Source: Phytohabitans rumicis
Lineage (GTDB): Bacteria; Actinomycetota; Actinomycetes; Mycobacteriales; Micromonosporaceae
NCBI RefSeq assembly: GCF_011764445.1
Contig: NZ_BLPG01000001.1
Location: 1,860,001-1,924,000 of the forward strand
Direction of reading: 5' to 3'
DNA length: 64,000 bases
The stretch's first letter is position 1. Each line of letters begins with the position of its first letter. Positions 1 to 64,000 of this stretch are shown in pieces. The position numbers and the translations under genes are program-made. The notes beneath the pieces were generated by a model. The model was not told the DNA's origin, ran no database searches, and was given only the letters and a program-made list of their open reading frames with translations.

Positions 1-1143
1 GCCGCGACCCCCGCGGCGGCCACCTCCCATCCCGACGTGCGCCAGCCCACGCTCACCGGGTTCGCCTCGCTGCCCGCGCAGACGTACGTGCCGGCCAGCG
101 AGCCGTCCGGCGCGGCGCTGGGCACGGCGCCGATCAACGGCGTGCAGCCGCCGTTCGCCGACCAGCCGGTCCAGGGCTTCTCGGGCATCCTGCGCGCCGG
201 TGCCGGCACGTACGAGGTGCTCTCCGACAACGGCTACGGCACCAAGGCCAACAGCGCCGACTTCGCCCTGCGGGTGCAGCGCATCGCTCCGGTGTTCCGC
301 ACCGGCGCGGTCGACGTGCTGGGCGGATTCAACCTCACCGACCCGGACGGCAAGGTGCCGTTCCCGCTCGTCCGCCCGGACCGGGTGCTGACCGGCCAGG
401 ACTTCGACGTGGAGTCGATCGTCCGGGCGGTCGACGGCACGTACTGGTTCGGGGACGAGTTCGGCCCGTTCCTGCTGCACACCGACCGCGCCGGCCGGCT
501 GCTGTCCGCCCCGGTGCCGCTGCCCGACGTACGCGCGCCGGAGAACCCGTACCTGGCCGGCGGCACGCCGAACCTGCCCAGCAGCAAGGGGTACGAGGGC
601 ATGGCCACCTCGCCCGACGGCCGCTACCTGTACCCGCTGCTGGAGGGGACGGTCACCGGCGACCCGGCCGGCTCGCTGCGCCTGTACGAGTTCGACACGC
701 GCGCCGGCGCGTACACCGGCCAGCGGTGGGTCTACCGGCTCGACGCGCCCAACCACGCGATCGGCGACGCGATCGCGGTCGACGCCAACCGGTTCCTGAT
801 CATCGAGCGCGACGGCGGGCAGGGCGACGCCGCCCTGGTCAAGAAGATCTACCTGGCCGACCGCCGGGACAAGGACGGCGACGGCGCGCTGGACAAGACG
901 CTGCTCGTCGACCTGCTCAACATCGCGAACCCGCGCCGGCTGGGCGGCTTCGGCGAGGTCTTCCGCTTCCCGTTCGTGACGATCGAGGACGTCCTGCTGC
1001 TCGACGAGCGCACGATCGCGGTCCTCAACGACAACAACTACCCGTCCTCGTCGGGCCGCACGCCGGGCCAGCCGGACAACAACGAGTTCATCACGATCCG
1101 CCTGCCGCAGTCCCTGCACCCGGACCCCCGCGCCCTGCGCTGA
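1..1143 (+). CDS. Esterase-like activity of phytase family protein (5' end cut off)
   Basis: The reading frame is open from the first base, so the gene begins outside the window; the GTG at 37 is only an internal candidate start. The residues before it are Ala/Thr/Pro-rich, as expected just after an export signal. The protein resembles the phytase-like esterase family (COG4222 type), with beta-propeller-like blocks and the motif FGDEFGPFLLHTDRAGRLL. Acidic, Ca-binding-looking DRRDKDGDGALDK occurs near residue 280. It is probably a secreted phosphoesterase, but the substrate is unknown. It converges on priA, whose stop is two bases past this stop. The family call is fairly firm and the function is inferred. 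Confidence 0.7.
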   Translation, partial: AATPAAATSHPDVRQPTLTGFASLPAQTYVPASEPSGAALGTAPINGVQPPFADQPVQGFSGILRAGAGTYEVLSDNGYGTKANSADFALRVQRIAPVFRTGAVDVLGGFNLTDPDGKVPFPLVRPDRVLTGQDFDVESIVRAVDGTYWFGDEFGPFLLHTDRAGRLLSAPVPLPDVRAPENPYLAGGTPNLPSSKGYEGMATSPDGRYLYPLLEGTVTGDPAGSLRLYEFDTRAGAYTGQRWVYRLDAPNHAIGDAIAVDANRFLIIERDGGQGDAALVKKIYLADRRDKDGDGALDKTLLVDLLNIANPRRLGGFGEVFRFPFVTIEDVLLLDERTIAVLNDNNYPSSSGRTPGQPDNNEFITIRLPQSLHPDPRALR

Positions 1144-1144
1144 G

Positions 1145-3104
1145 TCACAGCAGGTCCAGGGGTCGACCTGGATGCGCACCGCCTGCGCGGCCTTGCGGGC
1201 GGTGCGCACCCCGGCGGCCTCGTGCAGCGCCTTGGCCAGGGCGGCCGCCTTTCCGCGCGCGACCCGGATCAGCATGCGTTCCTGCTTCTCCCCGCCGGCA
1301 CCGGCCCGAGCACCTCCGCCCCGTCGGGCAGGTGGGCGATCGCCAGCAGGTCCGCCACCGCCTCCGGCACCCCGGTGAGGCTCGCCATCCGGGCGGCCGG
1401 CGGGAAGCCCAGCTCCCGGCGCTCGGCCAGCTCGCGCCCCGCGTACCAGGAAGGGTCCCACCGCAGCAGCGCCTGGACCGGCGGCAGCGAGCCGTCGGCG
1501 GCGATGACGACGCGGCCGCTCGGCCGCGCCAGCCCGGCGGCGTTCATCCAGCGGCGCAGCGCCTCCTCGGTGGCCCGCAGGTCGGCGCGGGTCAGCAGGG
1601 CCCAGGTGTCCAGCAGCAGCACCGCGCCGTAGCCGCCGGCCGCGATCGGCTCGGCCCCCGGCGTGGCGACCACGACCGCCGCGGCGTCCGGCACCTCGGC
1701 CAGCACCTCGTCGCGCCCGGACGTGCGCACCGGCACCCCCGGGAACGCCCGGCCCAACTCCTCCGCCGTGCGCCGGGCGCCCACGACCGAGGCGCGCAGC
1801 CGCCGCCCGCCGCACTGCGGGCACGAATACGCGGCCGACACCCGGCCGCACCACTGGCAGCTCGGCACCGCGTGCGACGAGCGCAGCGCGAGGGGCCCCG
1901 CGCAGTGCGGGCACCGAGCCGGGGTACGGCAGGCGGCGCACGCGATCGACGGCAGGTAGCCCCGGCGCGGGACCTGCACGAGCACCGGGGCGTCGGCCTT
2001 GAGCGCGGCGCGGGCGGCCTCCCAGGCCACGCTGGGCAGCCGCGCCGTTTCCGCCGCCGGGTCGCGGGCCAGCTGCGGGTCGTCGCCGGTCGGGGACACC
2101 GCGGGGGTACGCGCGCGCACGGTCTCCCGGGGTGCCACGATCTCCTTCGCCCAGCCGGTCTCGACGAGCTGCTGGGCCTCACCGGTGCGCGCGTACCCGC
2201 CGAGCAGGGCCGCGGCGCCGGCCAGCTGGGCGCGGGTGAGCAGCACGTCCCGGGCGTGCGGGTACGGCGCCCGGGGCTCGGCGTGCAGGTCGTCCCCGTC
2301 GTCCCAGATCGCCACCAGGCCGAGGTCGGCGACCGGGGCGAACATGGCCGCCCGGGTGCCCACCACGACCGGCACCTGCCCTCGGCTGGCGGCCAGGAAC
2401 GCCCGGTACCGCTTGGCCGGCCCCAGCGCCGCGGACAGCGCCACGTGCCGGCCCGGCCCGAGCGTGCTGGTGAGGGCGGCGTCCAGCCGATCCAGGTCCC
2501 GCGCGTCGGCGACGACGGCGACGGCGCCTTTCCCCGCGCTAACGGCGGCGGCCATCGCCTCGGCGAAACGCCGCGCCCAGTCCTCCCCGGGCAGCGCCGA
2601 CCATACGGCGCGCGCCGGGCGGCCCTCGCCGAGCGCGGTGAGGAACCCGGCGGCGTGGTAGACGGCCCACCCGTCGCTGTCGATCTTGACGTCGGCGGGC
2701 GCGGGCGCGGCGGGCGCGGGCCCGGCGGCCTCGGCACGCGCGTGGCGCGGTGGCACCGCCGATCGGAGCACGTCGGCGAGGTTGCCGGCGTAGCGGTCGG
2801 CCACCGCGCGGGCCAGCCGGGCTATCTCCGGACTGAGGACCACTTCGGGGGAGACGAGCCGCTCCACGTACGCCAGCCGGCCGTCGTGCCCGGACTCCTC
2901 GGCGCGCTCCAGCAGCCAGCCGTCCACCAGCTGGCCGGAGAAGCGCACCTTGACCCGGGTGCCGGGCTGGGCGCCCTCGTCCAGCTCCGCCGGCACCAGG
3001 TAGTCGAACGGCCGGTCCAGGTGCGCCAGCGGCACGTCCACGCAGACGCGCGCGACCGGCAGCCGCGCACTGGGCTGCCGGTCGCTCTGCTTGCGCGTCG
3101 TCAC
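1145..3104 (-). CDS. priA: Primosomal protein N' (PriA), two apparent frameshifts at the 3' end
   Basis: Replication-restart protein PriA. The N-terminal 3' DNA-binding domain (residues about 15-110) and the zinc-binding region with paired CxxC motifs are clear. As in other actinobacterial PriA proteins, the helicase Walker A and DEAH motifs are degenerate, so it is probably not an ATP-driven helicase. The main frame breaks at the C run 1290-1293 and again at the G run 1159-1162. Adding one base at each restores a normal C-terminus ending VDPLDLL and a TGA at 1145, giving 653 codons. I therefore treat it as one gene with two missing bases. The GTG at 3104 starts the conserved VTTRKQ region. 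It lies downstream of metK on the same strand. Confidence 0.85.
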
Positions 3105-3133
3105 CGCGCCATTCTGCCGTGCGGCACCGCCAA

Positions 3134-3204
3134 GATCGCGATGATCAGGGACCACCTCCCCTGGCGCGCCGCAACACGCCCGAGCTACTCCCTGATCAAC
3201 GGGG
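3134..3204. repeat. TGATCA-type dispersed palindromic repeat, copy A
   Basis: This 71 bp element has perfect 10 bp arms, TGATCAGGGA at 3142-3151 and TCCCTGATCA at 3189-3198, separated by 37 bp. It matches the element at 9279-9349 in opposite orientation, with the same arm spacing and strong similarity inside (shared ACACGCCCGAGC). It lies between metK and priA. No coding capacity. Confidence 0.75.
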
Positions 3205-3212
3205 CGAGCGCG

Positions 3213-3264
3213 GCGCGGGGCGCGCGGCGAGCGCGGGGCGCGCGGCGAGCGCGGGGCGCGGGGC
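3213..3264. repeat. 18 bp tandem repeat, about 2.8 units
   Basis: Units of GCGCGGGGCGCGCGGCGA run at 3213-3230 and 3231-3248, with a partial diverged third unit to 3264. The array sits between repeat copy A and the metK stop, so it is in the metK 3' untranslated region. Confidence 0.7.
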
Positions 3265-3265
3265 G

Positions 3266-4459
3266 CTACGCGCCGGCGGCGCTCTTGAGGTCGGCGGCGC
3301 GGTCTACTCGTTCCCAGGTGAGGTCGGGGAGGTCTCGGCCGAAGTGGCCGTAGGCGGCGGTTTGCTGGTAGATCGGGCGGAGGAGGTCCAGGTCGCGGAT
3401 GATCGCTGCGGGCCTCAGGTCGAAGACCTCCTTGATGGCCTTTTCGATGCGGTCCACGGGGACGTTCTCGGTGCCGAACGTCTCGACGAACAGGCTCACC
3501 GGCTGGGCCTTGCCGATCGCGTACGCGACCTGCGCCTCGACCCGCTCGGCCAGGCCGGCCGCCACGACGTTCTTGGCGACCCAGCGCATCGCGTACGCCG
3601 CGGAGCGGTCGACCTTCGACGGGTCCTTGCCGGAGAACGCGCCGCCGCCGTGCCGGGCGTACCCGCCGTAGGTGTCCACGATGATCTTCCGGCCGGTGAG
3701 GCCGGCGTCGCCCATCGGGCCGCCGATCTCGAAGCGCCCGGTCGGGTTGACCAGCAGCCGGTAGCCCTCGGTGTCCAGGCCCAGGCCCTCCAGCTCGGGG
3801 GCGATCACGTGCTCGCGCACGTCCGGGGTGAGCAGCGACTCCAGCGAGATGTCGGCGGCGTGCTGGCTGGACACGACGACCGTGTCGAGCCGGACCGGCC
3901 GCAGCCCGTCGTACTCCACCGTCACCTGGGTCTTGCCGTCCGGCCGCAGGTACGGGATCGTGCCGTCCTTGCGGGTCGCCGACAGCCGCCGGGCCAGCCG
4001 GTGCGCGAGCGCGATCGGCAGCGGCATCAGCTCGGGCGTCTCGCTGCACGCGAAGCCGAACATCATGCCCTGGTCGCCGGCGCCCTGCGCGTCCAGCGCG
4101 CTCTCCGACGAGCCGCTGCGCAGCTCGATGGCGCTGTCGACGCCCTGGGCGATGTCGGGCGACTGGGACCCGATCGACACGCTCACGCCGCAGGACGCGC
4201 CGTCGAAGCCCTTCTTGGACGAGTCGTACCCGATGCCCAGGATGGTCTCGCGGACGATCGCCGGGATGTCCGCGTACGCCTGCGTGGTCACCTCGCCGGC
4301 CACGTGCACCTGGCCGGTCGTGATGAGGGTCTCCACCGCGACCCGGCTGCGCGGGTCCTGTGCGAGCAGCGCGTCGAGGATGCCGTCGCTGATCTGGTCA
4401 GCGATCTTGTCGGGGTGGCCCTCCGTGACCGACTCGGAGGTGAACAGGCGGCGTGCCAC
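3266..4459 (-). CDS. metK: S-adenosylmethionine synthetase
   Basis: Makes SAM from methionine and ATP; cytoplasmic. The 397-residue length is normal for the family. The start [22 protein letters not shown] carries the ATP-binding signature, and the glycine-rich [20 protein letters not shown] loop is present near residue 265. The frame is intact. It follows coaBC on the same strand after a gap of 63 bases. SAM made here feeds, among others, the bioA reaction encoded upstream. Confidence 0.97.
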
Positions 4460-4522
4460 GGTGCTCCTTAAAGGGTCGAAATCCTTTGTCGCGAGAGTCT
4501 AGGCCAACAGCCTCGCTACCGC

Positions 4523-5734
4523 TTATGACGTATGGGTTAAGTGGGTTATTACGAGATCCCAGACGGCGTCGGCGAGATCGTCCTTCGGCTGTTCGGGCAG
4601 ATCGGTGAGGGACCCATCGGCCCCGATAACCGTAGCGGCATTCGCGTCCGCGCCGAACACCCGGTCGACGCCCACCCGGTTGAGCACGATGAGGTCGGCG
4701 CGCTTGCGGGCCAGCTTGGCGCGGGCGTTGGCGAGCGCCTCGTCGCCCTCCCCGGTCTCGGCGGCGAACGCCACCAGCACCTGGCCGGGACGCTTGCGCT
4801 CGCCCAGCTCGGCGGCCACGTCGGGGTTCGTGACCAGCTCGATCACCGGCGCACCGCCGTCGTCCGACTTCTTGATCTTCGAGTCGGAGTAGACGGCCGG
4901 GCGGAAGTCGGCGGGCGCGGCGGCCATGACGACCGCGTCGGCCCCGGCGGCGGCTTCCACGGCCGCCTTGCGCAGGTCCTCGGTGGTGCCGATCCGCACC
5001 ACGTCGACGCCGGCCGGGTCGGGCAGGGCCACGTTGGCGCTGATCAGCGTGACCCGGGCACCCCGGGCCGCGGCGGTACGCGCGAACGCGTACCCCTGCT
5101 TGCCGGAGGAACGGTTGCCCAGGAACCGGACCGGGTCGAGCGGCTCGCGCGTACCCCCGGCGGTGACGACGACGTGGCGGCCGGCCAGATCCGCGTGGAC
5201 GCCGCCGCGCGCGAGCACCCGGCGTGCCAGCGCGAAGATCTCGGCCGGCTCGGGCAGGCGGCCCTTGCCGGAGTCGGCGCCGGTCAGGCGCCCGACGGCG
5301 GGCTCGATGACGATCGCGCCGCGGGCGCGGAGGGTGGCGACGTTGGCCGCGGTGGCGGCGTGCTCCCACATCTCGGTGTGCATGGCCGGCGCGTACACGA
5401 CCGGGCACCGGGCGGTGAGCAGCGTGTTGGTGAGCAGGTCGTCGGCGAGCCCGTGGGCCGCCTTGGCGAGCAGGTCGGCGGTGGCCGGCGCGACCACGAC
5501 CAAGTCGGCGTTTTGGCCGATCCGCACGTGTGGCACCTCGTGCACCTGCGCCCACACGTCGTCGGCGACCGGCTGGCCGGACAACGCGGCCCAGGTGGGT
5601 GCCCCGACGAAACGGAGGGCGGACGCGGTCGGCACGACGCGGACCGCGTGGCCCGATTCCGTGAAAAGCCGCAGCAGCTCGCAGGACTTGTAGGCGGCGA
5701 TACCACCGCCCACCCCGAGGACTACCGCGGCCAC
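4523..5734 (-). CDS. coaBC: Bifunctional phosphopantothenoylcysteine decarboxylase / phosphopantothenate-cysteine ligase
   Basis: Two steps of coenzyme A synthesis in one 403-residue protein. The N-terminal flavoprotein decarboxylase half shows GVGGGIAAYK at the start and the substrate motif PAMHTEMW near residue 117. The usual Asn of PAMN is His here, a variant I recall from mycobacterial CoaBC but could not check. The C-terminal ligase half has VTAGGTREPLDPVRFLGNRSSGKQG near residue 190. The frame is intact. It starts 4 bases downstream of the rpoZ stop, so the gmk-rpoZ-coaBC group is likely one transcript. Confidence 0.95.
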   Translation of the reverse strand: MAAVVLGVGGGIAAYKSCELLRLFTESGHAVRVVPTASALRFVGAPTWAALSGQPVADDVWAQVHEVPHVRIGQNADLVVVAPATADLLAKAAHGLADDLLTNTLLTARCPVVYAPAMHTEMWEHAATAANVATLRARGAIVIEPAVGRLTGADSGKGRLPEPAEIFALARRVLARGGVHADLAGRHVVVTAGGTREPLDPVRFLGNRSSGKQGYAFARTAAARGARVTLISANVALPDPAGVDVVRIGTTEDLRKAAVEAAAGADAVVMAAAPADFRPAVYSDSKIKKSDDGGAPVIELVTNPDVAAELGERKRPGQVLVAFAAETGEGDEALANARAKLARKRADLIVLNRVGVDRVFGADANAATVIGADGSLTDLPEQPKDDLADAVWDLVITHLTHTS

Positions 5735-5738
5735 TGCC

Positions 5739-6002
5739 TTACGGGTTGTCAGTCGGCTCGGCGGTGAGCAGCCCCGCGTTGATCTCGCGCATGGCGATGG
5801 AGAGCGGCTTCTCCTGGGGCGTGGTCTCCACCAGCGGGCCGACGTACTCCAGCAGGCCCTCGCCGAGCTGGCTGTAGTAGGCGTTGACCTGACGCGCGCG
5901 CTTGGCGGCGAAGATGACCAGCGCGTACTTCGACGACGTCTTTTCGAGCAGCTCGTCGATAGGCGGGTTGGTGATGCCTTCGGGATTTGCGACGGAACCC
6001 AC
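5739..6002 (-). CDS. rpoZ: RNA polymerase omega subunit
   Basis: The 87-residue protein contains the omega core [20 protein letters not shown] and RARQVN, which help assemble the beta-prime subunit into RNA polymerase. It starts at GTG 6002. It lies between gmk (15-base gap) and coaBC (4-base gap), the gene order found across Actinomycetota. Confidence 0.95.
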
Positions 6003-6017
6003 GTGGATCCTTCTGTG

Positions 6018-6629
6018 TCAGCTTGTCGAACCCGGACGTGCCGGGGTCAGAAAGGATGAACCGAGCAAGCTTACCAGTTCGTCCGCGGCACGCTCGACGT
6101 AGTCGTTGACCACCGTCACATCGAATTCGCGCTCGGCGGCCAGCTCCTCGTCGGCGTGGACCAGCCGGCGCCGGATGGTCTCCTCGTCGTCGGTGCCGCG
6201 GCCGATGAGCCGCCGCTTGAGCTCCTCGACGCTCGGCGGGGCGAGGAAGACGAGCTGGGCCTCCGGCATCGCGGCCCGGACCTGCCGGGCGCCCTGAAGG
6301 TCGATCTTGAGGAGCACCGGCTCGCCCTCGTGCAGCCGCGCCTCGACGGGGCCGCGCGGCGTCCCGTACAGGTTGCCGGCGAACTCGGCCCACTCCAGCA
6401 GCTGTCCGCTGGCGGCCATCCGCTCGAACTCGGTCCGGTCGACGAAGAAGTAGTGCACGCCGTCGACCTCGTAGTCACGCATCTTCCGGGTGGTGACGGA
6501 CACGGACAGCCACACCCACGGCGAGCGCGCCCGGATCAACTCGATCACGCTGTCCTTCCCGACTCCAGAGGGGCCGGACAGGACGGTGAGGCGAGCCGCT
6601 TCCGGGCGCGCGTCGTCTTCCATGCTCAC
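6018..6629 (-). CDS. gmk: Guanylate kinase
   Basis: Phosphorylates GMP to GDP with ATP. The P-loop [11 protein letters not shown] is at residues 18-28 and the GMP-binding segment [19 protein letters not shown] at about 43-61. 203 residues, intact frame. It sits immediately downstream of mihF on the same strand (26-base gap) and upstream of rpoZ, the conserved mihF-gmk-rpoZ arrangement. Confidence 0.96.
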
Positions 6630-6655
6630 TGCTTGTTTCTACACGGTGCAGTGGA

Positions 6656-6973
6656 TCAGTTCGAAGCGAACTCCCCAAGCAGCGCCTTACGCTGCTGCTC
6701 GCCGAGTCCGCGCAGGCGCCGGCTGTCGGCAATCTTGAGCTTCTCCATGATCTGGGTCGCTCGAATCTTGCCGATACCCGGGAGCGCCTGCAGCACGGCC
6801 GAGACCTTGAGCTTGCCTACGACGTCGTCGGACTCGGCACGTTCGAGTACGGCGGCGAGGGTGGTCTTGCCCTGCTTGAGCTGCTCCTTCAGCTCAGCGC
6901 GGGCCTTGCGGATCTCCGCAGCCTTCTCCAGCGCGGCTGCACGCTGTTCGGGGCTCAGTGACGGGAGCGGCAC
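6656..6973 (-). CDS. mihF: Actinobacterial integration host factor
   Basis: Small basic nucleoid protein of 105 residues. A long N-terminal helix (Ala/Lys/Glu-rich, residues 5-45) is followed by the DNA-binding helix-two-turn-helix core around LPGIGKIRATQIMEKL (about 70-85). It bends DNA non-specifically and is essential in mycobacteria. It is not related in sequence to the HU/IHF fold. It heads the mihF-gmk-rpoZ-coaBC group; its promoter should lie in 6974-7142. Confidence 0.95.
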   Translation of the reverse strand: MPLPSLSPEQRAAALEKAAEIRKARAELKEQLKQGKTTLAAVLERAESDDVVGKLKVSAVLQALPGIGKIRATQIMEKLKIADSRRLRGLGEQQRKALLGEFASN

Positions 6974-7142
6974 CAGTTCTCCTCAGGTCCCTATCGCGAC
7001 GGCATACCACCGTCGCATCTGTGAAACATGGTGTGGCCCGGAACCAAAGGGGCATGTGATTCCCGGCGCCGGGAAAACTAGCGGTTCAGCGACGTTTTCG
7101 GCAACGTCGGCGCGCCATGATCACGCAATCGTGATACCGGCA
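6974..7142. other. Intergenic region between pyrF and mihF with several small palindromes
   Basis: Leader and promoter space of mihF and 3' region of pyrF (both minus strand). I see a perfect palindrome TTCCCGGCGCCGGGAA near 7061-7076, a GCGACGG/CCGTCGC stem near 6988-7008, an ATCACG/CGTGAT stem near 7122-7137 and a CGACGTT/AACGTCG stem near 7088-7108. The pyrF-proximal stems could end that transcript. I cannot pick a promoter with confidence. Confidence 0.4.
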
Positions 7143-7984
7143 TCACCCTGCGGCACCGGTCAGGACCGCCCGGCACTCGGCCAGCGCCCGCTCCGCCGCA
7201 GCTTGCAGGGCCACGGTGTCCGGACCGTGAGCGAGCACCTCCCGAGAGTACGACGGCAGGACCGCCGGAAGGTTCCCGGAAAAGACCGTTCGTAGATCAT
7301 CCGGCGTGGCGCCCTGCGCGCCGAGCCCCGGCGCGAGCAGTGGCCCGCCCACCCCGGAGAGGTCGTGTCCGGTCGCCCCGACCGTCGCCCCGACCACCAA
7401 TCCGAAGCTGCCCAGCGGCTGCGCACCCCTGTTGAGCTGGGAAATCTCGTCGATGACGGTCTGCGCGACGGTCCGGCCGTCCGGCCCGACCGCGTGCTGC
7501 ACGGACGGTCCTTCCGGGTTGGACGTCAGCGCGAGGACGAAGACGCCACCGCCGTGCGCGGCCGCCGTCTCGAACATCGGTGCCAGCGAACCTACTCCCA
7601 GGTAGGGACTCGCGGTGATCGCGTCGACATATAAAGAGCTGGATGGATCCAGGTACGCGTCGGCGTACGCGCGGACCGTGGAACCGATATCTCCGCGCTT
7701 CACGTCGAGGAGAACGAGACAACCAAAATTCCGAAACTGTCGGATAGTTGACTCAAGGATGGCCACGCCTCGGGATCCGTGCCGTTCGAAAAACGCCGAT
7801 TGCGGCTTGACCACCGCCACGCGCTCGCCGAGGGCCTCCACGACCCGCTCGCAGAACGCCGCCAACCCGTCCGCGTCGTCCCGCAGGCCCCACCGCTCCA
7901 GCAGCCCGGGTGCGGGTCCACGCCCACGCACAGCGGCCCCCGCTCGTCCATCGCCCGCCGCAGCCGCGTACCGAAGCTCTCCAC
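7143..7984 (-). CDS. pyrF: Orotidine 5'-phosphate decarboxylase, one apparent frameshift
   Basis: Last step of UMP synthesis. It belongs to the type 2 OMP decarboxylase group: VVKPQSAFFERHGSRGVAILE and the catalytic LDVKRGDIGSTVRAYADAYL are present. The N-terminal MESFGTRLRRAMDERGPLCVGVDPHPG is in a different frame from the rest. Restoring one base near 7904 (next to a CCCGGG run) joins them as GVDPHPGLLERWGL and gives 280 residues, normal for the family. I treat this as a missing base, not a pseudogene. The GTG at 7984 is the start, three bases past the bioA stop. Distal gene of the pyr cluster. Confidence 0.88.
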
Positions 7985-7987
7985 GCC

Positions 7988-9262
7988 TCACGCCTCTCTG
8001 GTCGCCTTCCCGATCGCCCGGGTGATCCGGGCGACGTCGTCGTCGTCCGCCACGTACGGCGGCATCGTGTAGATCAGGTCCCGGAACGGCCGCAACCACA
8101 CGCCCTCGGCCACCGCCGCGGCCGTCGCCGCCGCCATGTCCACCGGCCGGTCCAGCTGGACGACGCCGATCGCACCGAGCACCCGGACGTCAAGGACCCC
8201 GGCAGCGCCCTCCAGAGGCGCCAGGCCGGCCCGTAACGCCGCCTCGATCCTCTTTACCTCACCCGCCCAGTCCCCGTCCCGGAGCAGCCCTATGGAGGCG
8301 TTCGCGACGGCACAGGCGAGCGGGTTGCCCATGAACGTCGGCCCGTGCGCCAGCACCGGCACCGCACCCCGGGAGATCCCGGCGGCGACCTCCGCCGTGC
8401 ACAGGGCCGCGGCCAGGCTCAGATAACCGCCGGTCAGCGCCTTGCCCACGCACATGATGTCCGGGGTCACGCCGGCGTGGTCGGCGGCGAAAAACGCACC
8501 GGTACGCCCGAAGCCGCTCGCGATCTCGTCGAAGATCAGCAGAACGTCGTACGCCGTGGTCAGCTCGCGCAGGGCGGTCAGGTAGGCCGGGCTGTGGAAG
8601 CGCATCCCGCCGGCCCCCTGCACGACCGGCTCCACGATGACCGCGGCGATCTCGTGGGCGTGTGCTTCCAGTTCTCTTCGCAGTATTTCTACGTATTCGT
8701 CGCTTTTAGGATGATCGAACCCGTCGGGCGGCGCCGGCGCGAAGATCTGCCGGGGCAGTACGTCGGTCCAGAGCTGGTGCATGCCGCCGACCGGGTCGCA
8801 CACGCTCATCGGATGGAACGTGTCCCCGTGGTACCCGCCCCGCCAGGTGGCCAGCCGGTGCTTCTCGGGCCGGCCGCGGGAGCGCTGGTACTGCAGCGCC
8901 ATCTTGACCGCCACCTCGACGCTGACCGACCCGGAGTCGCACAGGAACACGTGCTCCAACCCGGCCGGCGAAACGTCCACAAGGGTCTTGGCCAGCGCCA
9001 CGGCCGGCTCGTGGGTAAGCCCGCCGAACATCACATGGCTCATCCGCCCCACTTGGTCGGTGACCGCCGCGTCCAACACCGGATGCCGATACCCATGAAT
9101 GGCCGCCCACCAAGACGCCATCCCGTCAACAAGCTCCCGCCCGTCCGCGAGCCGGATCCGCACCCCGCTGGCGCTGTCCACGACGAGCGGCTCGCTGACC
9201 CCCGGCATCGGCGCGTACGGATGCCACACGTGCGCCCTGTCCAGCGCGAGCAACTCCTCCAC
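7988..9262 (-). CDS. bioA: Adenosylmethionine-8-amino-7-oxononanoate aminotransferase
   Basis: PLP-dependent class III aminotransferase of biotin synthesis that uses SAM as amino donor. 424 residues, intact. The start [14 protein letters not shown], the substrate and PLP region [20 protein letters not shown], the metal-like [15 protein letters not shown] and the PLP lysine in [16 protein letters not shown] are all typical. No bioF, bioD or bioB lies in the window. It sits between pyrD and pyrF, an unusual place, with a dispersed repeat just upstream of its start. Confidence 0.93.
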
Positions 9263-9278
9263 CCCGGTCCCCCTTATC

Positions 9279-9349
9279 CCCCGTTGATCAGGGAGTGGCT
9301 CGGGCGTGTCGCGGCGTGTCGCGAGAGCGGATCCCTGATCATCGCGATC
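9279..9349. repeat. TGATCA-type dispersed palindromic repeat, copy B
   Basis: Arms TGATCAGGGA (9285-9294) and TCCCTGATCA (9332-9341) are 37 bp apart, exactly as in copy A at 3134-3204, which it matches in reverse orientation. The outer end reaches the pyrD stop codon. It fills the 85-base gap between pyrD and bioA and could end the pyr transcript before bioA. Confidence 0.75.
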
Positions 9350-10324
9350 ATGACCGGGCTATCGCGCGGACCAGGGCTGGGCCGCGGTAGATGAAGCCGG
9401 TGTAGAGCTGCACGAGGGCGGCTCCCGCGTCGAAGAGGCGTACGGCGTCGTCCGGGTCCAGGATGCCGCCCACGCCGATGACCGGCAGCTTTCCCCCGGT
9501 CTGTTTGTGCACGAAGGCCACCACGTCGCGGGCCCGCCCGGTCAGTGGCCGCCCGGACAGCCCGCCGGCCTGGTCCGCGAAGGCGCCCGGTGGCACGCCG
9601 TCGCGGGACAGCGTGGTGTTCGTCGCGATCACGCCGGCGGCGCCCCGGTCGGCGCAGACCTGGAGCACCTCGCCGATCGCCTGCTCGGTCAGGTCGGGGG
9701 CGATCTTCACGAGCACCGGCGGGCCGCCCACGAGCGCCGCCAGCAGCCCGTCCAGGTGCGAACGGTCCTGCAACTCCCGCAGGCCCGGCGTGTTGGGCGA
9801 GGAGACGTTCACGGCGATGTACGAGGCGTAGTCCCGGACCGCCTTGTACGAGTCGAGGTAGTCGTCGACCGCGGACTCCAGCGGGGTCACCTTCGACTTG
9901 CCCAGCGAGATCCCCAGCGGCACGCCCGAATAGTCCGAAATCCGCTGAGCCAGGGAAGCCGCGCCCAGGTTGTTGAAACCCATCCGGTTGATCACCGCCA
10001 GATTGGCCGGATCCCGGAACAGCCGGGGACGGGGGTTGCCGGGCTGCGCGTGCGCGGTCACCGTCCCCACCTCGACGAAGCCGAAGCCCAGCGCACCCCA
10101 CGCGGGCAGCGCCACGCCGTTCTTGTCCATGCCGGCGGCGAGCCCCACCGGGTTGGGGAAGTCCACCCCGAAGACCCGCACCGGGGCCGGCACGAAGTAC
10201 CGGCGGCGCAGCAGCGACAGCGCCCACGGCGGCAGGGTCGAGAGGCGGCGCAAGGTCCACTCGTGCGCCGCCTCGGCGTCCCCGCCGCCGATCCGGAAGA
10301 GCGCCGAGCGGGCGAGGTCGTAGA

Positions 10325-10328
<4 letters not shown>
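9348..10328 (-). CDS. pyrD: Dihydroorotate dehydrogenase, quinone-dependent (class 2)
   Basis: Oxidises dihydroorotate to orotate and passes electrons to the membrane quinone pool. The class 2 hallmarks are present: an N-terminal amphipathic extension (residues 1-45), [15 protein letters not shown], the serine-containing catalytic segment [15 protein letters not shown], and the FMN-binding [11 protein letters not shown] near the end. 326 residues. The GTG start at 10328 overlaps the carB stop by four bases (GTGA), so translation is probably coupled. Intact. Confidence 0.95.
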
Positions 10329-13631
<3,303 letters not shown>

Positions 13632-13639
<8 letters not shown>

Positions 13640-14741
13640 TGTTGGTCAACTCCACGAACCTATCGAACAGGTAGTCGGCGTCGTGCGTACCGGCCGCCGC
13701 CTCGGGGTGGTACTGCACGGTGAACGCGGGCACGTCCAGCGCCCGCAGCCCTTCGACCACGTTGTCGTTCAGGCAGACGTGGGAGACCTCGATCTTGCCG
13801 AACTCGGTGTCCACCACCTGGTCCAGCGGCGCCTGCACGGCGAAGCCGTGGTTGTGCGAGGTGACCTCCACCTTGCCGGTGGTCCGGTCCAGCACCGGCT
13901 GGTTGATGCCGCGGTGGCCGTACCGGAGCTTGTAGGTGCCGAAGCCCAGCGCCCGGCCGAGGATCTGGCTGCCGAAGCAGATGCCGAACAGCGGGATCCG
14001 GCGCCGCATCACCTCACGGGCCAGCGCGACCGGGTGGTCGGCGGTGGCCGGGTCGCCCGGACCGGGCGAGAAGAACACCGCGTCCGGGCCGACCGCCAGC
14101 AGGTCGTCCACCGTGGACGACGCCGGCAGCACGTGCGTGGTGACGCCGCGGGCGGCGAGCCGCCGCGGCACGTTGCGCTTGATGCCCAGGTCCAGCGCGG
14201 CCACCGTGAGCCGGTGCGGGCCGTCGGCTTTCACCGTGTACGCCTCGCGCGTGGTGACCTCGGCGGACAGGTCGGCACCGACCATCTCGGGCGAGGCGAG
14301 CACCCGCTCGCGCAGCCCCGCCGGGTCGGTCTCCACACTGGACACACCGACCCGCATCGCGCCGCGCTCGCGCAGGTGCCGGGTCAGCGCCCGGGTGTCG
14401 ATGCCGCAGATGCCGACCACGCCCTCGACGGCGAGCCGGTCCTCCAGCCCGCCGGTGGCGCGCCAGTTCGAGCCGATCCGGGCCGGGTCGCGCACGACGT
14501 ACCCGGCGACCCAGATCCGGTCGGACTCGTCGTCCTCGCCGTTCACGCCGGTGTTGCCGATGTGCGGGGCGGTCTGCACGACGACCTGCCGGTGGTACGA
14601 CGGGTCGGTCAGCGTCTCCTGGTAGCCGGTCATGCCGGTGGTGAACACCGCCTCGCCGAACGTCTCGCCGACCGCGCCGTACGCCTCGCCGTGGAACGTC
14701 CGCCCGTCCTCCAGGACGAGGATCGCTGGTCGCCGCCGCAT
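13632..14741 (-). CDS. carA: Carbamoyl-phosphate synthase small subunit
   Basis: Glutaminase subunit that supplies ammonia to CarB. The class I amidotransferase domain has the nucleophile Cys in [17 protein letters not shown] (about residue 250) and the His/Glu pair in [10 protein letters not shown] near the end. The N-terminal CPSase domain carries [15 protein letters not shown]. 369 residues, intact. It starts directly after the pyrC stop (no gap) and overlaps carB. Confidence 0.97.
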
Positions 14742-16002
14742 CTACCGAACCGCCTTTCCGTCGAGCACCGTCGGCTCGCCGCGCAGGAACGTCGCGACGA
14801 TCCGGCCGGGCAGCGTCATGCCGGCGTACGGGGTGTTGCGGCTGCGGCTCGCCGACTCGGCCGGTTCGATGGTGCGGCGGGCGGCCGGGTCGACCAGCGT
14901 CAGGTTGGCCATCGCTCCGGGGGCCGGGTCGTGCCCGTGCTCGCTCAGCCCGGCGATCCGGGCCGGCATGCGCGACATCCGCTCCGCGATCAGGTCCCAA
15001 TCGTCGCCGATCACGTCGAGCACGATCGACAGCGCCGTCTCCAGCCCGAGCATGCCCGGCCGGGCGTACGCCCACTCGCACTCCTTGTCCTCCACGGCGT
15101 GCGGGGCGTGGTCGGTGGCGACGACGTCGATGACGCCCTCCCGCAGCGCCTCTCTCAGCGCGGTGACGTCGGCAGACGTACGCAAAGGGGGATTGACCTT
15201 GAAAACCGGGTCGTAGCTGGTGGCCCGCTCGTCGGTCAACAGCAGATGGTGCGGGGTGACCTCGGCCGTCACGCGGACGCCGCGCGCCTTGGCGTGGCGC
15301 AGCACCTCGACGCTGCCCGCGGTGGACACGTGGCAGACGTGCAGGCGGCTGCCGACGTGCTCGGCGAGCAGCACGTCCCGGGCGATGATCGCCTCCTCGG
15401 CCACCGCCGGCCAGCCGGCCAGCCCGAGCCGGATCGACACCTGCCCCTCGTGCATCTGCGCGCCCTCGGTGAGCCGGGGCTCCTCGGCGTGCTGGGCGAT
15501 CACCCCGTCGAACGCCTTGACGTACTCCAGCGCCCGGCGCATCAGCCGCGGGTCGGACACGCAGTGGCCGTCGTCGGAGAAGATCCGCACCGCGGCGGCG
15601 GAGGTGGCCATCGCGCCCAGCTCGGCGAGGCGCTCGCCGGCCAGCCCGACCGTGACCGCCCCGATCGGCTGCACGTCCACCAGCCCCGCCTCGCGGCCCA
15701 GCCGGTACACCTGCTCGACCACCCCGCGGTGTCGGCGACCGGCGAGGTGTTGGCCATCGCGCACACCGCCGTGTAGCCGCCCAGCGCGGCCGCCCGCGAG
15801 CCGGTCTCCACCGTCTCGGCGTCCTCCCGGCCCGGCTCGCGCAAATGCGTGTGCAGGTCGACCAGGCCGGGCAGCGCGATCAGCCCGTCCGCGTCGATGA
15901 CGTCGGCGCCTTTGACGTCGCCGTCGCCGGATACCTTGCCGTCCTTTATCAGCAGGTCGGCCCGGTGCCGGCCGAGGACCGAGACTCCCTTGAGGAGGTG
16001 CT

Positions 16003-16006
<4 letters not shown>
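14742..16006 (-). CDS. pyrC: Dihydroorotase, one apparent frameshift
   Basis: Metal-dependent amidohydrolase that cyclises carbamoyl aspartate. The metal motif [10 protein letters not shown] is near residue 58 and the C-terminal [14 protein letters not shown] is typical of class I dihydroorotases. The N-terminal 90 residues and the remainder are in different frames. Adding one base to the C run at 15722-15725 reads through as [19 protein letters not shown] and gives 421 residues, the normal size. I read this as a missing base. The ATG at 16006 overlaps the pyrB stop by four bases. Confidence 0.9.
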
Positions 16007-17510
<1,504 letters not shown>

Positions 17511-17645
17511 TTACCGGATTTGGCCGCACGCTACGTTACCAGCGATCTCCTTCCCGGCCCGTTGAGGGGCAACCCTGAGCCACGAATCAGTGCGGCAAAA
17601 CCGGGCAACTGCACACGATCACGTCAGTCGGCTGTTAACAGGGAC

Positions 17646-17687
17646 TTGACGCTGTGTCTCAATCCCCGTACCGTCACGCTCCGTAGC
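17646..17687 (+). promoter_or_regulatory. Probable bldD promoter with an overlapping BldD-box-like operator
   Basis: TTGACG (17646-17651), a 17-base spacer and TACCGT (17669-17674) fit a housekeeping sigma promoter. The pseudo-palindrome GTCACGCTCCGTAGC (17673-17687) resembles the BldD box and overlaps the -10 region, as expected for the autorepression known for BldD. Two positions differ from the consensus I remember. Confidence 0.45.
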
Positions 17688-17733
17688 GAAATCGCTGGGG
17701 AGAACCCCGGGCCACAGCACTGGGAGTGTCCGA

Positions 17734-18222
17734 ATGCCCTCTGAGTACGCCAAGTCGTTGGGCGCCCGCCTGCGCTCCATCCGCCAACAGCAGGGCCTGT
17801 CCCTGCAGGGGGTGGAGGAGAAGTCGAACGGGCGCTGGAAGGCCGTCGTCGTCGGCTCGTACGAGCGCGGCGACCGCGCGGTCACCGTGTCCCGCCTCGC
17901 CGAGTTGGCGGACTTCTACCGCGTGCCCGTATCGGAACTGCTGCCCGACGGCAGCGGCGTCCGGCACGAGCCCACGAACAAGATCGTCCTGGATCTGGAG
18001 CGGCTCTACGACGAGGTGTCCGAGGAGCTCGCCTACGTCGCCCGGTACGCCAGGGCGATCCAGCAGCAGCGGGGCGACTACAACGGCCGGGTCCTGTCGA
18101 TCCGCGCCGACGACCTGCGGGCCTTGGCCATCGTGTACGACATCTCGCCGTCCGGCCTCATCGAGCGCCTGACCGAGGCCGGCGTACTCGTCGCCGACCC
18201 GAGGGCCTTCTTCGCGTCCTGA
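17734..18222 (+). CDS. bldD: Developmental regulator BldD
   Basis: Master repressor of development in sporulating actinomycetes. 162 residues. The N-terminal helix-turn-helix (about 5-70; ARLRSIRQQQGLSLQGVEEKS) binds the BldD box. The C-terminal domain holds the cyclic di-GMP signature RGD-x8-RxxD: RGD at 113-115 and RADD at 124-127. It should therefore dimerise on c-di-GMP as the Streptomyces protein does. Intact; ATG at 17734. Divergent from the pyr operon, the usual position in actinobacteria. Confidence 0.96.
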   Translation: MPSEYAKSLGARLRSIRQQQGLSLQGVEEKSNGRWKAVVVGSYERGDRAVTVSRLAELADFYRVPVSELLPDGSGVRHEPTNKIVLDLERLYDEVSEELAYVARYARAIQQQRGDYNGRVLSIRADDLRALAIVYDISPSGLIERLTEAGVLVADPRAFFAS

Positions 18223-18310
18223 ACCACCCCCGCACCACCAAAGGCACGTGGCCGGCCGGGCCACGTGCCTTTCGCGTTCCCGCGCCCCTTCGCTCCCCCG
18301 GCGCCGTACC

Positions 18311-18410
18311 CCGATCAAGGGCCCCTTCGCGCCGATCAAGGGCTCGCCGCGCCGATCAAGGGCTCGCCGCGCCGATCAAGGGCTCGCCGCGCCGATCAAG
18401 GGCTCGCCGC
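18311..18410. repeat. Tandem array of a 20 bp unit grown from the TTGATC repeat arm
   Basis: Four identical 20 bp units (GCCGATCAAG then GGCTCGCCGC) fill 18331-18410, preceded by a diverged unit at 18311-18330. The unit begins with the arm of the dispersed repeat that follows directly at 18411. It lies downstream of bldD and is probably a local expansion of that arm. Confidence 0.8.
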
Positions 18411-18495
18411 GCCGATCAAGGGCGAATGGTCGTGCTTTGATCTCCGATCCGCGGCCGTTTGCCCTTGATCGGCGCGGAATTCCTTGATCGGCGCA
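18411..18495. repeat. TTGATC palindromic repeat, copy 1
   Basis: The inner arms begin CCGATCAAGGGC (18412 onward) and end GCCCTTGATCGG (18474), with three transition mismatches over 21 bp. The apex holds TTTGATCTCC. An outer right half TCCTTGATCGGCGC follows at 18481-18494. Same family as 19901, 31984, 49527, 49931 and 56463. Located between bldD and the convergent gene ending at 18697. Confidence 0.85.
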
Positions 18496-18564
18496 CGCTG
18501 GGTGGGGCCGGCTGGCGGCATGCTGGGCTCAGCCCGCGCGGTGCGCGGCATAGCCGGCACGATC

Positions 18565-18604
18565 GTGGTGAGTAATTGCCCCTGGCGGGGCAATTACTCA
18601 CCAC
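18565..18604. terminator. Perfect 18 bp hairpin, GTGAGTA family, possible bidirectional terminator
   Basis: Arm GTGGTGAGTAATTGCCCC (18565-18582), loop TGGC, and a perfectly complementary arm at 18587-18604. It lies between bldD and a convergent gene, so it is placed to stop both transcripts. There is no T tract, as is common for terminators in high-GC actinomycetes. It shares GTGAGTA with the hairpins at 32111, 49717 and 57638. Confidence 0.6.
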
Positions 18605-18696
18605 AGTCACTCCCGCCCCTCCGCTCCGCGCCCTCGGCCGCCCGCACCCGTCTCCCCCGTCGATCAAGGGCGCAGAGAGTGCGAAGCGTGGGTGGG

Positions 18697-19485
18697 TTAG
18701 GGCTGGAGGCGCCACTGCGAGGGCGTGCCGTCGGACATGGAGCCGTCGTCGAAGCGGGTCACCGCCGGCGCCGGCCACCAACCGTCCGGGAACGCTTCGT
18801 GGTCCTCCAGCCGGCCGCGCAGCGTCGTGATCGTGTCGCTGACCCACTCGATGAGCGCCGCCGTGGCGGCCGCACCACCGGCGACGCCCGCGCACGCGGT
18901 GGCCACGCAGGTGGTCGCGAGGATGACGGCGGCCGGCGTGCCCACGCCGGAGCCGACGGCGATCCCGGCGCCGATCAGCTGGACCAGCGCCGAGGCGAGC
19001 GCGGCCGCGACGGCTGCCCACAGGCCGCAGATGCCGATCGCGAGCCGGGCGAGGGCCACGTCGACGTCGGCGCCGATGTCGCGCAGGGCGGTGAGCGCGG
19101 CGCGCTGGCGGGCCGCGGCCGCCTCGTACGCGCCGGCCGCCCGCCCCTGCCACTCGTACGCGGCGGCGAGGTGGTCTGGGTCGATCTTGCCGATGTGTTC
19201 GCTGAGCGGGCCGGCGAAGTCTTCGACCCAGCGCCGGCCGGTTTCCCAGACCCGCTCCGGCCGGCCCATCGGCTCGCTCAGCTCGGCGATCGCCGACAGC
19301 AGCCGCCGGACCAGGTCGCCGAAGGCGCGCACGAGGTCGAGCACCCCGTCGACCAGGAACGGCGCCAGCGCGCGGGCCGCCCGCACCGCGCCGTCGATCA
19401 CCCGCTGGGCGGCCCGCCGGACCTGCTCGGTCAGCCACCACACGCGGGCCATCAACTCGTCGAAAGCGGGCAGCGGCATAGGCAT
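18697..19485 (-). CDS. WXG100-like / type VII secretion-type protein with hydrophobic C-terminal half
   Basis: 262 residues, no firm family. The N-terminal 150 residues are Ala-rich helical with a WxG-type turn (EWQGRAAGAYEAAAARQRAAL, WQG at 112-114), as in ESX-secreted helical hairpins. Residues about 155-220 form two hydrophobic Ala/Gly/Val-rich segments that could insert in a membrane. The short tail is polar. The ATG at 19485 is chosen; GTG codons at 19488 and 19500 are alternatives. It follows the small gene 19494-19856, forming a pair like WXG100 partners. Function is inferred from shape and pairing only. Confidence 0.6.
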   Translation of the reverse strand: MPMPLPAFDELMARVWWLTEQVRRAAQRVIDGAVRAARALAPFLVDGVLDLVRAFGDLVRRLLSAIAELSEPMGRPERVWETGRRWVEDFAGPLSEHIGKIDPDHLAAAYEWQGRAAGAYEAAAARQRAALTALRDIGADVDVALARLAIGICGLWAAVAAALASALVQLIGAGIAVGSGVGTPAAVILATTCVATACAGVAGGAAATAALIEWVSDTITTLRGRLEDHEAFPDGWWPAPAVTRFDDGSMSDGTPSQWRLQP

Positions 19486-19493
19486 CGTCACGG

Positions 19494-19856
19494 CTACCAC
19501 GCCCCGAGCATGCGGTGCACGGCGTTGCGCTCGTCCCGCTCGTACCCGTCAGCGGCCGCGATCAGCGCGCCCGCCATCGCCGTGAACCCGGCCGCGCCCT
19601 GCGTCGCGAGCTCGGCCACTCGCCGCTGGAGCGCCGCGTACGTCTCCGGGAGGCCGACGATCTCGCTGAGGGCGCACATCTCGTTGGCGGTCAGGTCCAG
19701 CCGACCGACCACAGTGGACGCATGAGCGAGCGCGTCGGCCCAGTCGAGCCACTCGCGGGCGTCCGACCGCAGGGCTTCGATCGCGACCCGGATCTCCTCG
19801 TCGCTGGGCGAAAGCGGGGGCGGAGGCACGGTCGAGGACCGTACTCCCCCGGTCAT
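19494..19856 (-). CDS. Small helical WXG100/EspC-like partner protein
   Basis: 120 residues from ATG 19856, helical, Ala/Glu-rich. The central part (LRSDAREWLDWADALAHASTVVGRLDL) and the C-terminal AALQRRVAELATQGAAGFTAMAGALIAAADGYERDE look like the helical hairpin and tail of EspC/WXG100-type secreted proteins. The stop is at 19494, just before the start of its neighbour, so the two are co-transcribed and may form a heterodimer. No secretion ATPase is in the window. Hypothetical otherwise. Confidence 0.6.
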   Translation of the reverse strand: MTGGVRSSTVPPPPLSPSDEEIRVAIEALRSDAREWLDWADALAHASTVVGRLDLTANEMCALSEIVGLPETYAALQRRVAELATQGAAGFTAMAGALIAAADGYERDERNAVHRMLGAW

Positions 19857-19900
19857 GACCCGACAACCCCGAACAGCGGTCACGTGCCCGCCGCGCCTCC

Positions 19901-19985
19901 GCCGATCAAGGACTTCCGCGTCGATCAAGGGCGAATGGTCGTGGTTTGGAGATCAAAGCACGACCATTCGCCCTTGATCGACGGC
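19901..19985. repeat. TTGATC palindromic repeat, copy 2 (reverse orientation)
   Basis: The inner arms are a perfect 23 bp inverted repeat (19921-19943 with 19959-19981). The loop reads GTTTGGAGATCAAAG, the reverse complement of the loop in copies 1, 3, 4 and 6. Only the left outer half (GCCGATCAAGGA) is present. It lies upstream of the WXG-like pair. Confidence 0.85.
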
Positions 19986-19989
19986 AGAA

Positions 19990-20069
19990 AGGGCCCGGCA
20001 AGAGGGCCCGGCAAGAGGGCCCGGCGAAGAGGGCCCGGCGAAGAGGGCCCGGCGAAGAGGGCCCGGCGG
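19990..20069. repeat. Minisatellite of 13-14 bp units, six copies
   Basis: Units AGGGCCCGGCAAG (two copies) and AGGGCCCGGCGAAG (three copies) plus a final diverged unit, each with the palindrome GGGCCC. It directly follows repeat copy 2, downstream of nusB. Confidence 0.8.
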
Positions 20070-20096
20070 AGGGCGGCGCGAACGGCGGCGCGAGAC

Positions 20097-20531
20097 CTAG
20101 TGGTGGGTGAACTCTGCGATCCGGCCCAGCATGCCGTTGAGGAAGCGGGGCGAGTCGTCGGTGGACATCTGCTTGGCCAGCTCGACCGCCTCGGTGATGG
20201 CCACCGCGTCGTCGATCTCCTCGACGTACAGCAGCTCGTAGACGGCGATGCGGGCCAGGTTGCGGTCGACGACGGGCATCCGGTCGAGCGTCCAGCCCTC
20301 GGCGTAGCTGGCGATCAGCTCGTCGATCCGGTCCAGGTGTGTCGCCACGCCCTCGACCAGACCCATGGCGTACCCGAGGTGCTCGGGACGCGGCTGCTCG
20401 ATGCGCTTCACGTACGCGTCGAGCACCTCGCCCGGGGCCATGTCGCGCATGTCCGCCTCGTACAGGACGTCGAGCGCCCGCTTGCGCGCCTTGCGGCGGG
20501 CGGGCATCTGCGACTTGGGGGCCTCAGGCAC
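20097..20531 (-). CDS. nusB: Transcription antitermination factor NusB
   Basis: 144-residue all-helical RNA-binding protein that, with NusE, promotes rRNA antitermination. Typical motifs are [16 protein letters not shown] near the start and [24 protein letters not shown] in the second half. GTG start at 20531 overlaps the efp stop by eight bases, so efp-nusB is one operon, the usual actinobacterial order. Intact. Confidence 0.95.
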
Positions 20532-21081
20532 GGCCGAGGTAGCGCCCGTCGCGCGTGTCTACCTTGATCTTCTCGCCGGTGGTGATGAACAGCGGCACCT
20601 GCACGGTCGCGCCGGTCTCCACGGTGGCCGGCTTGTTGCCGCCGGTGGAGCGGTCGCCCTGCAGGCCCGGCTCGGTGTAGGTGACCTCCAGCACCACGCT
20701 GGTGGGCAGCTCGATGTAGAGCGGCACGTTCTCGTGGGTCGCCACGGTGGCCTCGGCCTCGGGCAGCAGGTAGCTCGCCGCCTCGCCGACGGTGCCGCCG
20801 GGCACGTGGATCTGGTCGTACGTCTGCAGGTCCATGAAGACGTAGTCGTCGCCGTCGGCGTACAGGTACTGCATGGTGCGCTTGTCGACGGTCGCGGTGT
20901 CGACCTTCGTGCCCGCGTTGAACGTCTTGTCGACCACCTTGCCGGACAGCACGTTCTTCAGCGTGGTGCGCACGAACGCCCCGCCCTTACCCGGCTTGAC
21001 GTGCTGGAACTCCACGACGGACCACAGCTCGCCGTCGAGGTTGAGGACCAGGCCGTTCTTCAGGTCGTTGGTGGTGGCCAT
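20524..21081 (-). CDS. efp: Elongation factor P
   Basis: Relieves ribosome stalling at proline stretches, relevant here because the window encodes very proline-rich proteins. 185 residues with the three beta-barrel domains. The functional loop [17 protein letters not shown] (about 30-45) carries the conserved lysine at its tip. Intact; ATG at 21081. Heads the efp-nusB pair; divergent from mptB. Confidence 0.96.
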
Positions 21082-21222
21082 TTCCTGCCTTGTTCTTCAT
21101 TCGTGGGGATTGACCCAGCAAGTCTACTGGTATCGGCGCGCGGACGCGGCGGACGCCCGCCGGTAACGAGCCGGCCAGCCGCCGGACGCATCGACGACAC
21201 CCACCGCTGACAGCCTGCACCC

Positions 21223-22538
21223 GTGTTGACCAAGTGCCGCGCTCTGGGCCTGGGGGGCTCGGTTCTCCTCGCGGCGGGTGGCCTGGCCGCCGGCGCCCTC
21301 CCCGGGAAGGGTTCGGCATCATGCGCCGCCACCCCGGCTGGGGCGTCGTCGTCGCGTACACGGGACTGGTCCTGCTGATCACGGCCTGGTGGCGCGTGGG
21401 CAAGCTCCTGCCCGACGTGACGCCGCGCGACCTGATCCGGACGCTCGTGCTCTGGGCCGCACCGCTGCTGCTGGCTCCCCCGCTGTTCAGCCGCGACGTC
21501 TACAGCTACCTCGCGCAGGGCGCCATGGTCGGCGCCGGCCTCGACGTGTACGAGCTCGGGCCGGCCTCCTACGGCGGGCCGCTCGCCGCCGAGGTACCGG
21601 CCATCTGGCAGCACACCCCGACGCCGTACGGGCCGCTCTTCCTGCTCGTGGCGACCGGCGTGGCCGCGGCAGCGGGCGCGCACCTCGCGGTCGGTGTCCT
21701 CGGCATGCGGCTGATCGCGGTGCTCGGCGTGGCGCTGCTGACCGCCGTGCTGCCCGGTCTCGCCCGCCGCTGCGGCGTCGACCCGGCCGCCGCCCTGTGG
21801 CTGGGCGCGCTCAACCCGCTCGTGCTGGCCCACCTCGTCGCCGGCGCGCACAACGACGCGCTGATGCTCGGCCTGCTCGTCGCCGGCCTGGCCGCCGCGC
21901 AGGCGCGCCGGCCGGGCGTGGGCGCCGCGCTCATCGCGCTCGCCGCGCTGGTCAAGGCGCCGGCCGCGCTGGCGTTGCTCTTCGTCGGCGGCACCCGGTG
22001 GCGCGCCACCATCCACGCGGCCGCCGTCGCCGCGGCCACCACCGTCGCGGTCACCGCCGTTTCCGGTCTCGGGTACGGCTGGGTCGGTGCCCTGAATACC
22101 CCGGTGTCCCCGGAGAACTGGTCGCCGACGAGCGTGCTCGGCCGGCTCACCGGCGCCCTGCTGGGCACCGCGCACGCCGTGCCCCTGTGGCGCTGGACCG
22201 GTCTCGCGGCGGCCGTGGCGGTCAGCGCGGTCCTGTGGCTGCGCCGCCGCGAGCTGGGCCCGGTGTACGCGGTCGGGCTGGGCCTCGGCGCGATCGTCCT
22301 GTTCGGACCGGCGCTGCGCCCGTGGTACCTGCTGTGGGGCCTGGTGCCGCTCGCCGCCGCCGCGCCGGACGGTCGGGTGCGGCAGGTGGCCGCGGCGGCG
22401 TGCGCGGGCCTCGCGGTCGTGGTGCTGCCCAGCGGCTTCGCACCGGGTGCCGAGCAGGTGGCGCAGGCGCTGCTCGGCGCCACCGTCGCGATCGCCCTCC
22501 TGCTCCCCCGCCGCCCGCTGATCCCGGCCACCTCATGA
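21223..22538 (+). CDS. mptB: Polyprenol-phosphomannose-dependent alpha-1,6-mannosyltransferase, MptB type (one apparent frameshift)
   Basis: GT-C membrane glycosyltransferase that adds mannose from a lipid carrier outside the membrane. About 438 residues and at least ten hydrophobic segments. The SRDVYSYLAQGAM segment near residue 90 and TPYGPLFLL are typical of this family. The first hydrophobic segment (VLTKCRALGLGGSVLLAAGG) is in another frame. Adding a base to the C run 21300-21303 joins it to REGFGIMRRHPGW and gives 439 codons. The GTG at 21223 is the start. The stop overlaps the next gene's ATG. It probably acts in cell-envelope mannan or lipoglycan synthesis. Confidence 0.75.
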
Positions 22539-23794
22539 CGCGTCGTGCGCTGATCGTGGCGGGGCTCGCCGTCGCCACCGCGCTGTTCCTCGCGTACGTG
22601 CCGGCGCACCGCGGCTTCTTCGACGTCGGCGTCTACCACGGCGCGGTGCACTACTGGCTGCGCGACGGCGGCCAGCTGTACGACTACCTGCGCCCGCCGA
22701 CGAACTACGGCTTCACGTACCCGCCGTTCGCCGCGCTGGTGCTCAGCCCGCTCGCGCTGCTGGACTGGCATCCGGCGATCGCGCTCAGCCTGGTGGTCAA
22801 CGCGAGCGCCGGCGCGGCGCTGGTGTACCTGCTCGTCGACCCGGTCGCGCGCCGCAACGGCTGGCCGCGCGGGTTCGCGTTCGCGGTGGCGGCGTGCGCG
22901 GTGGCGGTGTTCGAGCCGGTCCGCGACACGTTCAGCTTCGGGCAGGTCAACCTCGTGCTGCTGGCCCTGGTGGTGGCCGACACCCGGCTGCTGCGCACGA
23001 CCCGCTGGTACGGCGTGGGCATCGGCGTGGCCACCGCCATCAAGCTGACCCCCGGCATCTTCGTCCTCTACCTGCTGGTCACCGGCCAGCGGCGGGCCGC
23101 GGCGGTGGCGACCGGTACGGCGGCCGCCGCGACCTTCGTGGCCCTGGCGGTCGCGCCGGACGCGTCGCGCACGTTCTGGACCGAGGCGCTGTGGGACACC
23201 GACCGGATCGGCAACCTGGCGTACGTGTCGAACCAGTCGCTGCAGGGCGTGCTGGCCCGGCTCGATCCGGCTGCGCCCAGCCGGCTGGCTTGGCTGCTCG
23301 TCGTCGCGGCGGTGCTGGCCGTGTGGGGGTACCGGGTGCGCCGCGTCGACCCGGTGACCGGGGCGGCGCTGACCGGCGTGGTGGGCTGCCTGGTCAGCCC
23401 GATCACCTGGGTGCACCACCTGGTGTGGGTGCTGCCGGCGCTGGTGCTGCTCTTCGACCGCCACCGGCGGCGCTGGGCCGTGACCGCCTACGTCCTGCTG
23501 TGCAGCAGCGTGGTCTGGCTGTGGTGGGACGGCCGGGCGCCGGGCGCGTTCCTGGGCGCCAACGCGTACGTGTGGATCTGCGTGGCGCTACTGCTCGCCC
23601 TGCCGGCGCGCGAGGTGCTGCAGGGCCAGCACGTACCCGTCGACGCCGAGGCCGCAGATCACCCCGGTGGCCACCGCGGACACCACCGAGTGGTGCCGGA
23701 ACTCCTCCCGGGCGTGGATGTTCGAGATGTGCACCTCGACGAGCGGGGCGCGCAGCATGGCGCAGGCGTCGCGCACCGCGTACGAATAATGTGA
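22535..23794 (+). CDS. Glycosyltransferase family 87 (alpha-1,2-mannosyltransferase-like) membrane protein
   Basis: GT-C fold enzyme resembling mycobacterial PimE-type mannosyltransferases. It has an N-terminal signal anchor, [25 protein letters not shown] near residue 30, [12 protein letters not shown], the conserved [15 protein letters not shown] (about 130), [12 protein letters not shown], and [17 protein letters not shown] near 290. ATG 22535 overlaps the mptB stop (ATGA). The predicted end runs 207 bases into the opposite-strand aroQ gene with low-complexity sequence. The true end is probably near 23600, with a lost stop or frameshift. Confidence 0.75.
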
Positions 23795-24025
23795 CCAGGC
23801 CGCCGGGTTGAGCACGACGGCGGCCTGCTCGTCGGCGGCGGCGTGCAGCCAGCCCAGCATCTCGTGCTCGGCGTCGGTCTGCCGCACCTCGACGTCCAGG
23901 CCCAGCTCCTTGCCGGTCGACTCGCACAGCTCGACCAGCCCGGCGTACGACGTCAGCCCGTACACGTCGACCTGCCGCGAGCCGAGCCGGCCCAGGTTGG
24001 GTCCATTGAGGACGTAGACCTTCAC
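23588..24025 (-). CDS. aroQ: 3-dehydroquinate dehydratase, type II
   Basis: Third step of the shikimate pathway. 145 residues, normal for the type II dodecameric enzyme. [21 protein letters not shown] holds the catalytic Tyr region, [15 protein letters not shown] binds substrate, and [17 protein letters not shown] closes the active site. The GTG start at 24025 overlaps the aroB stop (GTGA). Intact. Its 3' end is overlapped by the predicted tail of the opposite-strand glycosyltransferase gene. Confidence 0.95.
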
Positions 24026-25101
24026 GCCGATACCTCCGCGTACGCCGCTGCCAGCAGGCTGTCGTCCGGACCGTCCAGGGTGGACGGTTTGGCCAGGCCG
24101 TCGAGGACGACGAAGCGCAGCATCGAGCCGCGCGCCTTCTTGTCCACGCGCATCGTGGCGAGCAGGTCCGGCCACGCGTCGGCGCGGTACGACGTGGGCA
24201 GCCCCAGCGCCTCCAGCACCCGCCGGTGCCGGGCCGCGGTCGCCTCGTCCAGCCGCCCGGACAGCCGGCCCAGCGCGGCCGCGTACACCAGGCCCACCGA
24301 GACGGCGTGACCGTGCCGCCAGCCGTACTTCTCCACCTTCTCGACGGCGTGCGCGAGCGTGTGCCCGTAGTTGAGGATCTCGCGCAGCCCCGACTCGCGC
24401 AGGTCGTTCGAGACGACGTGCGCCTTGACCCGGATCGCCCGCTCGACCAGCTCCCGCAGGGTCCGCGCGTGCGTGGCCGTCACCGGGTCGCCTTCGATCA
24501 GGTCGAGGATCGCCGGGTCCGCGATGAACCCGCACTTGACCACCTCGGCCAGCCCGGCGACCAGGTCGACGTGCGGCAGCGTGTCCAGCAACGCCAGGTC
24601 GCACAGCACCCCGGCCGGCGGGTGGAACGCGCCGACCAGGTTCTTGCCGGCGGCCGTGTTGATGCCGGTCTTGCCGCCCACGGCCGCGTCGACCATGCCG
24701 AGCAGGCTGGTCGAGACCGGCACCCAGCGCACCCCGCGCAGCCAGCACGCGGCGACGAACCCGGCCAGGTCGGTGACCGCGCCGCCGCCGACCCCCACCA
24801 CCACGTCGGTACGGGTGAACCCGGCCGCGCCGAGCTGGTCCCAGCAGTGCGCGGCCACGTCGACGGTCTTGCCGGCCTCGGCGTCGGGCATGTCGATCGG
24901 CAGCGGGGTCACGCCCGCGTCGGCGAGCAGGTGGGCGATCTCGTCCGCGTGCGGCTTGAGCGGCGGCGCGTACAGCACGGCCGCGCGGACCGCCCCGTCG
25001 ACCAGCCGCGGCAGCTCACCGAGCAGCCCGCTGCCCACCAATACGTCGTACGCCCGCTCCCCGCCGACCGGGATCCGGGTCACCTCGTCGTTCTCGCTCA
25101 T
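24022..25101 (-). CDS. aroB: 3-dehydroquinate synthase
   Basis: Second step of the shikimate pathway; NAD and metal dependent. 359 residues. The NAD-binding [22 protein letters not shown] is near residue 100, [21 protein letters not shown] near 150, and metal ligands lie in [31 protein letters not shown] 25101 fits the conserved [17 protein letters not shown] start. In most actinobacteria aroB directly follows aroK; here 2.6 kb of unrelated genes lie between. Intact. Confidence 0.96.
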
Positions 25102-25112
25102 CGCGGCCCAGC

Positions 25113-25655
25113 CTAGCGGGGGCGCGACATCCACTCGTTCCAGGCCGCGAACGCCTCCTCGCCGGTCATGGCAGCGATCTCGTGCGGCTCGAGACCAGCG
25201 GTGTGCACGAGTTGCTTGTACAGCCACTCGGGCACCGGATCACTCGACGGCAGTGTGGGCGCGGGCGACGCCGAGCGGTCAAGGTCGACGATCGAGGCCA
25301 TGAGGTCGGCGAGGCCGACCAGGTCGGGCCGCGCCGCGGCGGCCGCCTGGACTCTGCGGGTGGCCGCCGCATAGACCTCGTCGTTACGGCGGTGACCCAC
25401 GGCCCAGATCTCGCACACCTCGATGGCTCTTCCCTCGTCGCGCACGCGGTAGACGATGCGGTAGGGGTTGCGGCCGACCACGAGCTTGCGAAAGCCGGTC
25501 AGCTCGCCTCCCAACGGCATGCCCGCGTGGACATCCGTTTCGAGAAGCGTCAGTTTCTTGAAGATCTGGCGGATGTCCTGGCGGCCGATGTGCCGGAGAT
25601 CCTGCTCAGCTACTGCCCGTACGAAGTAGATCTCGACCGTCGGACGGCCGGTCAC
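25113..25655 (-). CDS. RelE/ParE-type toxin with C-terminal extension
   Basis: The first 95 residues match the RelE/ParE fold: [57 protein letters not shown], and [17 protein letters not shown]. Toxins of this kind usually stop there, but this one continues for about 80 residues and ends [15 protein letters not shown]. The extension resembles no domain I know. The GTG at 25655 overlaps the antitoxin stop by four bases. It could be an mRNA interferase or a gyrase poison; I cannot tell which. Confidence 0.8.
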
Positions 25656-25957
25656 GGCTCGTCTTCCACGTCGTCGAGGTCGGCACGGGTAAGTCCGTAG
25701 GCCGCCAGCACATCGTCGAAGGAGATCCGGGCGCCGTCGTCCGTGGCGGCACGAGCCATGGCGAGCGTGAGGTCCCGCACGTCGTCCAGCACCCGCTCGA
25801 TCCGCCTGATCCGCTGGATACTCACGATCGCGGCGACCGGCTGATTGCGCCGGGTGACCAGGATGTCATTGGCCTCGGCGTCGCTGATGATGCCCGCGAC
25901 ACCGCGCTGGGTCGCTTCGGTGACCGACACTTCCCGCGGATGATCCAGCACCGTCAT
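25652..25957 (-). CDS. Phd/YefM-family antitoxin
   Basis: 101 residues. The N-terminal part SVTEATQRGVAGIISDAEANDILVTRRNQPVAAIVSIQRI is the Phd/YefM DNA-binding fold, and the acidic C-terminal tail ([21 protein letters not shown]) would wrap the toxin. It is the first gene of a two-gene operon and probably autoregulates it. It lies 33 bases downstream of the WYL regulator on the same strand. Confidence 0.85.
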   Translation of the reverse strand: MTVLDHPREVSVTEATQRGVAGIISDAEANDILVTRRNQPVAAIVSIQRIRRIERVLDDVRDLTLAMARAATDDGARISFDDVLAAYGLTRADLDDVEDEP

Positions 25958-25990
25958 GCGGAAAACTATACAGGTTTTCTATCCAGAACG

Positions 25991-26962
25991 TCAGCCCGCG
26001 GGTTGGCGATCGGCGAGGGCCGCGAGTTGGGTGGCGTAGGCGGCGACCGAGGCGCGTAGCTCGTCGGGGCGGAGCACGGTGAACGGCCAGCCGAGCCCGG
26101 CCAGCATGTGGGCCATGCCGTCCAGGCTGTTGGCGCGGCAGCGCAGCAGCACGCCGTCGGCCGACTCGCTCAGCTCGGCGATGGTGGGCGGGATGCGGCG
26201 CCGGGCCTGGTCGAGGTCCGTCTCCAGGAGCACTTCGACCTCCCAGGTGTACGGCACGCCGGCCAGCGAGCGGGTGACGTGCCCCACCGGGTCGAAGCCC
26301 TCGGGGACCTCGAACGTCTCGGTACCCGCGTCGACGGCGCTGATCCGGTCCAGCCGGAAGCTGCGGATCTCGCCGCGCCGGTGGTCGTGCCCGGTCAGGT
26401 ACCAGCGGCCGGCGTGGAAGACCAGGCCGTACGGGTCGACGTCGCGCAGCGACACCCCGCCGCGCCAGGACCGGTACGTCAGCGACACCCGGTGCCGCGA
26501 CCGGGTGGCGGCGCCGAGGGACAGCAGCGTGGCGGTGGCGGGCCGGGCGGCGCCCTCCTGCCGGGAGCGCAGGGTGAAGCCGAGGCTCTCCCGGACGGCC
26601 TCCAGCCGCGAGGCGAGGACGCCGGGCAGCACCCGCTGGATCTTCGCGAGGGCGACCCCGGTGGCGGGCGCCTCGGTGGCGAGCCCCAGTTGCTCGGCGG
26701 CCACGAGGCCGAGCACGACCGCGACGGCCTCGTCGTCGGTGAGCATCAGCGGCGGCAGCTTGTAGCCGGGGCGCAGGTGGTAGCCGCCGTACCGGCCGCG
26801 GTTGGCGGCCACCGGGATGCCGAGTTCGGCGAGGGTGCCGGCGTACCGGCGTACGGTGCGCTCATCCACGCCGAGGCGCGCGCCCAGGTCGGCGCCGGTC
26901 AGCCGGTGATGGGTCTGGAGCAGCTCGAGCATGCCCAGCACGCGCGAGGCAGGATGTGACAC
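25991..26962 (-). CDS. WYL-domain transcriptional regulator (YafY type)
   Basis: 323 residues. The N-terminal winged helix (VLGMLELLQTHHRLTGADLGARLGVDERTVRRYAGTL) is followed by a linker and a WYL ligand-binding domain. The domain shows LTYRSWRGG, GRWYLTGHDHRRGEIRSFRLDRI and a C-terminal WCX-like part. It starts at GTG 26962, which lies inside a short inverted repeat. It is divergent from the alpha/beta hydrolase at 27019, its likeliest target. The ligand is unknown. Confidence 0.88.
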   Translation of the reverse strand: MSHPASRVLGMLELLQTHHRLTGADLGARLGVDERTVRRYAGTLAELGIPVAANRGRYGGYHLRPGYKLPPLMLTDDEAVAVVLGLVAAEQLGLATEAPATGVALAKIQRVLPGVLASRLEAVRESLGFTLRSRQEGAARPATATLLSLGAATRSRHRVSLTYRSWRGGVSLRDVDPYGLVFHAGRWYLTGHDHRRGEIRSFRLDRISAVDAGTETFEVPEGFDPVGHVTRSLAGVPYTWEVEVLLETDLDQARRRIPPTIAELSESADGVLLRCRANSLDGMAHMLAGLGWPFTVLRPDELRASVAAYATQLAALADRQPAG

Positions 26963-26969
26963 GGGTCAC
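26956..26969. promoter_or_regulatory. Candidate operator: inverted repeat over the WYL regulator start codon
   Basis: GTGAC-ACGG-GTCAC (26956-26969) is a perfect 5 bp inverted repeat covering the GTG start of the regulator, 50 bases before the divergent hydrolase start. It is placed for autoregulation and control of the hydrolase. Confidence 0.35.
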
Positions 26970-27018
26970 ACTCCTTAATCGGGCGGAAAGCGTCCGGATT
27001 CGATCTTAGGTTGGCCGC

Positions 27019-27744
27019 ATGACGACATTCGTACTGGTACCTGGGTTCTGGCTCGGCGCGTGGGCGTGGGACGAGGTGGCCGCATCGCTGCGCGCGGCCG
27101 GACACCGCGTCTACCCCGTCACTTTGACCGGAGTCGCGGAGAAAGCGCACCTCGCCACGCCGGAGGTTGATCTCGAAAGGCACACTCAGGACATCGTCCA
27201 GCTCATAGAAAGTGATGATTTGCGGGAGGTTGTCCTGGTTGCTCACTCCGGCGGTGGCATGCCGGTCACCCAGGCCGCGGACCGGATCCCGGAACGCGTC
27301 GCCCGCGTCGTGTACGTCGACAGCGGTCCCCTGCCGGACGGCGTCTCGCAGTTCGACACCCACCCGCCGGAGGAGCAGGAACGCCTGCGCGCGCTGCTCG
27401 GCGACGGGCACCTGCTCCCGCCGCCGCCGTGGGACCCGCTGGCCGACCCGGTCAACCTCGCCGGCCTCGACGCCGCCACGCTCGCCACCCTGCGCGAGCG
27501 GGCCACGCCGCATCCGCTCGGCGCGGCCACCCAGCCCGTCCAGCGCACCGGCGGCACGGGGGTGCCGGCTGCGCTGATCGCGTGCACCATCCCGCTGGAG
27601 CAGGTCGAGGCGATGCTCGCGCAGGGCCATCCGTTCTTCGCCGAACTGCGCGGCGCCCAGATCCGGGCACTGCCGACCGGGCACTGGCCGATGTTCAGCG
27701 AGCCCAAGCAACTGGCCGAGATCCTCGACGAGCTCACGGTTTGA
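27019..27744 (+). CDS. Alpha/beta-fold hydrolase
   Basis: 241 residues, intact. The catalytic triad can be proposed: Ser in [12 protein letters not shown] (about residue 78), Asp in [10 protein letters not shown] (about 102) and His in [12 protein letters not shown] (about 222). The oxyanion-hole region [16 protein letters not shown] lies at the N-terminus. The overall look is that of the esterase/hydroxynitrile-lyase-like group of small soluble hydrolases. Substrate unknown. Its stop overlaps the convergent aroK stop by 11 bases. Likely controlled by the divergent WYL regulator. Confidence 0.85.
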
Positions 27745-28237
27745 GGAGAGTCAGCACCTCTGCGGCGATCTCTTCGGGGGTCCGGCCGTCGGTCGACACG
27801 GTAAACGTGGCGACCTGCTCGTACAGCGGGCGGCGCTGATCCATCAGGTGCTTCAGCGTCGCCCGTGGGTTGATCGCGAGCAGCGGCCGCCCGGCGCCCA
27901 GCCCGACCCGCTTGACCGCGTCGGCCAGGCCCACGGACAGGTAGACCACCGCGTGCCCGGCCAGCGCCGCGCGGGTCTCCTCCGCCAGGATCGCGCCGCC
28001 GCCGAGCGCCAGCACGCCGTCGAACGACGCCAGCGCCGTCACCACGGCGGCTTTTTCGAGGGTACGGAAGTGCGCCTCGCCGTCGTCGATGAAGATCTCG
28101 GAGATAGGCTTGCCGGCGGTCGCCTCGACGTCGGCGTCCGTGTCCCGGAACCGGGTGCCCAACTCGGCCGCCAGCAGCTCGCCGACCGTCGTCTTGCCGG
28201 CCCCCATCACGCCGACGAGGACGCAGGCGGGTCTCAC
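27734..28237 (-). CDS. aroK: Shikimate kinase
   Basis: Phosphorylates shikimate. 167 residues. The P-loop [11 protein letters not shown] is near residue 8, the shikimate-binding [18 protein letters not shown] near 31, the FRTLEKAAV and [11 protein letters not shown] segments follow, and the lid GLGAGRPLL is near 115. GTG 28237 overlaps the aroC stop (GTGA), so aroC-aroK is translationally coupled. Intact. Confidence 0.96.
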
Positions 28238-29411
28238 CGGATCACCAGGTGGTCCAGGTAGCCGGCCAGGTTGCGGCGGATCTCGGCCACCGAGTCGCCC
28301 CCGAACTTCTCCGTCGCGGCCTCGGCCAGCACCAGCGCCACCATCGCCTCGGCGACCACCGCGGCGGCCGGAACGGCGCACACGTCCGAACGCTGGTTGA
28401 TGGCGGTGGCCGGCTCGCCGGTGGAGACGTCCACCGTCGACAGCGCCCGGTTGAGCGACGAGATCGGCTTCATCGCGGCCTTGACCCGCAGCGGCTCGCC
28501 GGTGGTGATGCCACCCTCCAGGCCGCCGGCCCGGTCGGTGACCCGCTTGACGCCGCTGGCCGTCGGGATGATCTCGTCGTGCGCCACCGAACCGCGCGAG
28601 CGCGCCTGCAGCCACGCGTCGCCGATCTCCACGCCCTTGATGGCCTGGATCGACATCAGCGCGGTGGCGAGCCGGGCGTCCAGCTTGCGGTCCCACTGCA
28701 CGTGGCTGCCCAGGCCCGGCGGTACGCCGTACGCGAGCACCTCGACCACGCCGCCCAGCGTGTCGGCGTCCCTCTTCGCGGCGTCGACCTCGGCCACCAT
28801 CCGGGCGCTCGCCTCCGGGTCCAGGCAGCGCAGCGGGTCGGCGTCGACCCGCTCGGCGTCCTCCGGGCGCGGCTGCAGCCCGGGCTTGGCGGCCACCGAG
28901 CCGAGCTCGACCACGTGCGAGACGATCTCGATGCCGAGGGCCTGCTTGACCAGGGCCTTGGCCACGGTGCCGACGGCGACCCGGGCGGCGGTCTCCCGCG
29001 CGCTGGCCCGCTCCAGGATCGGCCGGGCGTCGGTGTGCCCGTACTTCTGCATGCCGGCCAGGTCGGCGTGGCCGGGGCGGGCCGGGTCAGCGGGGCGTTG
29101 CGGGCCTGGCTGGCCAGTTCCTCGGGGTCGACCGGGTCGGCGGCCATCACGGTCTGCCACTTGGGCCACTCCGAGTTGGCCACCCGTACGGCAACCGGGC
29201 TGCCCAGCGTCACGCCGTGCCGGACGCCGCCGATGATCTCCACGACGTCCTGCTCGAACGCCATCCGCGCGCCCCGCCCGTACCCGAGCCGCCGGCGCGC
29301 AAGCTCCAGCCCGATGTCAGCCGACGTCACCTCGACCCCGGCAGGCACCCCTTCAAGCAACGCCACCAGCGCAGGCCCATGAGACTCACCCGCAGTCAAC
29401 CACCGCAACAC
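28234..29411 (-). CDS. aroC: Chorismate synthase, one apparent frameshift
   Basis: Last step of the shikimate pathway; needs reduced FMN. The N-terminus [20 protein letters not shown] is a family signature. GYGRGARM, the SRARSGDA-like GSVAHDEI region and a C-terminal [17 protein letters not shown] follow. The first 85 residues and the rest are in different frames. One base added to the G run near 29079-29081 joins LTRP to [17 protein letters not shown] and gives about 392 residues, normal for the family. Start at GTG 29411 (TTG 29408 is possible). Confidence 0.9.
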
Positions 29412-29435
29412 GCCCGCCAGTCTGCCACCCCCCGT

Positions 29436-29492
29436 TGATCATGAACTTGTCCACGTCCAGCGGCTACCAGGATGCGGACAACTTCATGATCA
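29436..29492. repeat. TGATCA-type palindrome, copy C, at the end of aroE
   Basis: The 17 bp arms 29436-29452 and 29476-29492 (one mismatch) start and end with TGATCA, and the outer flank CCCCGTTGATCA matches copies A and B. The right arm contains the aroE stop codon. Placed between aroE and aroC, it may act as an attenuator or processing site. Confidence 0.6.
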
Positions 29493-30300
29493 CTTGCCGA
29501 ACAGGGCGGCGGACATCGCCTCACGCGGAGCCGGGGCCCGCCCGTGAAAAGTTCCCACTGGCCGATCGCCTGGGCCAACAACAGGTCCTTGCCGGAGACC
29601 ACCCGGCAGCCGGCCTTCGCGGCGGCGGCGGCCAGGGGGTGGGCCAGGGGTCGTAGAGGGCCTCGAAGAGCACAGTGGACGGTCGCCACCGGACGGTCAC
29701 GGCGAGCGGGTCGGCCACGCCCTTCGGCACGGTGGCGACGACCACGTCGGCTTCGGCGTACGTCGCGGCATCGGACCAGGGCACGCCCGCGAAGGGCACA
29801 CCGACCGCCTCGGCGACCGGGCGCAGCTCCTCGACCGCCTCGGGCCGCCGCGCCACCACCGTCACGCCGGCGGCACCCATCTGGGCGGCCGCGGCGATCG
29901 CGGCGCGGGCCGTGCCACCGGCGCCCAGGACGGTGAACCGCGCATCGCCGGGGATGCCGGCCAGCACGTCCACCATGCCCGGCACGTCGGTGTTATCGGC
30001 GTACCACGAGCCGTCCGCACGGCGTACCAAAGTATTGGCGGCACCGACCGCGGCCGCGACCGGCGAGACCGCGGCGGCCACCGACAACGCCACTTCTTTC
30101 AAGGGCATGGTCAGCGACAGCCCGGCCCACTCCGGCCCGAGCGCGGCGACGCGCCCGGCCAGCTCGGACTCGGCGCACTCCACCGCCGTGTACGCCCAGC
30201 CGGTCAGACCGGCCGCGGCGTACCCGGCGTTGTGGATCACGGGCGACAGCGAGTGGGCGATCGGCTTGCCGAACACGGCCGCCCGATGGATCTCGGTCAA
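29490..30300 (-). CDS. aroE: Shikimate dehydrogenase, two apparent frameshifts
   Basis: NADP-dependent reduction of dehydroshikimate. FGKPIAHSLSPVIHNAGY binds substrate, SLTMPLKEVAL holds the catalytic Lys, DNTDVPGMV has the catalytic Asp, and VLGAGGTARAAIAAA is the NADP loop. Near the end the frame breaks twice. Restoring a base in the G run 29635-29639 and another near 29540 gives the normal tail PWPTPLAAAAAKAGCRVVSG, DLLLAQAIGQWELFTGR and a TGA at 29490 (270 residues). ATG 30300 overlaps the mltG stop. Confidence 0.9.
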
Positions 30301-31487
30301 AGAACCCCGTTCTCCCGGGCGATGTCCTTGTTTCTCTCGTGCTGGTCGATGCTGTTGGTGAACGCCGATTTGCCGGTCTTGTCGATCGCCACGAAGTACA
30401 GCCAGTTGCCCTGCGGCGGCGCCATCGCGCCCTCGAGGGCGTGCTTGCCCGGGTTGTTGATCGGCGTCGGGATCAGGCCCTTGAGCTTGCGGTTGTACGG
30501 GTTCTTCGGATCGTCCAGTTCGGACGCGGTCATGTCCTTGGACGCCTTGATGGGCAAGCCCTTCAGCTCACGCCAGTAGTTGACGGTGACGTCCATCTCC
30601 AGGCAGCTGCACGGGAAGTCCTTGTACAGCCGGTTGTACGCCACTCGGGCGACCTTGCCCAGATCCTCCTGGATGCCCGCCTCGGCCTGGGCGAGCGACG
30701 CCACGATGAGCGCCTCGTACGGGCTGATGCTCAGCCCCTGCACCTTGTCGGCGAACTTGAGCTCGCCGGTCACGGTCAGGAACCGGTCGACCATCGTCCG
30801 CACGATGTCCACGGCCGTCCACTTAGGATCGATCTCGTACGTGTCGGGGAAGAGGAAGCCCTCGATCGACGGCGTCACCTTCTTGCCGTCGGAACGGGTG
30901 AACCACCAGTCCGGGATGCCCAGCTCCAGCGGGTCCTTCGCGGCGGCCTGGAACTCCTTCACCGGGATCTTCGTCTGCTTGGACAGCTCGGCGAAGATGG
31001 CCTTCGCGGAGAGCCCTTCCCGGATGAGGACGCCGTTGACCACCTTGTTCTTGAGGTCGAGCAGCATCCCCAAGGCCGCGGCGCCGCTCATCTGCTGCTT
31101 CACCTTGTACGTGCCCGGCTGGATGTTCTCGCTGCGGGAGTTTTCCCGGGCCGCGTCGATGAACGCCTTGGCGCTCTTGACCACACCCGCCGTCACCAGC
31201 GTGTTGCCGATGTCGGTCGCGGTATCGCCCTGCTTGATTTGAATGGTCACTTCGCCCGAACCGGCGCCTTCGTAGTCCGGTGTGGTGAAAAAGCTCTGTA
31301 CCCGGTCAAACCCGTACCAGACGCCCGCACCCAGACCGCCGAGGAGCAGGACCACAACGAACATCGCGATCACGCTCTTACCCGCACCGCTACGGCGTTT
31401 CTTGGGCGTACCGCGCTTGCGTCCTCGTCGATGGCGCCACCGTTCGACGGGTTCATCGTCGAACGCCAGCTCCAGCTCGTCGATCAT
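30297..31487 (-). CDS. mltG: Endolytic murein transglycosylase MltG
   Basis: Membrane-anchored enzyme that cuts nascent peptidoglycan and sets glycan strand length. 396 residues: a basic cytoplasmic N-terminus, one membrane segment (AMFVVVLLLGGLGAGVWYGF, about 43-62), a LysM-like region, then the YceG domain with SIEGFLFPDTYEI and ALIVASLAQAEAGI. The last replaces the usual ASIVEKE-type catalytic motif, keeping one Glu. CLEMDVTVNYW matches the QTDPTV segment of E. coli. It starts one base after the ruvX stop. Intact. Confidence 0.93.
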   Translation of the reverse strand: MIDELELAFDDEPVERWRHRRGRKRGTPKKRRSGAGKSVIAMFVVVLLLGGLGAGVWYGFDRVQSFFTTPDYEGAGSGEVTIQIKQGDTATDIGNTLVTAGVVKSAKAFIDAARENSRSENIQPGTYKVKQQMSGAAALGMLLDLKNKVVNGVLIREGLSAKAIFAELSKQTKIPVKEFQAAAKDPLELGIPDWWFTRSDGKKVTPSIEGFLFPDTYEIDPKWTAVDIVRTMVDRFLTVTGELKFADKVQGLSISPYEALIVASLAQAEAGIQEDLGKVARVAYNRLYKDFPCSCLEMDVTVNYWRELKGLPIKASKDMTASELDDPKNPYNRKLKGLIPTPINNPGKHALEGAMAPPQGNWLYFVAIDKTGKSAFTNSIDQHERNKDIARENGVL

Positions 31488-31937
31488 CTACGCTCGCCTC
31501 CGCTGCGCGTCTAGCCAGCCTTGCAGAATCTCCACCGCGGCGGCCTGGTCCACCACCGCGCGTTGGCGCTTTCCCCGCACGCCACGTTCGGCCAGCCTAC
31601 GGGTTGCCGCAACGGTGGACATCCTCTCGTCGGCCAGCCGGACCGGAACCGGGGCGATCGCCCGACCCAGGCGCTCGACATAGGCCCTGACCTGCACCGC
31701 CGCGGGTCCTTCCTTCCCGGCGAGTGTCACCGGCAACCCGACTACGACCTCCACGATTTGATACGCATCTACAAGTCGCGCAAGTTCAAAGATATCGGAA
31801 GGCACGGCATCAATATCCGCATTCAGGTCCCGCTTGAGGGTCACGAGCGGGGTCGCGAGGATCCCGTCGGGGTCACATATCGCCACCCCAACACGCACAG
31901 TGCCCACATCCACACCCATGCGTACCCCTCGCTCCAC
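31488..31937 (-). CDS. ruvX: Putative Holliday junction resolvase (YqgF/RuvX)
   Basis: 149 residues from GTG 31937; ATG 31919 (MGVDVG) is an alternative. RNase H-like fold with [19 protein letters not shown] at the start, [17 protein letters not shown] in the middle and [13 protein letters not shown] near the end. In E. coli this protein acts in rRNA processing. Genes ruvX-mltG-aroE follow alaS, as is standard in actinobacteria. A further-upstream reading frame into the repeat region is unlikely to be translated. Confidence 0.9.
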
Positions 31938-31983
31938 CAGTCCCCTCCGCAGCCGCTTTCCGCGCTCTCCGCGCGCTTTGTCC

Positions 31984-32088
31984 GCGCCGATCAAGGATTT
32001 CCGCGCCGATCAAGGGCAAATGGTCGTGCTTTGATCTCCGAACCGCAACCATTTGCCCTTGATCGGCGCGGTTTTCCTTGATCGGCGC
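31984..32088. repeat. TTGATC palindromic repeat, copy 3 (most complete)
   Basis: Shows the full nested design. Outer arms GCGCCGATCAAGGA (31984-31997) and TCCTTGATCGGCGC (32075-32088) are perfect. Inner 22 bp arms at 32002-32023 and 32049-32070 are also perfect. The apex holds TTTGATCTCCGAA. It lies between alaS and ruvX. Confidence 0.9.
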
Positions 32089-32110
32089 ACCGCCGCGGCG
32101 GGCGTCCCGG

Positions 32111-32168
32111 ACGTGAGTAGGGCGCCCCCATGCCCGCCATCGCGGGAACAGGGGCGCCCTACTCACGT
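32111..32168. terminator. 18 bp GTGAGTAGGG-family hairpin after alaS
   Basis: Arm ACGTGAGTAGGGCGCCCC (32111-32128), a 22-base loop and a perfect complement at 32151-32168. It sits 23 bases after the alaS stop on the transcribed strand, so it could terminate or trim the alaS transcript before ruvX. No T tract. Confidence 0.6.
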
Positions 32169-32191
32169 AACCGGGAGCCCGACGCCGGGCG

Positions 32192-34875
32192 TCATACGGA
32201 CGACAGGGACTTTTCCACCGCCACCAGCAGCGCGGGCGCCTCCGACGCGGGCAGGCCACCACCCTGGGCCAGGTCGGGGCTGCCCCGCCACGGCCGGACA
32301 GCGCGGCCTTGACCAGGTCGGACGCCGACACGCCCCGGCCGCGGGCCGCCGCGTTCACGGCCACCACAAGGGACGCCTTGCCGCCCGCGCGGGCCGACAC
32401 CGCGACCACCGCCGGCCGAGCCGCGTCGATCTTGCCGCGGATCTCCTGCGCCAGCGTGCGTACGTCGTTGCCGCCCGCGCCCTCCGGCGCCTCGGTGCCC
32501 ACGTACGCGATGCCGCCCACGTCCCGCGCCGACGAGGCCAGCGCCGCCGCTCCACCCAGGACGAGCTGGGCGCGCAGCTTCTCCAGCTCCTTCTCGGCGT
32601 CGCGCAGCTGCGTAACGGTCTGCTCGACCCGTTCGGCCACCTGGTCGTTCGGCACCCGGTAGAGCTCCGCGAGGCGGGACACCAGCAGGTGCTCGCGCGC
32701 CAGGTAGTCGAACGCGTCGATGCCCACCAGCGCCTCGACCCGGCGTACCCCGGAACCGATCGACGACTCGGAGAGGATCTTCACGAGGCCGAGCTGGCCG
32801 GAGCGGGCCACGTGCGTACCGCCGCACAGCTCCCGGGCGTAGTCGCCGACCTCGACGACGCGCACCTCGTCGCCGTACTTCTCGCCGAAGAGCGCCATCG
32901 CGCCCAGCCGCCGCGCCTCCGCCTGCGAAGTGATGAACGCGTGCACCTCCAGGTCGCCGAGGAGCACCTCGTTGACCTGCTGCTCCACGTCGTGCAGCAC
33001 GCTCGCCGAGACCGCGCCCGGGGTGTTGAAGTCGAAGCGCAGCCGGCCCGGCGCGTTCAGCGAGCCCGCCTGGGTCGCCGTCTCGCCGAGGAAGTTACGC
33101 ATCGTCTGGTGCACCAGGTGGGTGGCCGTGTGCGACCGGGAGATCGCCTTGCGTCGCCGCACGTCGATCTCCGCGTACCCGGTCTCGCCGCTGCGGACCT
33201 CGCCACGCACGACCCGCGCCTTGTGCACGATCAGGCCGGGAATCGGCTGCTGGACGTCGTACACCTCGACCTGGCCGTCGCCGACGGTGATCAGGCCGTA
33301 GTCGGGCTGCTGGCCGCCGCCCTCGGCGTAGAACGGGGTCACGTCCAGCACCAGCTCGATCTGCTCGCCCTCGCCGGCCGCCTGCAACGGCGTACCCCCG
33401 GCGCTCAGCAGCGACCGCACCCGGGCCTCCCGGGTGACCTCCTCGTAGCCGGTGAACTGGACCGGACCGCCGTCGTCCAGCGCCCCGCGGTACGCGGACA
33501 GGTCCGCGTGGCCGGTCTTGCGCGCGTGTGCGTCGGCCTTGGCCCGGGCCCGCTGGTCGGCCATCAGCCGCCGGAAGCCCTCCTGGTCGACCTGCAGACC
33601 CTGCTCGGCCGCGATCTCCAGGGTGAGGTCGATCGGGAAGCCGTACGTGTCGTGCAACTGGAACGCCTGGTCGCCGCTCAGCGACGCCCGGCCGGCGTCC
33701 TTCGCGGACGAGATGGCCGTGTCCAGGATCGTCGTGCCCGCCCGCAGTGTGGACAGGAACGCGTCCTCCTCCGCGTACGCGTACTGGGAGATCCGCTCGA
33801 AGTCGGTCGCCAGCTCCGGGTACGACGGCGCCATGCAGTCCCGCGCCACCGGCAGCAGCAGCGGCAGCGCCGGCTCCTGCCAGCCCAGCAGCCGCATCGA
33901 CCGGATCGCCCGGCGCATGATCCGCCGCAGGACGTAGCCGCGACCCTCGTTCGACGGGGTCACCCCGTCACCGATCAGCATCAGCGCGGTACGCACGTGG
34001 TCGGCGATCACCCGCAGCCGTACGTCGTCCGGATGCGACTGGCCCGCCGCTTGACCGGAGTGGGCGCCGTACCGCTTGCCGGTCAGCTCCGCCGCGGTGT
34101 CCAGGATCGGCCGGACCTCGTCGATCTCGTACAGGTTGTCCACGCCCTGCAGCAGCGACGCGACCCGCTCCAGGCCCATGCCGGTGTCGATGTTCTTCTG
34201 CGGCAGCGGGCTGACGATCTGGAAGTCTTCCTTGCTGCGCACGTCGGTGATCTCGTACTGCATGAAGACCAGGTTCCAGAACTCCAGGAACCGGTCCTCG
34301 TCCACGTCCGGCCCGCCATCCGGCCCGTACGCGGGGCCGCGGTCCAGGTACAGCTCCGAACACGGGCCGGCCGGGCCGGGGATGCCCATGTGCCAGTAGT
34401 TGTCCTTCTTGCCCCGGCGGACGATCCGCTCCATCGGCAGGCCGACGACCTTGTGCCAGATCTCGATCGCCTCGTCGTCGTCGAGATACGCGGTCGCCCA
34501 GATCTTGTCGCCGTCCAGGCCGAAGCCGCCCGCCGACACCGGCTTGGTGGCCAGGTCCCACGCCAGCGTGATGGCGCCTTCCTTGAAGTAGTCACCGAAC
34601 GAGAAGTTGCCGTTCATCTGGAAGAACGTGCCGTGCCGCGACGTCTTGCCGACCTCGTCGATGTCCGGCGTACGGATGCACTTCTGCACGCTCGTCGCCC
34701 GCTCGAACGGCGGCGTCCGCTGCCCCAGGAAGTACGGTACGAACTGCACCATGCCCGCGTTGATGAACAGCAGGTTCGGGTCGTCGATGGCGGGCAGCGG
34801 AGCGGAGGGCACCACCGAGTGCCCGTTGGCCTCGAAGTGGGCCAGGAAGCGCCGCTTGATCTCCGCCGTCTTCAT
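32192..34875 (-). CDS. alaS: Alanyl-tRNA synthetase, one apparent frameshift near the 3' end
   Basis: Charges tRNA-Ala. The catalytic domain (residues 1-240) begins [19 protein letters not shown]. The editing domain has [17 protein letters not shown] and the metal-binding [11 protein letters not shown], and a C-terminal oligomerisation (C-Ala) domain ends the protein. The frame breaks in the C run 32283-32286. One added base gives [32 protein letters not shown] and a TGA at 32192, 894 residues in all. ATG 34875 overlaps the stop of the small gene upstream. I treat it as intact. Confidence 0.95.
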
Positions 34876-35159
34876 CTGATGGTGCCTTCCTCAGAAATGT
34901 CGTCGTAGTCGTAGTCGTTGTCGTAATCCTCGATCGCCACACCCTCGTCGAATGCGGCGTGGATCTCGCGCTCCCGCTCGGCCATGCCGTCACGGACGTC
35001 ATCCACGAAGCTACGCACGGACTCGACCAGCCCGCCAGCCGTTTCCGAGAGCGAGGCGGCGATGCCGCCGGGAGTGTAGGACTGGGCCCGTTGCGAGACC
35101 TTGCGCACGACGAGAGCGCCGACCGCGATCCCGATACCCAACCAGAGCAACCGCTTCAT
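34872..35159 (-). CDS. Small membrane-anchored protein (DUF6167-like)
   Basis: 95 residues. An N-terminal hydrophobic segment ([18 protein letters not shown]) is followed by a helical stretch and a very acidic Asp/Tyr/Glu-rich tail. ATG 35159 is preferred to ATG 35168 because the purine-rich GGAAGG lies nine bases before it. It is co-transcribed with alaS (ATGA overlap) and follows another small envelope protein. This arrangement is common in actinobacteria, but the role is unknown. Confidence 0.75.
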
Positions 35160-35203
35160 GGCTCTCATCCTTCCCCTTCTGCCTACCGTGCCGGGCGCCG
35201 GGG

Positions 35204-35674
35204 TCAGCCGCCGACCCGGCCCGACTTGCGCGCCGCGCGGGCCGACTTGCGCTGCTGCTTGAGGCTGGCCCGGACCTCGCGCTCCTCGTCGGCGTGCCGG
35301 CGCGCGGCCGTGGCGCGGCGCACGCCGTACCCGAACGCCGCGACCTTCACCAGCGGGTTGGCCGCCGCGGCGGACACCACGGTGGTCAGGTTGGCGACGT
35401 TCGCCGTCACGCTCTGGGCGTGGCCCGTCATGGTGTCGAGCTTGGCGAGCTGGACGTTCACGCCGTCCAGCGTGGTGTGCACCTGGCCCAGCGCGACGTT
35501 GACGCCCTCGACCGTGCTGTTGACGTTGCCCAGCAACGGTGCGGTCCGGTCGTTGAGGTCGTTGATCGCCCGCGTCGCGGCGTCCACTGTGTGCCGGAGC
35601 CGCAGGATCGGCACCGCCAGCACGAGCACGAGCATCAAGAACGCACCAGCCGCCACCAGCGCCGCGATCTCCAC
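35204..35674 (-). CDS. DUF948-domain membrane protein
   Basis: 156 residues. An N-terminal membrane segment (ALVAAGAFLMLVLVLAVPIL) precedes a long heptad-rich helix (about 30-100) with the DUF948 pattern of evenly spaced hydrophobic residues, then a basic tail rich in Arg/Lys/Ala. Probably a small membrane-tethered coiled coil. It precedes the alaS group on the same strand with a 44-base gap. Confidence 0.8.
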   Translation of the reverse strand: MEIAALVAAGAFLMLVLVLAVPILRLRHTVDAATRAINDLNDRTAPLLGNVNSTVEGVNVALGQVHTTLDGVNVQLAKLDTMTGHAQSVTANVANLTTVVSAAAANPLVKVAAFGYGVRRATAARRHADEEREVRASLKQQRKSARAARKSGRVGG

Positions 35675-35731
35675 TGTGTCCTCCTCATACGGCCAACGTG
35701 CAGACCCTACCGTCAGTGACGGGCGCCGGCC

Positions 35732-38700
35732 TCACGACGGGGACGGTGTCGGCTCCAGCAACGGATCGTCCGTGAAGATCGGATCCGGGTCCTCGCCGGT
35801 GAGCGACGGGTCGGTGCTCGGGCCGGACTTCACGCGGTCGTCGGCGATGGCGTTGCGCACCTTGACCGACACCACCGAGCCCTCGCACTGGCTCGGCGCC
35901 GGCGTGGCCTCCGGCGTCGGCCCGACCGTCGGTCGCTGGCCCGCCGGATCGCACGCCGGCTGGCGTACCCACAGGTCGAGGGTCAGCTCGTCACGGGTCC
36001 AGCAGGTGTAGCTGCCCTCCACCGGTGCCTCCGGGCACAGCTTGGCCGCCTTCCAGCGCTGCCAGCCGGCCTCGGCGAGCGCCGCCTCGTACACCTTGGC
36101 GGTCTCCGCCGGCCCCTGCTGCGACTGCGCGGTCCGCTCCCGGAACCGGCAGTCCACCAGGCACCACCGGCTGCCGCTCACCGCGTCCTGCACGTCGACC
36201 GCGGCCCAGCTCGGCACGTTGAGGGCGTTCAGGGAGTTCAGCACCGGGTCGCGGGTGGCCGTCCGGATTCCGAAGTAGAGCGGCAGCGCGCCCAGCACCA
36301 CCAGCGTCGCCACGACGAGCGCGACCAGGCGCCAGCGGCGCTGCTCCCGATCCTCCGCGCGCGCCGTCGGCCCCGACCGGCCGTCGAGGTCCGACTGCTC
36401 ATCGGGTACGCCGTCCAGCACGTCGACCCCGACCCCGCCCGGAACCGCCGGCCGGGTCCCCCGGATGGTGGCGTCCGGCGGGGCGACCGAGGCGCGGGCG
36501 ACCGCGACCCCATCGCCGTCCCGCCCGCCCGGCATGGCGGCGGGGCTCCCCGGCGGCACGGCCGGACTTCCCGGCGGCCCGGCAAGCGCACCCGGCGGCA
36601 TGGCCACACCCGGCGGCGTAGCGACACCCGGCGGGATGGCCACACCCGGCGCCACCATGTCGCCCGGCGGGACGGTCGCGCTCCGGCCCATCGCCGCGCC
36701 GGGCTGCATGGGTCCGGAGGGCATGGGTCCGGCTGGCCCGCCCGGCGGCGGCGGTCCGGTGGGCGGGGCGGCCGGGCTGCCCGGCGGCACCCGGCCCGGT
36801 ATGCGGCCCTGGCCCGGCAGGGGCACCGTGCCCCGTCCCGGCGGCGCCGGCGGCGCGACCGGAGCGGCGGCGGACGCCCGCGCGGGCCCGGCCATCCCCG
36901 GTCCACCCGCGGCTCCCGGTCCGCCCGGTCCGTCAAAGCCCCCGGTCCGCTTCTTCCGCCAGGCGCCCCAGGTCCGTCAAAACCACCCGGCCCGCTACGC
37001 CCGCCGGGCGCCCCCGGCCCCTCGAAACCACCCGGCCCGCTACGCCCGCCGGGCGCCCCCGGCCCGTCAAAGCCACCCGGTGCACCGCGGCCGGGTGCCC
37101 CAGGCCCGTCAAAACCGCCCGGCCCGCCCGGTGCCGCCGGGCCGCCAGGTCCACCTCGTCCGCCCGGTGCGCCGGGTCCGCCTCCGCCCGCTGCCCCGGG
37201 TCCGGCGAGTGCGCCAGGTGCGCCGAGTCCGCCAGGTCCGCCCGGCACGCCGGCCCGGCCGCGACCGCCGGAGGCGCCGGGCCGGCCCGGTCCGTCGAAC
37301 CCGCCAGGCGCCGCAGGTCCCGCGGGCACGCCCGGACCACCAGGTGCGCCCAGCCCGCCCGGCTCGGCGGGTGGACGGCCGGGGCGGGCGGCCCCACGGG
37401 AACGCCCTTGGCCGGCCGGCGGCACCGCGCCCTGCCGGCCGGGTACGACGGGCGGTGCGACCGGGGCGGATCGGGCCACGGACGGGATCGAGCCGGAGTC
37501 TTCGTCGGGGCCGCGTACTCCGCGTACCCCCATCGGGTCGTCGGGGAAGGGGCGTCCCGGGGCCGCTCGACCGGCGCGCGGACGTCCGCCACCGGGCCCG
37601 GCCGGGCCCTCGTCCGGCCCACCCGGGCCGGCCGGTCCGTGGGCGCCGCGCGGCCCGCCCAGTTCGGCTGCTTCGCGTGGCAGGCCCGGCCCATCGGGAC
37701 CCGCCGGTCCGCCCGGCCCACCCTGCCGGCGTCCGCGGCCCGGCCCGCCGCCGGGGACACCGCGGGCGCCCGGACCGGCGAGGTCACCGGTCCCGCCGGG
37801 GTCGCCCGGGCCGGCGGGAACGCCTCGCCCGGCCGGTCCACCGCGGCGGCGCTGCGTCATCTGCTCGTCCGGGTACTGCCGGCCACCGGCGGGCGGCTGC
37901 CCCGGCATCGGCGTGCGTGGCGGCGGGGCACCGGGCCCGGCCAGCTGCCCGTCGCGTTCGGCCCAGTCCGACGGCCGGGCCTGGTCGGCGCCGTCGGCCG
38001 GCGCTGCGGTGTCCACCCACCGGGCGCGGGCACCCCCGCCGGCCTGGTCGCTCCGGCCCTGGCGCGGACCGCCGGACCGGGCCCGGCGGCTGCCGCGGCT
38101 GCTCACGGTCGGGTCGGCGGAGTCGACCGGGCCGGCGCCGGCCACCGCCTCGGGCGCGCTGTCGGTGCGGCTCGGCAGGTTCGGTGCGGCGCCGGCGACC
38201 GGGAGGTCGGGGGCGGCCGCGACGGGGACCTCGGGAGCGTTGCCGGACATGGGCACCACCGGCTCCGCCGGCCGCGCCGACCCGAACGGCGGCGGGCCAC
38301 CCGGCGGCTGCGGCCCACGCGGCGGCGGGCCCATCGACGGCTCAGGCCCACGCGACGGTGCGCCCATCGACGGCTCGGGCCCACGCGGCGGCGGGCCCAT
38401 CGACGGCTCGGGGCCGCGCGACGGCGGGCCCATCGACGGCTCGGGGCCGCGCGACGGCGGGCCCATCGACGGCTCGGGGCCGCGCGACGGTGCGCCCAGG
38501 GGCGGCTCGGCGCCGCGTGGCAGCGGCGGTCCGCTCGGGCTCGCACCGCGCCGGACCGTGGTGACCTCGCCGTGCCGCGGCGGGACGGGGTCGGCGGGCC
38601 GAACCGCGGGCGGCTCGGCGTGCCGGGAGAGCGGCTGGTCGCCGTGCCGGCCGGCCGAAGGGTCGCCGTGGCGCGGACCGGGGTCGCCGGGGTGGACCGG

Positions 38701-39801
38701 GGCCGGCTCGCCACGCCGCGTGGCCGGCGGCTCGCCGTGGCGCGCGGGCATCGGCTCGCCATGGCGCGCGGCCGGTTCGCCGTGGCGCGACGGGACCGGC
38801 TCGCCGTGCCGGGGCGCGGGCGGCTCGCCGTGCGACGCCGGGATCGGCTCACCGTGGCGGGGCGGCATCGCGTCGCCGAAGCGCGGGGGCCCGGGGTCGC
38901 CGTGCCGGGGCGGGAGCGGGTCGCCGTGCCGGGCGGCGGGCGGCTCACCATGCCGGCCGGCCGAAGGGTCACCGTGGCGCGCCGGACCCGGCTCAGTGTG
39001 GCGGGACGGGAGCGGCTCGCCGTACCGGACCGGCTCGCCGTGGCGCGGCGGCCCCGCCTCCGGGGGCGCGGAATGCCGGGAGTGCGGTGGTTCACCGCCG
39101 GGCGGCGTGAAGCGCGACCCGGGTCCCGCCACGACCGGCGGGCCACCGTCGTGCCGCGGCGGTACGGGCGGACCGCCCTCGTGGCGGCCCACGGCGCCGC
39201 CCTCGTGCCGCCCCACCGGGCCCGGTCCACCGGAACGGCGGCCGGGCGGCGGGGTCGAGTCCATCCCGGACGGGCCGCCGGGGATGACGGGCGGCCCACC
39301 GGGAACGACCGGCGGGCCGGCGACCACTGGCGGGCCGGCGACGACCGGCGGGCCACCGTCGTGCCGCCCCGGACCGCCGGAACCGCGCCCGGGAGGTGGC
39401 GGCGTCGACGTATCGGCACCGGGCCGTCGCCCCGGTGGTGGCGGCGTCGACGCATCCACACCAGGTCGTCGCCCCGGAGGTGGGGGCGTCGAGGCCGACG
39501 TTTCCGGGCGGCGTCCGGAGGGCAGCGGGGTCGCGGGGCCCGCGCCGGGCGGGGGCGGGGTCGACGTGTCGGGGCGGCGGGGCGGCGCCGGGGTCCCCGG
39601 CCAGCCCTCCTCCGCCGCCTCGTCGTCGGCGGTGGGCAGCTTGGCGTACGCGGCGGCGCCCGGCCCGTCGGCACCGGGCCCGATGGCGGAGCGGTCCTGC
39701 TTGGCCGTACGCAGGTCGTCCAGCCAGCCGGTCTCCTCGCCGCTGACCTGCTCCTCGGCGGGTGGTTCCTCGCCCTTGCCCTTTCCCCACCGCTTCACCA
39801 T
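35732..39801 (-). CDS. Giant Pro/Gly/His-repeat membrane protein, one apparent frameshift
   Basis: About 1356 residues once a base is restored in the C run 36939-36943 (4070 bases plus one is divisible by three). The start [12 protein letters not shown] leads a long cytoplasmic low-complexity part. In order it has PPPGRRP repeats, roughly twenty RHGEP/RHGDP-type repeats (38570-39060), [11 protein letters not shown] repeats (38320-38500), and collagen-like [13 protein letters not shown] repeats (36930-37350). Then come one membrane segment ([21 protein letters not shown]) and a 170-residue outer domain with at least seven Cys. No enzyme domain. It could be a membrane scaffold or surface-linked polymer; function unknown. 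Confidence 0.7.
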
Positions 39802-39840
39802 CGCGCCTCGCCCCGCCGAGCGGCGCACGCAGTAGCCGAC

Positions 39841-41213
39841 CTAAGCATCCTCACCTCGCACGATCCGGCGAAGTACGGGGAGGCGGGCGGCGACGGCCCG
39901 CTCCGATCCGTGCTCGCCGGGCCGGTAGTAGTCGGTGCCGGCCAGGTCGTCCGGCGGGTACTGCTGGGTGACGACCCCCGCGGGTCATCGTGGGGATAGC
40001 GGTATCCGGTGCCGTGCCCCAGCCCTCGGGACCCGGGGTAGTGCGAGTCACGCAGATGGCGTGGCACGGCCCCGCCCCGCCCGGCCCGTACGTCGGCGAC
40101 CGCCGCGCCGATCGCCGTGGTGGCCGAGTTGGACTTCGGCGCGGTGGCCAGGTGGATCACGGCCTGGGCCAGGTTGAGCTGCGCCTCGGGCAGCCCCACG
40201 TACTCGACCGCGTGGGCGGCGGCGGTCGCCACCGACAGGGCGCTCGGGTCGGCCATGCCCACGTCTTCGCTGGCGAAGATGACAATGCGGCGGGCGATGA
40301 ACCGGGCGTCCTCGCCCGCCACCAGCATCCGGGCCAGCCAGTGCAGGGCCGCGTCGACGTCCGAGCCGCGCATGCTCTTGATGAACGCGCTGGTCACGTC
40401 GTAGTGGGCGTCGCGGTCGTAGCGGACGGCGGCGACGTCGACCGCCTGCTCGGCCGTGGACAGGTCGATCTCGGTGGCCTCACGGGCCTTCGCCGAGGAG
40501 GCGGCCGCCTCCAGCGCCGTGAGCGCCTTGCGTACGTCGCCGCCCGCTAGGCGTACCAGATGATCCTCGGCGTCCGGCGAAAGGGTGACGGCCGCGCCGA
40601 GCCCGCGCTCGTCGGTGATCGCGCGCCGGACGAGCAGCCGCACCGCGGTCTCGTCGAGCGGTTGCAGGGTGAGCAGCACGCACCGGGACAGCAGCGGTGA
40701 AATGACCGAGAAGTACGGGTTTTCGGTGGTGGCCGCGAGCAGCGTGACCGTGCGGTCCTCGACCGCGGCGAGCAGCGAGTCCTGCTGGGTCTTGCTGAAG
40801 CGGTGCACCTCGTCGATGAAGAGCACGGTCGGCGGGCCGCCCGCCCGGCGCTCCCGCCGTGCCGTGTCGATCACCGCCCGTACGTCCTTGACGCCGGCCG
40901 ACAGCGCGGACATCGCCACGAACCGCCGGTCGGTCGCCGCGGCGACCAGGTGCGCGATCGTGGTCTTGCCGCTGCCGGGCGGGCCCCACAGGATCACCGA
41001 CATCGGCGTGGACCCGCCCACGAGCTGCCGCAACGGCGCACCGGGCGCGAGCAGATGGTCCTGGCCGACCAGCTCGTCGATGGTGGCGGGGCGCATCCGC
41101 ACCGGCAGCGGGGAGTCGGCGCCCGGCGGGCTGAAGCCGCCGACGGCACCGCTCCCGGCCGGTGCGGTGCGCACGCCACTGTCGGCGAGCGAGAACAGGC
41201 CGTCGGTCTCCAT
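39841..41213 (-). CDS. rarA: Replication-associated recombination protein A, one apparent frameshift
   Basis: AAA+ ATPase of the clamp-loader family that acts at stalled forks (MgsA/RarA). Walker [14 protein letters not shown] is near residue 78, Walker [17 protein letters not shown] near 130, sensor [11 protein letters not shown] near 158, and a C-terminal tetramerisation domain with [14 protein letters not shown]. The end is out of frame. One base added in the C run 39975-39979 yields [16 protein letters not shown] and a TAG at 39841, about 457 residues. ATG 41213 is chosen; TTG codons precede it. Confidence 0.93.
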
Positions 41214-41238
41214 CAACAAAGACAGTACCGGCCGGCGC

Positions 41239-41451
41239 TCACCCCCGGCCGGGACGGCGGCCGCGATACCATCTACCGCCGCCGCCCGTGGTGCCGCCGC
41301 GCCCGACGCCGGCGAAGTACAGGGCCAGCAGGAACAGCCCGATCAGCACCAGCGTGTTCCAGTTGAACAGGTCCGGTGCGCCCATATCGGTGTCGAGCAG
41401 GTCGAGTAGCAGGGCGAAGCCGAAGACAGCCGCCGCGACGATGGCGAGCAT
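41239..41451 (-). CDS. Small hydrophobic membrane protein
   Basis: 70 residues with two hydrophobic segments ([18 protein letters not shown] and [17 protein letters not shown]), followed by a Gly/Arg-rich tail. It lies alone between aspS and rarA on the same strand. Hydrophobic organisation and reading direction support it as real. No family I can name. Confidence 0.6.
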
Positions 41452-41509
41452 GAGGTCCTCCTATGTGTCGGGGGGACCTCGATATACCCCACGCGCCGCT
41501 ACGCCACGC

Positions 41510-43282
41510 CTAGGCCGCCGGCGGCGGCGAGGACTTGGGCTTGGCGTCGACGCCGGCCTCGGTCCGCTGCTGCGGGGTGATCGGGGTCGGCGCGCCGGTG
41601 AGCGGGTCGTAGCCGCCGCGGGTCTTCGGGAACGCGATGACCTCGCGGATCGACTCGGCCCCGGCCAGCAGCATGCACACCCGGTCCCAGCCGAACGCGA
41701 TGCCGGCGTGCGGCGGCGGGCCGTACTTGAACGCCTCCAGCAGGAAGCCGAACTTGTCGTTGGCCTCGTCCGGCGTGATGCCCAGCAGGTCGAACACCCG
41801 GCGCTGCACGTCGCCCCGGTGGATACGGACCGAGCCGCCGCCGATCTCGTTGCCGTTGCAGACGATGTCGTACGCGTACGCCAGGGCCTCGTCGGGCGCC
41901 TGCTCGAACCGGTCCATCCACTCCTCGTTGGGCGAGGTGAACGGGTGGTGCACCGCCGTCCAGCCGCCCTCCTCGGTGGCCTCGAACATCGGCGCGTCGA
42001 CCACCCAGCAGAACGCCCAGGCGTCCTCATCGGCCAGGCCGGCGCGCTTGGCGATCTCGATCCGGGCCGCGCCGAGCAGCTCCTGGGCGCCGCGCCGGTC
42101 GACGCCGGCGGCGAAGAAGACCGCGTCGCCGGGCTTGGCTCCCACCGCGTCGGCGAGCCCGGCCAGGTGCGCCTCGCTCAGGTTCTTGGCGACCGGGCCG
42201 CGGGCCTCACCGGTCTCCGCGTCCAGCACCACGTACGCCAGGCCGCGCGCCCCGCGCGCCTTGGCCCAGTCCTGCCAGCCGTCGAGCTCCTTGCGGCTCT
42301 GCCCGGCCCCGCCCGGCATGACGACCGCGCCGACGTACCCGCCGGCCTCGATCGCGCCCGCGAACACCCGGAACTCGGTGCCGCGCAGGTAGTCGCTCAG
42401 GTCGGTCAGCTCGACGCCGTACCGCAGGTCGGGCTTGTCCGAGCCGTACCGGGACATGGCGTCGTGCCAGGTGATCCGCGGGATCGGCCCGCTGATCTCG
42501 TGGCCGGCCAGGTCCTGCCACAGCGCGCGCACGATCGACTCGCCCAGCTCGATCACGTCGTCCTGGGTGACGAACGACATCTCGATGTCGAGCTGCGTGA
42601 ACTCCGGCTGCCGGTCGGCCCGGAAGTCCTCGTCCCGGTAGCAGCGGGCGATCTGGTAGTACCGCTCCATCCCGGCGACCATCAGCAGCTGCTTGAACAG
42701 CTGCGGGGACTGCGGCAGGGCGTACCAGGTGCCGGGCTGCAGCCGGACCGGCACCAGGAAGTCGCGCGCGCCCTCCGGCGTGGACCGGGTCAGCGTCGGC
42801 GTCTCGATCTCCAGGAAGTCGCGCTCGTGCAGCACCGTACGGGCGATCTGGTTGGCCCGCGAGCGCAGCCGGACCGCCCGCGCCGGGCCGGACCGGCGCA
42901 GGTCCAGGTAGCGGTACTTGAGCCGGACGTCGTCGCCCGCGTCGACGTGGTCGTCGACCGGCAGCGGCAGCGGCGCCGCCTCGGACAGGATCTCCAGGGT
43001 GGCCGCGTTGACCTCGACCTCGCCGGTGGGCAGCTCGGGGTTCTCGTTGCCGGCCGGGCGGCGCTCGACCGCGCCGGTCACCACGACGCAGAACTCGTTC
43101 CGCAGCGCGTGCGCGACCAGCATGTCTTCCCGGAAGACCACCTGGACCACGCCGGACGCGTCGCGCAGGTCGACGAAGATGACGCCCCCGTGGTCGCGCC
43201 GGCGGGCCACCCACCCGGCGAGCGTCACCGTCGTGCCGGCGTCCGCGGCGCGCAGGCTTCCGGCGTCATGGGTACGGATCAC
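41510..43282 (-). CDS. aspS: Aspartyl-tRNA synthetase
   Basis: 590 residues, intact. The N-terminal OB-fold anticodon domain ([32 protein letters not shown]) is followed by the class II catalytic core with [31 protein letters not shown], the bacterial GAD insertion, and motif 3 [13 protein letters not shown]. Whether it is discriminating cannot be told from sequence alone. A Pro/Ala-rich short tail ends the protein. Same strand as rarA, which lies downstream. Confidence 0.97.
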
Positions 43283-43359
43283 GGGTACATCTCCTTCATC
43301 TGGGTATCCGCGGACATTCTGTCAGCATTACCCGGCAGCGCCGATGCCACCCGCCCTGG

Positions 43360-44280
43360 TTAGCGCGGGATGTTCCAGGCCCGCGACCTGATCGTGACCG
43401 CGCCGTCGTCCGCGACCCCCGTGATCTCCACCAGCACCAGGCGCTGGTTGTCACCGCGCTCCTGGGCCGCCTCGAACGAGGTCGTCAGGCAGATCGCGGT
43501 GCCCTTGCGCGCCGGCACCGGCGCCTCGCCGAGCGGCGACGTGCGGATGGCCTCGGCGCAGTCATGCGGGGTCCGCCCCGGGCTGGCCGACGTACTGCCC
43601 TCCACACCGCTCCACAGCTTCAGGAAGGACGGCCCGCTGCAGGAGGTGTTCAGCACGAGGTCGGCGCCGGCGCTGCCGACGTTGGCCCGCGGCTCATCGA
43701 GGTCGGCGTACATCTGGTCGCTGCAATTGGTCGTCTTCAGCGTCAGCGTCTCACTGTCGTACTTGACGGTGTAGACCGTGCGCTCGTCGAGCGGCGGCGC
43801 GCCGGTCCCGCTGGGCGTACCGGGATCGACCGGGGCGTCGGTGGGCGCCGCGTCCGCGGGCGCCGCGTCCGACGGTGGCGCGGCGGACACCGGCAGCGGC
43901 TGCGTGGCCCCCGGGGCCGTCCCGCTCCCGCCGGCGAGCGCGAACTGCTTCGCGTCCGCCGCCTGGTCCACGGCCCGCCACGCGGCCATCAGCGAGCCCA
44001 GCGCGACCAGCAGCGCCAGCACCGCCACGCCGAGGGCGACGAGCGTCATCCGGGACCGCCCGCCCGGCGGCGCCGGCGGCACCGAGAAGGGCACCGCCGG
44101 GGACGACAGCGGGGCGGACAGGATCGGCGGTGGCGCCGGTGGTGGGGGCGGCGTCGCGCGGCCCTGCGGCGGCGCCGGCGGGAACGGCGGGTACGCGCCC
44201 GGCGGCGACATCGGCGCGGTGGGAATCATCGCGGGCGGGCGGGGCGGGGGTACCGGGGAATTCGGGTCTGGTGCGGTCAC
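43360..44280 (-). CDS. Proline-rich single-pass membrane protein with Cys-containing outer domain
   Basis: 306 residues from GTG 44280. The cytoplasmic N-terminus is almost entirely Pro/Ala/Gly (residues 1-80). One membrane segment (MTLVALGVAVLALLVALGSLMAAW) follows, then a Ser/Ala/Pro linker and an outer domain of about 150 residues with four or more Cys (TTNCSDQMYADLDEP, LNTSCSGPS, HDCAEAI, TAICLTTSF). The layout mirrors the giant protein at 35732-39801, suggesting related membrane roles. Divergent from the gene at 44377. Function unknown. Confidence 0.7.
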   Translation of the reverse strand: MTAPDPNSPVPPPRPPAMIPTAPMSPPGAYPPFPPAPPQGRATPPPPPAPPPILSAPLSSPAVPFSVPPAPPGGRSRMTLVALGVAVLALLVALGSLMAAWRAVDQAADAKQFALAGGSGTAPGATQPLPVSAAPPSDAAPADAAPTDAPVDPGTPSGTGAPPLDERTVYTVKYDSETLTLKTTNCSDQMYADLDEPRANVGSAGADLVLNTSCSGPSFLKLWSGVEGSTSASPGRTPHDCAEAIRTSPLGEAPVPARKGTAICLTTSFEAAQERGDNQRLVLVEITGVADDGAVTIRSRAWNIPR

Positions 44281-44376
44281 GGCGCATTTATCGCAGACGA
44301 ACGCAGCGCCCACTGTCGCTTTTCCGTCCACGATCGAGTGATGACCAATTCGACCGGATCCCGATAATGGGAAACC

Positions 44377-44976
44377 GTGCTGAAGAAGATGTCCAAAGCA
44401 GAAAAGATCGGAATCTGGATCGGCGTGACGACGCTGGTCGTGAGCTCGTCGATCGCCCTGGTCGCCTGGCAGTGGCCGCAGCCGGTACGGCAGGAGCCGC
44501 TTTGGGAGAAGGAGGCGGCCGCGACGACGTCCGAGGCACCGCGGACCGTCCCGGCGACCGTTCCGGCCACCCAGAATAAAACCTATCTGGCAGACCTCTT
44601 TCCCCATTCCGGCGGCGCGAATATGACGTCGTTGCCGAGGGCATTGACGGGAAAGGACGGTTACGACCACCCGATCGTGGTCCGGTGCCCGACCAATCAG
44701 TCGGACGACAAGACGCGTTCGGTCACGTACCTGCTGCGCGGCCGGTACCTGGACTTCTCCGCCACCGTGCGGCCGTACTACTCGGCGGAGCGCGACGCCC
44801 GCACGTACGTGCACGCGGTCACCGGCGTCAAGGAGCGCGACGGGACGCTGACCCAGCAGACCAGGGGCACCCAGTTCGCCGCGACGATGGCCGCCCCGGC
44901 CACGCTGGCCGCGACGGTGGACGGCGCGGAGGAACTGACCATCCAGGTGCAGTGCGAGTCCCCGGAGGGGTCGTAG
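44377..44976 (+). CDS. Membrane-anchored protein with NPCBM/NEW2-like outer domain
   Basis: 199 residues. An N-terminal basic stretch and membrane segment (IGIWIGVTTLVVSSSIALVAW) precede a Thr/Pro linker. The domain from residue 80 resembles the NPCBM carbohydrate-binding fold: VTYLLRGRYLDFSATVRPYYSAERDARTYVHAV, with a beta-rich end. The start codon is GTG. It lies 95 bases before ureA on the same strand but is probably unrelated to urease. Confidence 0.65.
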   Translation: MLKKMSKAEKIGIWIGVTTLVVSSSIALVAWQWPQPVRQEPLWEKEAAATTSEAPRTVPATVPATQNKTYLADLFPHSGGANMTSLPRALTGKDGYDHPIVVRCPTNQSDDKTRSVTYLLRGRYLDFSATVRPYYSAERDARTYVHAVTGVKERDGTLTQQTRGTQFAATMAAPATLAATVDGAEELTIQVQCESPEGS

Positions 44977-45071
44977 TGTTCTCCGCGGCGCTGGTCACCC
45001 CGGCCGCGTGACCGCACAGTCGAAACGCACCGGAAATGTTGGGATGCCAGCATCCGGCCTGGAGGTGACCC

Positions 45072-45374
45072 GTGTTCCTGACCCGCCATGAGCAGGACCG
45101 GCTGCTGATCCACGTGGCGGCCGACGTGGCCTGGCGCCGCCGCGAGCGGGGCCTGCGGCTCAACCACCCGGAGGCCACCGCGATCATCACCGCGTTCCTG
45201 CTGGAGGCCGCCCGGGACGGGCGCACGGTCGCGGAGCTGATGGAGGCCGGCCGGCAGGTGCTCACCCGCGACGACGTGCTCGACGGCGTGCCGGAGATGC
45301 TGCCCGAGGTGCAGGTGGAGGCGACGTTCCCGGATGGGACCAAGCTCGTCACCGTCCACGAGCCGATCTCATGA
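45072..45374 (+). CDS. ureA: Urease gamma subunit
   Basis: 100 residues, the standard size. [33 protein letters not shown] and the C-terminal [33 protein letters not shown] are family signatures. GTG start at 45072, six bases after a strong ribosome binding site GGAGG. Its stop overlaps the ureB ATG (ATGA). First gene of the urease operon. Confidence 0.97.
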
Positions 45375-45676
45375 TCCCCGGCGAGGTCATCCCCGGCGCC
45401 GGGGAGGTCGAGATCAACGTGGGGCGGCCCGTGCTGACGCTCGCCGTCACCAACACCGGCGACCGGCCCGTGCAGGTCGGGTCCCACTACCACTTCGCCG
45501 AGGCCAACCCGGCCCTCGACTTCGACCGCGCGGCGGCCCGCGGGCACCGGCTCGCCGTCCCGGCCGGTACGAGCGTGCGCTTCGAGCCGGGCGTGCCCCG
45601 CGACGTCGACCTGGTGCCGCTCGCCGGCAACCGGATCGTGCCGGGGCTCCGTGGCGAGGTAGGGGGCGCACTGTGA
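45371..45676 (+). CDS. ureB: Urease beta subunit
   Basis: 101 residues; [55 protein letters not shown] covers most of the conserved core, with the SHYHF signature. The stop codon lies inside the left arm of the long hairpin that separates it from ureC. Confidence 0.97.
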
Positions 45677-45789
45677 CCGCGTGCAGCGGCGCGGCGCCGT
45701 TTTCCCAGCGGCGTCACGAACCGTGCCCGGCCCTGAACGCCGCCGCCGATGGGAAGGCGGCGCCTTCGGGCGCCGCTGCACGCGGTCAC
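45673..45789. promoter_or_regulatory. Giant hairpin filling the ureB-ureC gap
   Basis: A perfect 20 bp inverted repeat (45673-45692 with 45770-45789) encloses a second 15 bp stem (45693-45707 with 45750-45764, two G-U pairs) and an inner GCGGCG/CGCCGC stem. A five-base bulge TTCGG offers an alternative local UUCG hairpin (GGCGCC-TTCG-GGCGCC, 45759-45774). The left arm contains the ureB stop; the right arm ends two bases before the ureC ribosome binding site AGGAGG. Confidence 0.75.
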
Positions 45790-45800
45790 CAGGAGGCACT

Positions 45801-47501
45801 ATGAACCGCCAGCGGTACATCTCCCTCTACGGGCCCACCACCGGCGACCGGATCCGGCTGGCCGACACCAACCTGCTCGTCGAGGTCGAAAAGGACCACT
45901 GCGCCGGCGGCGACGAGGCGGTCTTCGGCGGCGGCAAGGTGATCCGCGAGTCGATGGGCCAGTCCCGCGCCACCCGCGCGGAGGGTACGCCGGACACCGT
46001 CATCACCGGCGCGGTGATCCTCGACCACTGGGGCATCGTCAAGGCCGACATCGGCATCCGCGACGGCCGGATCGTGGCGATCGGCAAGGCCGGCAACCCG
46101 GACACCATGGACGGCGTCCACCCCGACCTGGTCATCGGGCCGGGCACCGAGATCATAGCCGGCAACGGCAAGATCCTGACCGCCGGCGCGATCGACTCGC
46201 ACGTCCACTTCATCTGCCCGCAGATCCTGGAAGAGGCCCTGGCCAGCGGGATCACCACGGTCATCGGCGGCGGCACCGGCCCGGCCGAGGGCACCAAGGC
46301 CACCACCGTCACGCCCAACGCCTGGCACCTGGCCCGGATGCTGGAGGCGATCGACTCCTGGCCGGTCAACGTGATGCTGCTCGGCAAGGGCAACACGGTC
46401 AGCGAAGAGTCCATGTGGGAGCAGCTGCGGGCCGGCGCCGGCGGCTTCAAGCTGCACGAGGACTGGGGCACCACGCCGGCCGCCATCGACGCCTGCCTGA
46501 GGGTGGCGGACGCGTCCGGCGTCCAGGTCAACATCCACACCGACACGCTGAACGAGGCCGGCTTCGTCGAGGACACCCTGCGGGCGATCGGCGGCCGCGC
46601 GATCCACGCGTACCACACCGAGGGCGCCGGCGGCGGGCACGCGCCGGACATCATCACCGTCGCCGCGCACCCCAACGTGCTCCCGTCGTCGACCAACCCG
46701 ACCCGGCCGTACACCCGGAACACGCTCGACGAGCACCTCGACATGCTGATGGTCTGCCACCACCTCAACCCGGCGGTGCCGGAGGACCTGGCGTTCGCGG
46801 AGAGCCGCATCCGGCCGAGCACGATGGCCGCCGAGGACGTGCTGCACGACCTCGGCGCGATCTCGATCATCGGCTCGGACGCGCAGGCCATGGGGCGGGT
46901 GGGCGAGGTCGTCCTGCGTACCTGGCAGACCGCTCACGTGATGAAGGACCGGCGCGGCGCGCTGCCCGGCGACGGCGCCGCCGACAACGTCCGGGCCCGC
47001 CGGTACGTCGCCAAGTACACGATCTGCCCCGCCGTCGCGCACGGCATCGAGGGCGAGGTGGGCTCGGTCGAGGCGGGCAAGCTCGCCGACCTCGTGCTGT
47101 GGGACCCGGCGTTCTTCGGCGTACGCCCGCACCTGGTCATCAAGGGCGGCATGATCGCGTGGGCGCAGATGGGCGACGCGAACGCCTCCATCCCCACCCC
47201 GCAGCCGGTGCTCCCCCGGCCCATGTTCGGCGCGTACGGCGCGGTGCCGGCCGCCACCAGCCTGGCGTTCGTGGCGCCGGCCGCGATCGAGGACGGCCTC
47301 GCGGCGCGCCTCGCCGTGGCCCGCAGGCTGGCCCCGGTCGCCGACGTCCGCGCGCGCGGCAAGGCCGACCTGCCGCTCAACGACGCGACACCGCGCATCG
47401 AGGTAGAGCCGGACACGTTCACGGTCCGCATCGACGGGGAGGTCATCGAGGCGCGACCGGTCACCGAACTGCCCATGGCGCAGCGGTACTTTCTGTTCTG
47501 A
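45801..47501 (+). CDS. ureC: Urease alpha subunit
   Basis: Catalytic subunit, 566 residues, intact. Nickel ligands: HVH at about 134-136, the carbamylated Lys217 in [10 protein letters not shown], the His of [10 protein letters not shown], the [12 protein letters not shown] segment, the catalytic flap VCHHLNP and Asp in [17 protein letters not shown] 45801 follows AGGAGG at 45791. The stop overlaps the ureF ATG by one base. Hydrolyses urea from the guanidine hydrolase or the Urt transporter encoded nearby. Confidence 0.98.
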
Positions 47502-48127
47502 TGAGCGCGTACACCCTGCTCCTGCTCGCGGACGGCCGGTTTCCCGCCGGCGGCCACGCGCACTCGGGCGGCCTGGAGGCGGCCGTCGCGGCGGGCCGGG
47601 TGCGCGAGCTGCCGGACCTGGCGGCGTTCCTGCGCGGCCGGCTGCACACGGCGGGGCTGGTGAGCGCCGCGTTCGCCGCGCAGGCGTGCGCCGGAGCGGA
47701 CACCGGGTGGCTCGACGGCGAGCTGGACGCCCGCACCCCATCCCCCGCGCTGCGGCGCGCCTCCCGGGCCCAGGGGCGGGCGCTGCTGCGCGCCGGGCGC
47801 ACCATCTGGTCACTGCCCACTGTGGACCGCGACCCGCACCACCCGGTCGCGCTCGGCGTGGTGGCCGCCGCGGCCGGGCTGACCCCGGCACAGGCCGCGC
47901 TCACCGCCGCGTACGGCACGGTCAGCGGGCCGGCCAGCGCCGCCGTGCGCCTGCTCGGCCTCGACCCGTACGCCGTACACGGCCTGCTCGCCGGGCTCGC
48001 CGCGGAGTGCGACGCGGTCGCCGCGCAAGCGACCACCGTGGACGAGCTGCCCGCCTGCTCCGCACCGATACTGGACATTGGATCCGAGATACACGCGTCC
48101 TGGGAGGTGCGTCTCTTTGCCAGCTGA
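47501..48127 (+). CDS. ureF: Urease accessory protein UreF
   Basis: 208 residues, helical. [29 protein letters not shown] at the start and [18 protein letters not shown] at the end are family features. It works with UreD and UreG to load nickel. ATG 47501 overlaps the ureC TGA, and its 3' end overlaps ureG by 11 bases. Confidence 0.95.
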
Positions 48128-48779
48128 CCACGAACACCCACACCCGCACGACGATCCGCACGCCCCGCTCAAGGCCGGCGAACGCGCGCTGCGGATCGGT
48201 ATCGGCGGCCCCGTCGGCTCCGGCAAGACCGCCCTCGTCGCCGCCCTCTGCCGCACCCTCGCCGGCGAACTCAACCTCGCCGTCGTCACCAACGACATCT
48301 ACACCACCGAGGACGCCGACTTCCTGCTGCGCAACGGCGTCCTACCCGCCGACCGCATCAAGGCCGTGGAGACCGGCTGCTGCCCGCACACCGCGATCCG
48401 CGACGACATCTCCGCCAACCTCGACGCCGTCGAAGACCTCGAAGCCGACCTCGGCCCCCTCGACCTCGTCCTCGTTGAGAGCGGCGGCGACAACCTGACC
48501 GCCACGTTCAGCAAGGGCCTGGTCGACCGGCAGATCTTCGTGGTCGACGTCGCCGGCGGCGACAAGGTCCCCCGCAAGGGCGGCCCCGGCGTCACCACCG
48601 CCGACCTGCTCGTCATCAACAAGACCGACCTCGCCCCCCTCGTCGGCGCCGACCTGTCCGTGATGGCCCGCGACGCCGGCGCACGCCGCGGCGACCTGCC
48701 CACCGTCTTCCTCTCGCTCGTCGAGGACCCGTCCGCCAAGGCGGTCGCCGACTGGGTGCGCGGCCTCCGCGCGGCATGA
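48117..48779 (+). CDS. ureG: Urease accessory GTPase UreG
   Basis: 220 residues. An N-terminal His-rich metal-binding stretch ([14 protein letters not shown]) precedes the P-loop [18 protein letters not shown], then [13 protein letters not shown], the nickel-site [13 protein letters not shown] and the guanine motif [11 protein letters not shown] 48117 is chosen because GGGAGG lies nine bases before it; upstream frame continues but lacks a better site. It overlaps ureF and is overlapped by ureD. Confidence 0.95.
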
Positions 48780-49607
48780 AAGCCACCGCCCGGGTCGCGG
48801 CGGTCGCGGACTGCGGGCGCACGCGCCTGGTCACCCTCCGCTCGCAGACACCCCTTCTGGTACGCCGTACGGGTCCCCGGAACGCGAGAGGGGAGACCGA
48901 GGTGCACTTCGTCGGCGGCGCCGCCGGGCCGCTCGGCGGCGACCACCTGCGGATCGAGATCGAGGTCGGTCCCGGGGCACAGCTGTGCGTCCGCACGGTG
49001 GCCGCTTCCCTGGCGCTGCCCGGCGCCGGCGGCGAGCAGTCCCTGCTGGAGGTGCACGCCACCGTGGCCGCCGGGGCACCCTGCGCTGGCTGCCCGAGCC
49101 GCTCATCGCCGCCCGCGGCTGCGACCACGTGTCACGCTCCACTGTGGAGTTGGAGGAGGGCGCCCGGCTGGAGTGGCGCGAGGAACTCGTCTGCGGCCGC
49201 CACGGCGAGGAGCCCGGCGACGCCCGGCTGGACAGCACGGTGCGCCACGGCGGACGTACCCTCCTGCGCCAGGAACTGGCGGTGGGACCGCGTGCCCCCG
49301 CCTGGGACGGCCCGGCGGTCCTCGCCGGCGCCCGCGCCACCGGCTCCCTACTCCTCGTCGATCCCCTGTGGACCGGCAACCCCCACCGCCCGCGATCCTC
49401 GGCCCCACGGCCGCCCAAATGCCCCTCCCCGGCCCAGCCCTCCTCATCGTCGCCACCGGCACCCCCAAACCGTCCACACCCACCTCACCCCCTCCCCCTC
49501 CCCGCCGCGCTCCCCGCGCCCGCTTTCCCCGTCGATCAAGGGCAAACGGCTGCGGTTTGATCTCCAATCCGCGGCCGTTTGCCCTTGATCGACGGGGTTT
49601 CCCTTGA
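48776..49607 (+). CDS. ureD: Urease accessory protein UreD/UreH, two or more apparent frameshifts
   Basis: Scaffold for nickel loading of urease. ATG 48776 overlaps the ureG stop. The N-terminal [34 protein letters not shown], then [21 protein letters not shown] after adding a base at 49073-49076, and [22 protein letters not shown] after a second base at 49380-49384, reconstruct the family. From about 49470 the frame is doubtful and all three frames run into repeat copy 4. The true end is therefore uncertain by about 100 bases. Confidence 0.8.
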
Positions 49608-49615
49608 TCGGCGAG
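49527..49615. repeat. TTGATC palindromic repeat, copy 4
   Basis: Perfect 24 bp inner arms, 49527-49550 and 49574-49597, flank TGCGGTTTGATCTCCAATCCGCG. An outer right half CCTTGATCGGCG follows. It touches or overlaps the end of ureD and probably supplies its stop codon in this assembly. Confidence 0.9.
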
Positions 49616-49716
49616 GCGCCGGGCGCGTCGGGCTCGGGCTCACGATGGTTCGGGCTCGTCGGGCGTCAGGTGGACGCGCGCTACGCCCCAGTAGGGCTGC
49701 CCTGTTGGGGGCCTAC

Positions 49717-49774
49717 GCGTGAGTAGGGCACCCCTGTTCACGCCGGAGCGGGTACAGGGGCGCCCTACTCACGC
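49717..49774. terminator. GTGAGTAGGG-family hairpin after urease
   Basis: 21 bp arms (49717-49737 and 49754-49774, one mismatch) beginning GCGTGAGTAGGGC, loop 16 bases. Candidate terminator of the urease operon. Same sequence family as 32111-32168. Confidence 0.6.
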
Positions 49775-49930
49775 CGCAACACCCAAGCGAGGCCCCCTTC
49801 GGACGGGCCGCTTGTCGGCGCGACCTGCCCCCGCATCAACGCGAAGGATCTGGGTCGCTGGAGCGACTCGAATCCTTCACGTAGGTCCCGCAGTCGGGGT
49901 CCAGCCCGACCGTCCGCCCCAGCACCTCAC
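49775..49930. other. Non-coding stretch with a small cruciform
   Basis: No credible gene. GAAGGAT (49843-49849) and ATCCTTC (49872-49878) bracket GTCGCT-GG-AGCGAC (49854-49867), giving a two-level stem. Its right half faintly recalls a tRNA T arm, but no cloverleaf fits. Confidence 0.3.
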
Positions 49931-50012
49931 CGATCAAGGACTTTCGCGTCGATCAAGGGCAAAGGGTCGTGGTTTGGAGATCAAAGCACGGCCGTATGCC
50001 CTTGATCGACGG
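49931..50012. repeat. TTGATC palindromic repeat, copy 5 (reverse orientation)
   Basis: 25 bp inner arms, 49947-49971 and 49987-50011, with three mismatches. The loop GTTTGGAGATCAAAG is as in copy 2. Outer left half CGATCAAGGA at 49931. Lies between urease and the DoxX gene. Confidence 0.85.
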
Positions 50013-50146
50013 GGAAGGCGCGCGGGGAGAGAGGGGCGGGAGAGCAGCGCGGGAAGAGGGAGTCAAGACATAGACGAGCATGGATGGATCGGGTTAGGAT
50101 CTCTGGGCCGTGGGACCAGTCAACTGATCCTTTCAGGAGCTCTCCG

Positions 50147-50563
50147 ATGAACCCTGCCCGTCTGACCGACCTCATGACCACCCTATTCCGGCTCGTGCTC
50201 GGCCTGCTGTTCGCGATCCATGGCGCCGCGTCGCTGTTCGGCGTCTTCGGCGGCAGCCGCGGATCCGGCGCGGCCATCGCGGTCGGCACGTGGCCCGGCT
50301 GGTGGGCGGCGCTGATCCAGTTCACCGGCGGCGTGCTGGTGCTGGCCGGCCTGAGTACGCGGATCGCCGCGATCGTCTGCTCCGGCTCCATGGCGTACGC
50401 GTACTTCGTCGTACACCAGCCTGATGCTCTGCTGCCGCTCAACAACGGCGGCGAGTTGGCCGCGCTCTTCTGCTGGTCGTTCCTGCTGATCGCGGTGCTC
50501 GGTCCGGGCAAGTGGTCGGTCGACGGGGTGCTCGCGCAGCGGCGGACCGCCCCGGCCTCATGA
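50147..50563 (+). CDS. DoxX-family membrane protein
   Basis: 138 residues with four hydrophobic segments: LFRLVLGLLFAIHGAASLF, WWAALIQFTGGVLVLAGLS, IAAIVCSGSMAYAYFVV and AALFCWSFLLIAVLGPG. GLLFAIHG and a later Gly/Pro turn fit DoxX. ATG 50147 has AGGAGC nine bases before it. The role of this family is poorly known (redox or membrane stress in some species). It stands alone between the urease operon and the guanidine riboswitch. Confidence 0.8.
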   Translation: MNPARLTDLMTTLFRLVLGLLFAIHGAASLFGVFGGSRGSGAAIAVGTWPGWWAALIQFTGGVLVLAGLSTRIAAIVCSGSMAYAYFVVHQPDALLPLNNGGELAALFCWSFLLIAVLGPGKWSVDGVLAQRRTAPAS

Positions 50564-50644
50564 AGTGAGGACATCGACACACGTTCGCAACAATCGGGCA
50601 AAGCGAGGGCAACCGGTGGCGGGTCTACTGCCTCTGACTCACCA

Positions 50645-50764
50645 CCGGTGAGGCGCGCCTAGGGTTCCGCCGCCCGTCACGTACGACGGGCGGGCTGGTC
50701 CGAGAGGCGCAGGCGCGGCGGCAAGCGTCGTCGCGTTCCACGGCGGGACAAAAGCCCGGGAGAC
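50645..50764 (+). ncRNA. Guanidine-I (ykkC) riboswitch
   Basis: Hallmark pieces occur in order: CTAGGGTTCCG (50659-50669), the GGTCCGAGAGG segment (50697-50707) and GGCGGGACAAAAGCCCGGGA (50742-50761). Between them are variable GC stems. A small ACAGCC/GGCTGT hairpin (50763-50781) follows and may belong to the expression platform. The aptamer class senses free guanidine and usually switches on guanidine export or breakdown genes, which fits the gene cluster starting at 50879. Outer limits are approximate. Confidence 0.9.
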
Positions 50765-50878
50765 AGCCGCAACCTGGCTGTGTTGGCTGCAGCCGCTTCC
50801 GCAGCGCCATCGAGCGCAAGCACCGCACATGCGGAAGCGGCGAGGCTTCCTCGGCCAGGCCCCTGTCGGAGGTTGCCC

Positions 50879-51994
50879 GTGGGCCTTTACCACGATCACT
50901 ACGGACCCGAAGCCCGCTACGCCGTGGAGCGCGAGGCAGAGCTGCCCACCACCAAGTGGGAGGAGGAGGTCGCCCGCGGCCTGGAGCTCGGCCTGCCCGG
51001 CGCCGACTCCATCGTGGACAAGCGCATCCCCACCTTCTCACGCGGCGAACTGCCGCACTTCGCCGGCATCAACACGTTCCTCAAGGCGCCATACGTGGAG
51101 GACGTGCGCCGCTGCGGCGAGTACGACGTCGCGGTGCTGGGCGCCCCGTTCGACGGTGGCACGACGTACCGCTCAGGCACGCGCTTCGGGCCGCAGGGGA
51201 TCCGCAAGATCTCGGCGCTCTACGGCCCGTACTCGTTCGAATTGGGTGTCGACCTGCGCGAGTCGATCACGATCGCCGACCTCGGCGATGTCTTCACCAT
51301 CCCGGCGAACATCGAGAAGACGTTCGACCAGATCTCCAAGGCGGTCGCCCACGTGTACGCCTCGGGCGCGTTCCCGGTGGTGCTCGGCGGCGACCACTCG
51401 ATCGGCTATCCCACCGTGCGCGGCGTGGCCCAGCACCTGAACGGCAACCTGGGCATCATCCACTTCGACCGGCACGTCGACACCCAGGAGACCGACCTCG
51501 ACGAGCGGATGCACACCACGCCGTGGTTCCACGCCACCGACATCCCCAACGTCCCGGCGAAGAACCTGGTGCAGATCGGCATCGGCGGCTGGCAGGCGCC
51601 CCGCCCCGGCGTCAAGGTGGGCCGGGAGCGCGGCACGACCATCATGACGGTCACCGACTGCGTGGAGATGGGCATCGAGGCCGCCGCTGAGAAGGCGCTC
51701 GAGGTGGCCTGGGACGGCGCCGACGCGGTGTGGTTGTCGTTCGACGTGGACTGCCTGGACGCCGCGTTCGTGCCCGGCACCGGCTGGCCCGAGCCGGGCG
51801 GCTTCCTGCCCCGCGAGGTGCTCAAGTTCATCCAGCTCATCGCCGAGAAGCCGCTGGCCGGCATCGAGGTCGTGGAGTGCTCGCCGCCGTACGACAACGC
51901 CGAGATCACCTCCCTCATCGCCACCCGGGTCATCTGCGACACGCTCGGCTGCCTGGTCCGGGCGGGTCACCTCCCCCAGAGGAGCAAGTCATGA
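50879..51994 (+). CDS. Agmatinase-family ureohydrolase, probable guanidine hydrolase (GdmH type)
   Basis: 371 residues from GTG 50879, with GGAGG at 50868. Metal-binding motifs of the arginase superfamily: VLGGDHSIGYP (about 167-177), HFDRHVD (about 195-201) and LSFDVDCLDAAFVPGTGWPEPGGFLP. The second motif reads DRHVD instead of the usual DAHxD. I recall this in cyanobacterial guanidine hydrolase, but could not check it. The riboswitch upstream and a urease operon next door argue for guanidine to urea plus ammonia, not agmatine. Guanidine hydrolase is a nickel enzyme; no hypAB genes are in the window. ATGA overlap with the next gene. Confidence 0.85.
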   Translation: MGLYHDHYGPEARYAVEREAELPTTKWEEEVARGLELGLPGADSIVDKRIPTFSRGELPHFAGINTFLKAPYVEDVRRCGEYDVAVLGAPFDGGTTYRSGTRFGPQGIRKISALYGPYSFELGVDLRESITIADLGDVFTIPANIEKTFDQISKAVAHVYASGAFPVVLGGDHSIGYPTVRGVAQHLNGNLGIIHFDRHVDTQETDLDERMHTTPWFHATDIPNVPAKNLVQIGIGGWQAPRPGVKVGRERGTTIMTVTDCVEMGIEAAAEKALEVAWDGADAVWLSFDVDCLDAAFVPGTGWPEPGGFLPREVLKFIQLIAEKPLAGIEVVECSPPYDNAEITSLIATRVICDTLGCLVRAGHLPQRSKS

Positions 51995-52983
51995 AGAGAT
52001 TCCTCGCCGCCGCGGCGGCGCTCACATTGCTGACCGCATGCGGCTCGTCGGACGGCGACGACGCCGCCGAGGCCGGCCAGCCGACGACGGTACGGGTGGG
52101 CTTCAGCGCCTGGCCGGGCTGGTTTCCCTGGCAGGTGGCCCAGGAGCAGGGCCTGTTCGCCAAGAACGGCGTGACGGTCGAGCTGAAGTACTTCGACAGC
52201 TACACCGACAGCCTCACCGCCCTGTCCACCGGCAACCTGGACGCCAACAGCCAGACCCTCAACGACACGCTCTCCTCGGTCAGCGGCGGCGCGAAGCAGA
52301 CCGTCGTGCTGGTCAACGACAACTCGACCGGCAACGACCAGATCATCGCCCGGCCCGGCATCGACTCGGTGGCCGATCTGAAGGGCAAGACGGTGGCCGT
52401 CGAGCAGGGCACCGTCGACCACTACCTGCTGCTGCTCGCGCTGCAGAAGGCCGGACTGTCCGAACAGGACGTCACCGTCAAGGCGCTGCTGACCGACGCG
52501 GCCGCCGCCGCGTTCCTGGCCGGGCAGGTGGACGCGGTGGGCGCGTTCGCCCCGTTCACCACGACGGCGCTGGGGCTGGCCGGCAGCAAGGCGATCGCGA
52601 CCTCCGCCGACTTCCCCGGCGCGATCCCCGACCACCTGGTCTTCGAGGCCGACTTCGTCAAGGACCACCCGAAGGAGGTCCAGGCGATGGTGGACACCTG
52701 GTTCGACACGCTCGCGTGGATCAAGGACAACCCCGCCGCGGCCGTCGGCATCATGGCCAAGAAGGGCGGCGTCAGCGACGCCGACTACAAGAGCTACGAC
52801 GCGGGTACGACGATCTTCACGCGCGAGCAGAACCTCGCCGCGTTCGAGTCCGGTCAGACGCCGGCCAACCTCGACTTCCAGGCCAAGTCGATCGCCAAGT
52901 TCCTGGTCGACGCCAAGCTGGTCGACGAGGAGCCGCCGCTGGACGGCCTGCTCGACGCCACGTTCGTCAAGGCAGCTACGTGA
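51991..52983 (+). CDS. ABC transporter substrate-binding lipoprotein (NMT1/THI5-like)
   Basis: 330 residues. Signal peptide with lipobox LTLLTAC, lipidated at Cys about 18. The NMT1/SsuA-type fold shows VGFSAWPGWFPWQVAQEQGLFAKNGVTVELKYFDSYTDSLTALSTGNLDANSQTL, and VAVEQGTVDHYLLLLAL. Classical ligands of this family are nitrate, sulfonates and pyrimidine precursors. The riboswitch-led operon suggests guanidine or a guanidinium compound here. Coupled to the genes on both sides by overlaps. Confidence 0.88.
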   Translation: MKRFLAAAAALTLLTACGSSDGDDAAEAGQPTTVRVGFSAWPGWFPWQVAQEQGLFAKNGVTVELKYFDSYTDSLTALSTGNLDANSQTLNDTLSSVSGGAKQTVVLVNDNSTGNDQIIARPGIDSVADLKGKTVAVEQGTVDHYLLLLALQKAGLSEQDVTVKALLTDAAAAAFLAGQVDAVGAFAPFTTTALGLAGSKAIATSADFPGAIPDHLVFEADFVKDHPKEVQAMVDTWFDTLAWIKDNPAAAVGIMAKKGGVSDADYKSYDAGTTIFTREQNLAAFESGQTPANLDFQAKSIAKFLVDAKLVDEEPPLDGLLDATFVKAAT

Positions 52984-53819
52984 CGCTCGTGGCCGCCCCG
53001 GCTCCGCCCCGCTCGCTCCCGCGCCGCAGGCCGGCGCGGGCGGGCGGGCTGTGGGGCATCCGTACGCCGATCTCGCGGCCCGCCCGGTGGACACTGACCG
53101 TGCTGTCGGTGACCGTCCCGCTGGCCGCCTGGCAGGTGCTCAGCATGGTCATCGACGGGCGGCCGGACTTCCTGCCGGGCCCGCTCGAAGCGTTCGCGGC
53201 GGGCGTGGAGATGGCCCGCGACGGGCAGCTGCTCACCGACGCGTGGGCCACCGTGCGGCGGGTGCTGGAGGGCTTCGGGCTGGCGGTGCTGGTGTCGGTG
53301 CCGCTGGGCATCCTGATGGGCAGCTTCCCGGCCGGGCAGGCCGCCCTCGAACCGCTCGTCGGGCTGCTGCGCTACCTGCCGGCCAGCGCGTTCATCCCGC
53401 TACTGATCATCTGGCTGGGCCTGGGCGAGCCGTCCAAGGTGGCCCTGCTCTTCCTCGCCGCGTTCTTCTTCAACACGCTGATGACCGCCGACGCCGTACG
53501 GCAGGTGCCCGCCGCGCTGATCGACGTGTCGTACACGCTGGGCGCCCGGCGGGGCGAGGTGCTGCGCAAGGTCATCGTCCCGTACGCCCTGCCCGGCATG
53601 ATCGACTCGGTACGCGTCAACGCGGCCGCCTCGTGGAGCTTCGTGGTCGTCGCCGAGCTGATCGCCTCCGAGTCGGGGCTCGGCTACCGCATCGTCCGGG
53701 CGCAGCGGTTCAACCAGATCGACCGCATCTTCGCCGTACTCGTGGTCATCGCTCTTATCGGACTGACGATCGACCTGATGTTGCGGCTGGCGCGCGACCG
53801 GGTGGGGAGGTGGGTGTGA
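52980..53819 (+). CDS. ABC transporter permease (SsuC/TauC type)
   Basis: 279 residues, six or so hydrophobic segments, starting after a basic Pro/Arg-rich N-terminus of about 35 residues. The binding-protein-dependent permease loop with EAA-like motif is near 180: DVSYTLGARRGEVLRKVIVPYALPGMIDSVR. GTG 52980 overlaps the previous stop and its own stop overlaps the ATPase GTG. Imports the ligand caught by the lipoprotein. Confidence 0.9.
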   Translation: MTLVAAPAPPRSLPRRRPARAGGLWGIRTPISRPARWTLTVLSVTVPLAAWQVLSMVIDGRPDFLPGPLEAFAAGVEMARDGQLLTDAWATVRRVLEGFGLAVLVSVPLGILMGSFPAGQAALEPLVGLLRYLPASAFIPLLIIWLGLGEPSKVALLFLAAFFFNTLMTADAVRQVPAALIDVSYTLGARRGEVLRKVIVPYALPGMIDSVRVNAAASWSFVVVAELIASESGLGYRIVRAQRFNQIDRIFAVLVVIALIGLTIDLMLRLARDRVGRWV

Positions 53820-54598
53820 CCGCCGTACTGGAGCTCGCCGGCGTCGGGAAGGAGTTCGCGCGGCGCGGCGGCGCGGTCCGTGCCCTGGAGGGGATCGACC
53901 TGACCGTGCCGCGCGGGCAGTTCGTGTGCATGGTCGGCGCCAGCGGCTCCGGCAAGTCCACGCTGCTGTCCCTGGTCGCCGGCCTGGCCCGGCCGTCCAC
54001 CGGCGAGGTACGCCTCGACGGGCAGCCGGTCACCGGCCCGGGCCCCGACCGCGGCCTGGTCTTCCAGCAGGGTGCGGTGTACCCGTGGCGGACCGTCGAA
54101 CGCAACATCGGCTTCGGCCTGGAACTGCTCCCCATCGGCCGGGCCGAACGGGAGCGCCGGATCGCCTGGTACCTCGCCGAGACCGGCCTGACCGACCTGC
54201 GCCACGCCCTGCCCAAGCAGCTGTCCGGCGGTCAGCGCCAGCGGGTGGCGATCGCCCGCGCGCTGGCCTGCGAGCCGGACGTGCTGCTGCTGGACGAGCC
54301 GTTCGGCGCCCTCGACGTGCAGACCAAGGAGGACATGCAGCTGTTCATCCGGCGGGTGTGGCAGGACACCGGCACCACCGTCCTGATGGTCACGCACGAC
54401 GTGGAGGAGGCGGTGTTTCTCGGGCAGCGGGTGGTGGTGCTCGCCAGCGACCCGGGGCGGGTCGCCGCGGATCTGCCCGTCAACATTCCAACCGAACGTG
54501 AACTGTCGGCAAAACGACTCCCCGAATTCCTCTCCCTACGTGCCGAAATCGAGGACCTGGTACGCGCATATCACCTGCGCCACCAGGAAAAACTCTAA
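53816..54598 (+). CDS. ABC transporter ATP-binding protein (SsuB/TauB type)
   Basis: 260 residues. Walker A VGASGSGKSTLL near 40, Q-loop VFQQGAVYPWRTV, signature LSGGQRQRVAIARAL near 140, Walker B VLLLDEPFGALD and the switch His in VTHDVEEA. Last gene of the riboswitch-led four-gene operon. GTG 53816 overlaps the permease stop. Confidence 0.92.
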   Translation: MTAVLELAGVGKEFARRGGAVRALEGIDLTVPRGQFVCMVGASGSGKSTLLSLVAGLARPSTGEVRLDGQPVTGPGPDRGLVFQQGAVYPWRTVERNIGFGLELLPIGRAERERRIAWYLAETGLTDLRHALPKQLSGGQRQRVAIARALACEPDVLLLDEPFGALDVQTKEDMQLFIRRVWQDTGTTVLMVTHDVEEAVFLGQRVVVLASDPGRVAADLPVNIPTERELSAKRLPEFLSLRAEIEDLVRAYHLRHQEKL

Positions 54599-54715
54599 AC
54601 TCGAACCGTCGTCATCGGTGCATCGGCCGATGCCTCGCCGTACGGATCTGGGATGGCCCACCTCCTGAACAAATGGTGGAGTGGTCATGCTGCGGGGTAG
54701 CACGGGAGGAAAAGC

Positions 54716-56460
54716 GTGGGTTCGGAGGGGTACGTCGTCGGGGGCGGTACCGGCTCCATTCGGTGCTAGGCACCGGGGCATGGGAGTCGTGTGGCGCGCG
54801 TTCGACCAACGCCTGTCTCGCTGGGTCGCGGTCAAGGAGATCCGCTTCAACCAGCCGATGACGTCGCAAGAGCGCGAAGAGGTCAAGCAGCGGGCGATGT
54901 TCGAGGCGCTCAGCGCCGGCCGTCTCGTCCACCCCAACGTCGTGGCGATCTACGACACCGTCGACGACGACAACCGGCCGTGGGTCGTGATGCGCCTGGT
55001 CGAGGGGCGCTCGCTGCGGGACACCATCAGCCAGGACGGCCCGCTCGACCCGCAGACCGCGGCCCGACTCGGCCTCGGCCTGCTCAACGCGCTCGACGCC
55101 GCGCACGCCGCCGGCATAGTGCACCGCGACGTCAAGCCGTCCAACGTGCTCATGCTCCCCGACGGGCGGCCGCTGCTGAGCGACTTCTCCATCGCCACGG
55201 TCGTCGGTGACCGCGTCCCCATCCGGGGCGGCGCGGTGATGGGCAGCCCCGGGTACGTCGCCCCCGAGCGGCTGCACGGCAGGGAGGGCGGCACCGCGTC
55301 CGACCTCTTCGGGCTCGGCGCCACCCTCTTCTACGCGGTGGAGGGCATCGGGCCGTTCGCCCGCAACGACGCGCTCGCCTGCCTCATCGCCACCGTCTGC
55401 GAGCCGCACCCCGGCCGCTGCGCGCCGGCCCGCTCACCGCCGTCATCGACGGCCTGCTGGCCAAGGACGAGGACGACCGGCTTGACTCGGCCGGCGTCCG
55501 GGTCGGGCTGGCCAACGCGGCCCGCCCGCGCCCGCGCGGCGTCTACCGGGTACCGATGAACTCCCGGCGGGCGTACATGCCGTACCGCGCGGTGGCCACT
55601 CCACCGTGGCCGGTCGCGGCCCCGACCATCGCCACGGAGAGCAACTCGCGCGGCCCGTCGCGCCGGCGGGTCGCCATCGTGACCGCCAGCGCCGCCCTGC
55701 TCGTCCCGCTGGCCGCCGCCGTCGCCAGCATCGGCGGCGGATCGGGCCCCGGTATCGGCCGGGCCGACGCCGCGATCCAGCAGCCCGCGCCGCCCGGCAC
55801 CGGCTCGGCCACGGCCCCGCCCGGCGCCCGGCGCGCGCTCCGGCCCGACGTCGTCTCGACGACGTTCTCGACCGCGCCCGACGACGCCGACCGGCCGATC
55901 GGCGGCCTGGCGACCGACCCCGTCGCCGGCACCACCCCGACCGGCGGCACGTCCACCGCGCCCAGCGGGGGCGGCGGCGGCGGCCAGACGGGTACGACGG
56001 AAGCAACGCCACCCGCCGCCGAGGTCACCGGCCTGTCCGTGAACGTGTCCGTCGACGAGACCGCCTGCACGTACTCGGCCTCGGCCACCGTCACCGTCTC
56101 CGCGGCGACCACCGTGACCTACCGGGTGACCTGGACCGACGGCTCCAGCGGCACGTCCAGCACGGAGTTCACGGCCGCCGGCAGCGGTGCCCTGGCCGTA
56201 CCGTCCAACGTGGCGCACGCCGCCGGCCCGGTGTGGGTCCAGGTCGAGGTCGTGTCCCCGACCGCGCTCACCCAGCGCGCCGGCGCCACGCTGCCCGACT
56301 CCTGCGACCCCACCGCGCCGACGACCCCACCCTCGTCCCCGACCCGACCCCACGTCCGCGGCCCCACCGACCAGCAACCCCCCGCCGACTCCGCCGAAAC
56401 CCCACCCCCACCCCTGACCCGCTACCGCTCCGCGAGCCCCTCTCCGCCCACCCTTCTCCG
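54716..56460 (+). CDS. Membrane serine/threonine protein kinase, three or more apparent frameshifts, 3' end uncertain
   Basis: Restoring one base in each of the runs 54740-54744, 54775-54778 and 55409-55412 gives VGSEGYVVGG, RYRLHSVLGTGGMGVVWRAF, catalytic Lys41 (VAVKEI), HRDVKPSN near 137 and APE-type VAPERL. The metal motif is SDFSIA, Ser replacing the Gly of DFG. After the kinase come a linker, one membrane segment (VAIVTASAALLVPLAAAVASI), a Pro/Gly/Thr-rich stretch and a beta-rich outer domain with two Cys. GTG 54716 follows GGGAGG. The proline-rich 3' end is frame-ambiguous next to repeat copy 6. Confidence 0.75.
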
Positions 56461-56462
56461 CC

Positions 56463-56567
56463 CGTCGATCAAGGCTTTCTGCGTCGATCAAGGGCATACG
56501 GCCGTGCTTCGATCTCCAAACCACGACCATTCGCCCTTGATCGACGCACAAATCCTTGATCGGCGCG
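56463..56567. repeat. TTGATC palindromic repeat, copy 6
   Basis: 27 bp inner arms, 56480-56506 and 56522-56548, four mismatches. Outer halves CGTCGATCAAGG (56463) and TCCTTGATCGGCGCG. The loop contains TTCGATCTCCAAA. It lies between the convergent kinase and HxlR genes and overlaps the predicted HxlR 3' end. Confidence 0.85.
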
Positions 56568-57072
56568 GGGCGGCGCGGGCCCGGCGGGCGGAACGGGGTT
56601 CAGGTACGGCGGTGGGCGCCTCGGCCGGGGCGGTGGCCACTTCGCGGGGCTTGAGCGACTCGTGGCCGGAGGCGCAGCGCATCACGGCGTGGACCTCTTC
56701 GCCGCAGTCGCGGTGTACGAGGGCGACCGGCGCGCCTTCCGGGTCGGCGAGGTAGCGGTTTCCCCATTCGGCGAGCGCCACCAGCATCGGGTAGAGGTCG
56801 AAGCCCTTGTCGGTGAGCCGGTACTCGTGGCGGACCCGGGCACCGGGCTCCTGGTACGGCACGCGGCGCAGCACGCCGTGCTCGACGAGCTGGGTGAGGC
56901 GGTTGGCGAGCACCTGCCGCGGGATGCCGGCGCGCTCGCGCATGTCGTCGAACCGGCGGATGCCGGCGAAGATGTCGCGCAGGACGACGAACGTCCACTT
57001 CTCGCCGAGGATCTCCATCGCTCGGGCGATCGTGCAATTGTCCACCGACCAGTCCAGTGCCGTAGGTCTCAC
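56488..57072 (-). CDS. HxlR-family transcriptional regulator
   Basis: About 160 to 194 residues. WSVDNCTIARAMEILGEKWTFVVLRDIFAGIRRFDDMRERAGIPRQVLANRLTQLVEHGVLRRVPY is the winged helix of the family, with the conserved early Cys. The C-terminal zinc-like HRDCGEEVHAVMRC is also seen in family members. The predicted stop lies inside repeat copy 6; a single frame change near 56640 would end it at 56600 instead. GTG start at 57072. Divergent from the thioesterase at 57127, its probable target. Confidence 0.85.
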   Translation of the reverse strand: MRPTALDWSVDNCTIARAMEILGEKWTFVVLRDIFAGIRRFDDMRERAGIPRQVLANRLTQLVEHGVLRRVPYQEPGARVRHEYRLTDKGFDLYPMLVALAEWGNRYLADPEGAPVALVHRDCGEEVHAVMRCASGHESLKPREVATAPAEAPTAVPEPRSARRARAAPRRSRICASIKGEWSWFGDRSTAVCP

Positions 57073-57126
57073 AACCCGAGCCTAGGTCTCGTTGACAGAC
57101 CCAGCAAACGCTGCGAGGCTGCGTCT

Positions 57127-57633
57127 ATGACACAGACCCAGACCGAGGCGCGCAGCCGGACGTACTCGTGGGAGGACCCGGCGCGGAACGCGGCGGTGGT
57201 CGGCCGGCGCAGCGGCCTGGAGTTGCTCCGCGCGATGATCGCGGGCGATCTGCCCGCGCCGCCGGTGATGCACCTGCTCGACATGTCCCGGCTGGAGGTC
57301 GAGGAGGGCCGGGTGGTCGTGGAGATGCCGGCCCGGGAGTTCCACTACAACCCGCTCGGCACGGTGCACGGCGGGGTGCTGTCGACGCTGCTGGACACGG
57401 CGGCCGGGTGCGCGGTGCACTCGACGCTGCCGGCCGGGGTCGGCTACACGAGCATGGACCTGAACGTGAAGTACCTCCGGCCGGTGACCGTCGACTCGGG
57501 CGTGCTGCGCTGCGAGGGCACCGTCATCTCGCGCGGTCGTCGCACCGCGCTGGCCGAGGCGCGCCTGATGGACGAGAGCGGCCGGCTGGTCGCGCACGCC
57601 ACCAGCTCGTGCCTGCTGTTTGAAATCCCCTGA
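57127..57633 (+). CDS. PaaI-family hotdog thioesterase
   Basis: 168 residues. The hotdog fold is clear: EFHYNPLGTVHGGVLSTLLDTAAGCAVHSTLP holds the HGG helix of PaaI-type acyl-CoA thioesterases, followed by TSMDLNVKYLRPVTVDSGVLRCEGTVISRGRR. An N-terminal extension of about 45 residues precedes the fold. Divergent from HxlR and convergent on the urt operon. Substrate unknown, probably an aryl or short acyl CoA. Confidence 0.88.
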   Translation: MTQTQTEARSRTYSWEDPARNAAVVGRRSGLELLRAMIAGDLPAPPVMHLLDMSRLEVEEGRVVVEMPAREFHYNPLGTVHGGVLSTLLDTAAGCAVHSTLPAGVGYTSMDLNVKYLRPVTVDSGVLRCEGTVISRGRRTALAEARLMDESGRLVAHATSSCLLFEIP

Positions 57634-57637
57634 GCGT

Positions 57638-57673
57638 GGGGCGGGGTGAGAGTGGTGTACGCCCACCCCGCCC
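57638..57673. terminator. Bidirectional terminator between thioesterase and urtE
   Basis: GGGCGGGGTG pairs with CACCCCGCCC across a 15-base loop, between two convergent genes. Read on the minus strand, it begins GTGTGAGTAGGGCGGGG, linking it to the GTGAGTA hairpin family. Confidence 0.6.
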
Positions 57674-57676
57674 TAC

Positions 57677-58369
57677 TCACACCGCCAGCGCCGACCGGAC
57701 CGAGTGCTCGGCGTCCGCGCCGCCCTCGCCCGACGACGTGACCCGGCCCGACTCCAGCACGTAGTAGCGTTCGGCCGCGCGCAGGGCGAAGCCGACGTGC
57801 TGCTCGACGAGGAGCACGGACAGGCCGCCCCGCTCGGTGAGCGCGAGGATCGTCTGCTCGATCTCGGCTACCACCGACGGCTGGATGCCCTCGGTGGGCT
57901 CGTCCAGCAGCAGAAGCGTGGGCGACGTGATCAGCGCGCGGGCGATCGCGAGCTGCTGGCGCTGGCCGCCGGAGAGCAGCCCGGCCCGCCGGCCCAGCAG
58001 CGCCCGCAGCGCCGGGAACAGGTCCAGGGCGGAGTCGATGGCCGCCCGCCCGTCCGGCCGGGAGTCCGCGATGAGCCGCAGGTTCTCCAGTGTGGTCAGG
58101 TGCGGGAAGCACTGCTGCCCCTGCGGCACGTATGCCATGCCGCGGGCCACCCGCTCGTGCGGCGCCAGCCGGGTGATGTCCTCCCCGGCGAGGCGCACCG
58201 CCCCGGTACGCGGCTTGAGCAGGCCGATCGCGACCCGCAGCAAGGTGCTCTTGCCGGCGCCGTTGTGGCCCATCACCGCGGCCACCCCGTTCGCCGGCAC
58301 CGACAGCGAGACGCCGTGCAGGACCAGGCTGCGGCCGTACCCGGCCTGGACACCATCGATCTCGAGCAT
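57677..58369 (-). CDS. urtE: Urea ABC transporter ATP-binding protein UrtE
   Basis: 230 residues. Walker A GHNGAGKSTLLRV, signature LSGGQRQQLAIARAL, Walker B LLLLDEPTEGIQPSVVAEIE. The GIQPS wording is characteristic of UrtE compared with LivF. ATG 58369 overlaps the urtD stop; GTG 58372 is an alternative. Last gene of the urt operon. Confidence 0.93.
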   Translation of the reverse strand: MLEIDGVQAGYGRSLVLHGVSLSVPANGVAAVMGHNGAGKSTLLRVAIGLLKPRTGAVRLAGEDITRLAPHERVARGMAYVPQGQQCFPHLTTLENLRLIADSRPDGRAAIDSALDLFPALRALLGRRAGLLSGGQRQQLAIARALITSPTLLLLDEPTEGIQPSVVAEIEQTILALTERGGLSVLLVEQHVGFALRAAERYYVLESGRVTSSGEGGADAEHSVRSALAV

Positions 58370-59094
58370 CACGCGGCTCCTAGGTAGACCTGCTGGACGG
58401 CAGGGTCGGCCTGAACCTCGGCCACGGAGCCCTCGCTGAGCACCTTGCCGGCGTGCAGGACCGTCACCGTGCGGGCGAAGCTGCGCATGAAGTCCATGTC
58501 GTGCTCGATGACCACGACCGTGCGGTCGGCGCTGACCACGCCGAGTAGCGCGCCGGTGGCGTCCCGCTCTTCGTGGCTCATGCCGGCGACCGGCTCGTCG
58601 AGCAGCAGCAACTTGACGTCCTGCACGAGCAGCATGCCGATCTCCAGCCACTGCTTCTGCCCGTGCGCGAGCGTGCCCGCCAGCTTGTCCCGCTGGTCGG
58701 CGAGGCCGATCGTCTCCAGCGCCTCGGCCACCGCGGCGGGCACCGACCGGCGCCGCCGCAGCATGGTCCACGGTCCCCGCCCGGCCCCGGCGGCGATGTC
58801 CAGGTTCTGCAGCACGGTCAGCTCCTCGAAGACCGTGGCCGTCTGGAACGTCCGCCCGATGCCCAGCCGCGCGATCTGGTGCACCGGCTTGCCCAGCAGC
58901 GCCTGCTCGCCGAAGCGCACCGAGCCGCTCGCCTTCACCAGCCCGGTGACGGCGTCGACCAGCGTCGTCTTGCCGGCGCCGTTCGGCCCGATCAGGAAGC
59001 GGATGTCGCCGGGCGCCACGTCCAGCGACACCCCGTCCACGGCGGCGAACCCGTCGAAGGTCACCCGCAGGTCCCGGATGGACAACCCACTCAT
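58369..59094 (-). CDS. urtD: Urea ABC transporter ATP-binding protein UrtD
   Basis: 241 residues. Walker A IGPNGAGKTTLVDAV, the unusual signature LAHGQKQWLEIGMLL that marks UrtD, Walker B LLLLDEPVAGMSHEE, and switch VVIEHDMDFMRSFA. Separated from urtC by 100 bases without an obvious gene; this gap is the only loose join in the operon. Confidence 0.93.
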   Translation of the reverse strand: MSGLSIRDLRVTFDGFAAVDGVSLDVAPGDIRFLIGPNGAGKTTLVDAVTGLVKASGSVRFGEQALLGKPVHQIARLGIGRTFQTATVFEELTVLQNLDIAAGAGRGPWTMLRRRRSVPAAVAEALETIGLADQRDKLAGTLAHGQKQWLEIGMLLVQDVKLLLLDEPVAGMSHEERDATGALLGVVSADRTVVVIEHDMDFMRSFARTVTVLHAGKVLSEGSVAEVQADPAVQQVYLGAA

Positions 59095-59194
59095 GCTGTT
59101 CCTCCTGATTCGCTCGCTCCCGCGGCGCTAAAGGCGACGCCTTCCCTCGTCGCTACGCTCCTCAGTCCAGACGCCGCCGCGCCAGCTCGCTCGC

Positions 59195-60289
59195 TCATGC
59201 CGGCACCTCCTGCGCCACAACCGGCGCCGGCGACACCGGCGCGGGGTCCGGCGGCCGCGAGCGCCTTCGGCGTACCAGGCCCACGACCGACGCCAGGCCG
59301 CCCGGAAGGAACGCCACGACCAGCACGAAGAGCAGCCCTTGCAGGTACGTCCACGCGGCCGGGAACTCCTCGGAAAGGGTGGTCTTGGCCCACGCCACGG
59401 CGACCGCGCCGAGCACCGGGCCGAGCAGGGCCGCCCGCCCGCCGACCGCGACCCCGATGACGAACTCGATCGACGGCACGATCCCGATCAGCGCCGGGTT
59501 GATGATGCCCACCGCGGGCACGAAGAGCGCCCCGGCCAGCCCGGCCATGCCGGCGGCCGAGACGTACGCGACGAGCTTGACGTTGGCCGGGTTGTAGCCG
59601 AGGAACCGGACCCGCTCCTCGCTGTCCCGCACGGCGACGAGCAGCTCGCCGTACCGGGACTGGATGAGCTGGCGGGCCAGGGCCATCAGCAGGAGCAGGC
59701 ACCCCGCCACGATGAAGTAGACCATCCGCTGGTTGACCGGGTCGTCCAGGTCGTACCCGAAAAAGCCCTGGAAGTCGGTGAGGCCGTTGGTGCCGCCGGT
59801 GGTGCCCTGCTGGCCGATCAGGAAGATCGCCAGCGCCGCCGCGAGGGCCTGGCTCAGGATCGCGAAGTACGCGCCGCGCACCCGCCGCCGGAAGACCAGC
59901 GACCCGAGCAGGAACGCCACCAGCATCGGCAGCAGCACGGTGGCCGGCAGCGCGAAGTACGGGTTGGCGAACGGCTTCCACCACCATGGCAGCGCGTCGA
60001 GCTGGCCGTACAGCTGCATGAAGTCGGGCATCGCACCGGGACCCGCGTCCGCGAGCTTCATGTGCATGGCCATCGCGTAGCCGCCGAGGCCGAAGAACAC
60101 GCCCTGGCCGAGGGTCAGCAGCCCGCCGCGCCCCCAGGCTAGGCCGATGCCGATGGCCACCATCGCCAGGCAGAGGTACTTGGCCAGCAGGCTGAGCCGG
60201 AAGTCGGACAGCCCCACCGGCGCGACCGCGAACAGGACGACCGCGCCGGCCGCGAAGCCGGCGCCCGCGCGCCACGACCACGCCTTCAT
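59195..60289 (-). CDS. urtC: Urea ABC transporter permease UrtC
   Basis: 364 residues, about ten membrane segments, of the branched-chain amino-acid permease fold. GIGLAWGRGGLLTLGQGVFFGLGGYAMAMHMK and GTTGGTNGLTDFQGFFGYDLDDP match UrtC. ATG 60289 overlaps the urtB stop (ATGA). Intact. Confidence 0.94.
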   Translation of the reverse strand: MKAWSWRAGAGFAAGAVVLFAVAPVGLSDFRLSLLAKYLCLAMVAIGIGLAWGRGGLLTLGQGVFFGLGGYAMAMHMKLADAGPGAMPDFMQLYGQLDALPWWWKPFANPYFALPATVLLPMLVAFLLGSLVFRRRVRGAYFAILSQALAAALAIFLIGQQGTTGGTNGLTDFQGFFGYDLDDPVNQRMVYFIVAGCLLLLMALARQLIQSRYGELLVAVRDSEERVRFLGYNPANVKLVAYVSAAGMAGLAGALFVPAVGIINPALIGIVPSIEFVIGVAVGGRAALLGPVLGAVAVAWAKTTLSEEFPAAWTYLQGLLFVLVVAFLPGGLASVVGLVRRRRSRPPDPAPVSPAPVVAQEVPA

Positions 60290-61173
60290 GCCAGGCTCCT
60301 CGTCCGGAGGGTGAACAGCCCCTGTGGCCGCCACTGGAGGAAGGCCACGATCGCGACGAAGACGAGCACCTTCGCGACGCTGACCGTGGTGGAGTACTCG
60401 ATGAGGGACTGCAGCGTGCCGAGCGCGAACGCGACGATCACGCTGCCCTTGAGGTGCCCGATGCCGCCGGCCACGACGACCAGGAACGCGTCGACGATGA
60501 TGTTGGTGCCCATGGTCGGCCCGATCGGCCCGAGCAGGGTCAGCGCGACGCCGGCCACGCCGGCCAGCCCCGAGCCGATGAAGAACGTGAGCCGGTCGAC
60601 CCGCCCGGTGGGGATGCCGGAGACGGCGGCGAGGTCGCGGTTCTGCACGACGGCGCGGATCCGCCGGCCGAGCGAGGTGAAGCGCAGGACCAGGGTCAGC
60701 GCGATCACCGCGAGGACGGCCAGCGCCAGGATGAAGAGCCGGTTGTTGGCCAGCGCCAGTTCGTCGGTGATCTTGATGTTGCCGGTCAACGCGTCCGGAG
60801 CGCGGGTCTGCACGTTCGGCGCCCCGAAGATGTCCCGGGCCAGCTGCTGCAGGATCAGCGACACGCCCCAGGTGACCAGCAGCGTGTCCAGCGGCCGGGT
60901 GTACAGCCGCCGGATGAGCAGAAACTCCAGAAGTACGCCCATCGCGCCGGCCACGCCGAACGCCACCGGCAGAGCGACCAGCAGCGAGAGGCCGGCGGCG
61001 GTGATGACGTCCTGCAGGACGTACACGGTGTAGGCCCCGGCCATGATGAACTCGCCGTGGGCCATGTTGATCACACCCATCTGGCCGAAGGTCAGGGCCA
61101 GGCCGAGCGCGATGAGCAGCAGCACGGCGCCGATGCTGACGCCGGTGAAGAGTTGGCTGACGATGACCGTCAT
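60286..61173 (-). CDS. urtB: Urea ABC transporter permease UrtB
   Basis: 295 residues, eight or so membrane segments. LLLIALGLALTFGQMGVINMAHGEFIMAGAY is the conserved urea/branched-chain permease start, and GIPTGRVDRLTFFIGSGLAGVAGVALTLLGPIGPTMG follows. Intact. Its ribosome binding site lies about 20 bases after a strong hairpin that follows urtA. Confidence 0.94.
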   Translation of the reverse strand: MTVIVSQLFTGVSIGAVLLLIALGLALTFGQMGVINMAHGEFIMAGAYTVYVLQDVITAAGLSLLVALPVAFGVAGAMGVLLEFLLIRRLYTRPLDTLLVTWGVSLILQQLARDIFGAPNVQTRAPDALTGNIKITDELALANNRLFILALAVLAVIALTLVLRFTSLGRRIRAVVQNRDLAAVSGIPTGRVDRLTFFIGSGLAGVAGVALTLLGPIGPTMGTNIIVDAFLVVVAGGIGHLKGSVIVAFALGTLQSLIEYSTTVSVAKVLVFVAIVAFLQWRPQGLFTLRTRSLA

Positions 61174-61193
61174 GGGTGCCCTTCCGTAGATCT

Positions 61194-61249
61194 TGCAAGG
61201 AAGGGCCCCTTCCTATGCAAAAAGCGATAACAAGGGGCCCTTCCTTGCA
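61194..61249 (-). terminator. Attenuator-like hairpin between urtA and urtB
   Basis: Perfect 18 bp arms TGCAAGGAAGGGCCCCTT (61194-61211) and their complement (61232-61249), loop 20 bases. It starts five bases after the urtA stop on the transcribed strand. Such hairpins commonly leave more binding-protein mRNA than permease mRNA in ABC operons. Confidence 0.7.
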
Positions 61250-61253
61250 TCTG

Positions 61254-62494
61254 TCAGCTCAGGCCCGCGGCCCAGGGGTACGCCTTGAGGTAGGGATCGG
61301 GCTTGACCGGGGAGCCGGAGTTCCAGACCTCGGTGATCAGGCCGTCGCTGCCGACCTTGCCGATGCGCGCGGTCTTGTAGATGTGCTGCGTGGCGCCGTC
61401 GATGGTGACCTTGCCCTCGGGCGCGTCGAAGGTGACCCCGTCCGAGGCCGCCTTCACCTTCTCCACGTCGAACGAGCCGGCCTTCTCGACCATCGCCTTC
61501 CACAGGTAGACCGAGACGTACGCGGCCTCCATCGGGTCGCTGGTCGGCTTGTCCTGCCCGTACTTGGCCTTGTACGCCTTGACGAACGCCTCGTTCGCGG
61601 CGCCCGGCGTGGTCTGGTAGTAGTTCCACGCGGTGAGCTGGCCGTCCAGGTACTGGGTGCCGATGCTCTTGACCTCCTCCTCGGCGATCGACACCGAGAC
61701 CACCGGCATGCCGGTGGCGGTCAGGCCCGCGGACTTGTACTCCTTGAAGAACGCGACGTTGCTGTCGCCGTTGAGGGTATTGAACACGGCCGACGCCTTG
61801 GACGCCTTGACCTTGTTGACGATCGTGCCGAACTCGACCGACCCGAGCGGCGCGTAGTCCTCCCGAGCACGGTCATCCCGTTGGCGGCGGCGTACGCCTT
61901 AATGATCTTATTCGCGGTACGCGGGAACACGTAGTCGCTGCCCACGAGGTAGACGGACGTCTTTCCCTGCGCCTTGAGGTAGTCCAGACCCGGCACGATC
62001 TGCTGGTTGGTCGTCGCGCCGGTGTAGAAGATGTACGGCGACTGCTCCAGCCCCTCGTACTGCACGGGGTAGAACAGCAGCGACTTGTTCTCCTCGAAGA
62101 CCGGCTTGACGGCCTTGCGGCTCGCCGAGGTCCAGCAGCCGAAGACCGCGGCGACCTTGTCCTCCTTGATGAGCTTCTCGGCCTTCTCGGCGAACGTCGG
62201 CCAGTCCGAGGCGCCGTCCTCGCTGATCGGCTCGAGCTTCTTGCCGAGCACGCCGCCGGACGCGTTGATCTCCTCGATGGCCAGCTTGATCGAGTCGCGG
62301 ACGGTCACCTCGCTGATGGCCATCGTGCCGGACAGCGAGTTGAGCAGGCCCACCTTGACGGTGTCGCCGGACGTGTCGGCGACCGCGCCGCTTGAAGATT
62401 CGTTCTCGCCGGTCTTGCTCCCACACGCCGACAGCACCAATGCCGCGGCGAGCGGGAGGAGGGCGCCTTTCCAGCGCCCACGAATATCGAACAT
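61254..62494 (-). CDS. urtA: Urea ABC transporter substrate-binding lipoprotein UrtA, one apparent frameshift
   Basis: 413 residues after adding one base to the C run 61862-61864, which joins GMTVLG to [23 protein letters not shown]. The signal peptide ends in lipobox LVLSAC (Cys24). [45 protein letters not shown] and [44 protein letters not shown] are strongly typical of UrtA. ATG 62494. First of the five urt genes. Confidence 0.94.
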
Positions 62495-62690
62495 CGGAAC
62501 CTCCGCACCAGGGGATTCGGCGGGGTCAGCGTCTGTGAGAATCGTTGCGAATGCATTTCCCGGCCCTTAAGAGGCTGTTTCCGAAACAGCACTTTGCCGG
62601 GCATAAAAAAAGGCCGGCACAATCGTGCCAGCACATTACCGAATGGGCGTTACTTCCCACAGGAAGTATCTCGGCGCGGGCTTCCGGCTG
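62495..62690 (-). promoter_or_regulatory. Leader/promoter region of urtA with palindromes
   Basis: Contains the 17 bp palindrome GCTGTTTCCGAAACAGC (62574-62590). A second stem, GCCGGCAC-AATC-GTGCCAGC, lies near 62613-62632 next to an A7 run. The GAAAC half-sites recall GlnR operators, but the spacing does not fit the full GlnR consensus. The stem plus T tract (minus strand) could end the upstream AmiC-like transcript. Confidence 0.4.
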
Positions 62691-63757
62691 TCAAGAGGTC
62701 AATTCAGCGACGACGTTGAAATCCAGCGCGTCCGCCTGCGCCAGATAGATCCGCTGCCGCAGGTGCCGGTCGCGCAGCCACAGCCGGCCGCGCGGCCCCT
62801 CGTACGACACCGACTCGGCGCTCGCCCCGATCGCGCGAACGTCCAGCGACCGCGCCTGGCCGATGAGCGCCGCGAGCAGGCGTACCCCTCGTAGCAGGAC
62901 TCCCCCAGGCTGCCCAGCGGCGGCGCCTCGACGCCGAAGCGGTGGGCGTACCGGCCGTGGAAGTCGAGGTTTTCCTGGGTGACCAGGCCGGCGAAGAACC
63001 CGGCCGTGCTGTAGAGCCCACCGGTGGCCCTGGCCCCGCTGGCGAGCAGCATGTTCTCGTCCATCAGCGTGCTCAACCGCAGGCAGCGCGCGTCCAGCCC
63101 GGCCCGCGCGAAGGCCCGGTTGAACCGGACCGCGTCGCTGCCCACCAGCAGCATCACCACGGCGTCCGCCCCGGACTGCTCGATCCGGCGCAGCACCGCG
63201 CGGTAGTCGTGCGTGCCCAGCGCCAGGTACGCCTCGCCGCACACCCGGCCACCGCACTCGACCGCGTACCGCTGCGCCTTCCGGGCGGTGTGCCGCGGCC
63301 ACACGTAGTCGTTGCCCACCACGTACCACCGGCGGATCCGCCGCTCGCGGGCCAGCAGCCGCATCGCGGGCAGGAGCTGATCGGCCGGCGTCTCGCTGGT
63401 CATGAAGACGCCCTCGGTGCGCTCGCCACCCTCGTACAGCGCGGTGTAGACGTACGGGACCAGGTGGGCGACGCGCGGCGCCACCGCCTGCCGCACCGAC
63501 GAGATGTGCCAGCCGGTGACCCCGTCGACCGCACCCATCGTGACCAGCGCCTCGACCTCCGCGGCCACCCGCTCCGGACGCGCTCCGCCGTCAACCGGCA
63601 CCAGCCGCAGCTCCCGGCCGAGCACGCCACCGGCCGCGTTGATCTCCTCAACGGCCAGCCGCGCGCACAGCTCGCAGGTCGGGCCGAACATCCCGGCCGG
63701 TCCCTGCATCGGGTAGACCAGCGCGATGTTCACCACCGCACGGTCGACAGTCGACAT
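62691..63757 (-). CDS. AmiC-like cytoplasmic substrate-binding protein, one apparent frameshift
   Basis: 355 residues after adding a base to the C run 62885-62888 (CYEGVRLLAALIGQARSLDVRAIG). Related to UrtA/AmiC: VNIALVYPMQGPAGMFGPTCELCARLAVEEINAAGGVLGREL, and WYVVGNDYVWPRHTARKAQRY. There is no signal peptide or lipobox, so it should stay in the cytoplasm, like Pseudomonas AmiC, the amide sensor. It precedes urtA on the same strand, so a urea- or amide-sensing role is likely. No amiR-like gene is in the window. Confidence 0.8.
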
Positions 63758-63832
63758 GGCGTCATGATTCCGGGGACCCCGGGCTAACTCCAGGCTCTGC
63801 CGCTACCTGCGGCCGATCTGTAGCATGGGCCG

Positions 63833-64000
63833 ATGGCACCGCCGCCGGGGGACCTGTCGCTGTTGCTGACCCGCGCCGAGCGGCTGATGGCCCGCCGGGT
63901 CAGGACCGTCCTCGACGAGCTGGGCCACTCACCGGACGCGTGGCGGGTGCTGAGCACCCTGTCCGACGGCGCCGGCCACACCATGACCGAGCTCGCCGAC
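63833..64000 (+). CDS. MarR-family transcriptional regulator (3' end cut off)
   Basis: Only 56 codons are in the window. SLLLTRAERLMARRVRTVLDELGHSPDAWRVLSTLSDGAGHTMTELAD is the start of a MarR winged-helix domain. Divergent from the AmiC-like gene with a 75-base gap, so it may control the urea/amide locus. Confidence 0.75.
   Translation, partial: MAPPPGDLSLLLTRAERLMARRVRTVLDELGHSPDAWRVLSTLSDGAGHTMTELAD

What the first reader, a model, noticed from the sequence alone, without database searches (positions are those of the whole stretch)
18411..56567. Six copies of a nested TTGATC palindrome: a probable undescribed dispersed repeat
Copies at 18411, 19901, 31984, 49527, 49931 and 56463 share one design: an outer half CGATCAAGGA, an inner arm CGATCAAGGGC with 21-27 bp pairing, an apex TTTGATCTCC, then the mirror arms. 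Four read forward, two reverse. All are between genes or at gene ends, none carries a gene, and most arm mismatches are transitions. About one per 11 kb would mean hundreds of copies per genome. It could be a MITE or REP-type element, a terminator, or a nucleoid protein site.
Basis: partly seen in the sequence, partly recalled or inferred. Interest (0 to 1): 0.72.

Follow-up and report, generated by a model that had tools for sequence, protein, structure and literature searches.

The report
GATC-bounded hairpin repeat at gene ends
A soil actinobacterium carries about five hundred near-identical copies of a hairpin-shaped DNA repeat, mostly just after genes, of a kind that differs from species to species and looks like an undescribed relative of known bacterial repeat elements that may mark where transcripts end.

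Summary
The genome (10.7 Mb, Micromonosporaceae, genus of Phytohabitans maris by inference) has 507 copies of a 59-bp hairpin with exact boxes and fixed spacing; reversed-pattern control 0. In 1.44 Mb read, 121 of 129 copies have no box mismatch, while 16 inner columns vary, mostly between two letters. Copies crowd between convergent genes (1.37 per kb, against 0.18 in divergent gaps) and follow a C-rich, G-poor lead-in rarely seen at other gene ends. One congener has 190 copies with arm pairs changed in step. Four congeners have 0, 0, 0 and 1 match; three of them have another GATC-bounded palindrome as top repeat. No Y1 transposase domain in six genus genomes, no target-site duplication, no Rfam match at the elements, no description found in print. 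Best reading: a REP-like, species-homogenised palindrome of a GATC-bounded superfamily, probably a two-way transcript-end module (C-rich, Rho-type tract plus hairpin). How it spreads and what reads it are unknown. Function is inferred; there are no RNA data.

The parts
18312..18412 (+). five extra CGATCAAGGGC boxes about 20 bp apart, leading into the first copy
18413..18471 (+). copy 1, 59-bp hairpin core
18482..18493 (+). 3' outer box of copy 1, CCTTGATCGGCG
19900..19911 (-). 3' outer box of copy 2
19922..19980 (-). copy 2, core, 117 bp from the nusB stop
19984..20063 (-). lead-in of copy 2, C-rich on the element strand and made of short tandem repeats
31988..31996 (+). 5' outer box of copy 3
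32007..32065 (+). copy 3, core, in the alaS-ruvX gap; the called alaS ORF (-) reads through it
32076..32087 (+). 3' outer box of copy 3
49460..49532 (+). C-rich lead-in of copy 4 (limits approximate, by eye)
49533..49591 (+). copy 4, core, first of an inverted pair
49602..49613 (+). 3' outer box of copy 4
49931..49939 (-). 3' outer box of copy 5
49950..50008 (-). copy 5, core, second of the inverted pair
56466..56474 (+). 5' outer box of copy 6
56485..56543 (+). copy 6, core, overlapping the 3' end of an HxlR-type gene (-)
56554..56565 (+). 3' outer box of copy 6

Best explanation
A REP-like dispersed palindrome, one member of a superfamily of GATC-bounded hairpins in Micromonosporaceae. SHOWN: a 59-bp hairpin (box CGATCAAGGGC, variable inner arm, unpaired GATCTC apex, mirror arm and box); a 3' outer box in register; a C-rich, G-poor lead-in read towards the hairpin; strong preference for gene 3' ends and convergent gaps; and a species-specific dialect whose arm pairs changed on both sides between two species. 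INFERRED: RNA from the upstream gene passes a C-rich, Rho-type loading tract and then a very stable hairpin that marks or protects the transcript 3' end. In convergent gaps, inverted pairs or two-sided C-rich flanks do this for both genes and stop transcription from running into the neighbour. A protein that reads the GATC boxes and apex, or a recombination or transposition enzyme not of the Y1 family, keeps the copies uniform within a genome; I did not identify it.
For: 507 exact 59-bp copies, control 0. Elements per kb of gap: convergent 1.37, codirectional 0.42, divergent 0.18. The 5' side is nearer its gene in 46 of 55 convergent and 29 of 31 same-strand codirectional cases. 60 nt after the stop: C 0.482, G 0.288 with element (99 ends) against C 0.355, G 0.338 (96 convergent) and C 0.341, G 0.333 (236 codirectional) without. 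C-over-G tract in 58 of 87 element ends against 10 of 80 and 33 of 235. RNA fold -82.2 and -79.9 kcal/mol, 0 of 200 shuffles as stable on either strand. Over 17 sequences from three species, 6 of 22 pairs change on both sides and 0 of 500 shuffles reach the covariation score. C-rich flanks recur around the same type of palindrome in other genera.
Against: No RNA data. The C-rich flank is also present at the 10 divergent and 21 opposite-strand copies. Within the own genome the arms do not covary except 13-47 and weakly 26-34; A-C mismatches are common (63, against 117 G-T) and at 18/42 outnumber G-T 37 to 27. Gene-end position could simply be where insertions are tolerated. At 18.2 kb a separate terminator-like hairpin exists, and other stems are as frequent with the element (25 of 87) as without (23 of 80). 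The GATCGTGGTA subfamily of three sister species lacks the C-rich flank (n=26). In codirectional gaps orientation is only 31 to 21. Regions read were partly chosen for hits.
Confidence: 0.42

Rival explanations
1. A mobile palindrome moved by an unknown, non-Y1 transposase or recombinase; gene ends are only where insertion is tolerated, and the hairpin is its single-strand substrate.
For: Species-specific amplification. Blocks present in G000 and missing in congeners, for example 249-304 against 22-71 bp. Inverted pairs flanking islands of other palindromes. REP-like position.
Against: No Y1 domain. No target-site duplication signal. Almost no decayed copies: 8 of 129 with 1-2 box mismatches, 0 with 3-4. 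111 of 121 cores distinct, with linkage mainly between neighbouring columns, not what a recent master-copy burst would give. No copy in an 841-kb stretch. In several gaps the congeners are as long as G000 or longer.
Confidence: 0.27
2. A double-stranded DNA site for a nucleoid, segregation or other chromosome protein whose specificity coevolves with the sites (dialects).
For: Invariant boxes and unpaired apex, fixed spacing, two-letter tolerance of the arms without pairing dependence inside one genome; half-sites share one consensus CGATCAAGGGCRWAYGGYCGYG.
Against: Pairing is kept between species by changes on both sides. Position is bound to gene 3' ends rather than to the replication map. 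No strand bias, 64 to 57. A large copy-free stretch.
Confidence: 0.17
3. An uptake-sequence-like word spread by biased transformation, as DUS/USS dialects (recalled family).
For: Hundreds of copies, species dialects, inverted repeats behind genes.
Against: A 59-bp fixed architecture is far longer than known uptake words (recalled); competence in this genus not tested. Lone boxes occur but were not analysed: 92 single boxes in 1.44 Mb.
Confidence: 0.05
4. Plain intrinsic terminators that have come to look alike.
For: Stable hairpins at gene ends.
Against: Selection for a terminator cannot by itself fix 22 box bases plus an unpaired apex in 507 copies. The core is followed by ACG, not a T tract. 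At 18.2 kb G000 has an ordinary hairpin as well as the element, and G005 has that hairpin without the element.
Confidence: 0.06

Closest known systems
GTAG REPs / BIMEs / REPINs with RAYT (TnpA-REP) transposases
   Same: High copy number, extragenic palindromes behind genes and between convergent genes, inverted pairs, species-specific families (PMC3733652 abstract and sections 6 and 15; PMC6006769 passages).
   Different: 59 bp instead of 20-40 bp; no GTAG/GGAG foot recognised outside a hairpin base; no Y1 transposase domain in the genus.
CGTC REPs (Di Nocera 2013, PMC3733652)
   Same: The authors say they lack a dedicated transposase; gene 3' ends; CGTC precedes the first GATCAAGG box in most copies here (CG in 58 and 59 of 59, T in 54 of 59).
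   Different: Those have 8-9-bp stems and 4-5-nt loops with one unpaired CGTC end; here the stem is 22 bp or more, CGTC is mirrored as GACG at the other end, and a GATCTC apex is conserved.
DNA uptake sequences of Neisseria and Haemophilus (recalled, no call)
   Same: Hundreds of copies, species dialects, inverted pairs behind genes.
   Different: Those are 9-12-bp words; here the unit is a 59-bp fixed architecture. Transformation in this genus was not tested.
MITEs (recalled)
   Same: Short, non-coding, inverted-repeat structure, gain and loss between species.
   Different: No target-site duplication signal; few decayed copies.
Rho-dependent terminators with a C-rich, G-poor loading tract (recalled; PMC9927376 abstract start in listing)
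   Same: C-rich, G-poor tract after the stop codon.

Membership tests
GTAG/RAYT REP | Y1 (PF01797) transposase in the genome | tested here: not met
   0 of 6 genus genomes at E <= 0.01; controls rang in 6 of 14 genomes
GTAG/RAYT REP | extragenic palindrome in over 100 copies, mostly at gene 3' ends | tested here: met
   507 copies; densities by gap type
GTAG/RAYT REP | unpaired GTAG/GGAG tetranucleotide at the foot of a 20-40-bp hairpin | tested here: not met
   the 59-bp core is flanked by paired CGT/ACG; GGAG occurs only in the apex, read on the other strand
CGTC REP | 8-9-bp stem, 4-5-nt loop, unpaired CGTC at one end | tested here: not met
   stem of 22 pairs, 15-nt apex region, CGT and ACG paired at both ends
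MITE | target-site duplication | tested here: not met
   120 copies scanned; best excess a 3-mer, 10 of 68 against 3.0 expected, among thousands of offset pairs; exact ends of the unit are not known
MITE | ends shared with an autonomous transposon | not tested
   no search for a full-length element with these ends was made
intrinsic terminator | hairpin followed by a T tract | tested here: not met
   ACG follows the core in 59 of 59 copies or GCG (column 60 A 47, G 12)
Rho-dependent terminator | C-rich, G-poor tract upstream | tested here: met
   58 of 87 element ends against 10 of 80 and 33 of 235
Rho-dependent terminator | loss of termination on Rho inhibition | not testable with these tools
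   needs RNA work
catalogued RNA family | match to an Rfam 15 model | tested here: not met
   two matches in the window, neither at an element
DNA uptake sequence | preferential uptake of DNA carrying the word | not testable with these tools
   needs a transformation assay

The most novel reading that the evidence does not exclude
Micromonosporaceae carry a superfamily of GATC-bounded hairpins that serve as sequence-addressed, two-way transcript-end modules (C-rich loading tract, hairpin, GATC apex). They are read by an unknown protein whose specificity changes drive genome-wide dialect switches: hundreds of copies change both arms in concert between species, without any REP transposase.
Probability: 0.25. 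Interest if true: 0.82.

Novelty: new variant of a known kind. Interest (0 to 1): 0.6.

Why it matters
GTAG REPs are ascribed to Y1 transposases and CGTC REPs are said to lack one (PMC3733652 abstract). Here is a larger and very uniform palindrome, about 500 copies, in a genus where I found no Y1 domain; either a new mobiliser or a host recogniser must account for the uniformity and for the coordinated change between species. If it ends transcripts, it gives a genome-wide, sequence-recognisable handle on transcription ends in high-GC actinomycetes, a group known for antibiotic gene clusters (recalled, no call).

Tried and rejected
RAYT/REP: no PF01797 match in 6 genus genomes. Target-site duplication scan: no clear signal; only the 12 best offsets were printed. 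Locus-specific extended pairing of the flanks, striking in single copies, vanished against cross-pairing of copies (51 copies: self -47.2, cross -48.2; 67 copies: self -44.1, cross -44.0). An apparent co-orientation with the upstream gene is largely forced by geometry in convergent gaps; in codirectional gaps it is 31 to 21, so I keep only the distance effect. Ten of 16 variable columns fall on every third base, which suggested coding, but columns 13, 23, 26, 34, 35 and 47 break it; left unexplained. Nested-insertion model (outer palindrome as target): no uninterrupted outer palindrome in 1.44 Mb. Plasmid and phage collections: no match, though near relatives of the own genome may be left out there. 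Paper searches gave no description of this repeat in what was listed; 28, 76, 77 and 80 matched 44, 399, 17 and 94 papers, of which the top 20, 12, 12 and 8 were listed. I opened PMC3733652 (in the lists of 69 and 77) and PMC6006769 (list of 69); no other paper was opened.

Dropped rows: one search used 120, 118 and 117 of 121 copies (sequence edge or a missing neighbour gene), 113 of 121 elements fell in the counted gaps. The regions were partly chosen where hits were already listed (about 1.9-2.7 Mb, 8.2-8.9 Mb, contig 2), so densities are not unbiased genome means. The gene calls are my own script's, without start-site validation.
Full report
OBSERVATION. Each is a 59-bp core: CGATCAAGGGC, a variable arm, an unpaired apex with GATCTC, the mirror arm, GCCCTTGATCG. 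A further CCTTGATC box lies 19 bp beyond, on the 3' side of the apex strand. In the 64-kb window, clusters of four or more GATCAA/TTGATC occur only at these six places. In the genome that holds the window (10,714,690 bases, 3 contigs) the box pair occurs 511 times, 507 of them at exactly 59 bp, against 0 for the same pattern read backwards.

WHERE IT COMES FROM. The closest named relatives of the window's aroB gene are Micromonosporaceae, first Micromonospora sp. CPCC 205371 (L046) and Phytohabitans maris (L047). The genus is therefore taken to be that of Phytohabitans.

ANATOMY IN NUMBERS. In 1.444 Mb of the own genome (regions partly chosen for hits) there are 121 canonical copies, 6 with one and 2 with two box mismatches, none with three or four; four further hits with five mismatches are unrelated sequence. 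Of 59 columns, 36 never vary in 121 copies and 16 vary in at least five copies, mostly between two letters; the nearly invariant inner columns show 12 changes in 2541 cells. 111 of 121 cores are distinct. Of 120 column pairs, 15 are linked at z > 4; the strongest are neighbours (34-36, 12-15, 23-26), with a few distant ones such as 23-39 at z 7.7. Among six mirror pairs only 13-47 (z 4.2) and weakly 26-34 (z 2.4) are linked. So boxes and apex are held strictly while the arms vary within narrow limits, mostly without regard to pairing inside one genome. The 3' outer box is present in 119 of 121, the 5' one in 52 of 121. A 106-nt stretch around copy 3 folds as RNA at -82.2 kcal/mol on one strand and -79.9 on the other, against means of -32.0 and -33.4 for 200 shuffles. 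On the apex strand, over four arm pairs in 121 copies, 294 cells are Watson-Crick, 117 G-T, 63 A-C and 10 other; at 18/42 A-C exceeds G-T, 37 to 27.

SURROUNDINGS. Per kb of intergenic DNA in gaps of at least 100 bp there are 1.37 elements between convergent genes (54 elements; 41 of 81 gaps hold one), 0.42 between codirectional genes (49; 43 of 298) and 0.18 between divergent genes (10; 9 of 146). The 5' side lies nearer its gene in 46 of 55 convergent cases, in 29 of 31 codirectional cases on the gene strand, in 10 of 21 on the opposite strand and in 7 of 10 divergent cases. The 60 nt after the stop are C 0.482, G 0.288 at 99 element-bearing ends, against C 0.355, G 0.338 (96 convergent) and C 0.341, G 0.333 (236 codirectional) without. 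A C-over-G excess of at least 0.2 over 50 nt is found in 58 of 87 element-bearing ends, 10 of 80 convergent and 33 of 235 codirectional ends without. The C-rich flank is present in all four gene-orientation classes, so it goes with the element rather than with the gene. Read inward it also occurs around G004 copies (n=11, C 0.43, G 0.33), around cousin palindromes of loci from genus g4 (L036-L045, n=11, C 0.54, G 0.20; the genus looks like Micromonospora, inference from size and copy number), around one copy of a third genus, and around the TTGATCAGGGA subfamily; not around the GATCGTGGTA subfamily (n=26 in three species) or control hairpins (249, 62 and 63 in three genomes; C 0.36).

RELATIVES. 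Exact 59-bp copies in the five congeners: G004 190, G002 one match without a palindromic inside, G001, G003 and G005 none. Of 200 family genomes, the own included, 5 match: G000, G004, G032 (3), and one chance-like match each in G002 and G041. A relaxed pattern over 397 genomes of the order matches 27, mostly in genus g4, with other arms and mostly 53-57 bp. G004 copies differ from G000 copies at arm pairs 17/43 and 18/42 on both sides. Over 17 sequences chosen from three species (10 G000, 6 G004, 1 G032), 6 of 22 pairs change on both sides and no shuffle of 500 reaches the covariation score; the structure was read from these sequences and two G004 rows were cut one base off register at the ends, so the paired percentage is only indicative. 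G001, G003 and G005 have as their top intergenic 10-mer GATCGTGGTA, which bounds a 48-bp palindrome; G002 has other repeats. Fixed-length GATC-bounded subfamilies of 47, 48, 50, 54-55, 57 and about 62 bp occur. GATC lies in the outer 16 nt of 58 of 223 remaining palindromes in G000, 14 of 36 in G001, 24 of 57 in G005, 13 of 25 in G003, 5 of 26 in G002, 0 of 9 in G004, 6 of 25 in Micromonospora loci, 9 of 49 in other Micromonosporaceae and 1 of 30 outside the family; the tetramer TCGA, commoner in these sequences, gives 14, 5, 5, 6, 1, 0, 3, 4 and 2. A GATCTCC-like apex recurs in some copies of genus g4 and Micromonospora. GATCATGAGGTT palindromes occur in 5 of 61 family genomes.

GAIN, LOSS AND AGE. 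A 264-kb stretch is syntenic with G001, G002, G003 and G005 at about 84% identity; 14 of its 16 elements could be compared with at least one relative, and a canonical counterpart is excluded because those genomes hold none, or one elsewhere. In several gaps G000 holds a block that the others lack: 249-304 against 22-71 bp; 365-398 against 35-57 in two relatives (1288 in a third); 288-296 against 64-169; and 692-792 against 145-243 for the inverted pair at 49.5-50.0 kb. In other gaps the relatives are as long or longer (for example 739 against 876). In an unrooted tree of six genomes (9670 columns) G000 and G004 lie together with support 1.0, G004 on the longest branch. G004 has an element at three of four resolvable shared gene ends: at the nusB end orientation agrees; in the alaS-ruvX gap the outer box agrees but the apex is turned; at the third the nearest G000 copy is turned. 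At the fourth G000 has no box, and a fifth site could not be resolved. At the nusB end all four other species keep a lone CGACGCCGATCAAGG, a relic or an insertion target. I lean to an old family with turnover; this is not settled. The listing shows no copy between 917,810 and 1,758,800 of contig 1; 80 kb sampled there has lower coding density (0.73) and GC (0.685) than most element-rich samples, though one of those has GC 0.696, and holds 10 convergent gaps without an element. Recently acquired DNA would look so (inference).

WHAT IT IS NOT. No Y1 transposase domain in six genus genomes, no duplication signal at the ends, no Rfam family at the elements of the window. It is not the local terminator-like hairpin at 18.2 kb, which G000 has besides the element and G005 has without it. 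It does not replace other hairpins: 25 of 87 element-bearing leaders have a stem of 8 or more, against 23 of 80.

MECHANISM. Gene-end position, C-rich lead-in on the incoming strand, a near-perfect hairpin, inverted pairs in convergent gaps and pairing kept between species fit a transcript-end module best. The strict conservation of the unpaired apex and outer boxes, and the change of hundreds of copies in step between species, demand a recogniser or a homogenising process that I could not identify. Shown: anatomy, copy number, position, composition, dialects, absence of Y1. Inferred: Rho loading, 3'-end protection, the recogniser.

LITERATURE. PMC3733652: abstract, sections 6 and 15 read; a word search in its main text found no actinobacteria, Micromonospora, Salinispora, Frankia or Streptomyces. 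PMC6006769: passages only. All other papers: search listings with abstract starts only. Searches gave no description of this repeat in what was listed; the library lacks most subscription journals.

Noticed in passing
element columns 12, 15, 18, 21, 33, 36, 39, 42, 45, 48: Ten of the 16 variable columns of the 59-mer fall on every third base; unexplained.
   Followed up: partly
window 31873-34875 (-): The called alaS ORF runs through the copy at 32007 and overlaps the ruvX ORF; similarity to congeners stops near 32226, so its last part looks specific to this genome.
   Followed up: no
window 18570, 32115, 49721; L257 13453-15072: Other palindromes (GAGTA...TACTC; in L257 also GATCTAGACGAG, GATCATGAAG and GATCTAGG types) lie beside or between elements, forming islands of several palindrome kinds.
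   Followed up: partly
L021 13659, L032 7979, L216 14313, L217 8682, L238 7792: A second, nearly invariant 50-bp palindrome GATCAAGGCGTCCTTCAAGTCGT..CGACTTGAAGGACGCCTTGATC, five copies in 1.44 Mb.
   Followed up: no
window 50648-50764 (+): Guanidine-I riboswitch (Rfam RF00442, 75.7 bits) upstream of an arginase-family gene at 50879-51994.
   Followed up: no
window 45942-46233 (-): Match to the 5' ureB sRNA family (RF02514, 80.3 bits) antisense to a called gene at 45801-47501; may reflect conserved coding sequence rather than an sRNA.
   Followed up: no
G000 contig 1, 917810-1758800: An 841-kb stretch without an exact copy, with lower coding density in the 80 kb sampled.
   Followed up: partly
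L016 12275, L024 4943, L180275 site (G000 C1:1960275) and others: Short tandem repeats next to many elements, some including the stop codon of the upstream gene or eleven copies of a 16-bp unit.
   Followed up: no
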